Below are positions 1 to 64,000 of a stretch of DNA of 64,000 bases, one piece after another. The DNA lies in NCBI RefSeq assembly GCF_000305785.2, contig NC_018868.3, positions 1,536,001-1,600,000 on the forward strand, written 5' to 3'. This stretch comes from Simiduia agarivorans SA1 = DSM 21679. Lineage in GTDB: Bacteria; Pseudomonadota; Gammaproteobacteria; Pseudomonadales; Cellvibrionaceae. The position numbers and the translations under genes were made by a program. The notes beneath the pieces were generated by a model. The model ran no database searches, was not told the DNA's origin, and saw only the letters and a list, made by a program, of their open reading frames with translations. The first letter of the stretch is position 1. Each line of letters starts with the position of its first letter.

Positions 1-744
1 CGCTTCCGGGATGGTGTGAAAGCCGCCATCTTTATTCAGTGTCTGGAAAATATTGGCAACCGAAATGTCGCCGCGATAGGTCTGTATCGCCTGGGTGATT
101 TCAGCGGGCAACGCCCGCGTTCCGTCATCGGTACCCAGCGCATCGTCACCACCGCCATTGTAGGTCAGGCCGTCTTTGCCCGTACTGGCCGAGCTCCAAC
201 CGCTGCCCACGGTAACATTCACCAGCAGGTCGTTGGGCAACGCGCGGGTGCGGATATCCACGTTACCGCCACCAAAATTAGCCGGCATGTCGGCGGAGTA
301 AACTTTTTGCACCGCCAGCGACTCAATCACCTCTGCCGGAAAAATATCGAGCGGAATCACATTGCGCTGCAAGTCCGGTGAAGGCACCAGCGCCGAGTTG
401 AGCTGGGCCGAGGAATAACGTTCACCCAGACCGCGCACGTAGATAAACTTGTCATCCACCAGCGTCAGGCCCGGCACACGTCGCAACGCAGACGCCACGT
501 TCGGGTCACCCACCCGCACGATCTGCTCGTTACTGATGATGTCGGTTACCACATCGTATTCGAGCCGCTCGGCAATCACATCTTCGGCACTGCTTTTCTG
601 GCGGGCGACGACGGTCACTTCTTCAAGCGGTTGGGCAATCTTGATTTCAGTGTCCTGTGCCAGCGCCGTTGGCGCTACGCCCCAAGCTGCCGCAACGATC
701 GCGCTTGCCAACGCGTTTCGCTGCCAGGATTTATTCATGTTCAT
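1..744 (-). CDS. TonB-dependent outer membrane receptor, N-terminal part (cut by window edge)
   Basis: The first 248 codons of a TonB-dependent receptor are visible; the beta-barrel lies outside the window. The protein starts with a signal peptide that ends in ALA before QDTE (cleavage near residue 29). A TonB-box-like EEVTVVA follows at about residues 41-47, and then a plug domain with the motifs RRVPGL and YVRGLGERY. Such receptors bind a substrate at the cell surface and import it using energy passed from TonB-ExbB-ExbD. The start at 744 has AAGG about 10 bases upstream; a second in-frame ATG lies at 738. It follows the surface lipoprotein gene on the same strand after a 108-bp gap that holds a strong hairpin, so the two probably form one operon. 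The substrate cannot be read from this fragment. Confidence 0.9.
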   Translation of the reverse strand, partial: MNMNKSWQRNALASAIVAAAWGVAPTALAQDTEIKIAQPLEEVTVVARQKSSAEDVIAERLEYDVVTDIISNEQIVRVGDPNVASALRRVPGLTLVDDKFIYVRGLGERYSSAQLNSALVPSPDLQRNVIPLDIFPAEVIESLAVQKVYSADMPANFGGGNVDIRTRALPNDLLVNVTVGSGWSSASTGKDGLTYNGGGDDALGTDDGTRALPAEITQAIQTYRGDISVANIFQTLNKDGGFHTIPEA

Positions 745-779
745 GTTCTGCAAACCTTGTTGATGTTTTCTTACGCGAA

Positions 780-803
780 GGGTTTGGGGTGTCCCCCAAA
801 CCC
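780..803 (-). other. Intercistronic hairpin between lipoprotein and TonB receptor genes
   Basis: A perfect 10-bp stem (GGGTTTGGGG at 780-789 paired with 794-803) encloses a 4-base loop. On the coding (minus) strand no run of T follows it, so it does not look like a classical terminator. It could stabilise or process the mRNA, or lower receptor expression relative to the lipoprotein. The function is inferred only from position and shape. Confidence 0.55.
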
Positions 804-852
804 GGCGTCGGCACACTGGCAACCGGATTCAGTTACCGGTACAACCCAGGTC

Positions 853-2433
853 TTACTCCAGACCCAGGGTCCAGCCCGCAGTCCAATCATCATCAGCCGT
901 TACCGCGCCGAAGTGAGAGGGGTTTTCCAGGAACATATCGGCGTTTTCAGGCAGTGTTGAAACGTCGGTCATATTGACGGTGATAGCGCCACCACCGGCC
1001 GCTGCAGACGCCATCAGCATGTCAGCGGTAAAAATACCATCCAGCACGCTGGCGGCTTCTGTGTCGCGGAAATTGTTGCTGAATGCATCGAAGAACGCAG
1101 TGGTATTGAAGCTGGAACCGGCGGGCAGGTCTGAAGCCCCGGCGTTTTTCACGGTTTCAGAGCAAGCCAGAATGGTGGAATCCACGGTGATCTTGCCATC
1201 TTCGGCATTTTTCACGGTACCGGTGCTATTGATTTCAAAACATTCGTTGCCGCCGGCGGGGGAGACGACGATAGAGTTATAAATCTCACCTTCGGCGCCA
1301 TGACGCAGCAGGAAGCCTTCACTGTCGCCGTGGGTGCCATTGTCATTGCCCGATGTAATGCAGGTCAGGTTCGAGAAAACCGGATGAGAAATGGGTGCGA
1401 TCAACCAGTCTGCGGGATTGGCTGCATCGGCCGGGCGCTTGTCGGAGATGTTGTCGCCTTCTATGCAACGGTTGCCGTTGTTGCCCGCGTGTTTGATCAG
1501 CGCATACTGGATCTTGCCCACATAGCCGTCGGAAAAATCCAGGGAGTCGTCGCGCACATTGACCAGCACCGCGTGGGATACGTTTACCGCGCCACCGAAA
1601 AATTCGAAGCCGTCATCGAAGGTATTGTACACCTGCACGTGATCCACCGTGGTGCCGGCGCCCACGGCGTTAAAGGTAATGCCGTTCAGCTCGTCGCCTT
1701 CAACCACCGCGAAGCCGGAATGCTTGACCACCACATAGCGGAGTGAGCCGGAGCTTTCGGTGTTGTCATTGCCACCGTAATAGGATTCCTGGCCTTCAGA
1801 CTGCACCGAACAGGTGCCGTTGGTGCGCTCGGCTTCGGTACAGTTGTTAGTGATACCGTTGCCGTTGATCATGATACCGCCCCACAGGCTGACCGCATCC
1901 TCGGCCGCGGTATTGGTCACGAGATCGGAGTAGCCCGAGAAGATGATGGGTGCAGCCGACGTGCCGTTGGCAATGATGCGCGAGCCGCGGGAAATCCGCA
2001 CGTAATCACTCGGATTTGAAAAGGCCAGTTTGTTGCCAGCGGCAATGGTCAGGGTAGGACCATCACCGGCGCGCGGCACGGTGGTGCCAGCGGCGATGTC
2101 TGCCGGCGTGACGTCTTCGCCCACAAACAGGCTGCTCTCAAAGATGTGGACACCAGAAATAAACGGGATGTTCAGATCGGCCATCAGCGGCTTGTTCACG
2201 CCCACAAAGGTGGCATCGTAAAAGCAGTTATTACCATCGAAGGAGCCGATGAAGGTCTGGCCATTGAGCGCGTAGTTGGCACAGGGATTGTTGTCGCCTG
2301 ATCCACCACCGCTCACCACACTGTTGTCAACGGAGTTGTCGATGTTGGTGGGTTGCAGCACAACGTCGCCACCGCCACACGCCATAAGGGCAGCTGCCAG
2401 TGCATTGAGGGCCAAGATGTTTTTGAGTTTCAT
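853..2433 (-). CDS. Surface lipoprotein with predicted right-handed beta-helix, partner of TonB receptor
   Basis: A 526-residue protein with a lipoprotein signal peptide; the lipobox is LMAC with Cys19, followed by a Gly-rich linker. The rest has the repetitive Val/Ile/Asn/Asp pattern of a parallel beta-helix, for example IIFSGYSDLV, HVQVYNTFDDGFEFFGG and VNVRDDSLDFSDGYVG. I cannot name the family with certainty. Proteins of this type are often encoded next to TonB-dependent receptors and are annotated as hypothetical or beta-helix lipoproteins. The ATG at 2433 is chosen because AGGAG lies just upstream and the signal peptide begins there; a longer frame to 2508 adds 25 residues before the signal. 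The TonB receptor follows downstream. A likely job is capturing or presenting the receptor's ligand at the cell surface, which is inferred from context. Confidence 0.75.
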   Translation of the reverse strand: MKLKNILALNALAAALMACGGGDVVLQPTNIDNSVDNSVVSGGGSGDNNPCANYALNGQTFIGSFDGNNCFYDATFVGVNKPLMADLNIPFISGVHIFESSLFVGEDVTPADIAAGTTVPRAGDGPTLTIAAGNKLAFSNPSDYVRISRGSRIIANGTSAAPIIFSGYSDLVTNTAAEDAVSLWGGIMINGNGITNNCTEAERTNGTCSVQSEGQESYYGGNDNTESSGSLRYVVVKHSGFAVVEGDELNGITFNAVGAGTTVDHVQVYNTFDDGFEFFGGAVNVSHAVLVNVRDDSLDFSDGYVGKIQYALIKHAGNNGNRCIEGDNISDKRPADAANPADWLIAPISHPVFSNLTCITSGNDNGTHGDSEGFLLRHGAEGEIYNSIVVSPAGGNECFEINSTGTVKNAEDGKITVDSTILACSETVKNAGASDLPAGSSFNTTAFFDAFSNNFRDTEAASVLDGIFTADMLMASAAAGGGAITVNMTDVSTLPENADMFLENPSHFGAVTADDDWTAGWTLGLE

Positions 2434-2568
2434 GGAATCTCCTAGAATGATGTCTAAACTGTGTCGGGGTGGTCCAGCTCTGGGGCCGTTTGTAATCACC
2501 GAGCGCAAAGACTAACGTCCCAAAATGACAATCACGCGAAGAATAAATGTCAGTTAAATGGCGTCTTA

Positions 2569-2586
2569 ATGAACGTTTATTGACAG
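2569..2586 (-). promoter_or_regulatory. PhoB-box-like direct repeat upstream of the lipoprotein/TonB receptor operon
   Basis: Read on the minus strand the site is CTGTCAA-TAAA-CGTTCAT. This is close to the Pho-box pattern of two CTGTCAT half-sites separated by four A/T-rich bases (6 of 7 and 5 of 7 matches). It lies about 135 bp upstream of the ATG at 2433, in the 296-bp gap between the divergent lipoprotein and GGDEF-EAL genes. The rest of the gap is A/T-rich and must hold both promoters; I could not place them reliably. The match is by eye and could be chance. Confidence 0.35.
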
Positions 2587-2729
2587 TTTTAAGACCAGGA
2601 AACAGAAAGATTGCCCGCCGCCCTAAACGCTCAGAGCCTCCGCCCGCCACAGTACTTTTGTGCTAAAAAGTTATCAGATACGCCGTCGGCCCTGTGCTAG
2701 GCTCATAAGGGTTTTATTTGGAATTCAGC

Positions 2730-5700
2730 ATGTACCGAAGGGCTCTGGGCCAGCATAGGTGGTTGTCGGGTTTAATTGCGCTTGTGTTGGCGGGCAACGC
2801 CCTCGCTGCAACCGTGACAGTGCAATTGCGCTGGGATCACCACTTCCAGTTCGCCGGCTACTATGCCGCACAAGCTCAGGGTTATTACGATCAGGCCGGA
2901 CTGGACGTGACGCTCAACAGCGCGTTCACCACTCAGGGCGAACGGATCGATGCGGTTGAAAGTGTGCTGGCCAAACGCGCGGAATTTGGCGTGGCCGGCA
3001 TAGACCTGTTCAAAGCCGCTGACGCTCAAAACAACATAAAAATTCTGGCGCCAATCTTTCAGAAAAGCCCGACCACATTGGTCAGCCTGAAAGGCACGCC
3101 ACTGCGGGATTTGCAGGATCTGCAAACCCTCCGCATCGGCTACCCCACCGACTTTGGCAGTAAAGTTGAACTGGACAGTGTGTTGCGTCAGGCCGGAATC
3201 AATCCTCAATCCATGCAATGGCAAAGCGGTGTCTGGAATGTAGAAGCGCTGCAGTACAAGACCGTCGATGTCCTCTTAGGCTACGGCCCGGACCTGTTGT
3301 TTCAGGCGCAGAAGGCCAAGCTGGAGGTCAATAAAATGCTGCTGGCGGATTACCAGCGCCAGTTTTACAGCGACATTCTGATCACCCATGCGGATTTTCT
3401 GGCGCAGAACCCGGGCAAAGTCGCCCGCTTTGTGGATGCCACCCGGCGCGGTTGGGAATACGCGCTGGCCAACCCAAATGAAATTATCAACCTGATCCTG
3501 CGTGACCACACCCCGGTCCGCGCCGCCGAATCCCGCCGCAATCTCACCGAGTACAACCGGTTTTATGCCGAGCAGATTCAGGACTATATTCAACACCCCA
3601 AAGTCCCCATCGGCTATTCAGACGCCTTGCGCTGGCAGAGCATTGTGGACTCGCTCTACTCGGCCGACGAAATCGCCGCCCCCTTGAACACCCAGGCCAT
3701 GCTGTGGCGCGCACACGAACCCAGCTATGGTACACGCGCCCTGCTGCCCTACCTGAGCCTGATCAGCCTTTGCCTTATCGTGACGTTTTTCCTCATTGCC
3801 AAGGGCCAATACCAACCCTTGTTGCTGGTGCTGGCCGCGTTGGTGATTACCTCCACACTGGCAATCGAACGCTGGTTACTGCTGGAAACCAAGGAAAAAC
3901 AATACCTGGCCCAACTCGAATCCAATATGCAGCTGCGCGCCCAATTAGAGGGCGTGATAAACAACACCCTCACCGGCATCATTGGCCTGGCACAGCATTT
4001 GTCCAATAAACCCGACATTAACAACCGCGACTTCGAGCGCTACGCGCAGGCGCTGATGACCCGGGACTCCAGTATCCGCAATATTGCCCTGGCGCCGGGT
4101 CTGGTGGTGAACAAAGTCTACCCGTACAAGGGCAATGAAGCGGTCATCGGTTTGGACTACCGCAACGCCGGCGCCCAGACCGAAGCGGTAATGCGTATGC
4201 GACAACGTGGCAATACCGCCATCGCAGGGCCGGTTCAGTTAGTGCAGGGCGGACTGGCATTTATCGTGCGCGTGCCGGTATACATTCCCAAAGCCGATGG
4301 CAGCGAAGTGTTCTGGGGGATTGTGTCCGCGCCCATCGACGCCAATAAGCTCTGGCTAAAAGCCGGCCTCAACCCTGAGGGCTTCAGCTTTGACAGTGCA
4401 GCCGGAGCGACCAGCCCGCTGAACATTGCCATTCGCGGCAAAGATGGCCTGGGCAATGTGGGCGCGGTATTTTATGGTGACCCGGCCATATTCAGCGCCG
4501 CCTCGGCCATCGAAACGCCCATTATTCTCGGCAACAACAGCTGGATTCTGGCCTCGGTGCCACCCGATGAAGCCACCTTGTCTTTTAATACCCTGGTCGC
4601 CACACGATCGGCCGGTCTGGTTTCACTGATGGTGTTTTTCCTGTTTATTGCGATGCTGCGCGATCAGGAGAAACGCCGGCAATACACAGAAAAAAATCTG
4701 CAGCAAAACAAAGAGCTGCTGACCGAAATCGGCAGCATGGCACAGGTGGCCGGTCTGCGCGTGGAAAACGGCAACGTCGTAACCGAGATCAATCATCTCG
4801 CGTTTGAGATTCTGCACATCACCCCCAAACAACCGCCTTTTACCTCGCAGGAACTGATGCATGGCCTGAGCCGTTCCGCCTCGTTAAAGCTGCTGTTCGC
4901 CATCAAGCGTTGTGAAGAGACCGGTGAGAAGCAACATGCGGAAATCATGGTGGAGCGAGAAGACCAGGAAACCCAATGGATTAAAGTTATTTTCTCCAGC
5001 CAGGGCCGCGGCCTGGTGGGCGCGTTACAGGACATTACCCGGCAAAAGAACAACGAGCAAACGATACGCGACCAGGCCACCATCGACCGCATTACCCAAC
5101 TGCCTAACCGCTGGTTCTTCAACGAGCAAACCGATCAGGAACTGGCGCGTGCTAAACGCGAAAAAGAACAACTGGCCTTATTGTTTATCGACGTGGACAA
5201 TTTCAAGTCGATTAACGACAGTCTGGGTCACGCGATTGGCGACGAGTTTTTGCGCGCGGTGGCGATCCGACTGAAAAACTGCACCCGCAATTCCGATCTG
5301 GTGGCGCGCCTGGGCGGGGACGAATTTACCGTGCTACTGCTCAATATTGAGGATTACAAAAACGCTTACAAGGTGGCCGAACAAATTATCCGGTCCATGA
5401 ATCAGCCGTTCATGCTCAATGGCCATCAGGTATTCTCCAGCGTCAGTATCGGAATTTCGGTGTTTCCCGATGATGCGCTCAATGCCGAAACCCTGATCAG
5501 CCATGCCGACCAGGCCATGTATGCCAGTAAACAAAGTGGCAAGAATAACGCCAGCTTTTTCACGCTGGCGATGCAGGAACAATCCGAACGCCAGCACTGG
5601 ATTTATAACGAACTGGTCCGCGCCATTGATGACAAGGAAATCACCGTGGTGTACCAGCCGATTTTTGATATTCAGAACGACTGCATCACCGACTGCGAAG

Positions 5701-6365
5701 CCCTGGCGCGCTGGCCAAGAAGCGACGGCAAATGGATTTCACCGGCGGAATTTATCCCCGTGGCAGAAAGTTCCGGCCTGATCAGTCGCTTGGACTTGCT
5801 GGTCCTGAAGCGTTGTCTGCAGCTGCTGGATGAGGTGGATGCGCTCGGCATTTCCGTCAACATCTCTCCCCGTTTGTTCTATGAAGTGGAACGTGGCTTC
5901 GAGGAATGGCAAGCGCTGGTCATGAATCACAAACACCGGAGCCGGCTGACAGCGGAAATTACCGAACGCCTGCTGGTGGATGATCACATCAATGCCGAAA
6001 CGCTGTTGGCGAATTTGCAGAAAGCGGGACTGGCGCTATCGCTGGATGACTTTGGCACCGGCTATTCTTCACTCAGCTATTTGTCGCGTTTCAATGTGGA
6101 CAAGCTCAAGATAGACCGCTCGTTTGTCAGCGCCATCGGTCGCAACAAAACAGAAGAGACGCTGATTGAGACCATATTATCCATGAGCGAAAAGCTGGGT
6201 ATCGATGTGGTCGCGGAAGGCATAGAAACCGAAGAACAACTGGCGTTTTTACGCGCCCGGGGTTGTAAATACGGACAGGGCTTTCTGATGGCCAAACCCA
6301 TGCCGCAGGATCAGTTGCTGACCCTGCTTGCCACCTACCCCGCCGTCGGCAACGCGGTGTCGTAA
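2730..6365 (+). CDS. Sensor diguanylate cyclase/phosphodiesterase with NMT1-like periplasmic domain, CHASE, GGDEF and EAL
   Basis: A 1211-residue inner membrane signalling protein. In order: a signal peptide (cleavage near ALA-AT), an NMT1/THI5-like periplasmic binding domain (about 27-330; starts VTVQLRWDHHFQFAGYYAA), two membrane helices (about 337-382), a CHASE-like periplasmic domain (about 395-600), a third helix (about 627-645), a linker, GGDEF (about 785-945) and EAL (about 960-1205). The GGDEF signature is intact near residue 862. In the EAL domain, EAL (near 990), DDFGTGYSSL, KIDRSF and VAEGIETEEQ are all present, so both synthesis and breakdown of c-di-GMP are possible. NMT1-like domains bind thiamine precursors or similar small molecules, so the ligand may be one of these (inference). 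The ATG at 2730 is chosen; an in-frame TTG at 2718 has a better spaced AAGGG and would add four residues. Confidence 0.9.
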   Translation: MYRRALGQHRWLSGLIALVLAGNALAATVTVQLRWDHHFQFAGYYAAQAQGYYDQAGLDVTLNSAFTTQGERIDAVESVLAKRAEFGVAGIDLFKAADAQNNIKILAPIFQKSPTTLVSLKGTPLRDLQDLQTLRIGYPTDFGSKVELDSVLRQAGINPQSMQWQSGVWNVEALQYKTVDVLLGYGPDLLFQAQKAKLEVNKMLLADYQRQFYSDILITHADFLAQNPGKVARFVDATRRGWEYALANPNEIINLILRDHTPVRAAESRRNLTEYNRFYAEQIQDYIQHPKVPIGYSDALRWQSIVDSLYSADEIAAPLNTQAMLWRAHEPSYGTRALLPYLSLISLCLIVTFFLIAKGQYQPLLLVLAALVITSTLAIERWLLLETKEKQYLAQLESNMQLRAQLEGVINNTLTGIIGLAQHLSNKPDINNRDFERYAQALMTRDSSIRNIALAPGLVVNKVYPYKGNEAVIGLDYRNAGAQTEAVMRMRQRGNTAIAGPVQLVQGGLAFIVRVPVYIPKADGSEVFWGIVSAPIDANKLWLKAGLNPEGFSFDSAAGATSPLNIAIRGKDGLGNVGAVFYGDPAIFSAASAIETPIILGNNSWILASVPPDEATLSFNTLVATRSAGLVSLMVFFLFIAMLRDQEKRRQYTEKNLQQNKELLTEIGSMAQVAGLRVENGNVVTEINHLAFEILHITPKQPPFTSQELMHGLSRSASLKLLFAIKRCEETGEKQHAEIMVEREDQETQWIKVIFSSQGRGLVGALQDITRQKNNEQTIRDQATIDRITQLPNRWFFNEQTDQELARAKREKEQLALLFIDVDNFKSINDSLGHAIGDEFLRAVAIRLKNCTRNSDLVARLGGDEFTVLLLNIEDYKNAYKVAEQIIRSMNQPFMLNGHQVFSSVSIGISVFPDDALNAETLISHADQAMYASKQSGKNNASFFTLAMQEQSERQHWIYNELVRAIDDKEITVVYQPIFDIQNDCITDCEALARWPRSDGKWISPAEFIPVAESSGLISRLDLLVLKRCLQLLDEVDALGISVNISPRLFYEVERGFEEWQALVMNHKHRSRLTAEITERLLVDDHINAETLLANLQKAGLALSLDDFGTGYSSLSYLSRFNVDKLKIDRSFVSAIGRNKTEETLIETILSMSEKLGIDVVAEGIETEEQLAFLRARGCKYGQGFLMAKPMPQDQLLTLLATYPAVGNAVS

Positions 6366-6694
6366 AAACCCGGCACCCGACATTGAGCTTAGGGAACCTC
6401 TGAATAACTCTGGTGCCGCTCTGGCTACCAGCAAATTTCGTGCGCTAGGCGCGGCTTCGAAGGCATACCGGGGTCTGTCGAGAAGTCGCAAGCGGATGGC
6501 CGCCCCCTAGCGCACGGAGTTTGCTGGCAGCCCCGGAGGGCGCGACCTGTAGCGGCCATCCGTAGCGTTGAGCTTCTTGCTAAGGGCTATCGGAATGCCG
6601 CCCAGACCATTAGCTGCGAAACTCGCCTTGCGGCTAACCGCTACAGGTCACGCAGAGCGGCACCAGAGTTATTCAGAGGTTCCTTAGGTGCCGG
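6361..6694 (-). terminator. Terminator of slyD split in two by a MITE
   Basis: If the inserted element and one TTAG copy are removed, the minus strand reads CCGGCACC, a 15-base loop, GGTGCCGG, then GTTTTTA. That is a classical rho-independent terminator for slyD, which ends at 6736. The stem arms now lie at 6687-6694 and 6370-6377, with the 291-bp element between them. Whether termination still works is unknown; the element itself folds strongly. Confidence 0.7.
6393..6683. mobile_element. 291-bp MITE with IS5-type terminal inverted repeats and TTAG target duplication
   Basis: Two perfect 31-bp terminal inverted repeats (6393-6423 and 6653-6683) begin GGAACCTCTGAATAACTCTG. Flanking TTAG is duplicated at 6389-6392 and 6684-6687, fitting the 4-bp YTAR target preference of IS5-group transposons. 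There is no transposase gene. Inside lie two more inverted repeats: 6428-6448 with 6507-6527 (19 of 21 pairs) and 6544-6555 with 6638-6649 (12 of 12). The element is therefore a non-autonomous, strongly folding miniature transposable element, mobilised by an IS5-type transposase elsewhere (inference). It fills most of the 370-bp gap between the convergent GGDEF-EAL and slyD genes. Confidence 0.85.
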
Positions 6695-6735
6695 ACAAAC
6701 GGGCGCCTTGGCAAAAGACGCCGCACAAGCATGCA

Positions 6736-7230
6736 TTAATCGTGCTGGTGGCCACCCACGCCATGGGCATGACCGTGCGCCACTTCATCGGCGCTGGCAT
6801 CGCGCACACTCAAAACCGAAATATCAAAAGTCAGGGTCTTGCCCGCGTAGGGGTGGTTGGCATCGATATCCACATTGAATTTGCCTACCTTGACCACGAC
6901 GGCATCCTGCGGGCCGTGCTCCGTATTGACCGCGACGGTCATACCCGGACGCAGCCGGTTTTTCAGCTTGGCGTGATCGACCAGGTGTTTGATCGGGATG
7001 CGCTGGGTCTCGCCCTCACGGCGCTTACCGTAGGCTTCCTCCGGTTTCAGGGTAATGCTGAAGTTGTCGCCTTCGGCCTTACCCTCAAACCCTTTTTCCA
7101 TCGCCGGCAGCAGGTTTTGATGGCCGTGCAGGTACAGCACAGGGTCTTCCTTACGCGAGCTTTCCAGCACCTGCTCCGCCTCTTTCAGGTCATAGTGGAA
7201 ACCCACCACCTTATCCTGTTCGATTTTCAC
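6736..7230 (-). CDS. slyD: FKBP-type peptidyl-prolyl isomerase, SlyD family
   Basis: A 164-residue cytoplasmic peptidyl-prolyl cis-trans isomerase and chaperone. It has the SlyD layout: a short FKBP core beginning VVGFHYDL and PVLYLHGHQNLLPAMEKGFEG, an inserted flap domain with PEEAYGKR and HPYAGKTLTFDI, and a short His-rich tail (HGHAHGVGGHQHD) that in SlyD proteins binds nickel and other metals. The tail is much shorter than that of E. coli SlyD. GTG at 7230 is the likely start: GGGG lies 7 bases upstream and the family begins with MKIEQ-like sequence here. The gene is convergent with the GGDEF-EAL gene and divergent from the VOC lipoprotein. Its terminator has been split by a MITE. Confidence 0.9.
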   Translation of the reverse strand: MKIEQDKVVGFHYDLKEAEQVLESSRKEDPVLYLHGHQNLLPAMEKGFEGKAEGDNFSITLKPEEAYGKRREGETQRIPIKHLVDHAKLKNRLRPGMTVAVNTEHGPQDAVVVKVGKFNVDIDANHPYAGKTLTFDISVLSVRDASADEVAHGHAHGVGGHQHD

Positions 7231-7379
7231 GTAATCACCCCACGTCTGGCTAAAAAAAGGGCGACAAGTATGGCGACGGCGCCCCCGGTTGGCAAGGAGA
7301 TAACCGCCCGAAGCGCACACCACTGTACCCCACATCGCGGCCTTGGTATGGTTGGCCCACGCTTTAAGGAAAACCCTTT

Positions 7380-8297
7380 ATGACCGGATTTTTGCGCACC
7401 CGTTTTCTCGCCCTGTTCGCCGCCTGTGCCGGCCTGTCACTCGCCGCCTGCAGCCAGCTCACCGTCAAACTGCCGGCCATTGCCGACTCGGATCAATACC
7501 GGCCCGGCCAGGTTATCTGGCGCGACCTGCTCACCCGCGACATGGCGGGCATTAAACACTTTTACGGCGAACTGTTCGGCTGGCAGTTCACCCCGGTCGC
7601 GGGCGCACTGGGCGACGCGGACTATCAGCTGATTGAATACCAGGGGCAATGGATCGGTGGCGTAGTCGACACCCGTGGGTTCAAGGCCCGGGACAACCTG
7701 TCGCAATGGATTAACGTGTTCTCCACCCGCGACATGGCGGATTCCGTTGCCAGGGTCAAAGCCGCCGGCGGCACCCTCGTGGGCGGCCCGAGGCAGGTGG
7801 GCGAGCGGGGTGAACTTGCCTTGGTGCAGGACCCGCAAGGTGCCCATTTCGCTTTGCTGCAAACCCGACAGGGCGACACCGTGGCACGCCCCCATCAACC
7901 GGGGTATTTCCTGTGGCAAGAATTGTGGAACCAGGATGGCAATGGGGATTTCTATCAGACCCTGTTTGGCGCAACCAAACAGCAGGCGACGCTCAATGGC
8001 GGCAGCTTTGACTACTTTGCCGTGGACGACAAGCCCGCGTTCGCGGTGCTGAGTTCGCCCCTGGAAGGCCTGCCTTCCACCTGGGTGTCCTACTTGCAGG
8101 TTGAGGATGTGGGCGCCACCCTGGCGCGGGTTGAATCGCTCGGCGGCCGGATTCTGGTGCCAGCCCAGAACAACCCCGCGGGCGGGCAACTGGCCGTCAT
8201 TCTCGACCCCAGTGGCGCTGGTCTGGTGATCCAGACCTGGGCCCACACCACCGCAGACGCCACTCACACACTGAATGCATCGGGAGTTACACCATGA
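7380..8297 (+). CDS. Lipoprotein with two VOC (glyoxalase-like) domains
   Basis: A 305-residue protein with a lipoprotein signal peptide (LAAC, Cys24), followed by two VOC folds, about 45-165 and 175-290. The first begins GQVIWRDLLTRDMAGIKHFYGELFGW; the second begins GYFLWQELWNQDGNGDFYQTLFG. These pairs are typical of the Glo_EDI_BRP-like family found in hydroxylase and extradiol dioxygenase relatives. No substrate can be inferred. A membrane-anchored double-VOC protein is less common than the cytoplasmic form. It overlaps the next small lipoprotein gene by ATGA, so the two are probably translated together. Confidence 0.8.
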   Translation: MTGFLRTRFLALFAACAGLSLAACSQLTVKLPAIADSDQYRPGQVIWRDLLTRDMAGIKHFYGELFGWQFTPVAGALGDADYQLIEYQGQWIGGVVDTRGFKARDNLSQWINVFSTRDMADSVARVKAAGGTLVGGPRQVGERGELALVQDPQGAHFALLQTRQGDTVARPHQPGYFLWQELWNQDGNGDFYQTLFGATKQQATLNGGSFDYFAVDDKPAFAVLSSPLEGLPSTWVSYLQVEDVGATLARVESLGGRILVPAQNNPAGGQLAVILDPSGAGLVIQTWAHTTADATHTLNASGVTP

Positions 8298-8473
8298 AAC
8301 TGAAAACCCTTCTCAGTGCCTGCGTGCTGACACTCAGCTGCATCAGCCTGTCCGGCTGCGACAACGTGGCCGTTTATGGCAGTATGACTGTCGGTAACAG
8401 CTGGGGCAGTTACCCGGGCTACGGCGGCTCGCGCATGGGCACGAGCGTGACTATATCCGGAAGAATTCGCTGA
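8294..8473 (+). CDS. Small 59-residue lipoprotein coupled to the VOC lipoprotein
   Basis: The ATG at 8294 overlaps the stop of the VOC lipoprotein gene (ATGA). The product is 59 residues: a signal peptide MKLKTLLSACVLTLSCISLS, lipobox LSGC with Cys22, and about 37 residues rich in Gly, Ser, Tyr and Asn (GNSWGSYPGYGGSRMG). I do not recognise the family. The overlap and the lipobox support a real gene. Its last 23 bases overlap the 3' end of the convergent DUF6122-like gene. Confidence 0.7.
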   Translation: MKLKTLLSACVLTLSCISLSGCDNVAVYGSMTVGNSWGSYPGYGGSRMGTSVTISGRIR

Positions 8474-8798
8474 TCAGGCGAGCGCTGTCCTGACGGGCGC
8501 AGTCGCTGGTATCGAGCCCCATATGCACCAGCAGCCCGATGCCCCACCAACGGGTCTTGGGCCACAAGGCCATCAGGCCATATACCGGCCAGAACCAGAC
8601 CCGGTGTAACGGATGTGTGGTAACGCTGCAGCGCTCAGGATCGTACAAGGGGGTCGCCAGCAGGTGATCCAGATCCACCAGCATGGTGGCCATCATCACA
8701 CCCCACACCGGCAGCCATTGCCCGCGGGCAAACAGGCGCGCCAGCGCCAAAGGCACTAGAATGTGCAGTAATAAATGGACGATCGACCCAATACCCAT
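8451..8798 (-). CDS. DUF6122-like small integral membrane protein
   Basis: A 115-residue membrane protein with about four short hydrophobic helices. It carries conserved-looking charged motifs between helices (LVDLDHLLATPLYDPERCS, THPLHRVWFWPVYG, HMGLDTSDC). This His/Asp pattern matches my memory of the DUF6122 family of predicted metal-dependent membrane hydrolase-like proteins. The function is unknown. The 3' end overlaps the small lipoprotein gene on the other strand by 23 bases. Confidence 0.75.
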   Translation of the reverse strand: MGIGSIVHLLLHILVPLALARLFARGQWLPVWGVMMATMLVDLDHLLATPLYDPERCSVTTHPLHRVWFWPVYGLMALWPKTRWWGIGLLVHMGLDTSDCARQDSARLISEFFRI

Positions 8799-8854
8799 AA
8801 CCTAAAACGCCATTTATGGCACCGAAAAGGCACCAAGCCCGTAAACATGGTTAA

Positions 8855-8916
8855 TTTAGGGCAAACGCCGCTACGCAGAAACGATGCCACTTGTGTTAGC
8901 AGCCGCTTGCCCTAAA
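8855..8916. promoter_or_regulatory. Inverted repeat in the speA upstream region
   Basis: TTTAGGGCAA at 8855-8864 is matched by its exact reverse complement at 8907-8916, with 42 bases between. The pair lies about 105-165 bases before the speA ATG. It could be a regulator site with two half-sites or part of a 5' leader RNA structure. The intergenic stretch 8799-9018 holds nothing else I can name. Confidence 0.4.
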
Positions 8917-9018
8917 ATCCGCCACTTTAACATTATGGAATCGCCGTAAAACCCCGGTGTACAGCAATCACATCGGCGCAAACGGCGGTTCGCCAACCCC
9001 CGAGGGCCAGCACAACCC

Positions 9019-10908
9019 ATGAATTGGTCAATTGACGATTCCAGAGAACTTTACAACATCACCCACTGGAGCGACGGCTACTTTGACGTCAATGACCAGG
9101 GCGAACTCATAGCCAAGCCTGATCCGGACAAGCCAGCGCACACGGTGAGCCTGATGACGCTGGTCAAACAAGCCCAGGCCCTGGGCATGACCACGCCCTT
9201 ATTGGTGCGATTCAATGACATTTTGCACGATCGTGTCGACCGGCTCTGCGGCGCCTTCGACAACGCGCGCGAACGTCTGGGCTACAAGGGTCAATACCGG
9301 GCGGTGTATCCCATCAAGGTGAATCAGCAACACGACGTGGTTGAGCAGTTGCTACTGCATGGCGGCCAGGAACGCTTCGGTCTGGAGGCCGGTTCCAAAC
9401 CCGAGCTGATGGCGGTAATCGGTCTGGCCAAACCGGGCTCGGTGATCGTGTGCAATGGCTACAAAGATCGCGAGTACATCCGCACGGCGCTGATTGCCGA
9501 ACACCTTGGCCACCAGGTGTACATCGTGGTGGAAAAAATGTCCGAAATGAACCTGGTGCTGGAAGAAGCGCGCAATATGGGTGTGAGCCCGCGCATGGGC
9601 GTGCGCGTGCGCCTGGCTTCTCAGGGCAAAGGCAAATGGCAATCCAGCGGTGGCGAGAAATCCAAATTCGGACTCTCCCCCACACAAATTCTGAGTATGG
9701 TGGACACACTCAAAGCCCAGGGACAACTGCAATCGCTGCAGCTGGTGCACTATCACCTGGGCTCCCAGCTGGCCAATATCCGCGATATCCAGCACGCGCT
9801 GCGGGAAGCCGCGCGTTACTTTGCCGAATTGCACGCACTGGGCGTGAACATCGGCTGGGTCGATGTGGGCGGTGGCCTGGGTGTGGATTACGAGGGCACC
9901 ACCAGCTCCCGTTCTTCCTGTTCAACCAACTACACCATGCAGGAATACGCCAATAAAGTGGTCAGCGCACTGGTGGATATCTGCGACGAAAACAACATCG
10001 AACACCCGAACATCATTTCTGAATCGGGCCGCGCCATGACCGCTCACCACGCCGTGCTGATTACCGATGTGATCGGGGTGGAAGAAACCATCGGTTACAA
10101 ACTGCCCAATCCGGTGAGTGACGACGATCATCCGTGCCTGCAGGATTTGTGGCACGGCTTCAAAAATATTTCCAAGCGCACCGCACTGGAGATTTATCAC
10201 GACGCGGTATACAGCATCGGGGAAGCCCACAGCCTGTACGTACACGGTTCATTGAATTTGCAGGAATGGGCGCGCGCCAGTGAACTCTATGCGGCCACCT
10301 GTGTCAGCGTACGCGAAGTACTGCAGAACAACCCCGGTGTTCACGCTGAAATACTGGATGAGTTGAATGAAAAATTAGCCGATAAAGTATTCTGTAATTT
10401 TTCGTTGTTCCAATCCCTGCCCGACGCCTGGGCCATTGACCAGGTGTTCCCGGTATTGCCATTGCATTACCTCGACCGGGCACCCGAGCGCCGCGCGATA
10501 TTGCAGGACATTACCTGTGATTCCGACGGCAAGCTGGATATGTATGTGGAAGGCGAAGGTATCGAACCCACCCTGCCCATGCCGCGCTTTGACGAGGATA
10601 AACCCCTTTACCTCGGCATGTTCATGGTCGGCGCCTATCAGGAAATTCTGGGCGATCTGCACAATCTGTTTGGCGACACCCACTCAATGCACGTGGGCTT
10701 CAAAGACGACGGCAGCCACGAAATCCTGAACCCGTTGATGGGCGATACCGTGGCCGACATGCTGGCCTGCGTGGATTTTGACGTGAATCACCTGATGCAG
10801 ACCTACGCGCAAAAACTGGCCGCCAGTGACTTGCCGGAAGCCACCCAGAAATCCTATCTGGCGGAACTTCAGTCAGGTATGAACGGCTACAGCTATCTGG
10901 AAGAGTGA
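9019..10908 (+). CDS. speA: Biosynthetic arginine decarboxylase
   Basis: A 629-residue PLP-dependent decarboxylase converting arginine to agmatine, the first step of the agmatine route to putrescine. The PLP lysine is in YPIKVNQQ near residue 99. GLEAGSKPEL, HYHLGSQ, VDVGGGLGVDYEG and SESGRAMTAHH match the fold-III decarboxylase family, and the length fits SpeA (about 630-660). The ATG at 9019 gives the usual short N-terminus (WSIDDSRELYNI). It is transcribed alone and ends at a strong hairpin terminator shared with the convergent DUF3313-like gene. Together with speC it gives the organism both putrescine routes. Confidence 0.95.
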   Translation: MNWSIDDSRELYNITHWSDGYFDVNDQGELIAKPDPDKPAHTVSLMTLVKQAQALGMTTPLLVRFNDILHDRVDRLCGAFDNARERLGYKGQYRAVYPIKVNQQHDVVEQLLLHGGQERFGLEAGSKPELMAVIGLAKPGSVIVCNGYKDREYIRTALIAEHLGHQVYIVVEKMSEMNLVLEEARNMGVSPRMGVRVRLASQGKGKWQSSGGEKSKFGLSPTQILSMVDTLKAQGQLQSLQLVHYHLGSQLANIRDIQHALREAARYFAELHALGVNIGWVDVGGGLGVDYEGTTSSRSSCSTNYTMQEYANKVVSALVDICDENNIEHPNIISESGRAMTAHHAVLITDVIGVEETIGYKLPNPVSDDDHPCLQDLWHGFKNISKRTALEIYHDAVYSIGEAHSLYVHGSLNLQEWARASELYAATCVSVREVLQNNPGVHAEILDELNEKLADKVFCNFSLFQSLPDAWAIDQVFPVLPLHYLDRAPERRAILQDITCDSDGKLDMYVEGEGIEPTLPMPRFDEDKPLYLGMFMVGAYQEILGDLHNLFGDTHSMHVGFKDDGSHEILNPLMGDTVADMLACVDFDVNHLMQTYAQKLAASDLPEATQKSYLAELQSGMNGYSYLEE

Positions 10909-10924
10909 TAGTCACTCGCTGTAA

Positions 10925-10947
10925 ACGGGAGCCCACCGGGCTCCCGT
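10925..10947. terminator. Bidirectional hairpin terminator after speA
   Basis: A perfect 10-bp stem ACGGGAGCCC/GGGCTCCCGT with a 3-base loop lies between the convergent speA and DUF3313-like genes. The T-run is weak in both directions, so termination is inferred from position and stem strength. Confidence 0.7.
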
Positions 10948-10958
10948 AACGCAGCGCC

Positions 10959-11555
10959 TCAACGTTGCGCAGCCCGCAAATGATTGAGTAGCCGCTTGCC
11001 CCAAGCGGTAACCAAGCGCTCTACATTCGCCCGGTTGGTATCGATGCTATTCAGTTGGTAACTGTCGCCAACGGATTGATCCCCGCTCAATACAGCAATC
11101 AGATCACCTGAGGCGCCATCGATAAATTCAGCGCGCACAGATATTTCTCCCGAACCCTTGGTGACGACTTGTTCATCCCGGTTTGCAAAGGGTGTGACAC
11201 TGGTGATTTTCACTTCCAGCTCCATGATGCCGGGGCCGGTAAATGGCACAACGTGAAACCGGCTGTCTTTTTCCACTTCTGCTGTCAGCGTAGAGAGGAA
11301 CAGTTGCTGGGTAAAGGCGCGGTCATCAGCACTCAGATCCCAGTGTTTACGGGATTGGTCTGACGCCCAGGCTGGCGGAATAACCTTGGTGCGCTCTAGG
11401 TTCAACGGATGAATCATTACTTGTGTGTATTGGCTGAAATCTACTCCAGGTCGCACATATTCGACTTCCAACTGCTCCAGCGCGGCAGCCCAGGGAGCCG
11501 TAACAAGCAATAAAAGCGCGATAAGCCCGCGCATATGGCCAGACATTGTTCGCAT
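10959..11555 (-). CDS. DUF3313-like exported protein
   Basis: A 198-residue protein with an N-terminal signal peptide (GLIALLLLVTAPWAAA-LEQ). The mature region, with YTQVMIHPLNLERTKVIPP and EVEKDSRFHVV, then ELEVKITSVTP and SVRAEFIDGASGDLIAVLSG, resembles the DUF3313 family of secreted or lipid-linked proteins of unknown function. No lipobox cysteine is present here. The ATG at 11555 is chosen because GAGG lies 8 bases upstream; ATGs at 11546 and 11534 are also possible. The gene is monocistronic and convergent with speA. Confidence 0.65.
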   Translation of the reverse strand: MRTMSGHMRGLIALLLLVTAPWAAALEQLEVEYVRPGVDFSQYTQVMIHPLNLERTKVIPPAWASDQSRKHWDLSADDRAFTQQLFLSTLTAEVEKDSRFHVVPFTGPGIMELEVKITSVTPFANRDEQVVTKGSGEISVRAEFIDGASGDLIAVLSGDQSVGDSYQLNSIDTNRANVERLVTAWGKRLLNHLRAAQR

Positions 11556-11633
11556 CTCGTTGTCCTCTATCAGATAAGACTGTGAGTAGCGTTAGTCTCC
11601 TTGTGGCAAGTAAAGTTCAGACAAATTGCAAAC

Positions 11634-11664
11634 AAAAAAAAGCCGGCTGACGCCGGCTTTTTTA
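11634..11664. terminator. Terminator of the universal stress protein gene (works in both directions)
   Basis: Stem AGCCGGC (11641-11647) pairs with GCCGGCT (11652-11658) around the loop TGAC. A-rich sequence lies on one side and T-rich on the other, so each strand reads a hairpin followed by a U tract. It lies directly after the minus-strand stress protein gene. Confidence 0.85.
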
Positions 11665-11679
11665 TTGATCAGGTGGTCA

Positions 11680-12513
11680 TCAGACTTTGGTTTGTGTCAG
11701 TTCGTTACACACCATCACATCCACATCCAATGCACCAATCACGCGCTCGGCGGTGTTGCCACGTAACAGCGTACCGGTTGAACCCAACTGGTTAAGTGTG
11801 CCCATGATCACCAGATCCGCGTCGATGGCGCTGGCAACCCCGGCTACCACTTCATCGGTATAACCCTGCTTCACATGAATGCGCTCGGCAGGCACGCCGG
11901 TTTGATTCGCCAGAGCACCGCGATCGGGGTACAGCATGGAGTCCAGATAGCCATTCACAAAATGCAGTTCAGCATTGTAATTACCGGCGGTGTATTTAGC
12001 GCGCTGGATAATTTCTTTGTTCAATGCTTTTTGCTTGTCTTTGTCGGCCTGGAAATTCACCGCCGCCAGAATGACCTTGCGCTCATCGTGCGCACCCGGG
12101 CGGATGAGCACCACGGGACAACGGGCTTTTTTCAGCACTTCCCACTTGGATTCCGCAAACGTAAAACGACGGCTGGTTTTGGCGTGCACCGGCAGGTAAA
12201 TCATTTCGGCGTCACAACGCTTGGATTCCTGGATGATGGCACCCTGCCAATCGGACGACCAGCACACCTGAATTTCACAGGTCAGGCCCGCCTCTTCCAC
12301 CGGCTTGCGGATCTGATCGCGGAACCAGAATTCATCGCGGAACAGGTGGTCGTTGGTCGCACGGGTGTCGACCGCTTCACCGTCCACGGCCACAAACACG
12401 GTGAGCTTGGGGGAAGGATTACGGAATTTGGATGTAATCAACGCCCGCTCCAGGGCGATGTGTCTGTCGTCGTTGGGGTCCACCACCACGAAAACTGTGT
12501 TTTCAGCTTGCAT
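11680..12513 (-). CDS. Tandem-domain universal stress protein (UspA family)
   Basis: A 277-residue cytoplasmic protein made of two UspA folds (about 1-140 and 145-275), similar to UspE in layout. The first domain begins NTVFVVVDPNDDRHIALERALI. The second contains KVILAAVNFQ and ends with a recognisable nucleotide-binding segment, DADLVIMGTLNQLGSTGTLLRGNTAERV, matching the G-2x-G-9x-G(S/T) motif of ATP-binding Usps. Such proteins aid survival under stress; the exact role is not readable. It stands alone with its own terminator. Confidence 0.85.
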   Translation of the reverse strand: MQAENTVFVVVDPNDDRHIALERALITSKFRNPSPKLTVFVAVDGEAVDTRATNDHLFRDEFWFRDQIRKPVEEAGLTCEIQVCWSSDWQGAIIQESKRCDAEMIYLPVHAKTSRRFTFAESKWEVLKKARCPVVLIRPGAHDERKVILAAVNFQADKDKQKALNKEIIQRAKYTAGNYNAELHFVNGYLDSMLYPDRGALANQTGVPAERIHVKQGYTDEVVAGVASAIDADLVIMGTLNQLGSTGTLLRGNTAERVIGALDVDVMVCNELTQTKV

Positions 12514-12678
12514 AATTATCCTCTGTGCTGATTACCTGTTAAGGGCTCTGATCTGTCGTGCCTGGGCCTGCTATTGCCGGGGCAACGGCAGGCAATGTGT
12601 TAGAGGCAGATACCATACCACTAACCCCCGATCTGCGCAGCAGCCTCCCGCCGCTGTTCGCCCGGGGCTTGCGTCAAA

Positions 12679-13461
12679 TCAACCTTTGCGGTGCTTGCGG
12701 ATCAAATCGTAGGCGCGCTGGACTTCCTGCGCCCGCTCGGTCGCCATTTTGATCATATCTTCCGGCACACCCTGGCCCATGAGCTTGTCCGGATGATTTT
12801 CACTCATGAGCTTGCGATAGGCTTTCTTCAACTCAGCATCGGTGGCAGACGCCTGCACCCCCAACGCGCGGTAGGCGGTGGCCAGCTCATCGGCCGCGGG
12901 CGGACGCTGGCGCTGGTCGCGAAAACTGTCTTGGGCCCGCAGCATGCTCATGAGCTGTTCGAACATGGCGCCGCCGTATCCCAGCCCTTCCGCTATGCTG
13001 CGCAGCGCACTCTCTTCGCCCGGGTGCAACTCACCGTCGGCCATGGCAATCCCGATCAGGTATTGCAATAACACACGGCGCAGGTCCGGCTGCAACTGAG
13101 TGGCGCGATGAAACTCTTGTACCACCGCCGCCGGCGTAAATATGGGCTCAGAGCCAATTTTAAACAGGCTGATTGCCTGATCCCGACGCTCGGCGGTCAT
13201 GCCATAGCGCACCATCAGGGTTTCGGCGTGGTCGATCTCATCTTTGGTAATCACCCCATCAGCCTTGGCGATGTGCCCCAGGAGCGGGAATAAGGTATTG
13301 ATGAAGCGGTTTTGTAATTCCTGTTTCTGCTCGGGGGTCAGGCCATAGCCCACCTGCCTCAGCCCCTTGTCAAAGAAGTGGCCGGCAAACGCACCGAGAA
13401 TCAGGCCCAAAGGGCCAAGCGTAAAAAAGCCCAACAGGCCGCCAACTATTTTTCCGATCAT
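12679..13461 (-). CDS. djlA: DnaJ-like co-chaperone DjlA
   Basis: A 260-residue membrane-anchored J-domain protein. An N-terminal Gly-rich hydrophobic segment (IVGGLLGFFTLGPLGLILGAFAGHFF) forms the single membrane helix. A TerB-like helical domain follows (about 50-165). The C-terminal J domain carries the HPD motif (ENHPDKLMGQG) near residue 227, needed to stimulate DnaK ATPase. Length and order match DjlA. The next gene upstream on the same strand ends 17 bases before its ATG, so they may be co-transcribed. Confidence 0.92.
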   Translation of the reverse strand: MIGKIVGGLLGFFTLGPLGLILGAFAGHFFDKGLRQVGYGLTPEQKQELQNRFINTLFPLLGHIAKADGVITKDEIDHAETLMVRYGMTAERRDQAISLFKIGSEPIFTPAAVVQEFHRATQLQPDLRRVLLQYLIGIAMADGELHPGEESALRSIAEGLGYGGAMFEQLMSMLRAQDSFRDQRQRPPAADELATAYRALGVQASATDAELKKAYRKLMSENHPDKLMGQGVPEDMIKMATERAQEVQRAYDLIRKHRKG

Positions 13462-13478
13462 TGCGAGTGTCTTAATCC

Positions 13479-14552
13479 TTATAAAGGCTGTAAATGGGCT
13501 TCCCAGTCGCCTGAGCGGGCGATAGACATAAATGCCTCGCCCAGCGCCAGGCTTTGCTCTTTGGCATGGCGCCAGCGACGTTGGCGCTCGGCATCATTGC
13601 CCTTGAATCGTTGAAAATCCTTGCGGTCCGGAATCTGGCCGCCGGCCAAACCCGCCACGTGTGCGGCGCTCGGCGCGATCATCACCACCCAATCCAGCGC
13701 ATGGGCACCGGCGCGGCGGGATTTGAGGTATTTGTCGTACCAACCCGGCAGCAGCCAGCGATAAAAATGCGGGTACAGGATCAACCCCGGTTCCTGCCAG
13801 AAGTTGCCCGGCACCGGGTGATAGTCGATCAATCCGCCGTCGCGATAGATACCCTGTGGGGCACCTGCAATGGCAGTTTTAGGGGCCATAACATAGGGAA
13901 TCGACCCCGATGCCACCACCGCTTCACGCACATTGTCCACGGACAAGGGTTGTACTTCAGTGGCAATGCCATCCAACCCCGCCACCTTGGGCAGGCGTCG
14001 CGGGTCGGCAAACACCACCCGATCAAACTGGCGGTTTAGGTGTTCGCGTCCGCGCAAATTGCGCCAGAAGGCGCCGCCCATACCTTTGGCCAGAGTCAGT
14101 CCGGCTTCTTCCGCCATGGCGCCATGGCAGCGTGCCACACCACAGTGATAGTGAAAACGCGGATGCGATAGCAGGTCTTCGGCCTGCGGCCGCTGCAGGA
14201 AACGGTCGAGAATTTTCATCAACTCCCGGTGCACTACCGGCTTGTTGATACCGCCCTGGTAGGACTGTTCGATATAACCTTCGGCCAGCTCATTCAGCGC
14301 CCAGCCAGCCTGTCGCTGCCCCGCTGCAGCCAACTTCCAGGCGCCAATGGAGGTGCCGAACAAGTGCACGGGCTGATGCGATTGCGGCAACCATTGCTCG
14401 AACAGTGCCCGGTCCAGGCCGTAAATCGTCAGCCACTTGGCGGCGCCCGAAGCGCCGAACACACTGGCCACGTGCTCGGGCTGCAATCCATTGGCCCGGA
14501 TATGCGCCAGGGCTGCCGGACCCGCATAGAGATTCAGGGATGATGCAGACAT
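13479..14552 (-). CDS. Patatin-like phospholipase family protein
   Basis: A 357-residue predicted serine acyl hydrolase. The nucleophile elbow is GTSIG (FGTSIGAWK) near residue 68, and a catalytic Asp candidate lies in YRDGGLID; together they form the Ser-Asp dyad of patatins. A glycine-rich FGASGAAKW lies upstream as an oxyanion-type loop. No signal peptide is seen, so it probably acts in the cytoplasm on lipid esters; the substrate is unknown. ATG at 14552 is chosen over a TTG four codons upstream. It is followed closely by djlA. Confidence 0.75.
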   Translation of the reverse strand: MSASSLNLYAGPAALAHIRANGLQPEHVASVFGASGAAKWLTIYGLDRALFEQWLPQSHQPVHLFGTSIGAWKLAAAGQRQAGWALNELAEGYIEQSYQGGINKPVVHRELMKILDRFLQRPQAEDLLSHPRFHYHCGVARCHGAMAEEAGLTLAKGMGGAFWRNLRGREHLNRQFDRVVFADPRRLPKVAGLDGIATEVQPLSVDNVREAVVASGSIPYVMAPKTAIAGAPQGIYRDGGLIDYHPVPGNFWQEPGLILYPHFYRWLLPGWYDKYLKSRRAGAHALDWVVMIAPSAAHVAGLAGGQIPDRKDFQRFKGNDAERQRRWRHAKEQSLALGEAFMSIARSGDWEAHLQPL

Positions 14553-14609
14553 CGTGAAATCCAAACAAAAACGGCGGCTAGCCTACCCTCAGCTGGCGCC
14601 ATGTGCAAT

Positions 14610-15293
14610 TTAGGCGGGATTCTCCAACCAGACGCTTAACTCGGATAAGGCGGTGGAGTTGAGCAAATAGGCATTTTGCTGTTTTTGTGCCCGCCGCTGG
14701 ATTTCCTGGAACAGCGCGGGCAGGTTCTGGTAGGTCCGGCCCGGTAACTGCCCCTCGGCTGAGACATAACCCCACATCTGCAAAAGCGCATCGCGCAGTG
14801 GCTCAAGCTCGGGCCGCTGGCGCATGACCAGCAATATATCCTGGGCAACCTGGGCAAAGGCGTCGTTGCCGCGCCCGGCAGTCACTTTGACACTGATGGC
14901 GCGATAGGCCTCCATGGAGCGGGCGGCGACCGAATACTTGTAGTGGCTCCAGAGCCCCTGAATAGTGCGGGGTAGCGCAATCCGGCCGCTATCGCGTTCG
15001 CTGCCCAGATGCTGAAAGCGCGTGACCACATCCGGCAAGCTGGGCCAGACCAGGTTCAGCGGCGCCAAATGGGTGCGCTGCCCCTGCTCCAAGGGCCCCA
15101 GACCGCGTAAGTCCCATTCGGCTTGCATCCAGGCCTCCAGGCAACGCAGGGCATTCAGGCAACGGCCCCAGCGACGGCTGACCTCGGGATCGTCACTTTG
15201 GCCACGGGCAGCCAAAAGAGCGGCAATGTGCGCCAATTGCTGACGCAACTCTTCGTTATTCAGGTAGCCGGGCGATAAATCCCACACCAGCAT
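14610..15293 (-). CDS. DUF1722/YbgA-like protein with pyrimidine-dimer-glycosylase-like N-terminus
   Basis: A 227-residue protein. Residues 100-205 contain LWSHYKYSVAARSMEAYRAI and QGRTY-like segments matching the DUF1722 (YbgA C-terminal) family, which often accompanies photolyase genes. The first residues, LVWDLSPGYLNNEEL, recall the start of the PF03013 pyrimidine dimer glycosylase family (WDLHPxYLD). This would be an unusual combination if true. The function is unknown, and no photolyase gene is nearby. Confidence 0.5.
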   Translation of the reverse strand: MLVWDLSPGYLNNEELRQQLAHIAALLAARGQSDDPEVSRRWGRCLNALRCLEAWMQAEWDLRGLGPLEQGQRTHLAPLNLVWPSLPDVVTRFQHLGSERDSGRIALPRTIQGLWSHYKYSVAARSMEAYRAISVKVTAGRGNDAFAQVAQDILLVMRQRPELEPLRDALLQMWGYVSAEGQLPGRTYQNLPALFQEIQRRAQKQQNAYLLNSTALSELSVWLENPA

Positions 15294-15388
15294 AAGCAGG
15301 CCTCACAGGTATGACTTCCGACTCCAAGTGGCAGAGCCGACATGGGTCAGATTGTAAGGACTGGCGCGCCGGCTGGAAAGCCCGCACC

Positions 15389-17119
15389 TCAGCCGGTCAC
15401 CCGCCGCCAGAGCGCCCGGGTGATCATCCGAACCTTGGTGGGAAACGGCATGCGCTTGAGATTGGTGCCGACAATGCCCTGGGTAAAGCGGGTTTTCTTG
15501 GAATAATCCACTTTCACATCCAGTATCACCGGCCGCCCCTGGGACGCCAGTGCCAAAGCCTCATCCAGACAGCGGTCAATGTCGGCATTGGTTTCCATGC
15601 GCAGATATTCAACCCCGGTGGCATCGGCGATGCCCTGCAGGCGCAGATCGCCCAGGCGGGTGCAGGTTTTGCGGTTGTAAGGCACCTGCTGTGCCTGCGA
15701 AATCTGGCTCAGCTCGCCGTCGTTGAATACGGTAAATACCGCTCCCGTCCCCAGCGCGGCCGCAGAGAACAATTCCATGGCGGTCATCAGGAAAGCACCA
15801 TCGCCGATAATACCCACCACCTGGGCCCCGGGATTGGCCAGCTTGGTGCCAATGGTGGCCGGCACCGCGTAACCCATGCAGTTGAAATCCGTGGGCGAAA
15901 TAAACCGCCGGGCAGCGTGAATAGGCATCAGCTCGGCCGCCAGAAACGTGTGATTGCCATCGTCCACCACCAGAAAATCCTCGTCACCCAATCGCTCGCG
16001 TAACGCGGCAAAGTACTTAGCCGGGTTGACCCGATCGGCCACATTGTGGGCAAACCACTCGTCCCGGTAGGCCTGTTTCTGGCGCGCAATCAGGGCTTGC
16101 ACATCGTCTTTACGGCCGGCGGGCTTGAGTGCCGCCAACGCTTCGGCCAGGCGCGGCAGCAGATCGCGCGCATCACCGGCCAGGCTGATGGCAGCAGGGT
16201 AATTGGCATTGAACACCTTGGGGTTGATATCCAGGTGCACCAGATTGGCGGGCACCGTGACGCCAAAACTGCCGGTGGCGATTTCCGCAAACCGGGTACC
16301 CACGGCCAACAGGGCATCGCACTCTCTGAATGCCTCGGTCGCCGCCGGCACCGCCGCCGGCCCGAAACTCATGCCGGTGTGCAACGGGTGATTGGCGGGA
16401 AAAGCACTCAGGCCCTGCAAGGTGGTGGCTACCGGTGCATTTAACAGGTCGGCAATGCGGGCAGACGCTTCGCCGCAATCCACTGCACCCCAACCGAGAA
16501 ACAAGCCGGGCTTGTCTGCTTTGGCCAGCAGGGCGGCGGCCGCCGCAATCGCCGCATCATCCACGCGCGTGGTCGATGAGGGGGGCTGATAGGCCGGCAG
16601 GTCACCCGCCTCGCCCGTGTCCAGCTGAATATTGACTGGCACTTCCACAAACACCGGACCCGGCTCCCCGCTGATGGCGGTGTTGTAGGCTTCGTACAGG
16701 GTCGGGATCACCTGATCGTGGGCAGTGATTTTATAGGTACCCTTGGTGATGGGGGCCAGCATGTCGTGCTGCTTCATGTCGTGCAGCTGGTAGTCAAAAT
16801 CCGAATTGGTGCGCACGCCACCGGAAATCACCAACATGGGAATGCCATCGAGATGCGCCTCGCCAATACCGGAGGCCGCGTGGGTGGCGCCGGCCGCCGG
16901 CACAATCACCAGCGTGCCCACCGAATCGGACGTACGGCTGATGGCGTCGGCCATGAACGCGCCACAGCCTTCGTGCGTTACCAGCACCGGCGTGATCGAT
17001 GCCGACTGGTCCAGCTCGTCGTATATTTCCGTGTTGTGCACGCCGGGTATGCCGAAAGTGTGCGTGATGTTGAGTTGCTCCAAGGCATAGCGTACAAGCC
17101 AGGCGCCGGTTTTTTTCAT
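15389..17119 (-). CDS. Thiamine diphosphate-dependent enzyme, acetolactate synthase-like
   Basis: A 576-residue ThDP enzyme with the three usual domains: PYR (about 1-175), a central domain (about 195-330) and PP (about 365-545). The catalytic glutamate lies in VTHEGCGAFMADA near residue 50. The ThDP-Mg motif runs from GDGAFLMTAMELF to FNDGELSQI. It resembles IlvB/benzoylformate decarboxylase-type enzymes, but no small regulatory subunit gene is nearby, so branched-chain synthesis is unlikely. The frame extends further upstream, but the ATG at 17119 has GAGG upstream and starts at the domain edge. It lies 13 bases downstream of the FAD dehydrogenase gene, so the two form an operon. The reaction is not known. 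Confidence 0.8.
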   Translation of the reverse strand: MKKTGAWLVRYALEQLNITHTFGIPGVHNTEIYDELDQSASITPVLVTHEGCGAFMADAISRTSDSVGTLVIVPAAGATHAASGIGEAHLDGIPMLVISGGVRTNSDFDYQLHDMKQHDMLAPITKGTYKITAHDQVIPTLYEAYNTAISGEPGPVFVEVPVNIQLDTGEAGDLPAYQPPSSTTRVDDAAIAAAAALLAKADKPGLFLGWGAVDCGEASARIADLLNAPVATTLQGLSAFPANHPLHTGMSFGPAAVPAATEAFRECDALLAVGTRFAEIATGSFGVTVPANLVHLDINPKVFNANYPAAISLAGDARDLLPRLAEALAALKPAGRKDDVQALIARQKQAYRDEWFAHNVADRVNPAKYFAALRERLGDEDFLVVDDGNHTFLAAELMPIHAARRFISPTDFNCMGYAVPATIGTKLANPGAQVVGIIGDGAFLMTAMELFSAAALGTGAVFTVFNDGELSQISQAQQVPYNRKTCTRLGDLRLQGIADATGVEYLRMETNADIDRCLDEALALASQGRPVILDVKVDYSKKTRFTQGIVGTNLKRMPFPTKVRMITRALWRRVTG

Positions 17120-17132
17120 GGTTCTGCCCTCG

Positions 17133-18725
17133 TTATTGTTCGTTAATGTGTTGTGCGGCTTTGCGCGCGGTGAGCACGCAGCCGGCCAGAAAAGTGCCTT
17201 CGAGCGAGCGCTTGCCACTGGCGCCGCCGCCACCAAAGCCGGCGGCTTCACCGATTGCGTACAAACCGGCAATGGGTTCGCCGGTACCGGTGAGCACCCG
17301 GCTGTGTAAATCGGTCTGGATCCCCCCCAGGCTTTTGCGCGAAATCAACCGGCAGCGAATCGCGATCAGCGGGCCCCGGCGCGGGTCGGTAATGGGCGCA
17401 GGCTTGACCGTGCGCAGCCGGTCTGGCCGCCAGGCGCGGGCGTGATTGATGCGCCGGATCTGGTCGTCGTCCTGCAGGTGCGGTGGTCGCGCAGTCATCT
17501 GGTCCCAGTGCGCCACGGAGGCCTTGACCTTGTGGACCTGCACCGGCATTTCAGGCGTGAGCGCCTGCATCTTTGCCACCAGTTCATCCAGCGAATCGGC
17601 CACGAGGAAGTCTTCGCATTCCTCCAGCATCTGTTGCACCAGCGCGTGATTGCCGCGCAGGGTCTGCCAGAGAAATTTAACCAGTTTGTGATCGCGGATG
17701 GCCGGGTTATGTTCGGCACCGGATACCGCCAGTTCGTGCGCGGCGATGTGCCAGTTGAGCAGCTGCCAGGTGTGCGGGTGGTGACTGACCTGTTCACAGA
17801 GAAAATTGGTGTCAAACCCCGTCACCAGCGGCACCGGCCCGAGCCGGTCGCCCTGCTCGTCCAGCCAAAGGGCCGATTTGCACGGAATCAGGCTGAGACC
17901 ATGGCCGTCGAAGTGCGGGCGGGGGTGACTCACGCCTGCCGCGTAGTTCCACATATCACTCACATGACTGATGCGCCCCCCCAGCGCCGCCACGCGCTCG
18001 TGGATCTGCCCGTCGGCAAAAGGATGGGCGCCATTGAGCAGCTGCGCCTGCGCGGCTTTACCCCAATGCGCTGGCCAATGCTTTATGACTTGTTGTACTG
18101 AACCATTGATGCCGCCGGTAGCCACCAGCGTGCGTTGCGCATTCACCCGGAATGCATTGCCCTCACCATCCACACCGGTGACGCCCACCACGCCGTGCTG
18201 GTCTGGAATGAATTCAGTGGCGGTATGTTGGTGTAACCACTGCACATGGGATTCAAAGGGTCTGAGTGCGTTCAGCAACGCCTCCACCAGCCCCAGGCCC
18301 GCGCCCCACAGCACGTGGTAGCGAGGCAGGCTATTGCCGGGTACAAAGAGGCCTCGCTCAACCCAGTTCACCGCCGGCATGAACTTCAGCCCCAGCGACC
18401 TGAGCCAATCATAAATAACGGGCCGACTTTCCTGCACATAAGCCTGTGCCCAGGCTTTGGGCCAGTGATCGTACTGCGAAAATTCGGCAAACGAGGCCCA
18501 ATCGTTATAGGCAATCGCGGGCGTATCCGGCACCCCCATGCGGCGCTGTTCGGGCGTGCCCACCAGCGCCATGCCACCAAAAGCCCAGCGCGCCAGACCG
18601 CCAATGCGCTCGTGCGTATCCCGGTCCACAATCGTCACCTGCCGGCCGGCACGCGCTAATTCCAGCGCCGCCACCAGCCCTGCCACGCCACCGCCAATAA
18701 TCAGGTTATCTGTCCGATATTCCAT
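17133..18725 (-). CDS. FAD-binding dehydrogenase, fumarate reductase/3-ketosteroid dehydrogenase-like
   Basis: A 530-residue flavoprotein. The N-terminal dinucleotide-binding motif is NLIIGGGVAGLVAALELARAG. The C-terminal FAD-contact segment GLYAIGEAAGFGGGGASG and a fumarate-reductase-like middle domain place it in the COG3573-type group of FAD-binding dehydrogenases. It may oxidise or reduce a ketosteroid, enone or similar substrate (inference). It is the first gene of an operon with the ThDP enzyme, and divergent from a LuxR-type regulator 76 bases away that may control it. No signal peptide is present. Confidence 0.8.
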   Translation of the reverse strand: MEYRTDNLIIGGGVAGLVAALELARAGRQVTIVDRDTHERIGGLARWAFGGMALVGTPEQRRMGVPDTPAIAYNDWASFAEFSQYDHWPKAWAQAYVQESRPVIYDWLRSLGLKFMPAVNWVERGLFVPGNSLPRYHVLWGAGLGLVEALLNALRPFESHVQWLHQHTATEFIPDQHGVVGVTGVDGEGNAFRVNAQRTLVATGGINGSVQQVIKHWPAHWGKAAQAQLLNGAHPFADGQIHERVAALGGRISHVSDMWNYAAGVSHPRPHFDGHGLSLIPCKSALWLDEQGDRLGPVPLVTGFDTNFLCEQVSHHPHTWQLLNWHIAAHELAVSGAEHNPAIRDHKLVKFLWQTLRGNHALVQQMLEECEDFLVADSLDELVAKMQALTPEMPVQVHKVKASVAHWDQMTARPPHLQDDDQIRRINHARAWRPDRLRTVKPAPITDPRRGPLIAIRCRLISRKSLGGIQTDLHSRVLTGTGEPIAGLYAIGEAAGFGGGGASGKRSLEGTFLAGCVLTARKAAQHINEQ

Positions 18726-18741
18726 CGCCCGCCACTATGGG

Positions 18742-18752
18742 TTAGTGTGAAT
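18742..18752. promoter_or_regulatory. Shared TTAGTGTGAAT motif in the FAD-dehydrogenase/LuxR intergenic region
   Basis: TTAGTGTGAAT occurs here and again at 21218-21228 upstream of the PuuA-like gene, in the same orientation relative to the two minus-strand genes. A partial copy in reverse (ATTCACTAA) lies at 18794-18802. It could be a regulator site common to both promoters. The evidence is only this repeat. Confidence 0.3.
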
Positions 18753-18801
18753 CCTGATTGTGGGCCAGTCCCACCGGCTTAACGATAGTAAAAATTCACT
18801 A

Positions 18802-19761
18802 ATGCCCCAGCTCGACGCCCTCATTGCCCGCCTCTACCGCGCCACGGCCGACGTGCCCGCCAGCGATTTCCGTACCTGGGCACTGGAAGCCGTGCGCTCG
18901 GAAATCCCGTTTGATGGCGCTGTCTGGGGCACGGGTCACGTGAGTGCATTGCATTTTCACACCCGCACCTGCCTGCAGGTAGACGAAGCGCTGTTCGACG
19001 ATTTGCTCGCACTCAAACACCTCAACCCCATTGGGCACTTTTTTTCCGCCGACAATCTGGTGCCCGGCCAACAACCGCCGGCAGACTTACGCGCCCGATT
19101 CGGGCAGGCGATTTCCATGGCCGACCTGATCGATGACGCACACTTTTACGATTCAGACATTTACCGGCTTTGCTTCCAACCACGCGGTATCGAGCGGATT
19201 CTGAGCTCGTTGCATTTTCACGACCGCACCGGTATTTACACGCTGTTGAGCTTGTACCGGTTTGACCGCGACTACCCCTTCACTGACGCCGAAAAAGCGC
19301 TGCAACAGCAACTGCTGTTTCATTTACTGGAAAGCGAACGCCATGCCTTTGACCTGCGCCTGAAAGCCTCTGAACCGCAACCCGGCGAGCAATTTGCGCT
19401 GGTAGACGAAGCGGGCCATTACCATCAGGCCAGTGTGGAATTTCTGGATCTTTTACCCGACAAAAGCCAATTGCCGTTTCTACCGGCCAGCGCGCCGGCA
19501 CAGTTCGGTTCGCTGCGGGTGCGCATCGAACGCGAGGGTGAATTGTGGGTGGTGGGACTCAGGCCCGAGCAACTGTGGGATCAATTGACCGAGCGGGAAA
19601 TGCAGGTGGTCAACGGCGTGGCGTCAGGCAAAACCTTCAAAACCATTGGCAAAGAAATTCAGCTTTCACCTTCCACCGTGGCCAATCATTTATACCGGGT
19701 GTATCGCAAACTCGGGCTCAGCAGCCGCAACCAATTGCTTGCGTTGATGCAGACGACATAG
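18802..19761 (+). CDS. LuxR-type transcriptional regulator
   Basis: A 319-residue regulator. The N-terminal 240 residues have no domain I can name. The C-terminal GerE/LuxR helix-turn-helix (LTEREMQVVNGVASGKTFKTI then LSPSTVANHLYRVYRKLG) covers the last 65 residues. ATG at 18802 is chosen; GTG at 18760 would add 14 residues. The SD is weak in both cases. It is divergent from the FAD-dehydrogenase/ThDP operon, suggesting local control of that operon. It resembles the other LuxR-type protein at 21271-22110 only in layout. Confidence 0.8.
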   Translation: MPQLDALIARLYRATADVPASDFRTWALEAVRSEIPFDGAVWGTGHVSALHFHTRTCLQVDEALFDDLLALKHLNPIGHFFSADNLVPGQQPPADLRARFGQAISMADLIDDAHFYDSDIYRLCFQPRGIERILSSLHFHDRTGIYTLLSLYRFDRDYPFTDAEKALQQQLLFHLLESERHAFDLRLKASEPQPGEQFALVDEAGHYHQASVEFLDLLPDKSQLPFLPASAPAQFGSLRVRIEREGELWVVGLRPEQLWDQLTEREMQVVNGVASGKTFKTIGKEIQLSPSTVANHLYRVYRKLGLSSRNQLLALMQTT

Positions 19762-19789
19762 AAAAACGGCGCCCTGGGGCGCCGTTTTT
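19762..19789. terminator. Bidirectional terminator between LuxR-type gene and PuuA-like gene
   Basis: A perfect 12-bp stem (AAAAACGGCGCC with GGCGCCGTTTTT) encloses the loop CTGG. A and T runs on either side serve both convergent genes. Confidence 0.92.
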
Positions 19790-19802
19790 ATTCTGTCTGG
19801 AA

Positions 19803-21176
19803 TCAGAACGCCAGTAAATAAGCGTCGTACTCCATGCGCGTAACCGTGTGCCGGAATTCGTTCAGCTCCTGACGTTTGGAGGCCAGGTAAGCACGCTGCA
19901 GCGATTCGCCCAGGTATTCGCGTACAAACTGCGAACGTTCAAAGGCGTTGAGCGAATCGGGCCAGTACACGGGCAGGCTCGATGTCATCTGTGAGTAGGC
20001 ATCGCCTTCCATTGCGGCGGTCGGCATACTTTTCTTCACAATGCCGTCATAGGCGCCGGCCAGAATCGCGGCCAGTACCAGGTACGGGTTGGCATCGGCG
20101 CCACTTACGCGGTGCTCAATCCGGGTCGCCGCATAGTCATCGCTGGGAATGCGCAGCGCAACGGTGCGGTTTTCATAGCCCCAGGTGGGCGCCATGGGCG
20201 CGTAAGAACCGGGCTGGAACCGACGGTAGGAGTTAAAGTTAGGCGCATAAATCGCCATGGTTTCCACCATGGTGGATTGCACACCGGCAATGGCGTGCAT
20301 CAATGCTTCCGAACCTTCTTCGGTTTCATTGTTGAAAATGTTGTTGCCCGCATCATCCAGAATACTGAAATGCACGTGCATACCATTACCGGCCATATCG
20401 CCAAACGGCTTGGCCATGAACGAGGCGCTCAGGTCGTGGCGACGGGCCACGCTTTTGATCACCCGCTTCAGCATCATGGCGTGATCAGCAGCGCTGATCG
20501 GGTCATCTTCGTGGTGCAGGTTGATTTCATACTGCGCAGGCGCAAATTCCTTCACCAGCGTATCCACGGGCACGCCCAGGGTTTCGCAGGCCTCGCGCAT
20601 TTCGTGGAAGGCCTCTTCGTATTCCTGCATCAGGTCCAGACTGTAAGGCTGACCACCAATGGGGTAGTCGGCATTGGCGTCGGAGCCTGCATGCACCGGC
20701 CGGCCGGCAGAGTCACGCTTTTCTTCCAGCAGGTAGAATTCCAGCTCGATCGCCACCACCGGGGTCAGACCGATGGCCTTGAACTTCTGTACCACCTGGT
20801 CGAGCACCACACGCGGATCGCCAACGTAGGGCGTTTCATCCAGGTCGGCCATGTGCACGAACATCTGCCCCATGGGGCGGTCGGTCCAGGGCACCCGCGA
20901 CAGGCTGGAGGCCACCGGCAGGCAAATCCCGTCGGCATCGCCATCATCAAACGCCACTCCGGGCGCGTCGCGCCCCCAGATGTCAAAATTGAGTGTGGTG
21001 ACCGGCAGCTTCAGGCCGCCTTTGAATGCCTTCAGCAGGTTGTCCCGGGGCAGCCATTTGCCGCGCAATACGCCGTTAATATCGGGCAACAGCACTTCAA
21101 TGGTTTCAATATCGGGGTTTTGCTCCAGAAATTTTTTCGCTATTTCCAGATCGTTAGCGTTGCTAGGGCCAAGCAT
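19803..21176 (-). CDS. puuA: Glutamine synthetase family protein, gamma-glutamylputrescine synthetase-like
   Basis: A 457-residue enzyme of the glutamine synthetase fold: beta-grasp N-terminus (IETIEVLLPDINGVLRGKWLP), then the catalytic core with VAIELEFYLLE, GNGMHVHFSI, NFNSYRRFQPGSYAPM and RIEHRVSGADANPY. These replace the GlnA signatures in the way seen in PuuA-type enzymes, which ligate glutamate to putrescine or related amines using ATP. The ATG at 21176 is preferred because GGAGAAGG lies directly upstream; ATG at 21188 is also possible. It is flanked by LuxR-type genes, with a class III aminotransferase nearby, which fits amine catabolism. The rest of the Puu pathway (puuB, puuC, puuD) is not in the window, so the substrate remains an inference. 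Confidence 0.78.
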   Translation of the reverse strand: MLGPSNANDLEIAKKFLEQNPDIETIEVLLPDINGVLRGKWLPRDNLLKAFKGGLKLPVTTLNFDIWGRDAPGVAFDDGDADGICLPVASSLSRVPWTDRPMGQMFVHMADLDETPYVGDPRVVLDQVVQKFKAIGLTPVVAIELEFYLLEEKRDSAGRPVHAGSDANADYPIGGQPYSLDLMQEYEEAFHEMREACETLGVPVDTLVKEFAPAQYEINLHHEDDPISAADHAMMLKRVIKSVARRHDLSASFMAKPFGDMAGNGMHVHFSILDDAGNNIFNNETEEGSEALMHAIAGVQSTMVETMAIYAPNFNSYRRFQPGSYAPMAPTWGYENRTVALRIPSDDYAATRIEHRVSGADANPYLVLAAILAGAYDGIVKKSMPTAAMEGDAYSQMTSSLPVYWPDSLNAFERSQFVREYLGESLQRAYLASKRQELNEFRHTVTRMEYDAYLLAF

Positions 21177-21217
21177 GACCTTCTCCATCCGGCGCACAAT
21201 AGGCGCTTTCGTTACTC

Positions 21218-21228
21218 TTAGTGTGAAT
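21218..21228. promoter_or_regulatory. Shared TTAGTGTGAAT motif upstream of puuA-like gene
   Basis: Second copy of the 11-base motif found at 18742-18752. It lies 42 bases upstream of the chosen start, where a promoter or operator would be expected. Confidence 0.3.
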
Positions 21229-21270
21229 TTAGTAAATTTTTTGGTGTCGCGTGACGAAATATTCAAGCTT

Positions 21271-22110
21271 CTACAGGTGTTTGTTCGCCCCTTGATGACC
21301 AAAATAGCCGCGCAGCGGGTCTTGGTTTGGTGCTGCGTCAAAACAGCCAAGTGAATTGATGAAGAGGGAGAAGACCTCGGACTGTGAGCTCACATCCAGC
21401 TTCTGGTATATGTTCTTGCGGTGCCGCCGCAGGGTTTCGGTGGAAATACCGAGCTTATCGGCGGCAAACCGGGTGGCGTAGCCACCCAGCATCAATTCGA
21501 GCACATCGCGCTCTCGCGCGGTCAACAGGGATTCTCCGAACAGGCCCACAGCCTTGCGAACCCCTGCTTCAATGCTGGGCTTGGCCTTGCGCACCAGGGT
21601 GGCGTGTTGGCGCAGGAGCTGAACTACCATGGGGCTGCAGGCACGCAGCTGGTCCAGTTCGGCATCGCTGAAATGGGTGCCGGAGCGGGAACGCATCAGG
21701 CACAGGTGCAAGCGGGTCTGCTCGTCTACCTGAGCCACAAAGACCACCTCATCGCACACATCCTGGCCATCGTAGTACTCGGAACGGGCAGAATTGGCAG
21801 CTGCGCGCCAATGGCTCAGGCCGGTGCCCAGATCACCGTTGCGGGAAAGCCGGTAGAACGGGTCCTGCCGGAAGGCGCCGGCGACGTATTCCTCCACCTG
21901 CTGCTCGCGGCGGGCGCCGTTAAGCCGGTGGAACACCACCACGGGCTCGGGTTTGTCGCGGGTGTATTGCCACACCTGCGGGTAGTCGATGGGCAGGGTG
22001 GCGGAAAGCGCATCCACCAGTGCACTGTAAAAGTCAGAGGTTCCAAGACAGGCAACTGCCGTTGCCATTTCACGATTCCAGACTTCAAGGGCCTGTGTGT
22101 GCAGAGTCAT
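21271..22110 (-). CDS. LuxR-type transcriptional regulator
   Basis: A 279-residue regulator with an unassigned N-terminal sensory region (about 1-200) and a C-terminal GerE helix-turn-helix (LTARERDVLELMLGGYATRFA, then GISTETLRRHRKNIYQKLDV). It sits immediately upstream of the PuuA-like gene, on the same strand and separated by 94 bases, and divergent from the GntR gene. This is consistent with control of amine catabolism (inference). ATG at 22110 is chosen; a GTG further upstream would add eight residues. Confidence 0.8.
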   Translation of the reverse strand: MTLHTQALEVWNREMATAVACLGTSDFYSALVDALSATLPIDYPQVWQYTRDKPEPVVVFHRLNGARREQQVEEYVAGAFRQDPFYRLSRNGDLGTGLSHWRAAANSARSEYYDGQDVCDEVVFVAQVDEQTRLHLCLMRSRSGTHFSDAELDQLRACSPMVVQLLRQHATLVRKAKPSIEAGVRKAVGLFGESLLTARERDVLELMLGGYATRFAADKLGISTETLRRHRKNIYQKLDVSSQSEVFSLFINSLGCFDAAPNQDPLRGYFGHQGANKHL

Positions 22111-22273
22111 TGTTAAACAGGGCTTGGGGCCCACACCTCGTTCGGTCGCTGATTTGTGCCTGTTAAAACAGAATAATTATTCTATTTTGAGGCTGCAAGT
22201 TTTTACGTTGGTATCAATTCACCCAGCTGCAAACCTGCATCCCACTTGTTATCACCCTGGGCTTGCCAAAAAA

Positions 22274-22283
22274 TGTGATCACA
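22274..22283. promoter_or_regulatory. Palindromic operator TGTGATCACA upstream of the GntR gene
   Basis: A perfect 10-bp palindrome 33 bases before the GntR start. The same palindrome lies upstream of the aminotransferase (23043-23056). GntR/FCD regulators bind short palindromes of this kind, so autoregulation is likely (inference). It is not a CRP site, because the two TGTGA/TCACA halves are directly joined rather than separated by six bases. Confidence 0.6.
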
Positions 22284-22315
22284 AATACGATATTGACCAT
22301 AATCTACTCGCCCGA

Positions 22316-23011
22316 ATGAAACAAGTCAAATGCGCTATGGCCGATAACCTCCCCCCGTTCAAAACCCAGCAGGAGCGCGTCTACTTCCAGCTCCGCGAAG
22401 CCATATTGTGTGGCCGCTTTGTACCCGGCCGGGCGGTGACCTTGCGCGGCATTGCCGACATGCTCGACGTCAGCCCCATGCCCGTGCGCGAAGCCCTGCG
22501 CCGTCTGACGGCCGAAAATGCCCTGACCCTGCAGGACAACCGGCGCGTCGCCGTGCCGCAGATGACCGCCGACAAGCTCGCGCAAATCGTGGAAGCCCGC
22601 GTGGCACTGGAAACACAAGCGGCGCTGCGGGCCTTGCCGCACATGACCGAACAGCACCTGCAGCACTTAATTACCCTCGATGATCAGGTCACTGAAGCGA
22701 TCAAGGTACAGGATGCCGAGGCCTACATTCGCACCAACCTGGAATTTCACGCCAGTATGTACCGGTGCGGGCCCAATGACGTACTGATGCCGTTGATTGA
22801 AAGCCTGTGGCTACAGAGCGCGCCTTTTATGCGACTTGTGCTAAACCGTATAGGGCTGGGGTATATCACCGACCGCCATGTACAGGCCACGGATGCCATC
22901 GCCAGCCGCGACGCGCTTGCACTCAAGCTCGCTATCGCCAGCGACATCCGCGAGGGCATCGGTGCGCTCGGCCAGGAAGAGCTTGAGGCCGCCCTGTCCG
23001 GCGAGGACTAA
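22316..23011 (+). CDS. GntR family regulator, FCD (FadR) subfamily
   Basis: A 231-residue repressor-type regulator. The N-terminal winged helix (YFQLREAILCGRFVPGRAVTL, then LDVSPMPVREALRRLTAENAL) is followed by the all-helical FCD ligand-binding domain (about 85-220), including AYIRTNLEFHASMY and a late His in DRHVQATDAI, both metal/ligand-contact regions. ATG at 22316 is used; ATG at 22337 also fits and neither has a clear SD. It lies just upstream of the class III aminotransferase gene and shares the operator sequence with it, so it probably controls that gene and itself. Confidence 0.85.
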   Translation: MKQVKCAMADNLPPFKTQQERVYFQLREAILCGRFVPGRAVTLRGIADMLDVSPMPVREALRRLTAENALTLQDNRRVAVPQMTADKLAQIVEARVALETQAALRALPHMTEQHLQHLITLDDQVTEAIKVQDAEAYIRTNLEFHASMYRCGPNDVLMPLIESLWLQSAPFMRLVLNRIGLGYITDRHVQATDAIASRDALALKLAIASDIREGIGALGQEELEAALSGED

Positions 23012-23042
23012 CCCTCACAGGGGTGTTGCCAACCACACCAAA

Positions 23043-23056
23043 AATGTGATCACATT
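23043..23056. promoter_or_regulatory. Palindromic operator AATGTGATCACATT upstream of the aminotransferase
   Basis: A 14-bp perfect palindrome, 95 bases before the aminotransferase start and 31 bases after the GntR stop. Its core equals the site upstream of the GntR gene. Binding by the GntR protein is the simplest reading (inference). Confidence 0.65.
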
Positions 23057-23150
23057 ATGGTTATGACAGGGCAGCCGACGCTGCCCGCATGAGATTAACG
23101 CGCCTGCCGCCACAGCCGGCTGCGCTTTGCCAGCCACACTAGGAGGTTCC

Positions 23151-24524
23151 ATGAGCCAGGTCTACAAACAGCGCTCCACTGCCGAATGGCAATCCATGGA
23201 TGCGGGTCACTACCTGCACCCGTTCACCGACTTCGCCGACCAGATGGAGCGCGGCAGCCGCATTATCACCAAAGCGGAAGGCCCCTACATTTACACCAGC
23301 GAAGGCCAGAAGATTCTGGACGGTATGTCCGGCCTCTGGTGCTGCAACCTGGGCTACGGCCAGGAAGAAATCGTCAGCGCGGTGACCGAGCAGCTGCGCG
23401 AACTGCCGTTCTACAACAGTTTCTTCCAGTGCGCGCATCCGCCATCAATCGAACTGTCCACCAAGCTGGCAGAACTGGCGGCACCGCACATGAACAATGT
23501 GTTCTTCACCGGTTCAGGCTCTGAAGCCAACGACACGGTAATCCGCATGGTGCACCGCTACTGGGATCTGAAGGGCGAGCCGGATCGCAAGATCTTCATC
23601 AGCCGCCACAACGCCTACCACGGTTCCACCATCGGCGGCGCCAGCCTCGGTGGCATGGGTGGCATGCACAGCCAGTTCACCCGCCTGCCCTACGTTCATC
23701 ACGTAGACCAGCCTTACTGGTTCGGCGAAGGTGGCGACATGGACAAGGACGCGTTTGGCCTGAAAGCGGCGCAATCGCTTGAAACCAAGATTCTGGAACT
23801 GGGTGCCGACAAGGTAGCGGCCTTTATCGGCGAGCCCATTCAGGGTGCCGGTGGCGTGATTGTGCCGCCGGCCACCTACTGGCCTGAAATCCAGCGCATC
23901 TGCGACAAGTACGGCATTCTGCTGGTGACCGACGAAGTGATCTGTGGCTTCGGCCGCACCGGCCACTGGTTCGGCGCCGACTACTTCGGTGTGAAACCCG
24001 ACCTGATGCCCTTCGCCAAAGGCGTAACCAACGGCTACCAGCCATTGGGTGGCGTGATGGTAGGCGACCGCGTTGCCGGCGTACTGAAAAGCCAGGGCGG
24101 TGAATTCGCCCACGGCTACACCTACTCCGGTCACCCGGCCGCCTGCGCCGCCGCCCTGGCCACCATCAAGATTCTGGAGCGCGACAAGGTGCTGGAATCG
24201 GTGCGTGAAGGCAAAGGCAAGCTGCTGCAGGACAAACTCGCCACTCTGGCCGATCACCCGATCGTGGGCGAAGTGCGCGGCGTTGGTTTTGTGGCCGCGA
24301 TCGAGCTCACCAACGACAAGCAAGCCCGTACCCGCTTTGACGATAACTGCACCGCCGGCGCCCTGTGCCGTGCGGCGTGTATCGAGAGCGGCCTGGTGAT
24401 GCGCGCCGTGGGCGATACCATGATCATTGCCCCACCACTGACCATGACCGAAGCCCAGATCGACGAGCTGGTCACCAAAGCCCGCAAGGCACTGGATCTG
24501 ACCCAGCAGCGTCTGGGTAAATAA
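23151..24524 (+). CDS. Class III aminotransferase, putrescine/omega-amine:pyruvate type
   Basis: A 457-residue PLP enzyme. The PLP lysine is K290 in FAKGVTNGYQPLGG. The segments GSGSEANDTVIRMVHRYW, ISRHNAYHGST and VTDEVICGFGRTGHWFG belong to the class III fold. Overall it most resembles SpuC/omega-transaminases that move an amino group from putrescine or similar amines to pyruvate, but beta-alanine or another omega-amino acid is possible. The ATG at 23151 has a perfect AGGAGG 4 bases upstream. It is monocistronic with a strong terminator, preceded by a GntR regulator and its predicted operator. Confidence 0.85.
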   Translation: MSQVYKQRSTAEWQSMDAGHYLHPFTDFADQMERGSRIITKAEGPYIYTSEGQKILDGMSGLWCCNLGYGQEEIVSAVTEQLRELPFYNSFFQCAHPPSIELSTKLAELAAPHMNNVFFTGSGSEANDTVIRMVHRYWDLKGEPDRKIFISRHNAYHGSTIGGASLGGMGGMHSQFTRLPYVHHVDQPYWFGEGGDMDKDAFGLKAAQSLETKILELGADKVAAFIGEPIQGAGGVIVPPATYWPEIQRICDKYGILLVTDEVICGFGRTGHWFGADYFGVKPDLMPFAKGVTNGYQPLGGVMVGDRVAGVLKSQGGEFAHGYTYSGHPAACAAALATIKILERDKVLESVREGKGKLLQDKLATLADHPIVGEVRGVGFVAAIELTNDKQARTRFDDNCTAGALCRAACIESGLVMRAVGDTMIIAPPLTMTEAQIDELVTKARKALDLTQQRLGK

Positions 24525-24538
24525 CTTGCCCGTTGAAT

Positions 24539-24572
24539 AAAAAAAGCCCCGGTAAATCCGGGGCTTTTTTTT
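24539..24572 (+). terminator. Rho-independent terminator of the aminotransferase gene
   Basis: Stem GCCCCGG/CCGGGGC around the loop TAAAT, flanked by A and T runs (eight Ts follow). It lies 15 bases after the stop. Confidence 0.95.
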
Positions 24573-24660
24573 GGAGGACTTTCTGAATCCAGGTAACCGA
24601 CGAAACCCTTTTACCCGAACACTCGGGTTAACTAACGCTTCAGGGGCACCCAGTCAGACC

Positions 24661-25266
24661 TCAGATACCATCTGACGGTAACAAAGTTCTTGCCTTCACG
24701 TCGTCAGCATCTTTTTTGGCGAACACCGGCAGATAGTCTTCCTGCTTTTCCACTACGCTGGCGCGGTTTTTTTCAAACCACTGACGGGCGGCATCAGACA
24801 TTTCCACCCGCTTGGTTTTCTCCTGCCATTGTGCAAAGTTTTTATCCGCTGTATTGAAATCGGTGCTGCCATCGGCGCGCACAGGTTGCAGAGAAAAACG
24901 TGCTTTCCAGGCGCCCATACGCGGCGTTACCATCGCATAGTAGGTTTTTCCCGCCACCAGTTCGGCATTCATGAAATCCGCCGCTTCCGACACCACCATA
25001 AATTGGTAGTTGCCGGGTGCCACGTCATACACTACTTTGGTGTCATTTTCGATAATACCGATGAAATCAGTTTTGCCACCGGTCACATCATAGAGAGATG
25101 CACTGATCACATGGCCCAAAAAAGATGAGCGCATAAAGACCACTTGCGCCTTGTCGGCGGGTGCAGCCACCACTTCCTGATTACTGGCGACCTGCATAGG
25201 GTTAGTGCCAGCACAACCCACCAGTACCGCCAATGATGCTAAAACTAAAACTTTAAACAGTTTCAT
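24661..25266 (-). CDS. Lipoprotein of unknown function
   Basis: A 201-residue lipoprotein (lipobox LVGC, Cys18). The mature part has a conserved-looking beta domain (KAQVVFMRSSFLGHVISASL, then VAPGNYQFMVVSEAADFM and GKTYYAMV) resembling DUF2846-type proteins, and a charged C-terminal tail. AAGGA precedes the ATG at 25266. It lies downstream of the yceI-like gene, separated by a strong hairpin that contains the yceI stop codon. Confidence 0.75.
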   Translation of the reverse strand: MKLFKVLVLASLAVLVGCAGTNPMQVASNQEVVAAPADKAQVVFMRSSFLGHVISASLYDVTGGKTDFIGIIENDTKVVYDVAPGNYQFMVVSEAADFMNAELVAGKTYYAMVTPRMGAWKARFSLQPVRADGSTDFNTADKNFAQWQEKTKRVEMSDAARQWFEKNRASVVEKQEDYLPVFAKKDADDVKARTLLPSDGI

Positions 25267-25295
25267 AAAAATCCTTCTCTGAGTGTTGTGAATAA

Positions 25296-25321
25296 CCGCT
25301 AAGCGTCTCCACGCTTAGCGG
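25296..25321 (-). other. Perfect 11-bp hairpin containing the stop codon of the YceI gene
   Basis: CCGCTAAGCGT (25296-25306) pairs with 25311-25321 around the loop CTCC. The stop codon TAA of the YceI-like gene (25315-25317) lies inside one arm. Little U tract follows on the minus strand. It may be an mRNA-stability or partial terminator structure between yceI and the lipoprotein gene. Confidence 0.55.
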
Positions 25322-25899
25322 GGTTTGGAATCCTTGAAAGTAAAGCTGGCTACAACGGGAATTTGCGTGGCAATGGAATTCAACTTCGCCAGCGCCTTCA
25401 ACTGATCAACCCCAGCCAATAACTGGAAGTCCGCAAGATTGACCACCAGCGGTGCGATCGTTGTGGCCTGAATGGCACCGTCTGCCAAGCGGGTAACACG
25501 CAAAGGCAGCTGGTAGCTTTTTTCGGCGCCGTGCAAGGTAACGGCAATGGTCTGCTCGAATTGAATCTGCTCACCGGCAGCGAGTGCGTTTACCGCTACC
25601 ATATCCACTTTAGCGGTGATGCTCAGCACAGGAAATTTGGCAACTTCCAGCAGGTGCTCTTTCATCCGCTGATCGCGGATGTCAATGTGGGTCACCAGAC
25701 TTTCCGCCTGAATATCGACCCTGACGTCACCCTGGGCCGACAGCGAGCCGTTGAGCGCAGTAAAATGATGAACTTCAGCAATGGCGGCGTTTTTAGTGGA
25801 CACCAAATGAAGAGACGAACGTGAACCATCGAGCGTAAGGCCGGCGTGAGCCAACCCCGCCCAAAGGCCACTCACAAGTAATAAGACACGCACAAACAT
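25315..25899 (-). CDS. YceI-like periplasmic protein
   Basis: A 194-residue exported protein: signal peptide ending AHAG (about residue 20), then a YceI-type lipocalin-like barrel. Characteristic pieces are TLDGSRSSLHLVSTKNAAIAEVHHF, DIRDQRMKEHLL, FPVLSITAKV and TVTLHGAEKSYQLPL. YceI proteins bind isoprenoid lipids; one is encoded near several aryl polyene and quinone systems, so a lipid or pigment role is possible. A clear GGGAGG precedes the ATG. It follows the last ketosynthase of the aryl polyene cluster after only 54 bases and may be its last transcribed gene. Confidence 0.8.
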   Translation of the reverse strand: MFVRVLLLVSGLWAGLAHAGLTLDGSRSSLHLVSTKNAAIAEVHHFTALNGSLSAQGDVRVDIQAESLVTHIDIRDQRMKEHLLEVAKFPVLSITAKVDMVAVNALAAGEQIQFEQTIAVTLHGAEKSYQLPLRVTRLADGAIQATTIAPLVVNLADFQLLAGVDQLKALAKLNSIATQIPVVASFTFKDSKPR

Positions 25900-25953
25900 A
25901 ACAAACCTCCCTATTCAATAAACGCCAGAGCCTACTGCGCCGGCTGTTCCGGT

Positions 25954-27180
25954 TCAAGCCCGCCAGCGTTTGAATATCAACGAGGTGTTGATACCGCCAA
26001 AGGCAAAGTTGTTGGACATGACATAGTCGCAGTCAATGGCCCGGCACTCGTCGCGGATATAATCGAGGGCGCCACATTGCGGATCCGGGTGTTGCAGATT
26101 GCAAGTGGGGTGAAACCAACCTTCATTCATCTGATGGATTGCCGCCCAGGCTTCGATGGCACCGCAGGCACCGAGTGTGTGCCCGGTATAACTCTTCATG
26201 GCACTGATAGGCACAGTATCACCAAACAGGCGCGCAGAGGCTTGCGATTCCGCCACATCGCCTCGGTCCGTGGCCGTGCCGTGGGCTGAGATGTAGCCAA
26301 TATCCGACGGTTTCAGTCCGGCGTCGACCAGCGCCAGGCGCATGGCCTGCTCCATCGTCTCGGTATTGGGCTGGGTGACATGTAAGCCGTCGGAATTGGT
26401 GCCAAAGCCCACCACCTCAGCATAAATGGTGGCCCCGCGCGCTTCGGCCGACTCCAGCGACTCCAGAATCAGACTGCCGGCGCCTTCGCCAATGACCAGG
26501 CCGTCGCGATCCCGGTCAAATGGCCGCGGCGTGGCTTCTGGTTTGTCGTTACGGGTACTGGTGGCAAACAAGGTGTCAAACACCGCCGCTTGAGTGGCGC
26601 ATAACTCTTCGGCACCACCCGCCACCATCCACCGTTGCTGACCGGCGCGAATCGCTTCGTACGCCAGACCAATGCCTTGACTGCCCGAGGTACAGGCACT
26701 GGAGGTGGTGTAAACCCGACCTTTCAGTCCAAAAAACACACCCACATTCACAGGCGCGGTATGAGCCATCATCTTGATATAGGAGTTGGCGTTCAGCCCA
26801 CCGGTGTCTTCCTCAATCAGCATGCGACCAAAATCCACAAACGCCGACGTCGAGCCGGCGGACGAACCATAGGCAATCCCCATGGAGCCATCCTGAATCG
26901 CAGGGTCCTTCAACAGGCCCGCTTGCTCCAATGCCAGTTCAGTGGCGCGGGTTGCCATAATGGCCACCCGGCCCATACTGCGCACCATTTTGCGGGTGTA
27001 GTGGGCGGGGGTTTCGAATTCCGCCGGGCCGCCCAAGCGCGTGATAAGGCCGTTGTATTTGTCCCAATCGGGCATGTAGCGGATACCGGTGCGGCCGGCA
27101 CGAAGATTGGCAGACACACTGTTCCAGTCATTGCCAATGGGCGTAATGGCTTGCAAGCCGGTTACAACAACACGATTCAT
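25954..27180 (-). CDS. Aryl polyene cluster: beta-ketoacyl-ACP synthase (ApeR-like)
   Basis: A 408-residue FabF-type ketosynthase with an intact Cys-His-His triad: SACTSGSQGI, HGTATDRGD and GHTLGACGA. The start ATG at 27180 overlaps the stop of the upstream ketoreductase (TGATG); an in-frame GTG lies two codons earlier. In aryl polyene clusters the second ketosynthase, ApeR, is thought to help start chains or extend alongside the KS/CLF pair. It is the last core gene of a 20-gene minus-strand run. Confidence 0.9.
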   Translation of the reverse strand: MNRVVVTGLQAITPIGNDWNSVSANLRAGRTGIRYMPDWDKYNGLITRLGGPAEFETPAHYTRKMVRSMGRVAIMATRATELALEQAGLLKDPAIQDGSMGIAYGSSAGSTSAFVDFGRMLIEEDTGGLNANSYIKMMAHTAPVNVGVFFGLKGRVYTTSSACTSGSQGIGLAYEAIRAGQQRWMVAGGAEELCATQAAVFDTLFATSTRNDKPEATPRPFDRDRDGLVIGEGAGSLILESLESAEARGATIYAEVVGFGTNSDGLHVTQPNTETMEQAMRLALVDAGLKPSDIGYISAHGTATDRGDVAESQASARLFGDTVPISAMKSYTGHTLGACGAIEAWAAIHQMNEGWFHPTCNLQHPDPQCGALDYIRDECRAIDCDYVMSNNFAFGGINTSLIFKRWRA

Positions 27181-27905
27181 CAGCACAAACCACCATTTAC
27201 CGAGATCACCTGACGGGTGATATAACCGGCGTCCTCCGACATTAAAAACGCCACCGCGGCGGCCACTTCGTTCACCTGCCCCAGACGTTGCGCCGGGATC
27301 ATTTTCAATGCGTGCTCCGCCACTTCCTCGCTCACCATTTCGGTTTCAATCAAACCGGGAGCCACACAATTGACGGTAATTTTCCTTTTCGCCAGCTCCA
27401 GTGCCAAAGCTTTGGTGGCACCTATCAGGCCAGCCTTTGCCGCCGAATAATTCACCTGGCCACGATTACCCATGACCCCTGACACGGACGACATCACCAC
27501 TATGCGCCCCGGCTGACGCCGGCGCACCATGGGCATGGTAAGCGGGTGCAGTACGTTATAAAAACCGTCCAGGTTGGTGTGCACCACCTGGTCCCAGTCT
27601 TCATCGGTCATGGCGGGGAAAGCGGTATCTCGCGTGACACCTGCATTGCACACGACGCCGTAATAGGCGCCATGCTGCTCGATATCGGCGTCAATGGCCG
27701 CCCGCGCTGCGGCGCGATCGGCCACATCAAATTGCAACACGCGTACACTGCGCCCGATATCGCGGATACGTTCCGCCACGACTTCGGCCTGCGCCATGCC
27801 ATTCCGGCAATGTAATACCAGATCAAAGCCTTCGCGCGCCAAACGCTCGGCGATGGCCGCCCCTATGCCCCGGCTGGAGCCTGTCACTAACACTGTCTTG
27901 CTCAT
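27180..27905 (-). CDS. Aryl polyene cluster: 3-oxoacyl-ACP reductase (ApeQ-like)
   Basis: A 241-residue short-chain dehydrogenase/reductase. It has the NADPH motif TGSSRGIGAAIAERL, CNAG, and the catalytic SSVSGVMG with YSAAK (Ser-Tyr-Lys), as in FabG. It reduces the beta-keto group after each polyene extension. The ATG at 27905 has AGGA upstream; the upstream extension begins with TTG. It lies between the hotdog dehydratase and the last ketosynthase, the same order as in known clusters (KS, DH, KR, KS). Confidence 0.92.
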   Translation of the reverse strand: MSKTVLVTGSSRGIGAAIAERLAREGFDLVLHCRNGMAQAEVVAERIRDIGRSVRVLQFDVADRAAARAAIDADIEQHGAYYGVVCNAGVTRDTAFPAMTDEDWDQVVHTNLDGFYNVLHPLTMPMVRRRQPGRIVVMSSVSGVMGNRGQVNYSAAKAGLIGATKALALELAKRKITVNCVAPGLIETEMVSEEVAEHALKMIPAQRLGQVNEVAAAVAFLMSEDAGYITRQVISVNGGLC

Positions 27906-27940
27906 AATCCTGCAATACTGCTTGTTGTTTTCACTTTCAT

Positions 27941-28411
27941 TCAATTGCCAGCGGCCAGAAAGGCGGCCGGATCTTCTGGCTCAAATACATTCAGGTTGGC
28001 ACTCACCTCGATGCCTTCCGCGGCGACACGGCAATCAAACACGGACAGACCGTTGTCGCCTTTGAGCAGTGGTTTCACGCATACCGTCAGCTGTGTGCCC
28101 GACGCAAAAAACGCTACGTTGCTCCGGTACTTGCGGGTTCCTACTAAAAAACCCAGTTCCACTTTACCTCCTGCGCTCAGGGCCAGATGACCGGCGTAAG
28201 CGGCCACTGCCTGCGCCATATACTCAATCGCCACCAGCGCCGGTACGCCGTCGGATTCGTAAAACGGGCTGTCGGACTCAATCGACACGCCCGCTACCAA
28301 TCCCTTGTCGGACACCGTTAACACCTGCTGCAACAGGCTCATGGGCTGGTCGTGAGGTACCAACTGCAATACCGGCCAGGGTGATGCTGTGCCACCGATA
28401 TCGGCCATCAT
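27941..28411 (-). CDS. Aryl polyene cluster: hotdog-fold dehydratase (ApeP-like)
   Basis: A 156-residue hotdog protein. The central helix segment GVPALVAIEYMAQAVAAYAG corresponds to that of FabZ/FabA, with the Glu kept. The ATG at 28411 begins two bases after the stop of the previous ketosynthase (TGAAATG) and the SD AGGG lies nearby. It is predicted to dehydrate the beta-hydroxyacyl chain on ACP, together with the other hotdog protein at 38943-39308. The catalytic His is not obvious, which could mean this subunit forms a heterodimer with that partner (inference). Confidence 0.85.
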   Translation of the reverse strand: MMADIGGTASPWPVLQLVPHDQPMSLLQQVLTVSDKGLVAGVSIESDSPFYESDGVPALVAIEYMAQAVAAYAGHLALSAGGKVELGFLVGTRKYRSNVAFFASGTQLTVCVKPLLKGDNGLSVFDCRVAAEGIEVSANLNVFEPEDPAAFLAAGN

Positions 28412-28412
28412 T

Positions 28413-29594
28413 TCATCCCTGATCATGGTCATCCCCCTGTGCCAACAGCAACGCGATATTATTTCCACCAAACGCAAAAGAACTGCTCATGGCGATGCGC
28501 GGCGCAGACTCTGGCCAGTGGGTATCGCCGGCAACCAATTGCAGCGACGCCAACTCTGGATCGAATTCACCATCCCAACGGTGCGGCGGCAATCGCCCGG
28601 CTTGCAGCGCCAATGCGCAAATGCCCGCCTCCAGCGCGCCCGCAGCCCCAAGGGTATGGCCGGTAAAGGGTTTGGTGGAACTGGCTTTCACAGTGCCCAA
28701 CACCCGCTGTACCGCAAATGACTCCATTTTATCATTGAGCGCTGTGGCTGTACCGTGCAGATTCAGGTAGGTGACGAACGATGCGTCCAGCGCCGCATCC
28801 GCCAATGCGCCATTCAGCGCCCGCTCAGCACCATGCCCTTCCGGATCGGGCGCGGAGATATGGTGTGCGTCGGACGACTCGCCCACACCCAGCAATGCAA
28901 TCGGCCCGGGTTCACGCGACATCAGAAACAGCGCGGCACCCTCACCGATGTTGATACCATTGCGGTTAACGCTCATGGGGTTGCATGGACTGGCAGATAT
29001 GGCCTCCAACGCGCCAAAACCCCGTACCGTAAGCGCACAGAGCGCATCGGCGCCACCAGCAATCACCCAATCAACCAGCCCGGCGTTCAATAGGCGCCGG
29101 CCACTGGCCAGGGCTTTGGCGCCGGACGTACAGGCCGTCGACAGGGTATAAGCAGGGCCGGTGACGCCAAGCCTTTGTGCCAGAAAAGCGGCAGGTGCCG
29201 CGATCTGCTGTTTGGCGTAATCGGGCGCCCGGTTCATGCCGGGGGCGAAACAGGCTTCACTTTCACTGATACCTGAGGTGGACGTGCCAATTATCACCGC
29301 TACCCGACTGAGATCCACGCCGGTGGCGATGGCCTGCCAATCATCGGCGATTTGCTGCCAGGCCGACCAGAGTATCTGGTTGTTGCGACTGCACTCGTGC
29401 TCTGACCAGGCACTCGTATCGGGCAGAGGCGCGTTTACCCGGCCAACAGGCAGCGGTTGTCCGGGACTGTAGTCATCGGTCACGGTCAATGGCGAAGAAA
29501 AGGCAGCATCCCACAAACTTTGACGGTGCGCCTCTTTGCCAATGCCCAAGGCAGAAGTGAGACCGTAGTTGTGTAAAAAAACGGGTTTCGTCAT
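28413..29594 (-). CDS. Aryl polyene cluster: beta-ketoacyl-ACP synthase (ApeO-like)
   Basis: A 393-residue ketosynthase with Cys in STACTSGAKALASG, His in LHGTATALNDKME and His in FTGHTLGAAG, so it is catalytically complete. It is the likely chain-elongating KS that pairs with the chain-length-factor-like protein at 42483-43202. The ATG at 29594 overlaps the stop of the FAD enzyme by ATGA. Confidence 0.92.
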   Translation of the reverse strand: MTKPVFLHNYGLTSALGIGKEAHRQSLWDAAFSSPLTVTDDYSPGQPLPVGRVNAPLPDTSAWSEHECSRNNQILWSAWQQIADDWQAIATGVDLSRVAVIIGTSTSGISESEACFAPGMNRAPDYAKQQIAAPAAFLAQRLGVTGPAYTLSTACTSGAKALASGRRLLNAGLVDWVIAGGADALCALTVRGFGALEAISASPCNPMSVNRNGINIGEGAALFLMSREPGPIALLGVGESSDAHHISAPDPEGHGAERALNGALADAALDASFVTYLNLHGTATALNDKMESFAVQRVLGTVKASSTKPFTGHTLGAAGALEAGICALALQAGRLPPHRWDGEFDPELASLQLVAGDTHWPESAPRIAMSSSFAFGGNNIALLLAQGDDHDQG

Positions 29595-30823
29595 GCTTCG
29601 GCCTCGCGCATGCGGATCAATTCCACCAATGCATTTAATCGACGATCCGCCTGCACCACGTAGGGGTTGTCCGTATCCCATACATAGCCGGCCAATATGG
29701 AGCTGATCATGCCTTTAATCCGTTCATTCTGTTGCGGCGAAAAAATAACGTCCTGAAAACGGCCGTCATACCAGGCAGTGACGTAGGTTTTAAAGCATTC
29801 GATACCAGGCTTAAGCCGCTCAGTGTAATCGCGCTGCCAATCCACCGGCTTGCCGGCCAACTGCCGGATCACCAGCGCCGATGCCAATTGCGCAGATTTA
29901 AACGCGATGGCCACGCCCGACGAAAACACGGGATCGAGAAATTCTCCGGCATTGCCAAGCAGGGCAAAACCGTCACCGTGCAATGACGACACATCTGCAG
30001 CGTAACCTTTTATCTGCCGCACGTCTGCGCACACTGTGGCATTGGCGAGCAGCGCACTGAGTGCCGGTAATTCGGCAAGCCAGGCCGCCAATCGTGACTC
30101 AGGATCGGCACCACGGCTGTCCAATACCGCGGCTTCTGCCACCACACCCACCGAACAGCGGCCCTGCGACAACGGAATCAACCAGAACCACACGTCATTA
30201 TGTTCGGGGTGCACATTGACGAGAATTTTGTTGCGATCAAAGGCCAGATCAGCAATGCCATCCTCCACATGTGTGAACAGCGAGCTGCGCACCGGAAAAG
30301 GGCTGGGTTTTTCCAACCCAAACAACCGGGGCAATACCCGGGCAAACCCCGATGCATCCAGTACAAATTTCGCCAACTCGGTACTTTCACCCGCCGGCCC
30401 CCGCAACTGAATCGAAGATAGCCCCTTGGTGCGCGAAAGGTTGGTGACTTCTGTCTCGAATCGGAGGTCGGCGCCGCGCTTAGCCACTTCATCGGCCAAT
30501 AGCTGATCAAAGCGAGCGCGTTCTACCTGGTAAATGGTACCCGGGCCGGGACTGTATTTTCGCTCAAAATCGAACGCGGTATAACGCTCGCCACATCGAA
30601 AGGCAGCGCCGTTTTTAAACTGGAAGCCGGCGTCGTGTACGCACTGATCCAAGCCCGCTTGTTCAAGAAATGTCATACACGCGGGCAGTAAGCTTTCACC
30701 AATAGAGAAACGCGGAAACCGGTTTCGCTCCAAGACCAATACCCGCAATCCCTTCTGCAGTAACAGAGCAGCGGCCAGACTACCCGCCGGCCCTGCGCCG
30801 ATAATCGCTACATCATAAATCAT
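29591..30823 (-). CDS. Aryl polyene cluster: FAD-dependent halogenase-like oxidoreductase
   Basis: A 410-residue flavoprotein of the tryptophan/phenol halogenase-like family. It shows GAGPAG at 9-14 for FAD, GFQFKNGAAF at 66-75 (the lysine region of flavin halogenases, K70), a second FAD segment LLGNAGEFLDPVFSSGVAIAF, and WFWLIP at 212-217, matching the halogenase WxWxIP motif. Halogenation of the aryl head is known for xanthomonadins and flexirubins. Many relatives in aryl polyene clusters are only called FAD oxidoreductases, and some do not halogenate, so hydroxylation or another oxidation remains possible. The gene overlaps both neighbours by four bases. Confidence 0.8.
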   Translation of the reverse strand: MIYDVAIIGAGPAGSLAAALLLQKGLRVLVLERNRFPRFSIGESLLPACMTFLEQAGLDQCVHDAGFQFKNGAAFRCGERYTAFDFERKYSPGPGTIYQVERARFDQLLADEVAKRGADLRFETEVTNLSRTKGLSSIQLRGPAGESTELAKFVLDASGFARVLPRLFGLEKPSPFPVRSSLFTHVEDGIADLAFDRNKILVNVHPEHNDVWFWLIPLSQGRCSVGVVAEAAVLDSRGADPESRLAAWLAELPALSALLANATVCADVRQIKGYAADVSSLHGDGFALLGNAGEFLDPVFSSGVAIAFKSAQLASALVIRQLAGKPVDWQRDYTERLKPGIECFKTYVTAWYDGRFQDVIFSPQQNERIKGMISSILAGYVWDTDNPYVVQADRRLNALVELIRMREAEA

Positions 30824-31380
30824 GGCAGATTCCTGCCTGGCGCCTGTACATCCAGAGCCTGTACGGAAATTGTTGTCACCTGTAATTCAGGTCCTTGCGC
30901 TTGGGTTATTTTGACGCTCGAAAAAGGCGCGAGACTATCAAACTGGAATACCATGTAAGGCGTCCCGTTGCGATACACTTGTCTCAATGCCCGATCCTTA
31001 TCTTCGGTTAGGCTCCAACCCGCCGGCATAGCGGCATTGATATCGGCCAGCGGCCAATAGGCCCACTGAATCTGACGAATCAGTTGGTGCAATTGGTTCG
31101 CGGGAATATCCGGCAATGCATGACGAATCCGTATTTCACCGTCTTGTTGCGAAATATTAAACAAAAGCTGGCCTGCAAGACTGAGCCCCGCCAGGCTGAA
31201 TACATTGCTCTCACGGCTCCAGACCACATTGAATTGCCTTTGTCCCTGCGGCGCTGGCACGCTCACCAATTGGTTTACCTGGACATTCTGGCCCAGCGCT
31301 TCAGGTAACAGCAACGGCGGTGTCTGCGCACACGCCGCCAGCAACAAACCCCAAAAAACCAATATCAGAGCGCGTAACAT
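30820..31380 (-). CDS. Aryl polyene cluster: DUF3261 lipoprotein
   Basis: A 186-residue lipoprotein (lipobox LAAC, Cys17), matching the DUF3261 family that is found almost only in aryl polyene clusters. It is thought to act with the LolA-like and MMPL proteins in moving the pigment lipid to the outer membrane. It starts at 31380, overlapping the methyltransferase stop by one base, and ends over the ATG of the FAD enzyme. Confidence 0.85.
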   Translation of the reverse strand: MLRALILVFWGLLLAACAQTPPLLLPEALGQNVQVNQLVSVPAPQGQRQFNVVWSRESNVFSLAGLSLAGQLLFNISQQDGEIRIRHALPDIPANQLHQLIRQIQWAYWPLADINAAMPAGWSLTEDKDRALRQVYRNGTPYMVFQFDSLAPFSSVKITQAQGPELQVTTISVQALDVQAPGRNLP

Positions 31381-32465
31381 CAGTTCACCAACCGGCATTC
31401 CAACAGGGTATGACTCACGCCGATATCATCGGTGGTGGCCACAATTTCCATGCCCGCCGCCTCCACGCAACGGCGAAAGACATCGGAGTGATACATCTGG
31501 CTATTGCCGTTGGCCAGGCAGGTAAAATACAGCGAAGTCTGCTGCAGACAGAAGGCCCCGGCCTCGAATTTCTGACGGTCCCAGAAAGTTTCCATGATAA
31601 AAATCCGGGTATCTTCATCAGACACAGCCGCAACCTTGTTCAGAATGCCGGTAATTTCTGCATCGGAAAAACAATCGAGAAACTGGCTCATCCACACTAC
31701 ATCATGCCCCTTGGGCAAACCCAGCTCCGGATTCAGAATATTGGTGGGGTAAAAGCTCACCCGGGCCGCACCTGCATGATCTTTTATTGCTTGCGTGGCC
31801 AGCGCCACCTGCTGCGGCAAATCCACCAGCGTGACCTGAACTTTGTCATCATGGCTCACACAGGCTCTCGCCCACTTGCCGGTATTACCACCAATATCCA
31901 TTAACCGGGTTACCGGCTTGGCAAACACCTTGTCCATGACCAGGCCAAACGAACCGTCTGAATAGTAGTGATCAAACGCCAGCCAGCTCTTCAGCTGTTG
32001 TTCGGTGAGCGAGGACAAACCTTCGTAAATGGTGGACCAATCGCCCAATGCCTTCAGGCCTGCCGGCTCACCTTTTTCAATGGCTTCATCCAGATGAAAA
32101 AAACCCTGGTAATTAATGTCGTGATTGAAATCGAAATTGGCGATAGTCATGGGGTCTGTCAGCACGAACAACCCGGTTTTCGTGAGGCGGTAGCTGCCAT
32201 CGTTTAAAGTGCAAAGGCCGATACCCAAAGAAGCTTCCATCAATACCCGCACACCATAATCGCTGATATTCGCTTGCGCCTGCAGCTGCTCCAGTGTGAC
32301 ACCCCGGCGGCCAGCACCGGATACAATCTCGAGCAAACCGAATTTACGCAAGCAACGTGCAGCCTGAAATGCCAGAGGGCCAAAGGCCAGCTTTTGCGCT
32401 TCATAACGTGCATCGAGCGCGGTAAGTTTATCGTCGGTAAAGTAAACGGGCCGATTATCGGTCAT
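31380..32465 (-). CDS. Aryl polyene cluster: SAM-dependent methyltransferase
   Basis: A 361-residue enzyme of the O-methyltransferase type: an N-terminal helical dimerisation region, then a SAM motif MDIGGNTGKWARAC near residue 190 and VTLVDLPQQVALA. It probably methylates the aryl head group, as in known aryl polyenes. It lies 15 bases after the MMPL gene. Confidence 0.88.
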   Translation of the reverse strand: MTDNRPVYFTDDKLTALDARYEAQKLAFGPLAFQAARCLRKFGLLEIVSGAGRRGVTLEQLQAQANISDYGVRVLMEASLGIGLCTLNDGSYRLTKTGLFVLTDPMTIANFDFNHDINYQGFFHLDEAIEKGEPAGLKALGDWSTIYEGLSSLTEQQLKSWLAFDHYYSDGSFGLVMDKVFAKPVTRLMDIGGNTGKWARACVSHDDKVQVTLVDLPQQVALATQAIKDHAGAARVSFYPTNILNPELGLPKGHDVVWMSQFLDCFSDAEITGILNKVAAVSDEDTRIFIMETFWDRQKFEAGAFCLQQTSLYFTCLANGNSQMYHSDVFRRCVEAAGMEIVATTDDIGVSHTLLECRLVN

Positions 32466-32480
32466 CGGTTTTCCTCAAAA

Positions 32481-34712
32481 TTATTCGGTATCAGATTTTA
32501 CGATGGGTTGCACCATTAGAGGCACCAGCAACCACACCAGTAGAAGGCCGTATGCGGCCACAGTGCCAAAACTTTTCAACACAGGCGTGGTGCACAATGC
32601 CAGGAGCCCAAACGCCAGTAGACTGGTGAGAATGGACAGACTGGCTCCGCGCCAGGCCTCCGGGCCTGGACTGCGAGCGAAAAAAATGCTGCTGTCAAAC
32701 CCCACACCCAACACCAACAAAAGCGCAAGGCAATGAAATAAATTGACGCCGCCATCCATTACTGCCACAAGCCACAGAACAGCGATGGCTGCCACCAGTG
32801 GCGAAGCCAGTAACAGTGCACCCGCAAGGCCATAGCGAAACCACAAGGTGAGGGTCAACACAACCATCGCCACCTGCACCCACAACAACAACCAATGGCG
32901 ATACTTGGCCAATAAGTCACTCAGCTCTGCGCCCCGGTCAACATAGGTCCACGAACCCTGCGGCAAATTCGCCAACTGATCGGTTGTGAGCACGAATTCC
33001 GGGTAAACGAATGCCAGGGTTGCGGATGGCAGCAGATAAAGCGCTGCGAGTTCCGCGTTCACATGATCGAGTGTCATGGGTAACTCAGCTATTGCTGCGA
33101 TAGCCTCGTCCGCCATAGACTCTGCGCCCAATGCAGAGAACCAAACCGGCAAACTGGCTTGGTAGAATTGTGACAGGCGCGCGAAATCGGACATTTGCTG
33201 TGTCTTTTCAGGCAACCATTGTCTGACGCTCTGAGACTCAATACCCTGTGCGTTTAAAGCGGACTCCAGTGTCTGCAACTCTTTGAACAAATCATCGCTG
33301 TCATGACCTCGCACCAAGAAATAGCGCCCCGGTCGCGGTGCCTGGCTGATGGTTAAAAGCGCTTGCTCCTGGGCCAACATACTTTCGGTAGAGGTTTGCA
33401 GGCTGGCCACCTGATCCCGGCCAGGCAACCACAATAATGACACCAGCGCCAATACCAGTATCCCGAGTGATACACGGGGAAAGGCTGGCACTTTTGCAGC
33501 CAGCTGACGCCATGCGTCGGCCAGATTGAATAACGGTTGCACAAGTCTGGAACGGCTCGGCGACTCGGCATGTTCCGGCAACCATAAAACCACCGACAAC
33601 CAACTGGCCGCCAACCCTACGCAACTGAACAGTGCCATTTGTGTAAGCCCCGGCATGTGCACCGCAGCCTGCAAGCCATAGGCTACCAGACTGGTGAACA
33701 GCCCCAGCCCCAGAGCCGGCAGCAACTGACGGAAAGTCTGGCCATGCTGTTGGCCATTGCGTGCGTGGATGCCATAGTCAATGGCCACACCAATAAGTGA
33801 CGCACCAAAGGCCAGCGTAATCAGATGCAGACGCTCAAAACTCCACACGCTGACCACCAACGCGATCAGCAAACCCGCACTCAATGACGCCAATAAAATC
33901 AGGCTCGAACGACCAAAGGCGGCAGCTAGTACCAGGATCACACCCAACAGTGAACCCAGACCGATAAAACTGATTTCATCGCGCGCCTGATGCGCGCCAT
34001 GCGCCGCGTGAAATACCATGCCCGATTGCAATAGCTGCACGCCTTCTGGCAAACCGGCGCGCAGTGAGTGGACCAATGCCGGTAAAGGCGTCGTTAACGC
34101 CTGAGCAAAAGCATCGGTGGACAGTTCGTATTGCAGCAGGCGCCAGTGCAGACCGTCCAGCAACCGGCTGGGATAACCCTGATCCAATTGCAGCGCCGAT
34201 GCACGGGCTTGCTGTTGCAAAAAATTCTGAAACAAAAACAAAGGATCCTTTACCGGATCATAGCGGCCGTCGCCCACCGGGGCATACAAGCGCAAGCGCG
34301 CGGCGTCGATTATCGCCTGTGGTGAAGATTGCATTGCTTGCCGGTCGTCTGTTGCCAGCAGGTGATAGCGATGCGGCCAATAGGATTGCCACAACTGCTG
34401 AGCTTGCCGGCCCGGCTCGATGTAGCGCCAGTCACCATCCGCCAATTCACGCCGGACCTGCTCTGCCGCCGCCAGACTTGTTTCTGCATCAGCCGCCCCC
34501 ACCGCCAGTAAAAAGCGGTTGCTGCTCAATTGCGCCAGATGCTTATCTGCCTCAATCCGCGCGTCATACCATTCGCTGCGGGCATGGTCGGGCAGCAGCG
34601 CCAACAAGTCAGTATCAAATTGGTAATCCGGCAAACGCCAGATCAGCGATAATGCCGCTGTCAGCACCAACACCAGCCAGCCTTTGGCCAGCAATGGGCG
34701 TTGCCCCTTCAT
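32481..34712 (-). CDS. Aryl polyene cluster: MMPL/RND-type membrane transporter
   Basis: A 743-residue inner membrane protein with about 12 helices in two halves, each with a large periplasmic loop. Motifs such as ASLIGVAIDYGIHARNG and LLVLGVGFDSSIFFARS match MMPL exporters. It is thought to deliver the acyl-aryl polyene lipid across or out of the inner membrane to the LolA-like protein. Its ATG overlaps the LolA-like stop. Confidence 0.9.
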   Translation of the reverse strand: MKGQRPLLAKGWLVLVLTAALSLIWRLPDYQFDTDLLALLPDHARSEWYDARIEADKHLAQLSSNRFLLAVGAADAETSLAAAEQVRRELADGDWRYIEPGRQAQQLWQSYWPHRYHLLATDDRQAMQSSPQAIIDAARLRLYAPVGDGRYDPVKDPLFLFQNFLQQQARASALQLDQGYPSRLLDGLHWRLLQYELSTDAFAQALTTPLPALVHSLRAGLPEGVQLLQSGMVFHAAHGAHQARDEISFIGLGSLLGVILVLAAAFGRSSLILLASLSAGLLIALVVSVWSFERLHLITLAFGASLIGVAIDYGIHARNGQQHGQTFRQLLPALGLGLFTSLVAYGLQAAVHMPGLTQMALFSCVGLAASWLSVVLWLPEHAESPSRSRLVQPLFNLADAWRQLAAKVPAFPRVSLGILVLALVSLLWLPGRDQVASLQTSTESMLAQEQALLTISQAPRPGRYFLVRGHDSDDLFKELQTLESALNAQGIESQSVRQWLPEKTQQMSDFARLSQFYQASLPVWFSALGAESMADEAIAAIAELPMTLDHVNAELAALYLLPSATLAFVYPEFVLTTDQLANLPQGSWTYVDRGAELSDLLAKYRHWLLLWVQVAMVVLTLTLWFRYGLAGALLLASPLVAAIAVLWLVAVMDGGVNLFHCLALLLVLGVGFDSSIFFARSPGPEAWRGASLSILTSLLAFGLLALCTTPVLKSFGTVAAYGLLLVWLLVPLMVQPIVKSDTE

Positions 34713-35278
34713 GGCAGAGGAACCAAACGGATGCGGGTACTGTTGGCGTTGGTTTCTTCAACGATAAGCTGTTGCACCCGCTCGCAGCCTTCGGCGCCTA
34801 CGCGAGTGATGGCCTGCTGCAATGCCACATCGCGCACCTTCAGGTCCAGCCGCCAACAATCGCCATCCAACGCGAGATCCGTTACCGCAAAATGCGCCAA
34901 CAGTGCCGTCACATCACCACGGACCAAGGCGCGCATCAGCTCGCTGACCACCGCCACGACGGGTTGCTCGGTGCGGGATAATGACCAGACCCGCTGGCCG
35001 CCAGACCATTGTTCGATGGCTTCAGTTGTGAACCGGGTTTCGCTGGCAAAGGGCTTCAGGGTTCGCCAATGCAATTGCTGATCCTGCACGGCAAACTCAC
35101 CGCTGGATTCCAGCGCTAAAGGCAACCCCTGCACGGTTTTCCATTGCTGAAATTCACCCTCTGTCAAAGGCGTGGTCAGTCGTACCGACAACGCTTCAGC
35201 CACCTCGTGAGGGGCGGTGGCGAGCGCATTCATGGCAAGCAGATAAAACATCACCGGCCACAGGCGCGCGCGACTCAC
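34709..35278 (-). CDS. Aryl polyene cluster: LolA-like periplasmic carrier
   Basis: A 189-residue protein with a signal peptide and a LolA-like beta domain, where LTEGEFQQWKTVQGLPLALESSGEF and TEAIEQWSGGQRVWSL are typical LolA-type segments. It is likely to carry the pigment or its lipid through the periplasm. GTG at 35278 is chosen because it overlaps the thioesterase stop (GTGA) and gives a good signal peptide. Confidence 0.8.
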   Translation of the reverse strand: MSRARLWPVMFYLLAMNALATAPHEVAEALSVRLTTPLTEGEFQQWKTVQGLPLALESSGEFAVQDQQLHWRTLKPFASETRFTTEAIEQWSGGQRVWSLSRTEQPVVAVVSELMRALVRGDVTALLAHFAVTDLALDGDCWRLDLKVRDVALQQAITRVGAEGCERVQQLIVEETNANSTRIRLVPLP

Positions 35279-35712
35279 AGGGATGACTCCGCGAGCCAAG
35301 GGGCCAGCTTTTGTTTTAATACCGGCGGGGTGGCCAACTCCATTGCGCCAGTGGCAATATTCACTGCCACCTGGTCAGTGTGACCAAAGGTGATGCGTTT
35401 GCCTTCACTGTTGCGCGCGGTGTAGGCAATTCGCAAACGGTTCTCCCACTCTACAATGCCGGCTTCCACACTGATGGTTTCGCGGAAACGGGCCGGACCA
35501 GGGTAGCGGATATGCAGATCAACTACCGGCCAGGCAAAGCCTGAATCCCGCATTTCAGGGTAGTTGTAACCAATTTTATCGAGCAGCACACAGCGCGCCA
35601 CCTCAAAATACTTTACGTAGTGACCGTGCCAGGCCACAGCCATAAGATCGACATCGTGAAAAGGAATTTTCACCGTCGCTGTTGCACTGACCAGAGGTTT
35701 AACTTTTGCCAT
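35275..35712 (-). CDS. Aryl polyene cluster: YbgC/FadM-like thioesterase (ApeK-like)
   Basis: A 145-residue hotdog thioesterase. The motif HDVDLMAVAWHGHYVKYFEVAR is the 4-hydroxybenzoyl-CoA thioesterase/YbgC signature. It could release chains from ACP or edit them. Its ATG overlaps the ammonia-lyase stop (TGATG). Confidence 0.85.
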   Translation of the reverse strand: MAKVKPLVSATATVKIPFHDVDLMAVAWHGHYVKYFEVARCVLLDKIGYNYPEMRDSGFAWPVVDLHIRYPGPARFRETISVEAGIVEWENRLRIAYTARNSEGKRITFGHTDQVAVNIATGAMELATPPVLKQKLAPWLAESSL

Positions 35713-37244
35713 CACGCCGCCGTATAACATTCAAACTGTTGTTGAATAATCGCTACACAGGTGTTGCGCAGATCCCATTCCAACGCACGGTCTTCGCCCA
35801 CAAATGCACTCACAGAACGCACACTGCGCATAAAACGCTGCAGCTCTGGTGCCAGAGCGTCGTCGCCCACATCGCCCTGGCGCAAGCGCAGCTCAACGCC
35901 TTGCACCATCGCCAGCAGGCCAGCCGCCGCCACTTGCTCCGTTAATGTCAGCACCCGCAAGCAATCACGCGCGCTGATGGTACCCATGCTGACTTTGTCC
36001 TGATTGTGGCATTCAGTGGAGCGCGAAAAAACGCTCGCCGGCATGGTGTGCTTAAGCGCTTCTGCGGTCCAGGCACTGGCGCCAATCTGTACCGCTTTAA
36101 AACCATGGCTGATGGCGCGCCGGTCGCCGGTGGCGCCGGAAAGATTGGATGGCAGCCCGTGATTGAACTTCACATCCACTACCATGGCCAGCTGGCGATC
36201 GAGCAGGTCTGCCAGGTTAGCCACTGCATTTTTCAAACTGTCCATGGCAAACGCAATATGGCCACCGTAGAAGTGCCCGCCGTGTAAAACATGCTCGCCC
36301 ACGCCATCAATAATCGGGTTGTCATTGGCAGAATTGATTTCGTTTTCTATTAACTGGCGCAAAAATGGAAGCGCATCAGCCAGCACGCCGATGACATGGG
36401 GTGCGCAGCGCAATGAGTAGCGATCCTGCAGGCGCTGGGGATTTCTGGGCGGCTCGCCTACGTGCAAATCATCGCGCAACCAGGCCGCTACCTGTTGCTG
36501 TCCCGGGTGAGGCTTCACCGCAAACAGCAACTCGTCAAAATGATGGGCATTGCCTTTGCTGGCGATGGTGGCCAGGGCGGTAATCCGGGTGGCAAGACGC
36601 ATCAGATACTCTGATCGGCCAAAGGCTTCGCACGCCAGTGCGGTCATGACGGCGGTGCCGTTCATCAGCGCCAGGCCTTCTTTGGGACGCAACTTCAACG
36701 GCGTAATACCCAACATCTGGTATACCTCAGCGGTGGCACGACGCTCACCCTGAAATAACACCTCGCGCTCACCACACAATACCGCGGCTACATAGGACAA
36801 GGGGGTCAGGTCACCACTGGCGCCCACCGAACCCTCCTGAGGAATTACCGGCACTATGTCTTTTTCCAGAAGCAACGTCAGGCGCTGTAACAACGCCAGA
36901 CTGACGCCGGATACCCCCTGACACAGGCTTTGCAGACGCACGGCCAGCACAGCGCGAGACTGCTCCCGGCTCAGCACGTCGCCCATACCACAGCCGTGGA
37001 AGGTGTAGAGGTGCGCTGGCAACTCATCTACCAGTGCAGGCGGAATCGACACGGTGCACGAGTCTCCGTAACCGGTGGTCACGCCGTAAATTACCCCTTC
37101 CTCAGCCAGAAGCCGATCAAGAAAATCAGCGCCGGCGTTGATTTTGGCAATGAATTCAGGGCTGTCGGACAGGCGCACAGCAGCGCCCTTGGCCACGGCC
37201 ACTATGTCTTCAATGGATCTTGGATTGGAGTCAAAGGTAATCAT
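35712..37244 (-). CDS. Aryl polyene cluster: aromatic amino acid ammonia-lyase (HAL/PAL/TAL family)
   Basis: A 510-residue MIO enzyme. The cofactor-forming Ala142-Ser143-Gly144 sits in GSVGASGDLTPLSYVAA, at the same positions as in P. putida HAL. The active-site Tyr lies in GVTTGYGD. At the substrate-selecting pair it has Phe82-His83 (YTFHGCG), unlike HAL (Ser-His), plant PAL (Phe-Leu) and Rhodobacter TAL (His-Leu). It probably makes coumarate or cinnamate for the aryl polyene starter, as TAL does in flexirubin clusters (inference). It overlaps both neighbours in the operon. Confidence 0.9.
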   Translation of the reverse strand: MITFDSNPRSIEDIVAVAKGAAVRLSDSPEFIAKINAGADFLDRLLAEEGVIYGVTTGYGDSCTVSIPPALVDELPAHLYTFHGCGMGDVLSREQSRAVLAVRLQSLCQGVSGVSLALLQRLTLLLEKDIVPVIPQEGSVGASGDLTPLSYVAAVLCGEREVLFQGERRATAEVYQMLGITPLKLRPKEGLALMNGTAVMTALACEAFGRSEYLMRLATRITALATIASKGNAHHFDELLFAVKPHPGQQQVAAWLRDDLHVGEPPRNPQRLQDRYSLRCAPHVIGVLADALPFLRQLIENEINSANDNPIIDGVGEHVLHGGHFYGGHIAFAMDSLKNAVANLADLLDRQLAMVVDVKFNHGLPSNLSGATGDRRAISHGFKAVQIGASAWTAEALKHTMPASVFSRSTECHNQDKVSMGTISARDCLRVLTLTEQVAAAGLLAMVQGVELRLRQGDVGDDALAPELQRFMRSVRSVSAFVGEDRALEWDLRNTCVAIIQQQFECYTAA

Positions 37245-38206
37245 GGATTTTCAGCTTCTTTAAAATCATGGTCGGTTTTCTGGCGTTCATCGATGCGCCA
37301 GAAATCGTAAAAATTGCCCCACTGCAAGGGAAATTGGCGGGCAAATTCCCCCAGTCTGTCGGCAAACTGCTGAACATAGGGCTGCAGTGATGCTTCCCTT
37401 TGGCCACGTTTCATAATCAGCCGATCTGCCAGGGGTTGTAAGTGAATATCGTAGCGATTGCCGGTTTTCACACAGCAAAGAAAAAACACCGGTCGACGCA
37501 AAAGCGCAGCCAGCATAAACGGGCCCAGCGGAAAATCTGCAGCCTCGCCCAGAAATTCAGCCGATAGGAGACGTTCATTGCGCGCACCCTCGCCCACCGC
37601 CGTCCGGTCACCGGCAATCGCCAACAGCTCACCCGCCGACAATCGGTCCGAAAGCATCATGGCGGTAGCCGGTGAAATATCAGTCACCTGAATTAAATTG
37701 ATCGCGCGCTTACCCGACACGTCGCTCACCATGCGGTTGAATTTTTCGGCATGTGCGGTATGCACCAAAGCGTTGACCTGCGCTCTCTCCCACCGCTCAG
37801 CCAAGGCCATACTGATATCCACATTACCCATGTGAGCCACCAACAACACCGCCCCTTCGCCTTTCGCAATCAATTGATCGAGCGGATCGAAGCCGTGGAT
37901 AACAAATTCCGAGTCCAGACAATCAAACCAGATGGCGAGTTTGTCCAGCAGCAATTCACCATAGGTCATGAAGTGGGTAAAGCTTTGCCATCCGCGACGC
38001 CAAGCAGACCAATCCGCATTATCCGTGGCACGCGCAAGAAAATCCAAAGACGCGCGCCGCGCAGTACCTTTAAATAAAAAGAAATACAGCATGACCGGTA
38101 ACAGAAACAACCGAAACAAAGCTCGACCAAAAAAACGGTAGGTTATGAACAGTATTTTCAAACCGAGTAATGATCCGGCTTCTTTTTTTTCCGACCAATG
38201 GCTCAC
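37241..38206 (-). CDS. Aryl polyene cluster: LpxL-like acyltransferase
   Basis: A 321-residue membrane-associated acyltransferase with an N-terminal hydrophobic stretch. The HX4D motif lies in VAHMGNVDISMALAERW, and the C-terminal FPLGPFMLAALLRRPVFFL is typical of the LpxL/HtrB family. It probably adds an acyl chain to the glycosyl or lipid part of the pigment. GTG at 38206 overlaps the glycosyltransferase stop (GTGA), and the sequence downstream begins the conserved region. Confidence 0.82.
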   Translation of the reverse strand: MSHWSEKKEAGSLLGLKILFITYRFFGRALFRLFLLPVMLYFFLFKGTARRASLDFLARATDNADWSAWRRGWQSFTHFMTYGELLLDKLAIWFDCLDSEFVIHGFDPLDQLIAKGEGAVLLVAHMGNVDISMALAERWERAQVNALVHTAHAEKFNRMVSDVSGKRAINLIQVTDISPATAMMLSDRLSAGELLAIAGDRTAVGEGARNERLLSAEFLGEAADFPLGPFMLAALLRRPVFFLCCVKTGNRYDIHLQPLADRLIMKRGQREASLQPYVQQFADRLGEFARQFPLQWGNFYDFWRIDERQKTDHDFKEAENP

Positions 38207-38946
38207 AGTGCGCGACCTCGCTTCTGCAAACCGAGCAACCAAAGAGGCCAGCGCCACAACATGCCGAAAAACAGCCGGGCATGCATACAGGAAATCAACC
38301 AATTGTCCATACCCGGTAGAAAATGAGATACGCCGTCTTCAGGGTAATGCACGCGAGTGGAAAGCTGCTTTACATCACCGCCGCGCCAAAACCAGCGCAC
38401 CAGTACCTCAGGATCAAAATCCATGCGGTTCCCGGTGTATTCCTGCTCCAACAACTGGCATACCGCCGCCAGCGGATAGACACGAAAACCACACATGGAG
38501 TCTTTCAATGCCCCAGAGAGCGTATTAATCCACACCCACACATGCGTCAGGTAGCGCCCATACAGGCGCGCCTTTGGAATAGAGGAATCATATTCCGGCA
38601 CGCCACAAATCAGTGCCTGCGGATTTTCAGTTGCCGCGTCGAGAAAACGTTGCACATCACTCAGATTGTGCTGACCATCGGCATCCACTTGCAGCGCATG
38701 GCTATAGCCCAACGTTAATGCATGCATCAGGCCTGCCTTGACCGCGCCGCCTTTACCGAGGTTTTCGGACAGTTCCACCAGAGCCACACCCGGCCCGGCT
38801 GCAAGCGTTCGCAACACTTCCGTACAATGGGCATCACTGCCGTCGTTCACCAGCACCACCGGCAAGCCATGGGCACGCACCTCCGCCAGTGTTCTGCCCA
38901 CCGCCAGTGCATGGTTGTAAACCGGGATTACTGCACAAACTTTCAT
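38203..38946 (-). CDS. Aryl polyene cluster: family 2 glycosyltransferase
   Basis: A 247-residue GT2 enzyme with CAVIPVYNHA, VVLVNDGSDA and VDADGQH (DxD-type metal site), resembling dolichol-phosphate mannosyltransferases. A hydrophobic tail (HARLFFGMLWRWPLWLLGLQ) suggests membrane attachment. It likely adds a sugar to the lipid anchor of the aryl polyene. It overlaps neighbours at both ends. Confidence 0.88.
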   Translation of the reverse strand: MKVCAVIPVYNHALAVGRTLAEVRAHGLPVVLVNDGSDAHCTEVLRTLAAGPGVALVELSENLGKGGAVKAGLMHALTLGYSHALQVDADGQHNLSDVQRFLDAATENPQALICGVPEYDSSIPKARLYGRYLTHVWVWINTLSGALKDSMCGFRVYPLAAVCQLLEQEYTGNRMDFDPEVLVRWFWRGGDVKQLSTRVHYPEDGVSHFLPGMDNWLISCMHARLFFGMLWRWPLWLLGLQKRGRAL

Positions 38947-39308
38947 GCCACAACCACCAATCGTCCGGAGGAATAATGCTTTTCACCCGCGCTGTAGGCA
39001 AAACCAAGGCGTTGCCTGTCGCGCTCCAGCGTTAACACCAGTTCAACCGAATCACCCGGCCTTACCACCTGCTGAAATTTCACCACCTCGAGGTTTGAGG
39101 CGCGACGGATCCATTCGCATTCTGGCCAGAGCGCAAACCCCAGCTGTCTGGCCCAGTTCATCTGAACGACGCCCGGCAGAATGGGCGTATCGGGAAAATG
39201 CCCATCAAACCAGAAAAGATCATCCTCTATGCGCAGTCGCAAGCGGCAAACGTCTGATGCAGGACCATCCTGCAATTCAATGCGAGGCATCAGAGGTTTA
39301 TCAGCCAC
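38943..39308 (-). CDS. Aryl polyene cluster: hotdog dehydratase (ApeI-like)
   Basis: A 121-residue FabZ/ApeI-type hotdog protein. The catalytic His lies in FDGHFPDTPILPGVVQMNW, close to the FabZ signature HFPGxPVxPG. It probably works with the ApeP-like hotdog protein on polyene intermediates. GTG at 39308 is preferred because GGAG lies five bases upstream; an ATG at 39290 would remove six residues. Confidence 0.88.
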   Translation of the reverse strand: MADKPLMPRIELQDGPASDVCRLRLRIEDDLFWFDGHFPDTPILPGVVQMNWARQLGFALWPECEWIRRASNLEVVKFQQVVRPGDSVELVLTLERDRQRLGFAYSAGEKHYSSGRLVVVA

Positions 39309-40653
39309 ACGAATTCTCCGTCAATAATTCCCGCACCAGCTGCTGCAGCCGGTGATGTTCCAGCTTGCCCTGGGTATTGCGGGGAAGCTGATCTACAAAG
39401 CGCCAACGGCGTGGCAGTAAAGGTCGCTCAACCACCGCCGCCAGCGTGGCCTTGAGCTCCGCAATCAACGCACGACGATTTTCTGTCAAACGCCGAACAC
39501 CGGCATCACTCAGCACGGCGATAACCAGCAATTCATCCCGACCGGCTACCTGACCCTGGCGGTGATAGGACTCTATACGCACGTCCACCAGCGAATGATG
39601 GGCCAGCAGCGCCTGCTCCAGCTGCTCCAGAGACACCCGCTTGCCTTCCACTTTGGCAATCCGGTCAACGCGCCCCAATAGCAAAAAATTCTGTCCCACC
39701 AGCTCGGCCCTGTCATCGCAGCGATGCCAGTTTTGGTCCTGCAAATGGGGCGACTGAATAAGCAGAATGCCCTGCGCATCGGCCCTCACTGCCACCCCGG
39801 GCAAAGGCCGCCAGGCGCGTTCACCCAGATGCTGGCAGCGCCAGCCAATACCGCCGGTTTCGGTACTGCCAAACACCTCTACCACCTGTGCATCAAACTG
39901 ACTGGCTGCCTGGCAACTGGCCGATTCAGGCAATGGCGCACCAGAACTGAAAATAGTGGCAACTCGAGGCTCGTTAACAGTGGGCGGCAAACGGGTCAGG
40001 TGCGTGGGACTGGTTACCCATATCAATTGCTTTGCCGGGTAGTGCGTAAGCGTTTCGGTATAACGTAAATTTTCAGCGGTAAACACCCGCCCTCTCATCA
40101 CCGGCCACAGCAAACGGAACAGAAAACCGTAAATATGCTGATGCGAAACCGACGACACTACCAGCGAATCACCCAGGCGCTCACCAAAACAGCGCTCAAG
40201 TGTTTCCACTTCGTTAAACAACTGGCGAGCGTTTTTTTCAACACATTGCGGCGCGCCGCTGGAACCCGAGGTAAAAAACGAAATGGCCGGTTCGGTCCCG
40301 GTTGCCACTTTCGATCTCTGCGAGTCCGCATTGGCCGAAGCCTGGGTGCCGACCGGAAAATCACCGAGAAAACCATCGACCCTGTGACTCATCGCAGCGC
40401 AGGTTGCGGGCAAATTATTGGGTGCCAGACAAGGTTGCCCGCCCGCTTCCCATACCGCCAACACATGCGCAAGACAGGCAATGCTGTCTTCAAAAAACAG
40501 CGCCCACCGGCCACCAAGGTCTGGCAGGGTGGTGCGAATAGCCGCCACTTGGCGCAACAAGTCTGCCGCAGACACGGCCACATCGGCATCGGACAAAGCG
40601 ATCACACGGGATGGCTCCGCCGTTAAACGCTCCATTAGCAACTGAACACTCAT
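39301..40653 (-). CDS. Aryl polyene cluster: AMP-dependent acyl ligase (ApeH-like)
   Basis: A 450-residue adenylating enzyme. The ATP loop is FFTSGSSGAPQCVEK; VVEVFGSTETGGIGWR, then DRAELVGQNFLLLGRVDRIAK, are the A5 to A8 regions. It is expected to activate a benzoate or cinnamate-type acid and load it on an ACP as the starter unit. The ATG at 40653 overlaps the stop of the COG4648-like gene (ATGA). Confidence 0.88.
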   Translation of the reverse strand: MSVQLLMERLTAEPSRVIALSDADVAVSAADLLRQVAAIRTTLPDLGGRWALFFEDSIACLAHVLAVWEAGGQPCLAPNNLPATCAAMSHRVDGFLGDFPVGTQASANADSQRSKVATGTEPAISFFTSGSSGAPQCVEKNARQLFNEVETLERCFGERLGDSLVVSSVSHQHIYGFLFRLLWPVMRGRVFTAENLRYTETLTHYPAKQLIWVTSPTHLTRLPPTVNEPRVATIFSSGAPLPESASCQAASQFDAQVVEVFGSTETGGIGWRCQHLGERAWRPLPGVAVRADAQGILLIQSPHLQDQNWHRCDDRAELVGQNFLLLGRVDRIAKVEGKRVSLEQLEQALLAHHSLVDVRIESYHRQGQVAGRDELLVIAVLSDAGVRRLTENRRALIAELKATLAAVVERPLLPRRWRFVDQLPRNTQGKLEHHRLQQLVRELLTENSCG

Positions 40654-41219
40654 AACCGCCCGGCTCCGGCAATGCGAGCCTGCACCCGACGGCGCACCAA
40701 CCATTCAATGCCTGCAATCAACGCCATCAACCCATACGCCACCAGCCCGTTATACAAAAGCCAGGTCGCCCTGTCGGCCCAAAGTGCGGTGTAAAGGGCG
40801 ATACTGCCGTTAAAGATAAAAAAGCCACACCAGACCTGGGTAACGATGCGGGTATATCGCACCGCTTCCAGAGGCAGATCGGGCTGCTGAATGCGCGCCA
40901 GTTTTTCCACCAGAGACTGAGCGGAAAATAAACTGGTAAAGAACAGGGCAAACAAACTGGCATTTACCAATACCGGATATAGGAGCAACCCCAGATCGGA
41001 GTCCAACACCCATGACAAGGTTGCGAGTACCAGAATAGCCAGCCCCCAAACCACTCGAGCCCAACCATTCGCCAATTGCCAGCCGAACAACCGCAAGCCC
41101 GCGATACACACTAACGCCAGCACCAGATAGCGTGGCGAGGTGAGTTGCGAACCGAAGTAGATTGCGAAAGGGTATGCGACAGTCAGCAGCGCAAATCCCG
41201 CAGTGGCCAGCCGCGCCAT
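40650..41219 (-). CDS. Aryl polyene cluster: COG4648-like membrane protein
   Basis: A 189-residue integral membrane protein with about five helices, matching the COG4648 family typical of aryl polyene clusters. The function is unknown; it may help anchor the enzyme complex or lipid transfer. It overlaps the ligase gene. Confidence 0.82.
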   Translation of the reverse strand: MARLATAGFALLTVAYPFAIYFGSQLTSPRYLVLALVCIAGLRLFGWQLANGWARVVWGLAILVLATLSWVLDSDLGLLLYPVLVNASLFALFFTSLFSAQSLVEKLARIQQPDLPLEAVRYTRIVTQVWCGFFIFNGSIALYTALWADRATWLLYNGLVAYGLMALIAGIEWLVRRRVQARIAGAGRL

Positions 41220-41223
41220 GGAT

Positions 41224-41469
41224 TCAGTTCACCAGTTGGTGAACCACATCCACGACGTCAGACACGGTGCGTACAGCCTTAAAATCATCTGGCTGAATGG
41301 CTTTGCCGGTCATTTTTTTCAGCTCTACCACCATATCCACGGCATCAATGGAATCGATATCCAGGTCGTCGTAAAGGTGCGCATCCAGCACGATCGCGTC
41401 GGCGTCCAGCTCAAACATATCCACGAGAATGGTGCGAATGGATCCAAATACCTGCTCTTTGGTCTGCAT
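41224..41469 (-). CDS. Aryl polyene cluster: acyl carrier protein (ApeF-like)
   Basis: An 81-residue acyl carrier protein. The phosphopantetheine Ser lies in LDIDSIDAVDMV. It is more acidic and shorter than its partner. The gene begins where the other ACP ends (shared base at 41469). Confidence 0.92.
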   Translation of the reverse strand: MQTKEQVFGSIRTILVDMFELDADAIVLDAHLYDDLDIDSIDAVDMVVELKKMTGKAIQPDDFKAVRTVSDVVDVVHQLVN

Positions 41470-41723
41470 TATTTTGCCCCCGACACGAAGGCAACCAGTG
41501 CGTTTACCGAGGCAAAGTGCGCGCGGGTTTCTTCCGAATCGGCGTCCAGCTTCACGCCGTACTGCTTTTGCAGTGCAAGCCCCAACTCCAGCGCGTCGAT
41601 CGAATCCAGCCCCAGGCCTTCAACAAACAAGGGTTCGTCGGACACTATGTCGTCCGGGGTGATGTCTTCGAGATCGAGTGTATCGATAATGAGTTGTTTC
41701 AACTCAAGTTCCAGCGACGCCAT
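41469..41723 (-). CDS. Aryl polyene cluster: acyl carrier protein (ApeE-like)
   Basis: An 84-residue acyl carrier protein with the attachment Ser in GLGLDSIDALEL. It carries the growing polyene or starter chain. Its start overlaps the end of the acyltransferase gene by 20 bases. Confidence 0.92.
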   Translation of the reverse strand: MASLELELKQLIIDTLDLEDITPDDIVSDEPLFVEGLGLDSIDALELGLALQKQYGVKLDADSEETRAHFASVNALVAFVSGAK

Positions 41724-42495
41724 GGGTTCTTAGCTCCTCGGTAAAATAATCTTCCAATGATCGGGTCAGTTTTCTCGCCGCCAAAGCCGGCGGCATGTGT
41801 TCATAGACGGATGAAACCGGTAACTCCGGCATCGCAGTCAAGCGCATAGTGAAGGGACCGTCGGCCGGAATCTGATACCAGGGACGGTGCTTGGTGAGCG
41901 TATCCGGTTCTACAGTAATCAATACCGGCCGGATAGGTTGCCCCAAACGAAGCGCTACATTGGCGGCCCCGCGCTGCATCCGGATAGGTTTGCCGGGCAC
42001 AGTGCGCGTGCCCTCCGGGAAAATAATCAGGCTATTACCTCGACGCAGGGATGCCCGGGCGGCCTCCAATACCTGCTCGGGATCGTTATTGGCGATATAA
42101 CCAGCCAGACCAATGACCCCACGCATAGTAGGGTTTTTCAACAGATTGGCCTTCACAACGCAATCTGCCTGAGGCAATACACTGATCAGGAACACAACGT
42201 CAATCAGCGACGGGTGATTGGCCAGAATCAACTGACCGGGTCTGCGCAAGTCATCCAGATGTCTGGCGTCGAATCGCATTATGCCAAGGCCCTGCATCAT
42301 ATGCATGAACGCCTTGAAGTTCACATGGACCAACCAGCGAGCCCTGCGCTCGCGGGCAACCCCCGCTGGCGTCAACAGCAGTATCGGAAGCGCATACAGA
42401 GGCAGCAACATACCCCCCACGCCAAAGACGGTGAAGGCCAGCCCGGTTGCAAACAGGCGCCATAACCAGTTGAGGCGCACTATCAGCTTTGCCAT
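41704..42495 (-). CDS. Aryl polyene cluster: lysophospholipid acyltransferase (PlsC-like)
   Basis: A 263-residue membrane-bound acyltransferase with the HX4D motif in ANHPSLIDVVF and FPEGTRTVPGK. An N-terminal membrane helix is present. It is likely to build the phospholipid or glycerolipid anchor of the pigment. GGAGG sits six bases upstream of the ATG at 42495, inside the end of the previous gene. Confidence 0.88.
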   Translation of the reverse strand: MAKLIVRLNWLWRLFATGLAFTVFGVGGMLLPLYALPILLLTPAGVARERRARWLVHVNFKAFMHMMQGLGIMRFDARHLDDLRRPGQLILANHPSLIDVVFLISVLPQADCVVKANLLKNPTMRGVIGLAGYIANNDPEQVLEAARASLRRGNSLIIFPEGTRTVPGKPIRMQRGAANVALRLGQPIRPVLITVEPDTLTKHRPWYQIPADGPFTMRLTAMPELPVSSVYEHMPPALAARKLTRSLEDYFTEELRTHGVAGT

Positions 42496-43202
42496 AACCA
42501 ACCTCCGGCGCCATCCTTCAGCGCCAGCGCACGCTCAGCGCCCGCTGACCACCAACGCAACCACGCAATGACCTCTGGCTCCTGCATGTATAGATCGGCT
42601 GAAGGGCATGCCGCCAAGGTGAGCGGCCGGCCTTCCTCCAGCGTTAATTCCAACGCCACTGCGTAGGCACAACTCTGATTATCGTGATACGAGTAATCCG
42701 CTGGCAACGGCAGGTCGTAGAGAACACACACTACGGCACGTGCACCGGACATCAGCTGGCCATAGGCTTCAATGACGGCGGCTGATAACAGGCGGGAATT
42801 CGCCGACAAGGCTGTGTGAGGACCGGTCGCCTTTTTCGCGATGGACAGCAAACCCGCCGTCGCGTTGTGTACGGACATACTGAACGCCGCTGGGGAAAGC
42901 GGGCTGCCTGCACCTATTTCGGACAATAACTGGAGCGTTTTGGCCTGGTCGCCGTGGCGTGAGGCAAAGACCAGAGACTGGTGATCACCGGGCTCTAACA
43001 TGTCCCATGCCACAGCGGCCACCGGCTTACCAAGGGGGCCAAGACGACGTCTCAGCATGGCAGGCACGGCGGCAACATCGGGCTGATCGGACTCAGCGGG
43101 CGCACGCTCGCCTGCCGCCCATTGAGCACATGCCGCCTGTCCTTGAATGCCGGGCAGCCAGGCGTTCCACCGCCTGACCGCAACCCGGGCTACACTGTTC
43201 AT
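42483..43202 (-). CDS. Aryl polyene cluster: chain-length-factor-like ketosynthase homologue (ApeC-like)
   Basis: A 239-residue protein of the Ketoacyl-synt_2 family. It keeps part of the ketosynthase core (FSMSVHNATAGLLSIA) but the active-site Cys is replaced by Asn/Ala, and the C-terminal half with the two His is missing. In aryl polyene systems this protein pairs with ApeO as chain-length factor. It is the first gene of the long minus-strand run. The 182-bp gap upstream is shared with a divergent gene and must hold both promoters. Confidence 0.85.
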   Translation of the reverse strand: MNSVARVAVRRWNAWLPGIQGQAACAQWAAGERAPAESDQPDVAAVPAMLRRRLGPLGKPVAAVAWDMLEPGDHQSLVFASRHGDQAKTLQLLSEIGAGSPLSPAAFSMSVHNATAGLLSIAKKATGPHTALSANSRLLSAAVIEAYGQLMSGARAVVCVLYDLPLPADYSYHDNQSCAYAVALELTLEEGRPLTLAACPSADLYMQEPEVIAWLRWWSAGAERALALKDGAGGWLWQS

Positions 43203-43384
43203 CGCTTATTATCCCGGTGGCTCTGTGACCACTCGATTGAAACCGGTTCTAGCGTACCAACCAGAAATTTAAGAACCGGGCATTTTAAAGCTTGCGCGTC
43301 GCTTGGCAAAGCTTTATCCCCGGCCTTGGCTGTCCAGCCAGTCACAATTACACTGTGTGCTCCCTATCTGAGAGGACACAAAGG

Positions 43385-43825
43385 ATGAAGACGCTTTGTT
43401 TGGTGGCAGCCACCGCAATTGCACTGGCGACCAGTTTCAGCACCCAAGCCCGCGATACCACCCATTTTCTGCCCATCGAAAAGGCGTTAGGGGCCGCGCA
43501 AGCCAGCGGCAAGATCGACGGAGGTGTAAAATTTTTCTTCGCAGACCAGGCCCATCCCGGCGTCGCCAAGGACTTCGGCACATTTACCACCAATAAAAAG
43601 ACCAATGCATTTGGCAAGTCAGATGCAACCGCCTGCGACTGGGCCATGCAGTCGGCACTGATTGAGCTGTTTAACCGCGCCGTGAAAGAAGGCGCCGATG
43701 CGGTGGTGGGCATTGAAAGCTATTACAAGAAAAACGTGTACAGCGATGCCGAAAAATATGAGTGCCATGCCGGCGCCATGGTTGCCGGTGTCGCCTTGCG
43801 CGGCAAGGTAGTGAAACTGAAATAG
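43385..43825 (+). CDS. Small periplasmic protein next to aryl polyene cluster, YbjQ-like fold
   Basis: A 146-residue protein with signal peptide (cleavage after TQA). The mature part has AADAVVGIESYY- and CHAGAMVAGVALRGKVVKL-like segments recalling YbjQ-type heavy-metal-binding folds. Homologues are often misnamed excinuclease ABC subunit A; there is no ATP-binding loop. AAGG directly precedes the ATG at 43385. It lies one base upstream of the phosphopantetheinyl transferase gene, so the two are co-transcribed. Confidence 0.78.
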   Translation: MKTLCLVAATAIALATSFSTQARDTTHFLPIEKALGAAQASGKIDGGVKFFFADQAHPGVAKDFGTFTTNKKTNAFGKSDATACDWAMQSALIELFNRAVKEGADAVVGIESYYKKNVYSDAEKYECHAGAMVAGVALRGKVVKLK

Positions 43826-43826
43826 C

Positions 43827-44537
43827 ATGCTCAGGCTGATTCTGGCACCGATTGTCGCGCCCTTATCTGACAAGCCCGCAAGTCCGTTTTTTTGTGCAGA
43901 CGAGTGGCGACGACTCGACCAGATCAGCCACCCCAAGCGACGCGCCGAGTATATTGCCGGCCACAAACTCCTGCGCATTGCCGTCAATCGGTACGCAACG
44001 GACCTGGGTATAGAGCTGTCATCGGCAGAATGGATTCAACCGCCGGCATCTGCGCCGCGATTGAAACACCAGCCTTCGCTTGTCACCAGTATCAGTCACA
44101 GCCAGGGTTGGGCATTGATAGCAATCGCCAGCATTGACCACACCTGCGCTCGCCTCGGCATCGACATCGAACTCAACCGACCCCGTAAAAACCTGGCGCA
44201 ATTGGCCCGCTATAGCTTTGGTAAAGAATGGGTTGAACAACACAATCACAATTTAGTAGAGGCGTTTTTTCTGCGCTGGACTCAATGCGAATCGGTGGTC
44301 AAAGCGAGCACCAAAACCCTCGGCACCCAACTCCTGAGTCAACAGGTATTTTCTGACACTCACCCTATTGGAATCCCCGGCCTGAGCGGCCGGATCAATT
44401 ACCCGGACTTGCCCGAGTTTACTTTGAGTATTGCTGGCCCTGAAAATAATAACGCCAGCCTGGAATTATTCACCCCGGAATCCAACCGATTCACCGCGCT
44501 CGCGCTGGATTGGCAATCCTGGTGGGCCGCCGATTAG
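43827..44537 (+). CDS. Sfp-type 4'-phosphopantetheinyl transferase
   Basis: A 236-residue enzyme that would attach phosphopantetheine from CoA to the two ACPs of the adjacent cluster. The Mg-binding LGIDIEL (Asp113, Glu115) and the third motif RWTQCESVVKA (151-160) are present. In the third motif the first Lys of WxxKExxxK is replaced by Cys154, while Glu155 and Lys159 are kept. It directly follows the small periplasmic protein gene and is convergent with the DUF486 gene, overlapping by four bases. Confidence 0.85.
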   Translation: MLRLILAPIVAPLSDKPASPFFCADEWRRLDQISHPKRRAEYIAGHKLLRIAVNRYATDLGIELSSAEWIQPPASAPRLKHQPSLVTSISHSQGWALIAIASIDHTCARLGIDIELNRPRKNLAQLARYSFGKEWVEQHNHNLVEAFFLRWTQCESVVKASTKTLGTQLLSQQVFSDTHPIGIPGLSGRINYPDLPEFTLSIAGPENNNASLELFTPESNRFTALALDWQSWWAAD

Positions 44538-44890
44538 AGCTTACTGCGAAACACAAAATACACCGCCCCCACCAGACACAGACCCGCCCAGAGAAAATCC
44601 AGCTTGAGCGGCTCCTTCATATAATACAGGGCAAAGGGCACAAACACCGTCAAGGTAATCACTTCCTGCAGGATTTTCAGCTGCCCGACGTTTAATACGG
44701 TATAGCCAATGCGGTTGGCGGGCACCTGCAGCAGATACTCAAACAGAGCGATACCCCAACTTACCAAGGCGGCAATTATCCACGGCTTGTGATTCAGTGA
44801 TTTCAGGTGCGCGTACCAGGCAAAGGTCATAAACACATTACTGAGCAATAACAGCCCGATACTGATCAAGACGGGATGCACATTAATCAT
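44534..44890 (-). CDS. DUF486/DMT-like small membrane protein
   Basis: A 118-residue membrane protein with four predicted helices, matching the DUF486 family (NVFMTFAWYAHLK, FEYLLQVPANRIG, LKILQEVITLTVF). It is related to small multidrug-type transporters but its substrate is unknown. It overlaps the MgtC-like gene by eight bases and the transferase gene by four. Confidence 0.88.
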   Translation of the reverse strand: MINVHPVLISIGLLLLSNVFMTFAWYAHLKSLNHKPWIIAALVSWGIALFEYLLQVPANRIGYTVLNVGQLKILQEVITLTVFVPFALYYMKEPLKLDFLWAGLCLVGAVYFVFRSKL

Positions 44891-45374
44891 CTTTGCTGTC
44901 GCTGCTGATCAGACCTTTGACTTTTTGGTAGACGCCTCTGGAAAACGCCGAGGAGTAGTCTTCCAACAGATCCACACCCGCCAGTACAAACACCACAATG
45001 ACAGAGAACTTGATGGCGATCAGCAGCTTGCCGATCGCAATACAAACGCCGAGGGAGGCCAGTACCCAGATTGCGGCGGCCGAAGTCACACCAATGACCA
45101 CACCTTTGCGAGCCAGCATCACGCCCGCACCCAGGAAACCAATGCCGGTAATGACCTGACCGATAATCCGGGACGGGTCGGTCATGGTGGAGGCCACGCT
45201 CATGGAGGCGGCGATAAACACATAGGTGCCAAAAATAATCAGGGTGGCGGTCCGGATACCCACGGGCTTGCCCCGTAACTGCCGCTCCAGCCCCACAACA
45301 GTGCCACACAACAGTGCCGTACCCACGGACGCCCAATCGAAGGGGGTTATATCCAATAACTGCGTTAATTCCAA
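44883..45374 (-). CDS. MgtC/SapB family inner membrane protein
   Basis: A 163-residue membrane protein with about four helices and the family motif GTALLCGTVVGLERQLRGKP followed by IRTATLIIFG and ITGIGFLGAGVMLARKG. MgtC-like proteins act in acid or low-magnesium survival. TTG at 45374 is the start, with GGAG seven bases upstream; no ATG is near. The 261-bp gap to speC holds no gene I can recognise. Confidence 0.85.
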   Translation of the reverse strand: MELTQLLDITPFDWASVGTALLCGTVVGLERQLRGKPVGIRTATLIIFGTYVFIAASMSVASTMTDPSRIIGQVITGIGFLGAGVMLARKGVVIGVTSAAAIWVLASLGVCIAIGKLLIAIKFSVIVVFVLAGVDLLEDYSSAFSRGVYQKVKGLISSDSKDD

Positions 45375-45635
45375 AAGATTCTCCTAAACCGGTGGCCAGC
45401 GCCCTGCCCGACTTGGCACGATTAAAACCGAAGTATTATTTTAGTTGAATCGGGTTTTTTAGATAGAGGCCACAAGATACCACTTTTTCCTTGACCCTCA
45501 GGGCAATAGGTCTTAATTTTCGCAGCTCAAAACGTCCAAGCTGACACGCTCCACTCAGGCACCCACCCAAGTGAGGAAACGGATAAGGCGTTGCTACCCT
45601 ACTCTTAAAGCAAGCATTCAGGAGCAACCCCAGGC

Positions 45636-46805
45636 ATGCAATACAAAGTCGATATCAACGATTACTTTTCGCCCGAAGCCTTCAAGCGCATCAAGGATCT
45701 GGCCGACACCAAAGAAACCCCCTTCGTGGTGGTAGACAAGAAGACCGTCGGCGAGCACTACGACGACCTGGTGGCCGGCTTCCCCATCGCCAAGATCTAC
45801 TACGCGGTAAAAGCCAACCCCGCCGATGAAATGATCGCGTTGCTGAAGGACAAAGGCTCTAACTTTGATATTGCCTCTATTTACGAGCTGGACAAGGTTA
45901 TGAAGCACGGTGTGGGGCCCGAGCGCATCAGCTTTGGCAACACCATTAAAAAGAGCAAGGACATCCGCTACTTCTACGAGAAAGGCGTGCGCCTGTTTGC
46001 CACCGATTCCGAAGCCGATCTGCGCAACATTGCCAAAGCGGCCCCCGGCGCCAAGGTTTATGTACGCATCCTGACCGAAGGCTCGCAAACCGCCGACTGG
46101 CCGCTGTCGCGCAAGTTCGGCTGCCAGACCGACATGGCCATGGACCTGATGGTAATGGCGCGCGACCTGGGCCTGGAGCCCTACGGCATTTCCTTCCACG
46201 TGGGTTCCCAGCAGCGCGACATCGGCGTGTGGGATGCGGCCATTGCCAAAGCCAAGGTCATTTTCGAACGTCTGAAGGAAGAAGACGACATCACCCTGAA
46301 GATGATCAACATGGGTGGCGGCTTCCCGGCCAACTACATCACCAAGGCCAACAGCCTGACTACCTACGCCGAAGAAATTACCCGCTTCCTGGAAGAGGAT
46401 TTCGGTGAAGACATGCCCGAGATTATTCTCGAGCCAGGTCGTTCGCTGGTGGCCAATGCCGGCATTCTGGTGAGCGAAGTGGTGCTGATCTCGAAAAAAT
46501 CCCATACCTCACTCAACCGCTGGGTGTTTGTGGACGTGGGCAAGTTCAGTGGCCTGATCGAAACCATGGATGAATCCATCAAGTATCCCATTTACTCAGA
46601 AAAAGGCGGCGAACTGGAAGAGTGCGTGGTGGCAGGCCCCACCTGTGACAGTGCGGATATCATGTACGAAAACAACATGTACCCGCTGCCACTGAACCTG
46701 GCCATCGGCGACCGCCTCTACTGGGTGTCCACCGGTGCCTACACCACAAGTTATTCGGCGGTGGAATTCAATGGCTTCCCGCCGCTGAAAGACTACTTCG
46801 TATAA
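45636..46805 (+). CDS. speC: Ornithine decarboxylase, fold-III PLP type
   Basis: A 389-residue decarboxylase making putrescine from ornithine. The PLP lysine lies in YYAVKANP near residue 51. Further signatures are FHVGSQQ, MINMGGGFP, LEPGRSLVANAG, GPTCDSADIM and, at the end, TGAYTTSY. The short 390-residue size matches the Pseudomonas-type SpeC rather than the large E. coli form. Lysine decarboxylation is also possible in this family. GGAG lies 11 bases upstream of the ATG. It ends at a strong terminator. Confidence 0.9.
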   Translation: MQYKVDINDYFSPEAFKRIKDLADTKETPFVVVDKKTVGEHYDDLVAGFPIAKIYYAVKANPADEMIALLKDKGSNFDIASIYELDKVMKHGVGPERISFGNTIKKSKDIRYFYEKGVRLFATDSEADLRNIAKAAPGAKVYVRILTEGSQTADWPLSRKFGCQTDMAMDLMVMARDLGLEPYGISFHVGSQQRDIGVWDAAIAKAKVIFERLKEEDDITLKMINMGGGFPANYITKANSLTTYAEEITRFLEEDFGEDMPEIILEPGRSLVANAGILVSEVVLISKKSHTSLNRWVFVDVGKFSGLIETMDESIKYPIYSEKGGELEECVVAGPTCDSADIMYENNMYPLPLNLAIGDRLYWVSTGAYTTSYSAVEFNGFPPLKDYFV

Positions 46806-46815
46806 ATTACCCCTC

Positions 46816-46841
46816 AAAAGGCCGGCAACCCCGGCCTTTTT
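46816..46841 (+). terminator. Terminator of speC
   Basis: Perfect 10-bp stem AAAAGGCCGG/CCGGCCTTTT around CAACC, with a further T; 10 bases after the stop. Confidence 0.92.
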
Positions 46842-46915
46842 AACATTTCACGCCAAAAAACAAATCCAGCAGCCAGATAGCGTAGTATTAACTCTTTTAT
46901 AACAAGGAGTTGCCC

Positions 46916-48943
46916 ATGCGTTATCCCTTACTCGCTATTGCCGCTGCCATTACCTTAGGCTGTAGCCCCGCCCCAGACACCGAGTCCCAAGCGCCCGTAG
47001 CCAGTAATGCGGTCACCACGCCCGACCACTACCACCCCAAGGGCAAGGCACCTTCCGAATTCACCCGCGCCAAACAGGCCGAACTGCGTAAAACGCTGCC
47101 ATTAGCAGACAAGCGCGATTTCGACGAGCAGACCAAAGGCTTCATTGCGCGCCCCGACTACGACCAGATCATGGCCGATGCCGGCCACGTGGCCTGGGAT
47201 ATGGGCAAATACCAGTTTCTGCTGGAAGGCAAAGATTTCGACTCCATTCACCCATCGCTGCAACGCCAGGCCGTGCTCAATATGAACTATGGCCTGTACG
47301 AAGTGAGCGAAGGCATTTATCAGGTGCGCGGCTTCGATCTGGCCAATATCAGCTTCGTCAAAGGCGACACCGGCTGGATTGTGTTTGATCCGCTCACCGC
47401 TGCTGAAACTGCCCGGGCCGCACTGGCGCTGGTGAACAAGCATCTGGGCGAGCGCCCGGTGGTGGCCGTGGTTTACTCGCATTCACACGCTGACCATTTC
47501 GGCGGCGTGCGCGGCGTGGTGGATGAAGCCGATGTACAGTCGGGTAAAGTAAAAATCATCGCCCCGGAAGGGTTCATGCACCATGCGGTGGCGGAAAATA
47601 TCCACGCCGGTAACGCCATGAACCGGCGCATGTTCTACCAATACGGCGTACTGATGCCTGCCGGCCCATACGGCCATGTGGATCAATCCATCGGCAAAAA
47701 TACGGCCGCCGGCAACCTGGGGCTGATTGCGCCCAATGTGACCATCGCGGACGATATTGAAGAAATGACCGTGGATGGCGTGCGGATGGTGTTCCAGAAT
47801 ACGCCCGGAACCGAAGCACCGTCTGAAATGAACACCTGGTTCCCCGATAAAAAAGCCTTCTGGGCGGCGGAGAACATTACCGGCACCATCCACAACATTT
47901 ACACCTTGCGCGGTGCGCTGGTGCGCGATGCGCTGGCCTGGTCGAAATACATCAACCAAGCGCTGTTCCTGTTCGGCAAAGAGGCCGAGGTCATGTTTGC
48001 CTCGCATTCCTGGCCGCGTTGGGGCAATGAACGTATCCAGGAAGTGATGCGCGGGCAGCGGGACATGTACGCCCACCTGAACAACCAGGTACTGCACCTG
48101 GCCAACCAGGGCGTAACCATCAACCAGATGCACAATGCCTATAAGGTCCCACAAAGCCAGCAGGACCAGTGGTATGCGCGCGGCTACCACGGCTCGTTTG
48201 AACACAACTCGCGCGCCGTGATCAATCGCTACCTGGGGTACTGGGATGCCAACCCCGCCACCCTGATTCCTCTCTCCCCAGAGGATTCCGCGCCGCTGTA
48301 CGTGGAAATGATGGGCGGCAGCCAGGCCATTCTCAACAAGGGGCAATCCTTGTTCAATGAAGGCAAGTACCGGTTGGCGCAGGAAATCGTCAATAAGCTC
48401 GTGTACGCCGAGCCTGCCAACCAGAACGCCAAAGATTTGCTGGCGGATATTTTTGAACAAATCGGCTACCAGCAGGAAAGCCCGAGTGTACGCAACTCGT
48501 TCCTGGCGGCGGCACTGGAACTGCGCTCCGGTATCCCGTCAGGCGCCAGCCCCAAAAGCAGTGGCCCGGACATTATCCGCGCCATGACCACAGAAATGTG
48601 GCTGGACTACATCGGCATCCTGATGAATGCAGACCAGATGGACGGTAAGCACCTGGTGTTCAACCTGGTCATTCCGGACCAGAACGAAAAATTTGTGGTT
48701 GAGCTGTCCAATGCCGCGCTTACGGCGGTTGAAGGCTTCACCGATGCCGAGGCAGATCTCACCATCACCATCGATCGCAAACACCTGGAAACCGTGATGA
48801 TGAATAAAGCCACTCTGTTGGATCAGGTCAATGCCGGCAATGCCAAAGCCGACGGCGACATGAGCGCCCTGAACGAGCTGATGGCAGGCCTGAAGCCGTT
48901 TGAACTGGGCTTTGAAATCATGCCCGGTACTAAGGCAAAGTGA
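46916..48943 (+). CDS. Alkyl sulfatase-like lipoprotein (SdsA type metallo-beta-lactamase fold)
   Basis: A 675-residue lipoprotein (lipobox TLGC, Cys16). The metallo-beta-lactamase core carries SHSHADHFGG near residues 187-196 and EMTVDG. The middle has the dimerisation region (YHGSFEHNSRAVINRYLGYWDANP), and the C-terminus an SCP2-like domain (DLTITIDRKHLETVM). This is the SdsA/alkyl sulfatase layout, which cleaves long alkyl sulfate esters. AAGGAG lies upstream of the ATG at 46916. It stands alone. Confidence 0.9.
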   Translation: MRYPLLAIAAAITLGCSPAPDTESQAPVASNAVTTPDHYHPKGKAPSEFTRAKQAELRKTLPLADKRDFDEQTKGFIARPDYDQIMADAGHVAWDMGKYQFLLEGKDFDSIHPSLQRQAVLNMNYGLYEVSEGIYQVRGFDLANISFVKGDTGWIVFDPLTAAETARAALALVNKHLGERPVVAVVYSHSHADHFGGVRGVVDEADVQSGKVKIIAPEGFMHHAVAENIHAGNAMNRRMFYQYGVLMPAGPYGHVDQSIGKNTAAGNLGLIAPNVTIADDIEEMTVDGVRMVFQNTPGTEAPSEMNTWFPDKKAFWAAENITGTIHNIYTLRGALVRDALAWSKYINQALFLFGKEAEVMFASHSWPRWGNERIQEVMRGQRDMYAHLNNQVLHLANQGVTINQMHNAYKVPQSQQDQWYARGYHGSFEHNSRAVINRYLGYWDANPATLIPLSPEDSAPLYVEMMGGSQAILNKGQSLFNEGKYRLAQEIVNKLVYAEPANQNAKDLLADIFEQIGYQQESPSVRNSFLAAALELRSGIPSGASPKSSGPDIIRAMTTEMWLDYIGILMNADQMDGKHLVFNLVIPDQNEKFVVELSNAALTAVEGFTDAEADLTITIDRKHLETVMMNKATLLDQVNAGNAKADGDMSALNELMAGLKPFELGFEIMPGTKAK

Positions 48944-48962
48944 ACGGGCAATGCAGTTGAAC

Positions 48963-48990
48963 AAAAAAGGCAGCGAAAGCTGCCTTTTTT
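48963..48990 (+). terminator. Terminator of the alkyl sulfatase-like gene
   Basis: Stem AAAAAAGGCAGC/GCTGCCTTTTTT around a GAAA loop, 20 bases after the stop. Confidence 0.93.
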
Positions 48991-49005
48991 ATTGCACAGA
49001 AAAAA

Positions 49006-49082
49006 TTGGGGTCAGATACATATTTCCGTTAAAGAGAGGTTCGCTTTGAACCTTCGTCATCCGGAAAAATGTATCTGACCCC
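49006..49082. repeat. 77-bp palindromic repeat of the GGGGTCAGATACAT type
   Basis: GGGGTCAGATACATATTTCC at about 49008-49028 is matched by its reverse complement at 49062-49082 with one mismatch. A smaller inner stem (AGGTTC/GAACCT) lies between. Palindromes starting GGGGTCAGA with TACAT are known across gammaproteobacteria and are linked to REP-associated (Y1-type) transposases; the link is from memory. It fills the gap between the convergent alkyl sulfatase gene and rimO. Confidence 0.75.
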
Positions 49083-49090
49083 GATTTTTA

Positions 49091-50422
49091 TCAGGCCAAC
49101 TCCACCACACTGCCCCACAAGTCATACTCATCGGCGTGCTCAATTTCCACCAGCACAATATCGCCCGGCTCCACATCGAACTCGTCGTTGAGATACACCG
49201 CGCCATCAATTTCCGGCGCGTCGCCCTGGGTGCGGCCTATCGCACCCTCTTCATCCACTTCGTCGATGATCACCGGTAACACGCGGCCAATTTTCTGCTG
49301 CAAGCGCGCCGTGCTGATGCGTTGCTGGGTTTCCATGAAGCGTTCCCAACGGTCTTGTTGTACGTCTTCCGGTACATGATCCGGTAGTTCGTTGGCGGTG
49401 GCGCCATCTACTGGAGAGTATTTGAAGCAGCCCACGCGATCCAGCTGCGCTTGTTCCAGGAAGTCCAACAGCATCTGGAAATCCTCTTCGGTTTCGCCGG
49501 GGAAACCCACGATGAAAGTGGAGCGGATGGTGAGATCGGGGCAGATCTCGCGCCACTTTTTAATGCGCTCCAATACTTTTTCGCTATGCGCCGGGCGCTT
49601 CATGAGCTTCAGGATACGCGGGCTGGCGTGCTGGAAGGGAATGTCCAGGTAAGGCAGGATTTTGCCTTCGGCCATGAGCGGAATGACTTTATCCACGTGC
49701 GGATAGGGGTACACATAGTGCAGGCGCACCCATACACCCATTTCGCCCAAGGCCACCGCGAGATCCTGCATGCGGGTTTCGGCGCCGCTGGCGAGATCCA
49801 GTTTGAACTTCACATCCACGCCGTAGGCACTGGTGTCCTGGGAAATGACCAGCAATTCCTGCACGCCCTGGCTCACCAGATCGTGGGCTTCCTGCACTAC
49901 ATCATTGATGGGTCGGCTCACCAGGTCACCGCGCATGGCGGGGATAATGCAGAAGCTGCAGCGGTGATTACAGCCTTCGGAAATTTTCAGGTAGGCGTAA
50001 TGGCCGGGGGTAAGCTTAATACCCGCCGGCGGCACCAGCTCGTGGCGGTGCGGATTCATATCCTGCGGCGGGATGTATTTGTGCACCGTATCCATTACCG
50101 TGTCGTAATCAGCCGGTCCGCTCACCGACAGCACGCCGGGATTGGCGGCCTTGATGGCCTCGGCATCACTGCCCTTACCCATGCAGCCGGTAACGATCAC
50201 CTTGCCATTTTCGGCCATGGCTTCCTTGATGGCATCCATGGATTCCTGCTTGGCGGAATCGATAAAGCCACAAGTATTCACCACCACCAGATCGGCGCCA
50301 CTGTAATCGGGCGACACCTGATAGCCGTCCAGGCGCAATTTGGTCAGGATGCGCTCGGAATCCACCAGCGCCTTGGGGCAGCCGAGGGAGACGAAGCCTA
50401 CTGTGGGTTGTTTTGCACTCAT
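49091..50422 (-). CDS. rimO: Ribosomal protein S12 methylthiotransferase
   Basis: A 443-residue radical SAM enzyme that adds a methylthio group to Asp of ribosomal protein S12. The UPF0004 domain has [21 protein letters not shown] and TGCMGKG for one FeS cluster, and the radical SAM site is CNHRCSFC near residue 150. A TRAM domain ends the protein. ATG at 50422 gives the same N-terminus as E. coli RimO (441 residues); an upstream ATG at 50440 would add six. Confidence 0.95.
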
Positions 50423-50593
50423 GGTGACGATTACCGGCATGTATCAAAAGGGCGCACATTCTAATCAGTTCAGGCCGCCATTGCAGCCCCGACCTGGTTA
50501 TTTTTTGTTCGCCCACGGCTTTTTCAGGCGTGAATCCCATGACTGGGCAAGCGTTCGGGACAATGCCATACTGACCCGAAAAGGAGTGGTTTC

Positions 50594-51310
50594 ATGCCCA
50601 ACCCGTTGTTCAACATTGCCCACCGAGGGGGAAAATCCGGTCCGGAAAACAGCTTAGCGTCTATCCGGGATGCCGTTGCACTGGGCGTCGATGCAGTGGA
50701 AATCGACGTATGGGCACTGCAGGATCAGATCTGGGTGACCCACGACCGCAGGCTTGGGCGCACCATCGCGGGCTCTGGCTTGATCGAGCAACTGACGGCC
50801 GACGAACTGGCAGCCCTGCGCCTGAACAACGGCGAACCCTTACCCACTCTGCCCCAGGTTCATGCCCTCACACGCGGTCGCTGTTTGTTGAACGTTGAAA
50901 TCAAAGGCCCCGAGACCGCAAGCCCGCTGTGCCGTTGGATCAAACAACAGGTGCAACTAGGCCAGGCCAGCTATGAGGACTTCCTGATTTCCAGTTTTGA
51001 TCACGTGCAATTGCTCTACTGCATGGAGCGTTTGCCCGAGGTCCGGCGAGCGGTGTTGGTGGAAGGCATCCCACTCAGGGTCAAAGACTTGTGCGAAAGC
51101 CTGAAGGCCTGGGCATTCAATCCATCATTGAGCTTTATTAACCGGGACCTGGTACAGGCAGCAAAACGGGCCGGGCTGAAAGTATTTGTCTACACAGTCA
51201 ACCACCCGGAGGATTGGGCCTGGCTGAGCGAACTGGGCGTCGACGGGGTTTTTACCGATGTGCCCGAGCGACTGATCGATTACAACGCTTCGGTTGACGA
51301 GCGAAAGTGA
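50594..51310 (+). CDS. Glycerophosphodiester phosphodiesterase
   Basis: A 238-residue TIM-barrel enzyme that hydrolyses glycerophosphodiesters to glycerol-3-phosphate. IAHRGGKSGPENSLASI holds the catalytic His, and EIDVWALQD and VTHDRRLGRT complete the active site. There is no signal peptide, so it is cytoplasmic. AAGGAG lies upstream of the ATG. Confidence 0.9.
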   Translation: MPNPLFNIAHRGGKSGPENSLASIRDAVALGVDAVEIDVWALQDQIWVTHDRRLGRTIAGSGLIEQLTADELAALRLNNGEPLPTLPQVHALTRGRCLLNVEIKGPETASPLCRWIKQQVQLGQASYEDFLISSFDHVQLLYCMERLPEVRRAVLVEGIPLRVKDLCESLKAWAFNPSLSFINRDLVQAAKRAGLKVFVYTVNHPEDWAWLSELGVDGVFTDVPERLIDYNASVDERK

Positions 51311-51318
51311 GCGTTGGC

Positions 51319-51642
51319 TCAACCGCCCTTCACATCGAGATAGCCACGCTGAATTGCCGTTTCCACCGATTTGGAGCCCTCCACCAAATCGATAAATCGC
51401 TGGCGTTTTGTGGCCAGCACTTTCATCTCGGCTTCGTCCGGTAATCCATCCTTTGACTCGTACTGTTTGGCCAGCTCATGCAGGTGCTTAAGGTAGTCGG
51501 CCCGCGCCCGCGCCACCAGATTGGCAACGGGTTTCAGATCATCTACCGTCAATTCATCCAGAATGGGATTGATGGCTTCGCGATTGGCTTCGCGCAAGAT
51601 ACGCTCAAACGCGAGAAGCAGACGGTTCATTTGTGTGCTCAT
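51319..51642 (-). CDS. Small protein of unknown function coupled to the YyaL-like gene
   Basis: A 107-residue, mostly helical, charged cytoplasmic protein ([21 protein letters not shown], then [18 protein letters not shown]). No family recognised. Its ATG overlaps the stop of the YyaL-like gene (ATGA), which suggests co-translation and a shared role. Confidence 0.7.
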
Positions 51643-53705
51643 GCGCTGGCAACCTCTGCTGATTCCGGGGTCAATATTTGTTCCAATTGCGCCATTAACG
51701 CCGTTAATTCGTGTATGTCTTCCTCACACAATTCTGCGCGACAGATCTTGGCGGAATTATTATCCATAATCATCACCTCAGGTGGATGCAGTTCTGAGCC
51801 AGAGGGAATCCGGTAACAGGCAACCTGATCGCGAAAACGCGTCAGAACAGAGGATTGCCAGTGCTGCATGGGATCATCGCCCAACAGCAGCACAACGGGC
51901 TTGGGTAACAACAACTCTCGCATGGCCTGCAATAATGTGTAATGCGCCTCCGGCTGACGGCGCAACAGGGGCATGGCCACATCAATGCAACGGCGTGCGG
52001 CGTCAACGTAACGGGGTTCAGCGCTCAGGTGGCCAAAGCGCAACAACGCCAGCGCCGCCACGCCATTGCCCGCCGGGGTCATCGTGTCGGCAAACGGTTT
52101 GGGCTTGAAGGGTATATCGTCCTGATCATTGGCCACCATGAAAAAACCACCCGCCTCCGGGTCTTCAAAATGGTTGATCAACCCTTCCGCCAGATGGCGG
52201 GCCAGCTCGTAATCGCTGTCGCGCCAACTCACGCGCAGCAGATCCAACAACGCCAGCAATAAATAGCTGTAGTCATCCAGAAATGCCGGGAGGCGATCGC
52301 CGTTTTTATACACGATGCTAAACAACCGCTTGTTGTACCAGTTCCGCGCCACCAGTTTATCCACCAACTGCTGCGCATAGCGGACCGGCACTGTGTCGCC
52401 GGAATAACGCGTCAACTGCGCAAGGGACTTCACCAATAATGCATTCCAGCCGCACAGGACTTTCTCATCCCGCGCAGGCAGCGGTTTTTCATAGCGCAAC
52501 AAACGCAGTTTTTCGATGGCTGATTCGTACAACTGTTGCGACGTCGGAATATCGATTCCGAGCCGGACCGCGGCCTCTACCGGCGAGCGAACACAATGCA
52601 ATAGAAAACGGTCACGACTGATGCGTTCCAAACCGTATAACGCATCCAGAAATTTGTATTCGTCAGGGTTCACTGCCTTGCGGATTTCCTGACGGCTGAA
52701 CATGTAGGTGGTGCCGTCGCCGTCGCCGGTGGTGGCATCGAGGCTGGCGGCAAAGCCGCCTTCTACCGACAGGGCACGACGCACCCAGGTGAGGGTGTGC
52801 TGTGCTACAAAGCCGTACAATGGCTCATGCAGAATCGTCCCCGCGGCGGCGTACAAGCCGATCAAAGCTGCATTATCGAACAACATTTTTTCGAAATGGG
52901 GTTCGCGCCAGGCTTCGTCCGTGGTGTAGCGGAAAAACCCGCCGTCTACACCGTCGTGAATGGCAGACCCACCGAGGCGATCCAGCGTCAGCTTCAGATG
53001 GTCGGACGCCGCCTCAGCGAGTTCACCGCCTTCTGACACGGTTTCCAATAACCGCCAGAGCGCGTAGGGCATGGCAAATTTGGGTGCGCCCTTAAATCCG
53101 CCATGCTCCCGATCGGCTGATTCAAGCAGGCGGCGGCTGGCCTCGTGCAACAGGTAAAGGTCTGCCAGCTCGGGCACGTCGGCTGAGGGAATTTCATTCA
53201 ATACCTTGAAGCTGCGCGCCATCTGATCGCGCAGATTCTGAAACTCCTTGTGTTGCTTGCGGTAAAATTCGTCGACCCGGATCAACAGATCTTTAAAGGG
53301 GATGCGACCGTGGCTGGGCAGGCGCGGGAAATAGGTGCCAATCACAAACGGCATGAGCGTTTTTGGACACAGAAACGCCGTCAGCGGCCAACCACCCGAT
53401 TGGCCATTAAGTAATTGATGTGCGGTTTGATAAACGTCATCCAGATCGGGGCGCTCTTCGCGATCCACTTTAATACTGACAAACGTGGCGTTCATCAGGC
53501 TGGCAATGGCCGGATCTGAAAAGGATTCCGCCTGCATTTGCTGGCACCAATGACAGGCCGAATAACCCACCGACAACAAAATAGGCTTGTTTGCCGCGCG
53601 CGCCGCCGCCAGCGCCTCCGGGCCCCAGCACTGCCAATCCACCGGATCTTCGGCATGCTGAAGCAAATAACGACTTTGCTGCCCGTGCAGCGCATTGCCA
53701 GACAT
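51639..53705 (-). CDS. YyaL-like thioredoxin-domain protein (DUF255)
   Basis: A 688-residue cytoplasmic protein. The N-terminal thioredoxin-like DUF255 domain carries CHWC ([11 protein letters not shown]) near residue 50. The remaining (alpha/alpha)6-barrel-like part resembles cellobiose epimerase-type folds. These proteins, related to human SPATA20, have an unclear cellular role. The small coupled gene follows. Confidence 0.88.
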
Positions 53706-53896
53706 CTACACTTAGCTCCCTCACACTTGCGGACTGTGTGTCCGCCACCCCGGCATTGGTTTAGTTATAGACTTTTATCAGAAGCGCCGGGTGCCGGAAT
53801 AAGCTTAGCACCAATGAGGCGGCAAAAGCTGTTTAATTCCAATGACTTAGACAGGCAAGCTAGAGTGCAGATAAACGGTACTTTGGTGTGAACCGA

Positions 53897-54397
53897 TTAG
53901 GCCGACTGGTCACCCAGCGGCAGACTCATCACCGTGCAGGGGCGTCCACCAATGATCGCCTGACGCGCCGGCTGCCAACCCAGGGCGGCATAAAAGGCGG
54001 ACTGGTCCTGCGTGTAGAGCTGTAAACAGGCTGCCCCCTGCCGCTTTGCAGCCTGGACCTGACGCTGGCAGAGATGGCGCCCCAAGCCTTGCCGCCGGAG
54101 TGCGGGAGCAACCCACAGATTACTTAACCAGAGCCCGGCGCCGGGTCGCTCATGCAACGGACCCAGGCTGACACAACCGGCAATGTAGCCCTCCGGGTGC
54201 AGCGCCAACGTTGTTGACGCCCCCGAAGGCCCGACGATTTCAGCCTGTAATCGGTTAATCAGTGTGGGGAGCGGTAACGGGTGCCCCTCGAGCACCCGTT
54301 GCTGGCTGAGAATATAGGCCAGCGGTTCGAGCCAACCCGGGCTTTGCGCCAGGGTGGTAAACAGCAGCTGCTCAGCGAGCCGGCAGCTGTTCGCCAT
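53897..54397 (-). CDS. GNAT-family acetyltransferase
   Basis: A 166-residue protein with the GNAT acetyl-CoA motif [20 protein letters not shown] (about residues 93-112) and the late motif [10 protein letters not shown]. The substrate is unknown. The start overlaps the end of lipA by 26 bases on the same strand, so it probably belongs to the lip operon. Confidence 0.82.
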
Positions 54398-55373
54398 GGG
54401 CCTGCTTGTCGGCGTGGTAGGAAGACCTTACCAGCGGGCCGCAGGCCGCGTGCTTGAAGCCCATGTCCTCCGCCAGACGGGTGTACTCGTCAAACTCATC
54501 TGGATGCACGTAACGGTCCACCGGCAGGTGATCCTTTGATGGCTGCAGATATTGGCCAATGGTGAGCATATCCACGTCGTGCTCGCGCAGATTACGCATC
54601 ACCTCGATGATTTCTTCCTTGGTTTCACCCAACCCCACCATCAGACCGGATTTGGTGAGTACATCCGGCCGGCGCGCCTTGTATTCTTTCAGCAGCTTGA
54701 GCGACCAGGCGTAGTTGGCGCCCGGACGGGCCTGGCGATACAGGCGCGGTACGGTTTCCAGATTGTGGTTGAATACGTCAGGTGCCTCGGCTTCGAGAAT
54801 GTCCAGGGCGATATCCATGCGACCACGGAAATCGGGTACCAGCACTTCCACCTGAAGATTGGGCGACATGGCGCGCGATTCGCGGATACAGTCGGCAAAA
54901 TGCTGGGCACCGCCGTCGCGCAGATCGTCGCGGTCGACCGAGGTGATCACCACGTATTTCAGGCGCATCTCCGCAATGGCATCGGCCAGATGCTTGGGTT
55001 CGCCCGGGTCCAGAGGATTGGGCTTGCCATGGCCCACATCGCAGAAGGGGCAACGGCGGGTGCAGATTTCACCCATGATCATGAAGGTGGCGGTGCCGCC
55101 CGAGAAACATTCACCCAGGTTCGGGCAATTGGCCTCTTCACACACCGATGCCAGTTTGTTCTTGCGCAGGATCTTCTTGATCCGGTCCACTTCGGGGTTC
55201 ACTTCCAGGCGCACGCGGATCCAGTCGGGCTTGCGCTGGGGGCCGTCGGAGGCGATCACCTTGACCGGGATCTTTTCCACTTTGTCGGCATCGCGGAGTT
55301 TTTCGCCCTGTTTCAGGCGCTGGCTGCGCTTAACGGGGAGTTCGGCGGCGTTGATGATCTCGGGTTCTTTCAT
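54372..55373 (-). CDS. lipA: Lipoyl synthase
   Basis: A 333-residue radical SAM enzyme that inserts two sulfurs into octanoyl groups. The auxiliary cluster cysteines lie in [12 protein letters not shown] and the radical SAM motif is CTRRCPFC (CxxxCxxC); a C-terminal RSSYHAD is also kept. It lies immediately after lipB and before a GNAT gene. Confidence 0.96.
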
Positions 55374-55391
55374 GGGATTCTCTGATACAGC

Positions 55392-56084
55392 TCAGTGTGC
55401 GGCCAGGGCCGCGGGTAAATTCGGGTGCAGGTCTTCGGTGAATTGTACCTGCTGGTAGCCCAATCGGTCGGCAAACAATTCGGCCATTACCTGGGCCGCT
55501 TCGGCCGGCGTGGGGCAATCCTCGACCAGATCAACCAGCTGGATCATTTGCAGGCCCTGATAGCCACACGGATTGATGCGGCCAAAGGGCTCCATGTCCA
55601 TGTTCACATTCAGCGCCAGGCCGTGGTAGCTGCGCTGCTTGCGCACCCGCAGGCCCAGCGAGGCAATTTTGGCACCGGTGTAAGCGGGTCTGTCCACATA
55701 CACACCGGGCGCATCGGCCTTGGGGTAAGCGGTCACGCCATAGTGCGCCAGGGTATCCACCACCAATTGCTCGATGGCCGTCACCAGATCGCGCACGCCC
55801 AGCCCGCGACGTTTGATGTCCAACAGGGGATAACCCACCAGCTGGCCCGGGCCGTGGTAGGTCACCTGCCCGCCCCGGTCCACCTGGACCACGGGAATGT
55901 CACCGGGCATCAGCAGGTGCTCGGCCTTGCCGGCCTGCCCTTGGGTAAACACCGGTGGGTGCTCCAGCAACCAGAATTCATCCGGGGTGCTGTCATCGCG
56001 TTCCGACGCCAAGGCGGCCATGGTGCGCCATACGGGTTCATAGGGCTGGCGGCCCAGCCAGCGCACAATCAGGTCGGCGCTCAT
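55392..56084 (-). CDS. lipB: Octanoyl-ACP:protein octanoyltransferase
   Basis: A 230-residue enzyme that moves octanoyl from ACP to the lipoyl domain, the first step of lipoate synthesis. [21 protein letters not shown] and [25 protein letters not shown] are LipB signatures, including the catalytic Lys and Cys (NPCGYQG). Its ATG overlaps the stop of the ybeD-like gene (TAATG). Confidence 0.95.
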
Positions 56085-56356
56085 TACAGCACCATGCGCA
56101 CAACGGGATTCTTTTTGAGATCCTGGAATATGGCCTGCAACTGGTCTTCACCGGTGGCGGTAATCATTACGGTCAGTGACTGGAACCGGCCTTTGCTGGA
56201 GTCACGCACGCTGATCAGGCCGGTGTGAAAGCCATCCACATGACGCTCCATCACTTCAACCACCAGGGCATGCAGCTCATCGCCCGCATCACCCATGATT
56301 TTTACCGGGTAGTTTTCGCAGGGAAATTCGATTTTTGGGGGTTCTTGATTGGACAT
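56084..56356 (-). CDS. ybeD: DUF493/YbeD family protein
   Basis: A 90-residue protein matching YbeD ([15 protein letters not shown], [22 protein letters not shown]). YbeD is a small ACT-like regulatory fold with no firm function, normally placed between dacA and lipB, as it is here. Confidence 0.92.
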
Positions 56357-56406
56357 CCGCCGTCACATCTGGGTCACAAAAGGACGGCGATTATAGCGCT
56401 TTGACG

Positions 56407-56425
56407 GGGCCGGCTCTACCGGCCC
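56407..56425 (-). other. Hairpin between dacA and ybeD
   Basis: Stem GGGCCGG/CCGGCCC around five bases. There is no T-run on the minus strand, so terminator function is doubtful; it may only separate dacA from the ybeD-lipBA mRNA. Confidence 0.45.
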
Positions 56426-56458
56426 TGAATCAGACGTTTGAGAAAGAGGGCCAGCCGA

Positions 56459-57634
56459 TCAATTAAACAGCTGGAAGAAGAACAGCTTGATGCCGTCCCA
56501 CAGGCGGGCAAAGAAGCTGGCTTCAGGCACGTCCTGCTGCACCGTCAGCGGCTTGTCGTACAGGACTTCGCCATCCAGGCTGATGGTCAGCGAGCCCAGT
56601 GCCTGACCGGCCTGCAAAGGCGCTTTGATCACGTCCGGGATCTTGATTTCGGCCTTCAGGTCCTCGCCGGCACCGCGCGGAATGGTCAGGGCTACCGCAT
56701 CGGCCACCGTGAGATTGACACTGTCTTCTACTCCACCCCAGACGCGGTTAGTGGAAAGCACCTCACCCGCCGGGTAGACCTTGCGGGTCTGGTAATAGCG
56801 GAAGCCATAGGCCAACAGCTTTTGCGACTCCTGCGCGCGGGCTTTTTCGCTCTTGGTGCCCATCACTACAGCGATCAAACGCATATTGTCGCGCTTCGCA
56901 GAAGAGACCAGGCAGTAGCCGGCTTCATCTGTATGACCGGTTTTAATGCCGTCGACAGAGTCATCGGTAAACAGCAGTTTATTGCGGTTAGCCTGGGTTT
57001 TCGGGTTTTCTCCCGGTGCCCCGTAAGTGAAATACTTTTCGGCGTAGATGCTGTAGTGCTCCGGATGATCATTGATCAACGCCCGCGCCAGAATCGACAA
57101 ATCGCGGGCCGTGGTCACATGGCCTTCTGCAGGCCAGCCGGTGGCGTTGACGTAATGGGTATTGTTCATCCCCAGCAACGCCGCCTGCTGATTCATCACA
57201 TCGGCAAAGGCACTCTCGCTGCCGGCCACATGCTCGGCCAATGCGACACTGGCATCGTTGCCGGATTGAATAATCACGCCGCGCAGCAGGTCGATTACCG
57301 GCACCTGGGTGCCTTCGCGCACGAACATCTTCGAACCGCCCATGCGCCACGCTTTGACACTGATATTGACCAGGTCATCCTCGCGGATTTTACCGTTGTG
57401 GATATCGCCGGAAACAATGTAGCTAGTCATCATTTTGGTCAGACTCGCAGGCGGCAACTGCTCGTCTGCGTTGTGCTCTACCAGCACTTTGCCGGTGCCG
57501 GCATCCATCAGCAGGTAGCCGGTGGAGGATAACTGCGGCGGCGCCGGAATCAGCGCGGGGGCAGCCAGACAGGCAGCGCTCAGGGTGAGACTGAATACGC
57601 CGGCCAACAGGTGAGGAATCATCCTTAACTTCAT
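56459..57634 (-). CDS. dacA: D-alanyl-D-alanine carboxypeptidase, PBP5/6 type
   Basis: A 391-residue exported low-molecular-weight penicillin-binding protein that trims peptidoglycan stem peptides. A signal peptide (to about residue 24) is followed by the three active-site motifs: S64LTK67, S124GN126 and K231TG233. A C-terminal beta domain and an amphipathic tail (ARLWDGIKLFFFQLFN) anchor it to the inner membrane. ATG at 57634 gives the signal peptide; the frame extends upstream without one. Confidence 0.94.
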   Translation of the reverse strand: MKLRMIPHLLAGVFSLTLSAACLAAPALIPAPPQLSSTGYLLMDAGTGKVLVEHNADEQLPPASLTKMMTSYIVSGDIHNGKIREDDLVNISVKAWRMGGSKMFVREGTQVPVIDLLRGVIIQSGNDASVALAEHVAGSESAFADVMNQQAALLGMNNTHYVNATGWPAEGHVTTARDLSILARALINDHPEHYSIYAEKYFTYGAPGENPKTQANRNKLLFTDDSVDGIKTGHTDEAGYCLVSSAKRDNMRLIAVVMGTKSEKARAQESQKLLAYGFRYYQTRKVYPAGEVLSTNRVWGGVEDSVNLTVADAVALTIPRGAGEDLKAEIKIPDVIKAPLQAGQALGSLTISLDGEVLYDKPLTVQQDVPEASFFARLWDGIKLFFFQLFN

Positions 57635-57659
57635 GAAACGCTCGATACTCTTGTGAAAG

Positions 57660-58583
57660 TTACTGGTACACAACATGCGGCCTGACACCACCCTTCTGGG
57701 TGATCAGTTCGCGCAGTTGCATGAGTTCATAATTGTTGCTGATCGGGCCGATGCGGACCCGGTACAAGCTGTTCTTGTCCGCCCGCGCTACCAGTACGGG
57801 GAAGTGGGTCAGGCCATTAAGACTGGTCTTAAGCTGGTTGGCCGCTTCCAGGGTAGAAAATGCACCGGCCTGCAAAAACGTATTGGGCGGCAGGTTAAAG
57901 CCTTCCACACTATCGGGCACCGGCGCCGCCGCTTGCTGGGTTGCATTCAGCTTTGGCGGTTGTGCCACGGCCTGAGCCCGGTTGCCGTTTTCTTCACTAC
58001 CCCAACGGCGGGCATCGATGGCTTCCACCCTGACCCGCGCTGTGCCTGTCTCGGCATAACCCAGTTTGCGCGCGGCAGAGTAGCTCAGGTCGATGATGCG
58101 GTCGTCGTGAAAGGGGCCACGGTCATTGACCCGCACAATCACCGAGGCACCGTTATCGAGGTTGGTTACCTTGACGTAGGTGGGTATGCGCAAGGTTTTA
58201 TGGGCCGCCGTCATGGCGTACATATCGTACACTTCGCCGTTTGAGGTTTGGTGCCCGTGAAATTTTTTGCCGTACCAGGAGGCTATGCCCTCTTCGGCAT
58301 AAGGTGCGTCCGCCGGCAGCAAGCTGTAGGTTTTACCCAGCACACTGTAAGGCGATTTATTACCTGCCGCGGTGCGGGGCTCCACCCGCGGAATCGCATC
58401 GGGCACATGGGACACATCGAGCGGCGCATCAGGCCCGTAATCCTTCTCGACCTGATACCGCGACGCGGGTGATTGTGTCTCGGGCGCCTGTGATGAAGGC
58501 ACCCGCTGGTGGGTCTCACACGCCAGCAAGCTGCCCAGTAACAGGGGCAAGCCAAAGCGTGACAGTTGTGTTGCAGTGATCAA
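57660..58583 (-). CDS. rlpA: Septal ring lytic transglycosylase RlpA
   Basis: A 307-residue lipoprotein (lipobox LLAC, Cys22). The double-psi beta-barrel domain includes GIASWYGKKFHGHQTSNGE and VRVNDRGPFHDDRIIDLS with the catalytic Asp; a SPOR domain for binding denuded glycan at the septum ends the protein. TTG at 58583 is the only reasonable start, since no ATG lies between it and the lipobox. It follows mltB. Confidence 0.92.
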   Translation of the reverse strand: MITATQLSRFGLPLLLGSLLACETHQRVPSSQAPETQSPASRYQVEKDYGPDAPLDVSHVPDAIPRVEPRTAAGNKSPYSVLGKTYSLLPADAPYAEEGIASWYGKKFHGHQTSNGEVYDMYAMTAAHKTLRIPTYVKVTNLDNGASVIVRVNDRGPFHDDRIIDLSYSAARKLGYAETGTARVRVEAIDARRWGSEENGNRAQAVAQPPKLNATQQAAAPVPDSVEGFNLPPNTFLQAGAFSTLEAANQLKTSLNGLTHFPVLVARADKNSLYRVRIGPISNNYELMQLRELITQKGGVRPHVVYQ

Positions 58584-58600
58584 TTTATAGTCCGTGCCGT

Positions 58601-59593
58601 TCAGTTGCCGGCCTGATAAGCCTGTTCGATTTTCTGGGACAGCTGCCAGGCAGCGAGTGCATACATGCGACTGCGGTTGTAGCGCGTTATCACATAATAA
58701 TTCTGGGTACCGGCCCAGAACTCGGCGCCGTGGTCACCTTCCAGTTGGTATAAGGTTACCATTTCAGCGTCAGGCAGCGAAGTCACCGGTTCAAATCCGG
58801 CTGCGCGTGCGTTGGCCACGGTAACGTCCGGTTTCAGGTTGGTGTTGAGCAGGGCCGCGTCGTGGTCCGCCGACACCCTGACCCGCAGGGTCACCGGTTG
58901 CCCGGTTTGCCAACCATGTCGGGCAAAATAATTGGCCACGCTACCAATGGCATCCACCGGGTTTGCCCAGATATCGGCAATGGCGTCGCCATCGTAATCC
59001 ACCGCATAGGCGCGAAAGCTGGACGGCATAAATTGTCCGTAGCCCATGGCGCCGGCATAAGAACCTTTCAACGCCAGAGGATCCTGTTTCTGCTCCTGGG
59101 TCAGACGGATAAACTCGGCCAGCTCCTTGCGGAAAAACGCGGACCGCGGCGGGTAGTCAAACGCCAGGGTCGAGAGCGCATCGATCACCCGGTAACTGCC
59201 CATATTGCGACCATAACGGGTCTCAACACCGATAATGGCAACAATCATGGCAGCGGGCACTCCGTACTCCGCTTCAGCCCGCGCCAGGGTATCGGCATGT
59301 TCACGCCAGAAACCGACGCCTTTGTCGATGCGATCACCGGTCAGAAAAATGCGGGAGTATTCCGCCCAGGTTTTGGTTTTTTCGGCGGGCCGGGCAATGG
59401 CCTCCAGAATACTTTTTTGCTGGCTGGCACTGGCAAACCACTGCGCCAGTTGCGCCTGGGTTGCCACTTCGCTGGCCACCAGCTCATCAATCAGTGCCTT
59501 CGCATCGGGATGTTTGCTGTAATCGGCCTGCGCCGCCAGTGTAACTGCAGAGCCCAACAACAACGCGGTCATCGTTTTCAAAGATTTAAACAT
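58601..59593 (-). CDS. mltB: Lytic murein transglycosylase B
   Basis: A 330-residue periplasmic lytic transglycosylase that cleaves glycan strands to 1,6-anhydro products. The catalytic Glu is E124 in GVETRYG. AYGQFMPSS-like and YDGDAIADIWANPVDAIGSVANYF match the MltB family. A cleavable signal peptide, not a lipobox, is present. The order mrdA-rodA-mltB-rlpA-dacA is conserved. Confidence 0.92.
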   Translation of the reverse strand: MFKSLKTMTALLLGSAVTLAAQADYSKHPDAKALIDELVASEVATQAQLAQWFASASQQKSILEAIARPAEKTKTWAEYSRIFLTGDRIDKGVGFWREHADTLARAEAEYGVPAAMIVAIIGVETRYGRNMGSYRVIDALSTLAFDYPPRSAFFRKELAEFIRLTQEQKQDPLALKGSYAGAMGYGQFMPSSFRAYAVDYDGDAIADIWANPVDAIGSVANYFARHGWQTGQPVTLRVRVSADHDAALLNTNLKPDVTVANARAAGFEPVTSLPDAEMVTLYQLEGDHGAEFWAGTQNYYVITRYNRSRMYALAAWQLSQKIEQAYQAGN

Positions 59594-59719
59594 GTTACTC
59601 CATCGTTTTTCACTGCTGACTTACCCTACCACAGGGCACGCCAGAAAAAATTGTTGCGTGCACAGGCCGGAAAAATTCAGCCTTTAGTGCTTTTACGTCT
59701 GCCGGTAACTGCGCCGGCT

Positions 59720-60865
59720 TTACAAAGTCACCCTGCGTTTCTCCGTGCTGATCGCCATCAGAACACCAAATCCCGCCATCAAGGTCAGCAACGAGGTACC
59801 ACCGTGGCTGACCAGGGGCAACGGCACACCCACCACAGGCAACAAACCAGACACCATCCCCATATTGACGAATACGTAAACAAACAAGGTGAACGTCAGG
59901 GCACCGGCTAACAAACGGCCAAACGAATCCTGCGCTCTGAGCGCGATATAAAAACCGCGCATCAGCAATAACAGGTACAGCGCCATAAGCAGCATCACAC
60001 CGACCAGCCCAAACTCCTCCGCCAGTACGGCAATGATAAAATCCGTGTGGCTTTCAGGCAGAAAATTCAGGTGCGATTGCGTACCCTCAAGCCAGCCTTT
60101 GCCCTCCAGCCCGCCCGAGCCGATAGCCGTTTTAGACTGGATAATATTCCAGCCGGCACCCAGTTTATCGGCTTCAGGATTTAACAGCGTCAGCACCCGC
60201 TGTTTTTGGTAGGGATGCATCACAAATTGCCACATGGGATACACAGCACTCAGCGCCAATAGCAGTGCGCCGATAATGTAGCGCCAACTGAGACCGGCAA
60301 AGAACAGTACCACCAGACCAGACTGTGCGATCAACAGCGAGGTCCCCAGATCCGGCTGTTTGAGAATCAGCACTGTCGGTAAACCGATCAGCACCAGAGA
60401 CCAGATCACATGCTTGAACCCCGGCGGCAAAATCCGCCGGGCCAGGTAGCCGGCCAGCAACACCGGCACCGCGAGTTTCAGAATTTCCGAGGGCTGAAAC
60501 CGGAAGCCACCCACACCCAGCCAGCGCTGTGCACCTTTGGCGCCACTGCCGACCAACAGCACCAATATCAATAACAGCACGCCACCGGCATACACCCAAG
60601 GCGCCCACCGCTGCATCATGGCCAGCGGAATCTGCGCCACAATAAACATGCCGATAAACCCCATCACAAAAAACACCGACTGGCGTTTAACGTAATGCAA
60701 CTCACTGCCTGCAGCACTGTAGAGCACAGTGAGCCCGAAGGCCGCCAACGCGAGCAACAAAACCAGCAACGGTAGATCAATGTGAAGCACCTGCAGAACA
60801 TTGGCCTTGCGACGCAGATCCGCGTGCGCTTCCGGCATGCGCCGGCGGAAATCTCCGGTTTTCAT
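59720..60865 (-). CDS. rodA: Rod-shape peptidoglycan glycosyltransferase RodA
   Basis: A 381-residue inner membrane protein of the SEDS family with about ten helices. It polymerises glycan strands for cell elongation with PBP2. ALxQPDLGTSLLI-type and PLVSHGGTSLL motifs are present. Its ATG overlaps the mrdA stop (ATGA), as expected for partner proteins. Confidence 0.95.
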   Translation of the reverse strand: MKTGDFRRRMPEAHADLRRKANVLQVLHIDLPLLVLLLALAAFGLTVLYSAAGSELHYVKRQSVFFVMGFIGMFIVAQIPLAMMQRWAPWVYAGGVLLLILVLLVGSGAKGAQRWLGVGGFRFQPSEILKLAVPVLLAGYLARRILPPGFKHVIWSLVLIGLPTVLILKQPDLGTSLLIAQSGLVVLFFAGLSWRYIIGALLLALSAVYPMWQFVMHPYQKQRVLTLLNPEADKLGAGWNIIQSKTAIGSGGLEGKGWLEGTQSHLNFLPESHTDFIIAVLAEEFGLVGVMLLMALYLLLLMRGFYIALRAQDSFGRLLAGALTFTLFVYVFVNMGMVSGLLPVVGVPLPLVSHGGTSLLTLMAGFGVLMAISTEKRRVTL

Positions 60866-62754
60866 GGTTGGCCTCCGCTGCCGAGCCAGGCGGGTGTCAC
60901 CTGGCTGCTACTGGTTTGCCCTTCCTGGGTAAACTGGGCATCAAACAGCGTGCGCGCAATCTTCGCGGCCTCGCTGCTCTTTTCGCCATTTTCGACAATC
61001 ACCGCAACCGCAGTGCGCGGGTTATCGGCGGGCGCAAAGGCGACAAACAAGGCGTGATCACGCAAGCGTTCTTCCAGTGCTTCGGAGTCGTACTCCTCAC
61101 CCTGGGCAATGCCCACCACCTGTGCGGTGCCGGTTTTACCCGCGATCTTGTAATTGAGTTTGCGATTGATACTTTGAGCCGTGCCGCGCGGGTTATGGAC
61201 CACCGCTTCCATGGCCTGCTCCACCAATTGCCAATCACCGGCTGAAATTTTTTGTGTATCGACCACTTCGGGCTCAATCACCACCTGATTGGCCGCTTGC
61301 ACCAGGTGTGGCCGGTACCTTATGCCCTTGTTGGCCATGGTGGCGGTCATCACCGCCAGCTGCAGTGGCGTCGTCAACACCGCGCCCTGGCCAATGCCCA
61401 TATTCAGACTGTCACCGGGGAACCAGGGCAAACCGCGCATGGCGCGCTTCCAGGCCCGCGACGGCCAGATACCCGAACGCTCGTTGGGCACGTCAATACC
61501 GGTTTTATTGCCCAACCCGAAATGGCTGCCGAATTCGTGCATGCGATCAATGCCCATGCGGAACGACAGATCGTAAAAATACACGTCGCAGCTTTGCTCA
61601 ATCGCGGTATGCAAATTCACCCAGGCACCGTGACCGCCTTTTTTCCAGTCCCGATAAAAGCGCTCGTCGTTTTCCAGTTGATACCAGCCCGGATCCCGAA
61701 CCCGGCTGTTAGCATCCACAATACGGTAGTGCAAACCCGCCAGCCCCAACATGGGCTTCAGGGTGGAACCCGGTGGGTACTGGCCCTGGAGTGAGCGGTT
61801 GAACAGGGGCAAATCGCGCGACTGGCTGAGCGCATCGTAATCGGCATAACTGATGCCGGTGACAAACAGGTTGGGATCAAACGACGGTGTGGACACCAGC
61901 GTAAGTATGCCGCCGCTATTGACATCGATGGCCACCACAGCACCGCGCCGACCGGCCAGGGCCTCGTGGGCCACTTGCTGTAAATGCGCATCCAGAGTGA
62001 GCGTCAGGTTCTGGCCGGCTTCCGGCGGTTGAGTATCGAGCGTGCGCAGCACCCTTCCGCGCGCATTGATCTCCACCTGCTGACTGCCCACCTGCCCGAG
62101 CAGTTGGTCTTCATAGGATTTTTCGATACCGAGCTTACCGATGGTGTGGGTACCGGAATAGCGCGCATAGGCATCCTCGTCAAAGGCGGCCAGTTCACGC
62201 TCATTGATCCGGCCCACATAACCAATGGAGTGCGCAAACAGTTCGCCGTAAGGATAAAAACGCACCAGCTCGGCACTGACTTCCACCCCGTCCAACCGGT
62301 ATTCATTAACCGCCAGACGGGCAATTTCAGCCTCGGTCAGGCGATAGCGCAGGGGAATCGCTTCGAACGGCCGGCGCCGTTGTTTTTGCCGCTCGGCAAA
62401 CGCGGACAAATCCTGCTCATCCAAGGCAACTAATTGTTTGAGGGTCTCGAGAGTGGTGTCCAGGTCTGTGGTTTGTTCGCGCACAATGCTCAGGGTATAG
62501 CTCGGGCGATTGTCCGCCAGCAGTCGTCCGCTGCGGTCGTATATCAGACCCCGTGTGGGCGCCACCGGCTGCACCTGCACCCGATTGCGATCCGAGCGGG
62601 TCACATAGTCTTCGTGCTCAGTAATCTGGAGCCGGTAATAACGCACAAATATGAGCGACAGACATCCCAGAATCAGTATCCCCGCCACGCCGGCCCGGCG
62701 GGCGAATACACGTGCTTCGCGATGATGGTCTTTTATCTGTAGATGGTCGGACAT
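60862..62754 (-). CDS. mrdA: Penicillin-binding protein 2
   Basis: A 630-residue transpeptidase of the elongasome. One N-terminal membrane helix, a pedestal domain, then the catalytic domain with S330TLK (GSTLKPMLG), an SxN-type motif, and K540TG (GKTGTAQVVG). The Ser lies at the same number as in E. coli PBP2. ATG at 62754 is chosen; a GTG two codons upstream is also possible. Confidence 0.95.
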   Translation of the reverse strand: MSDHLQIKDHHREARVFARRAGVAGILILGCLSLIFVRYYRLQITEHEDYVTRSDRNRVQVQPVAPTRGLIYDRSGRLLADNRPSYTLSIVREQTTDLDTTLETLKQLVALDEQDLSAFAERQKQRRRPFEAIPLRYRLTEAEIARLAVNEYRLDGVEVSAELVRFYPYGELFAHSIGYVGRINERELAAFDEDAYARYSGTHTIGKLGIEKSYEDQLLGQVGSQQVEINARGRVLRTLDTQPPEAGQNLTLTLDAHLQQVAHEALAGRRGAVVAIDVNSGGILTLVSTPSFDPNLFVTGISYADYDALSQSRDLPLFNRSLQGQYPPGSTLKPMLGLAGLHYRIVDANSRVRDPGWYQLENDERFYRDWKKGGHGAWVNLHTAIEQSCDVYFYDLSFRMGIDRMHEFGSHFGLGNKTGIDVPNERSGIWPSRAWKRAMRGLPWFPGDSLNMGIGQGAVLTTPLQLAVMTATMANKGIRYRPHLVQAANQVVIEPEVVDTQKISAGDWQLVEQAMEAVVHNPRGTAQSINRKLNYKIAGKTGTAQVVGIAQGEEYDSEALEERLRDHALFVAFAPADNPRTAVAVIVENGEKSSEAAKIARTLFDAQFTQEGQTSSSQVTPAWLGSGGQP

Positions 62755-62863
62755 TCGCACTTGTTATGGCTTTTCAGGAGCGCAGGCACACCCAGGACCT
62801 GCGAGCGCAACGTTATCACACTCTCACAAGAGAATGAGACACGCGCACAGCCAAAAGATTCAA

Positions 62864-63331
62864 TTATTTGTGATAGGGGTGATTGGCCAGAATGGTCCAG
62901 GCGCGATAAACCTGCTCGGCCAACAACACCCGGACCAACGGATGCGGCAATGTCAGACGGGACAGAGACCAATGCACTTGCGCGCGGGCCCGGCAGGCAT
63001 CGCTCAGCCCATCGGGGCCACCCACCAGCAGTGACACATTGTCGCCATCCATTTGCCACTGGGCGAGCTGGCCCGACAACTGCTCGGTGCTCCAGTCCTT
63101 GCCCTTGACCTCAAGTGCGATGACTTTGTCGTTGGCGCCAATCGCCTGCAGGATCGCATCGGATTCTTTGGCAATGGCTGCGGCGGTGGAGCTGCTTTTA
63201 GTGCGGGTACCAAGCGGGATTTCAACCAGTTCCAGACTGATTTCCCGCGGTAAACGTTTGACGTACTCCTGCCAGCCCTGCTCTACCCAGGCGGGCATTT
63301 TGGTGCCCACGGCGATGAGCCGGATGCGCAT
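62864..63331 (-). CDS. rlmH: 23S rRNA pseudouridine-1915 N3-methyltransferase
   Basis: A 155-residue SPOUT methyltransferase that modifies 23S rRNA at position 1915. The C-terminal knot with [12 protein letters not shown] and [20 protein letters not shown] is diagnostic. Its ATG overlaps the rsfS stop (TGATG). Confidence 0.95.
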
Positions 63332-63666
63332 CAGCTGCGCTCGCCGGGCTTCATGGACCAGAGTTTTTCGAGATCGTATAACTCGCGGGTGGCGGGCATC
63401 ATCACGTGCACAATGGTATCGCCAAAATCCACCAATACCCATTCGGGCGCATCCAGACCTTCCACACCCAGCGGCCGGATGTCGTGCTTCTTGGCCTCTT
63501 CCACCACATTTTCAGCCAGTGATTTCACATGCCGCGTGGAGGTACCCGAGGCGATGATCATGGTATCCATCACGTCCGACAGGGAGGACACATCCAGTGT
63601 CACCAGGTCCTTGGCTTTCACATCTTCCAAAGCCTGGATCACGATTGCGTTTAATTCTGTACTCAT
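63331..63666 (-). CDS. rsfS: Ribosomal silencing factor RsfS
   Basis: A 111-residue protein that binds ribosomal protein L14 and blocks subunit joining in stationary phase. [26 protein letters not shown] and [14 protein letters not shown] match the family. ATG at 63666 is chosen; the longer frame adds an unlikely N-terminus. proA lies upstream. Confidence 0.95.
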
Positions 63667-63762
63667 TGACTCGCTCTTTAACAGGGTGCCCATTGCACCA
63701 ATATTTCTACTATAGCGGCTGGTGCGGGGTATGGCCTGACGGTGTCGGGCCATACCGGGGAC

Positions 63763-64000
63763 CTAGCGGCGTATCTGGCCGGTGCCGAAAACAATCCACT
63801 TTTGTGAGGTCAGGCCCTCGAGGCCCACCGGTCCGCGCGCGTGTAACTTGTCCGTGGAGATGCCGATCTCGGCGCCGAGACCGTATTCAAATCCGTCCGC
63901 AAAGCGGCTGGACGCATTTACCATCACCGAACTTGAATCCACCTGGCGCAGGAACTGGTGCGCACGCGAATAATCCTCGGTGACAATGACATCGGTGTGG
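63763..64000 (-). CDS. proA: Glutamate-5-semialdehyde dehydrogenase (gamma-glutamyl phosphate reductase), C-terminal part
   Basis: The last 79 codons of ProA, cut by the window edge. [44 protein letters not shown] and the tail QIRR are the C-terminal ProA signatures. The enzyme reduces gamma-glutamyl phosphate in proline synthesis. It ends 97 bases before rsfS, the usual order. Confidence 0.93.

Follow-up and report, generated by a model that had tools for sequence, protein, structure and literature searches.

Does the long minus-strand gene run in this DNA of Simiduia agarivorans encode an aryl polyene pigment, and what would an ammonia-lyase and a halogenase-like enzyme contribute to the product? 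An initial annotation had proposed a complete aryl polyene cluster containing both. We find that the region, which belongs to a Simiduia species, is almost certainly an aryl polyene operon of the ape type. Thirty genes of the window (the whole 64,000-nucleotide stretch analysed) were compared with Pfam at an E-value cut-off of 0.001, giving the following features.

25315..25899, minus: YceI-like protein, probable extra cluster member (PF04264; adjoins the cluster in G001, G002 and G003 as well)
25954..27186, minus: ApeR-type ketosynthase (PF00109/PF02801; 62% to the homologue in E. coli strain 317)
27180..27944, minus: ApeQ-type ketoreductase, FabG-like (PF13561/PF00106; 59% to E. coli)
27941..28477, minus: ApeP-type dehydratase (PF22817, ApeP-like)
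28413..29594, minus: ApeO-type ketosynthase (PF00109/PF02801; likely start 29594, where an ATGA is shared with the FAD gene; the longest ORF extends to 29681)
29591..30823, minus: flavin-dependent halogenase-like enzyme, 410 aa (PF04820, Trp_halogenase/FAD-binding; PDB 3nix, 3e1t; motif residues)
30820..31398, minus: ApeN-type DUF3261 protein (PF11659)
31380..32465, minus: FlxJ/ApeB-family methyltransferase in the ApeM-ApeN slot (NF053543, 548.8 bits, cut-off 560; 45% to the methyltransferase in the cluster of E. coli strain 317)
32481..34712, minus: ApeM-type MMPL/RND exporter (no Pfam match; 28% to same-place E. coli homologue; weak HpnN match)
34709..35299, minus: ApeL-type LolA-like carrier (no Pfam match; same-place homologues in related loci)
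35275..35730, minus: ApeK-type thioesterase (PF13279)
35712..37244, minus: aromatic amino-acid ammonia-lyase, predicted tyrosine ammonia-lyase (PF00221; Ala-Ser-Gly (MIO) motif)
37241..38302, minus: LpxL-type acyltransferase, equivalent to the C-terminal half of E. coli ApeJ (PF03279)
38203..38946, minus: family-2 glycosyltransferase, equivalent to the N-terminal half of E. coli ApeJ (PF00535; 54% to ApeJ 8-243)
38943..39308, minus: ApeI-type dehydratase (PF22818)
39301..40704, minus: ApeH-type acyl-ACP/AMP ligase (PF00501)
40650..41219, minus: ApeG-type COG4648 membrane protein (no Pfam match; 52% to E. coli homologue)
41224..41469, minus: acyl carrier protein 2 (PF00550)
41469..41723, minus: acyl carrier protein 1 (PF00550)
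41704..42501, minus: ApeD-type lysophospholipid acyltransferase (PF01553)
42483..43202, minus: ApeC-type chain-length factor, ketosynthase N-domain only (PF13723)
43292..43825, plus: small divergent protein, secreted-looking by eye (no family match)
43827..44537, plus: 4'-phosphopantetheinyl transferase (PF01648/PF17837)

Gene content and integrity of the cluster

What was observed directly is the gene content and order, the intactness and conservation of the genes, and their active-site motifs. All 20 minus-strand open reading frames placed between 25954 and 43202 by the initial annotation are present, each with one terminal stop in our ORF check. A frameshifted core, which that annotation had named as grounds for rejecting its reading, is thus ruled out, as is a decayed one (20/20 intact). 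Pfam names 17 of the 20 genes; the MMPL, LolA-like and COG4648 proteins, without a match at E 0.001, match genes at the same places in related clusters. As a separate observation, the relative G005 differs from the window in having its KSR ortholog split across two frames.

The genes were correctly described as mostly overlapping (17 of 19 junctions, the other two being gaps of 4 and 15 bases), but overlaps of 1-8 bases account for only 8 of the 19 when longest-ORF starts are used. Some longer overlaps come from start choice, as the FAD gene stop and the likely ketosynthase start share the ATGA at 29594. None of the 20 operon genes is a regulator, in line with the original claim. Predicted promoters (9 vs 9.3 in shuffles) and terminators (24 vs 24.7) were uninformative.

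The divergent pair noted earlier is real and includes a phosphopantetheinyl transferase. No other enzyme of this kind was detected in the genome, so a role dedicated to the cluster is improbable. Its small neighbour has a counterpart beside the cluster in G001, G012, G017 and G054, and none was found in the examined stretches of G002 and G003. On the other flank, the YceI gene lies 54 bases past the last ketosynthase gene, and this neighbourhood is kept in the other three Simiduia genomes.

Comparison with known aryl polyene systems

By Pfam, the core comprises a type II ketosynthase, chain-length factor, ketoreductase, ApeI and ApeP dehydratases, acyl carrier proteins and a ligase. The order is common with the E. 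coli ape cluster (APE_Ec, apeA-R; gene roles as given in parts of PMC8253772), as are the ApeG/L/M/N transport genes. Comparison with that cluster, which the initial annotation had proposed, shows homologues in strain 317 for 18 of the 20 genes, colinear except for the methyltransferase, and the anticipated KS-DH-KR-KS order agrees. The methyltransferase, 45% identical, is displaced: it lies near the 5' end in E. coli, whereas in the window it sits between ApeM and ApeN. ApeJ is one fused gene in E. coli, while its two halves are separate LpxL-type and glycosyltransferase genes here. The E. coli cluster also lacks the lyase and the flavin enzyme.

Relatives were surveyed in an order sample of 293 genomes; 111 loci were annotated and 92 compared for flavin-gene placement. 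The aryl polyene assignment stands against both the E. coli cluster and 80 named loci. Both unusual enzymes, confirmed here as PF00221 and PF04820 members, also occur in other ape loci, and loci of Shewanella, Pseudoalteromonas, Microbulbifer, Methylobacter and Duganella have the same layout. The clusters of Shewanella, Pseudoalteromonas, Methylobacter and Cellvibrionaceae share the core order with the window, but their flavin gene lies mostly between ApeM and ApeN, whereas that of the window adjoins ApeO.

The two enzymes absent from E. coli have precedents in the tyrosine ammonia-lyase that starts flexirubin synthesis and in the halogenases of the xanthomonadin and arcuflavin clusters. The xanthomonadin starter comes from a XanB2-type chorismatase. 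So does that of arcuflavin, as described in part of PMC3691225, whereas a starter from the ammonia-lyase is predicted for the window. Parts of PMC3691225 and PMC3949708 describe the xanthomonadin (pig) and arcuflavin (arc) clusters as pairing an aryl polyene with a halogenase. In short, this is an ordinary intact ape set with optional enzymes, unusual in arrangement but with precedents for its chemistry.

The ammonia-lyase and the starter unit

The lyase probably makes the aromatic starting block. It belongs to the aromatic lyase family PF00221 and has the MIO motif Ala-Ser-Gly, both of which are expected of a tyrosine ammonia-lyase; the motif is invariant in 81 of 81 rows. All NCBIfam scores are below cut-off: 401 of 1000 bits for the BagA/FevW tyrosine ammonia-lyase model, 322 of 700 for FlxA, and 395 and 383 for two histidine ammonia-lyase models. 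The similar scores of the tyrosine and histidine models leave tyrosine as substrate unproven by sequence; the selectivity pair of the enzyme is Phe-His. A literature search pairing aryl polyene with ammonia lyase or tyrosine ammonia found nothing on point.

These histidine-model scores would suit a second histidine ammonia-lyase, with a chorismate-derived 4-hydroxybenzoate starter like that of E. coli, as would the His shared with the genome's other lyase at the second selectivity residue and the flavin-bearing clusters in which no lyase is seen (L112/G012 and L030). We consider this unlikely, since the other lyase, likely HutH, has the higher PF00221 score (629 vs 538 bits) and a Ser-His selectivity pair; moreover, 83 of the 111 annotated loci, which are mostly ape clusters, also have a lyase call. 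The FlxA enzyme of Chitinophaga pinensis argues in the same direction, being biochemically a tyrosine ammonia-lyase of flexirubin synthesis despite a HAL-like motif 1 (parts of PMC3992019). That flexirubin cluster (flx), compared by sequence through NCBIfam models only, resembles what is predicted for the window in its tyrosine ammonia-lyase starter and aryl-ring methyl group, and its polyene is esterified to a dialkylresorcinol (same source, in part). Given the likeness of the window lyase to the FlxA model and of its methyltransferase to FlxJ, the product might be such an ester and not a glycolipid-type ape lipid. This is very improbable, given that the gene order, the ApeI/ApeP families and the ApeJ-type glycosyltransferase and acyltransferase are all as in the ape cluster of E. 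coli, and that no darA/darB (dialkylresorcinol) gene is among the 30 window genes run against Pfam. An ape-type lipid with a lyase-derived starter is the reading we retain.

The flavin enzyme

The halogenase marks of the flavin enzyme, as set out in parts of PMC5945002 and PMC7336383, are GxGxxG (residues 9-14), a catalytic Lys 70, WxWxIP (212-217) and Fx.Px.Sx.G (295-303). The residues that define them do not vary in any of the 92 rows aligned (92 of 92). The best PDB match is 3nix (E 4.8e-102), labelled flavoprotein/dehydrogenase. After it come 13 rows that either bear a halogenase label or are CmlS and ChlB4, the latter being a halogenase too; 3e1t, "Halogenase", matches at E 6e-45. All NCBIfam scores are below cut-off, and even the best, CmlS, is far short of it (147 of 900 bits). 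We predict with moderate confidence, from these motifs, that the enzyme halogenates the aryl ring.

A related flavin monooxygenase or oxidase, hydroxylating or oxidising the ring or the polyene, has a smaller, though appreciable, chance of being correct. The models for the monooxygenase QhpG (112 bits) and geranylgeranyl reductase (126 bits) score near CmlS, the closest structure carries no halogenase label, and hosts include Methylobacter and Duganella, which are freshwater and soil types, not marine. Against it stand the invariant catalytic lysine, WxWxIP and F..P..S.G residues, the suggestion that WxWxIP prevents monooxygenase action (part of PMC5945002), and the halogenases reported from related pigment clusters (parts of PMC3691225 and PMC3949708). 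The main text of a Pseudoalteromonas paper (PMC9966250) contains neither "halogenase" nor "ammonia". We continue with the halogenase reading.

All 80 named loci with the flavin gene contain other ape genes; 6 of the 49 flavin-bearing genomes of the order sample lack an ApeR ortholog at E 1e-110, and G065 has a lone flavin-gene copy away from the cluster. In the tree, the window gene is sister to the copies of its sister species G002 and G003 (100/97) on a branch of 0.8; despite this length, a recent foreign origin is unsupported. The third sister species, G001, has no flavin gene, and very permissive tblastn found no remnant in its locus (L109; best match E 3.7).

The ApeM-ApeN slot

The new finding is that different tailoring genes share one slot, the ApeM-ApeN position. 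Most surveyed clusters have the flavin gene there, and two relatives have the methyltransferase. In G080 and G206 the methyltransferase is accompanied in the slot by a sulfotransferase-family gene on its ApeM side, which rules out a slot with exactly two gene kinds. Only the window, among the 92 loci, combines a methyltransferase in the slot with a flavin gene placed one gene beyond it. The adjacency of flavin gene and ApeO is less singular, being found also in G125 (L128), in a rearranged fragment at a contig end.

Methyltransferase orthologs occur in 10 of the 293 genomes, all with an ApeR ortholog. Mutual exclusion with the flavin enzyme is ruled out by the 6 of these 10 that carry both, and by G174, which has both within one cluster (L131); only slot sharing holds.

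Proposed pathway

Substrate order, starter, decoration, colour and anchor are predicted from the genes. The lyase would convert tyrosine to 4-coumarate, which the ligase would load onto an acyl carrier protein; the ketosynthase/chain-length factor, ketoreductase and two dehydratases would then extend the bound starter into a conjugated polyene. The thioesterase, glycosyltransferase and acyltransferases would attach this to a membrane lipid, and the MMPL, LolA-like and DUF3261 proteins would carry the polyene lipid to the outer membrane. The phenol ring would be decorated by the ring methyltransferase and the flavin-dependent halogenase-like enzyme, such that the cluster should methylate and probably halogenates it. 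A yellow, membrane-anchored product is predicted.

Significance

Overall, this is a known kind of cluster with a modest evolutionary twist. Our broadest proposal is tentative, and we would not quite bet on it: that the flavin enzyme is the founding member of a widespread and so far unassigned family that halogenates the ring of ape lipids, that ApeM-ApeN is an exchange site for halogenase, methyltransferase and sulfotransferase genes, and that the Simiduia cluster is a hybrid making a methylated, halogenated aryl polyene lipid. A motif-complete, conserved halogenase-like gene lies in the ape clusters of many Proteobacteria, and since sister species exist with (G002, G003) and without it (G001), the halogenation question is directly testable in close relatives. 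A slot that accepts varied tailoring genes would offer an easy way to predict how these pigments are decorated.

Gene content and organisation of the aryl polyene cluster

The initial annotation described twenty ORFs on the minus strand between 25954 and 43202, and all of these were recovered intact. Their junctions had been described as mostly overlaps of 1–8 bases. Overlap itself is indeed the rule, as it occurs at 17 of the 19 junctions (at the other two, the genes stand 4 and 15 bases apart), but only 8 of the 19 show an overlap of that size when longest-ORF starts are used. With those starts, the halogenase-like flavin gene (29591..30823) overlaps the ketosynthase gene by 91 bases, which is probably an artefact of start choice; a ketosynthase start at 29594 is likely, because the flavin gene stop and an ATG share the bases ATGA. 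Pfam matches were obtained for 17 of the 20 proteins, including ApeP-like and ApeI-like members of families named after the aryl polyene (ape) pathway. The MMPL, LolA-like and COG4648 proteins gave no Pfam match, yet have homologues at the equivalent place in related clusters. The GC content of the cluster (0.563) is like that of the window (0.570), so nothing suggests recent import.

Gene roles are those assigned to the E. coli ape genes in excerpts of PMC8253772. The cluster of E. coli strain 317 runs methyltransferase, chain-length factor, acyltransferase, two ACPs, COG4648-type, ligase, ApeI, ApeJ, thioesterase, LolA, MMPL, DUF3261, KS, ApeP, KR and KS, where the COG4648 and ApeJ genes were identified through their match to the window. 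The window has the same order except for the methyltransferase, and the KS-DH-KR-KS arrangement previously likened to known clusters is found in both (KS, ApeP, KR, KS in E. coli). Homologues of 17 window genes were detected in strain 317 by tblastn, plus LolA by profile, and the two halves of E. coli ApeJ are matched by separate glycosyltransferase and LpxL-type genes in the window. The lyase and flavin enzyme were not found in the strain 317 cluster. The initial aryl polyene reading was right in substance.

The ammonia-lyase and the halogenase-like enzyme

The lyase (35712..37244) is a PF00221 protein whose MIO Ala-Ser-Gly motif is invariant throughout an alignment of 81 rows, made up of the window plus 80 loci in which a few genomes are represented twice. 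The genome has one other PF00221 gene, scoring 629 bits against 538 for the cluster lyase. The two differ at what we take to be the selectivity-setting position, in agreement with ‘motive 1’ of PMC3992019: the other enzyme has Ser-His, the cluster lyase Phe-His, and across the 81 rows Phe is found in 79 and His in all. NCBIfam models left the choice between tyrosine (TAL) and histidine (HAL) ammonia-lyase undecided for the cluster lyase. According to excerpts of PMC3992019, FlxA of Chitinophaga pinensis is a tyrosine ammonia-lyase with an approximately 1000-fold preference over phenylalanine, and is HAL-like at motif 1 despite its tyrosine activity; the cluster lyase is HAL-like there too. By analogy, synthesis here would likely start with conversion of tyrosine to 4-coumarate by the cluster lyase.

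The best solved relative of the flavin enzyme is 3nix (E 4.8e-102), and the next 13 entries are labelled as halogenases or are CmlS and ChlB4, the latter also a halogenase. Four motifs are recognisable, GxGxxG (9–14), Lys70, WFWLIP (212–217) and FLDPVFSSG (295–303), whose meaning in flavin halogenases is taken from excerpts of PMC5945002 and PMC7336383. Their defining residues are identical in 92/92 rows, comprising the window and those 91 of the 100 loci in hand with at least 45% identity and at least 90% coverage; four rows are identical to others.

A scan of named genomes gave 162 flavin gene loci, of which the best 80 were kept, and all 80 carry at least three further ape-type genes. Among 58 relatives the flavin gene is present in 12 (E ≤2e-138), accompanied by an ortholog of the ApeR-type ketosynthase in 12/12 and by the lyase in 11/12. 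In the order-wide sample of 293 genomes it occurs in 49, with the ApeR ortholog (E 1e-110) in 43 and without it in 6; the lyase occurs in 41, of which 38 also have ApeR. The flavin gene lies 450–1200 bases before the KS gene in 83 of 91 cases, at 410 in one and further away in two, while five have no same-strand KS. A lone copy in one genome (G065, L135:8735-9964) sits between an MscS-type gene and secB, far from the ape cluster of that genome, and counts against strict linkage. The lyase and halogenase-like enzyme are widespread companions of ape clusters, and not peculiar to this strain.

Within the genus, the window flavin gene groups with those of two other Simiduia genomes, G002 and G003 (support 100/97), on a long branch of 0.8. 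Identity to these is 61% for the flavin gene, 78% for the lyase and 80–81% for the ApeR-type ketosynthase KSR. MMPL, ligase, DUF3261 and LolA diverge even more than the flavin gene, so its 61% is no proof of transfer. Among relatives, G005 (L123) has an ApeR-type ketosynthase broken across two frames, which suggests a decayed or misassembled cluster, and G007 and G028 (L118, L119) have two such ketosynthases in tandem.

Neighbouring genes

In this genome of 4.3 Mb, the 4'-phosphopantetheinyl transferase (PPTase) gene (43827-44537) is the sole PF01648 match, and a search for AcpS (TIGR00516) gave none. Unless another is too divergent to detect, this PPTase must also serve fatty-acid synthesis, for which the cluster-linked gene may be essential. 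PPTase-like genes also lie near the cluster in five relatives (G001, G002, G003, G017, G054). The divergent gene at 43292-43825 encodes a small, secreted-looking protein of 177 residues with no family match; its place is kept in several genera (G001, G012, G017, G054), and it was not found within the G002 and G003 stretches. A YceI-like gene (25315-25899), possibly encoding a periplasmic lipid carrier, lies 54 bases beyond the last KS. It adjoins the cluster in four Simiduia genomes including this one. Its position in G001 is that seen in the window, and G002 and G003 have it at the opposite end, close to the chain-length factor.

A proposed exchange slot for tailoring genes

The methyltransferase (31380..32465) belongs to the FlxJ family (548.8 bits, just below the cut-off of 560) and is 45% identical to that of the E. 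coli cluster. Orthologs occur in 10/293 genomes, all 10 with ApeR, and in some of them lie on a different contig (G055, G183). Six of the 10 also have the flavin gene, so genome-wide mutual exclusion of the two was rejected.

Profiles built from window genes were used to annotate 111 loci (80 named, the best 80 of 162; the E. coli locus; 29 relative stretches; the window; a few genomes twice). Slots were counted at the 92 loci with MMPL and ApeO-type KS on the same strand within reach, and the other 19 were dropped.

Genes called between ApeM (MMPL) and the ApeO-type KS, a stretch that takes in the slot before ApeN (DUF3261), at 92 loci
Flavin gene then DUF3261: 67
Flavin gene, DUF3261 unrecognised: 8
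DUF3261 alone: 9 (L017 and L065 among these do hold a flavin gene)
Nothing called: 3
Methyltransferase then DUF3261: 4 (G001, G033, G080, G206)
Methyltransferase, DUF3261, flavin gene: 1 (window only)

Four loci (L034, L055, L074, L133) carry the flavin gene elsewhere than in the slot and on the opposite strand. The slots of G001 and G033 have no room for anything besides the methyltransferase, and no flavin ortholog was found in either genome (G001 gave just a weak match, 8e-5); nor was one found in G080 or G206 at E 1e-80. In both of the latter, MMPL and the methyltransferase are separated by an additional gene, roughly 400 codons long (L129:5830-7044 and L130:5964-7202). The products belong to sulfotransferase family PF13469 (E 4.5e-29 and 5.9e-26), have no NCBIfam match and share 33% identity. 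Their presence inside ape clusters points to possible sulfated aryl polyenes, and indicates that the slot takes flavin, methyltransferase or sulfotransferase genes. We infer that it is an exchange place for decorating genes, because methylation and halogenation would, by precedent, act on the phenol ring.

The window's cluster is not the sole one with both methyltransferase and flavin gene, since that of G174 (L131) also has the two; there the flavin gene occupies the slot and the methyltransferase stands at the 5' end. The uncommon feature of the Simiduia cluster is the hybrid slot arrangement, from which a methylated, possibly halogenated product is predicted.
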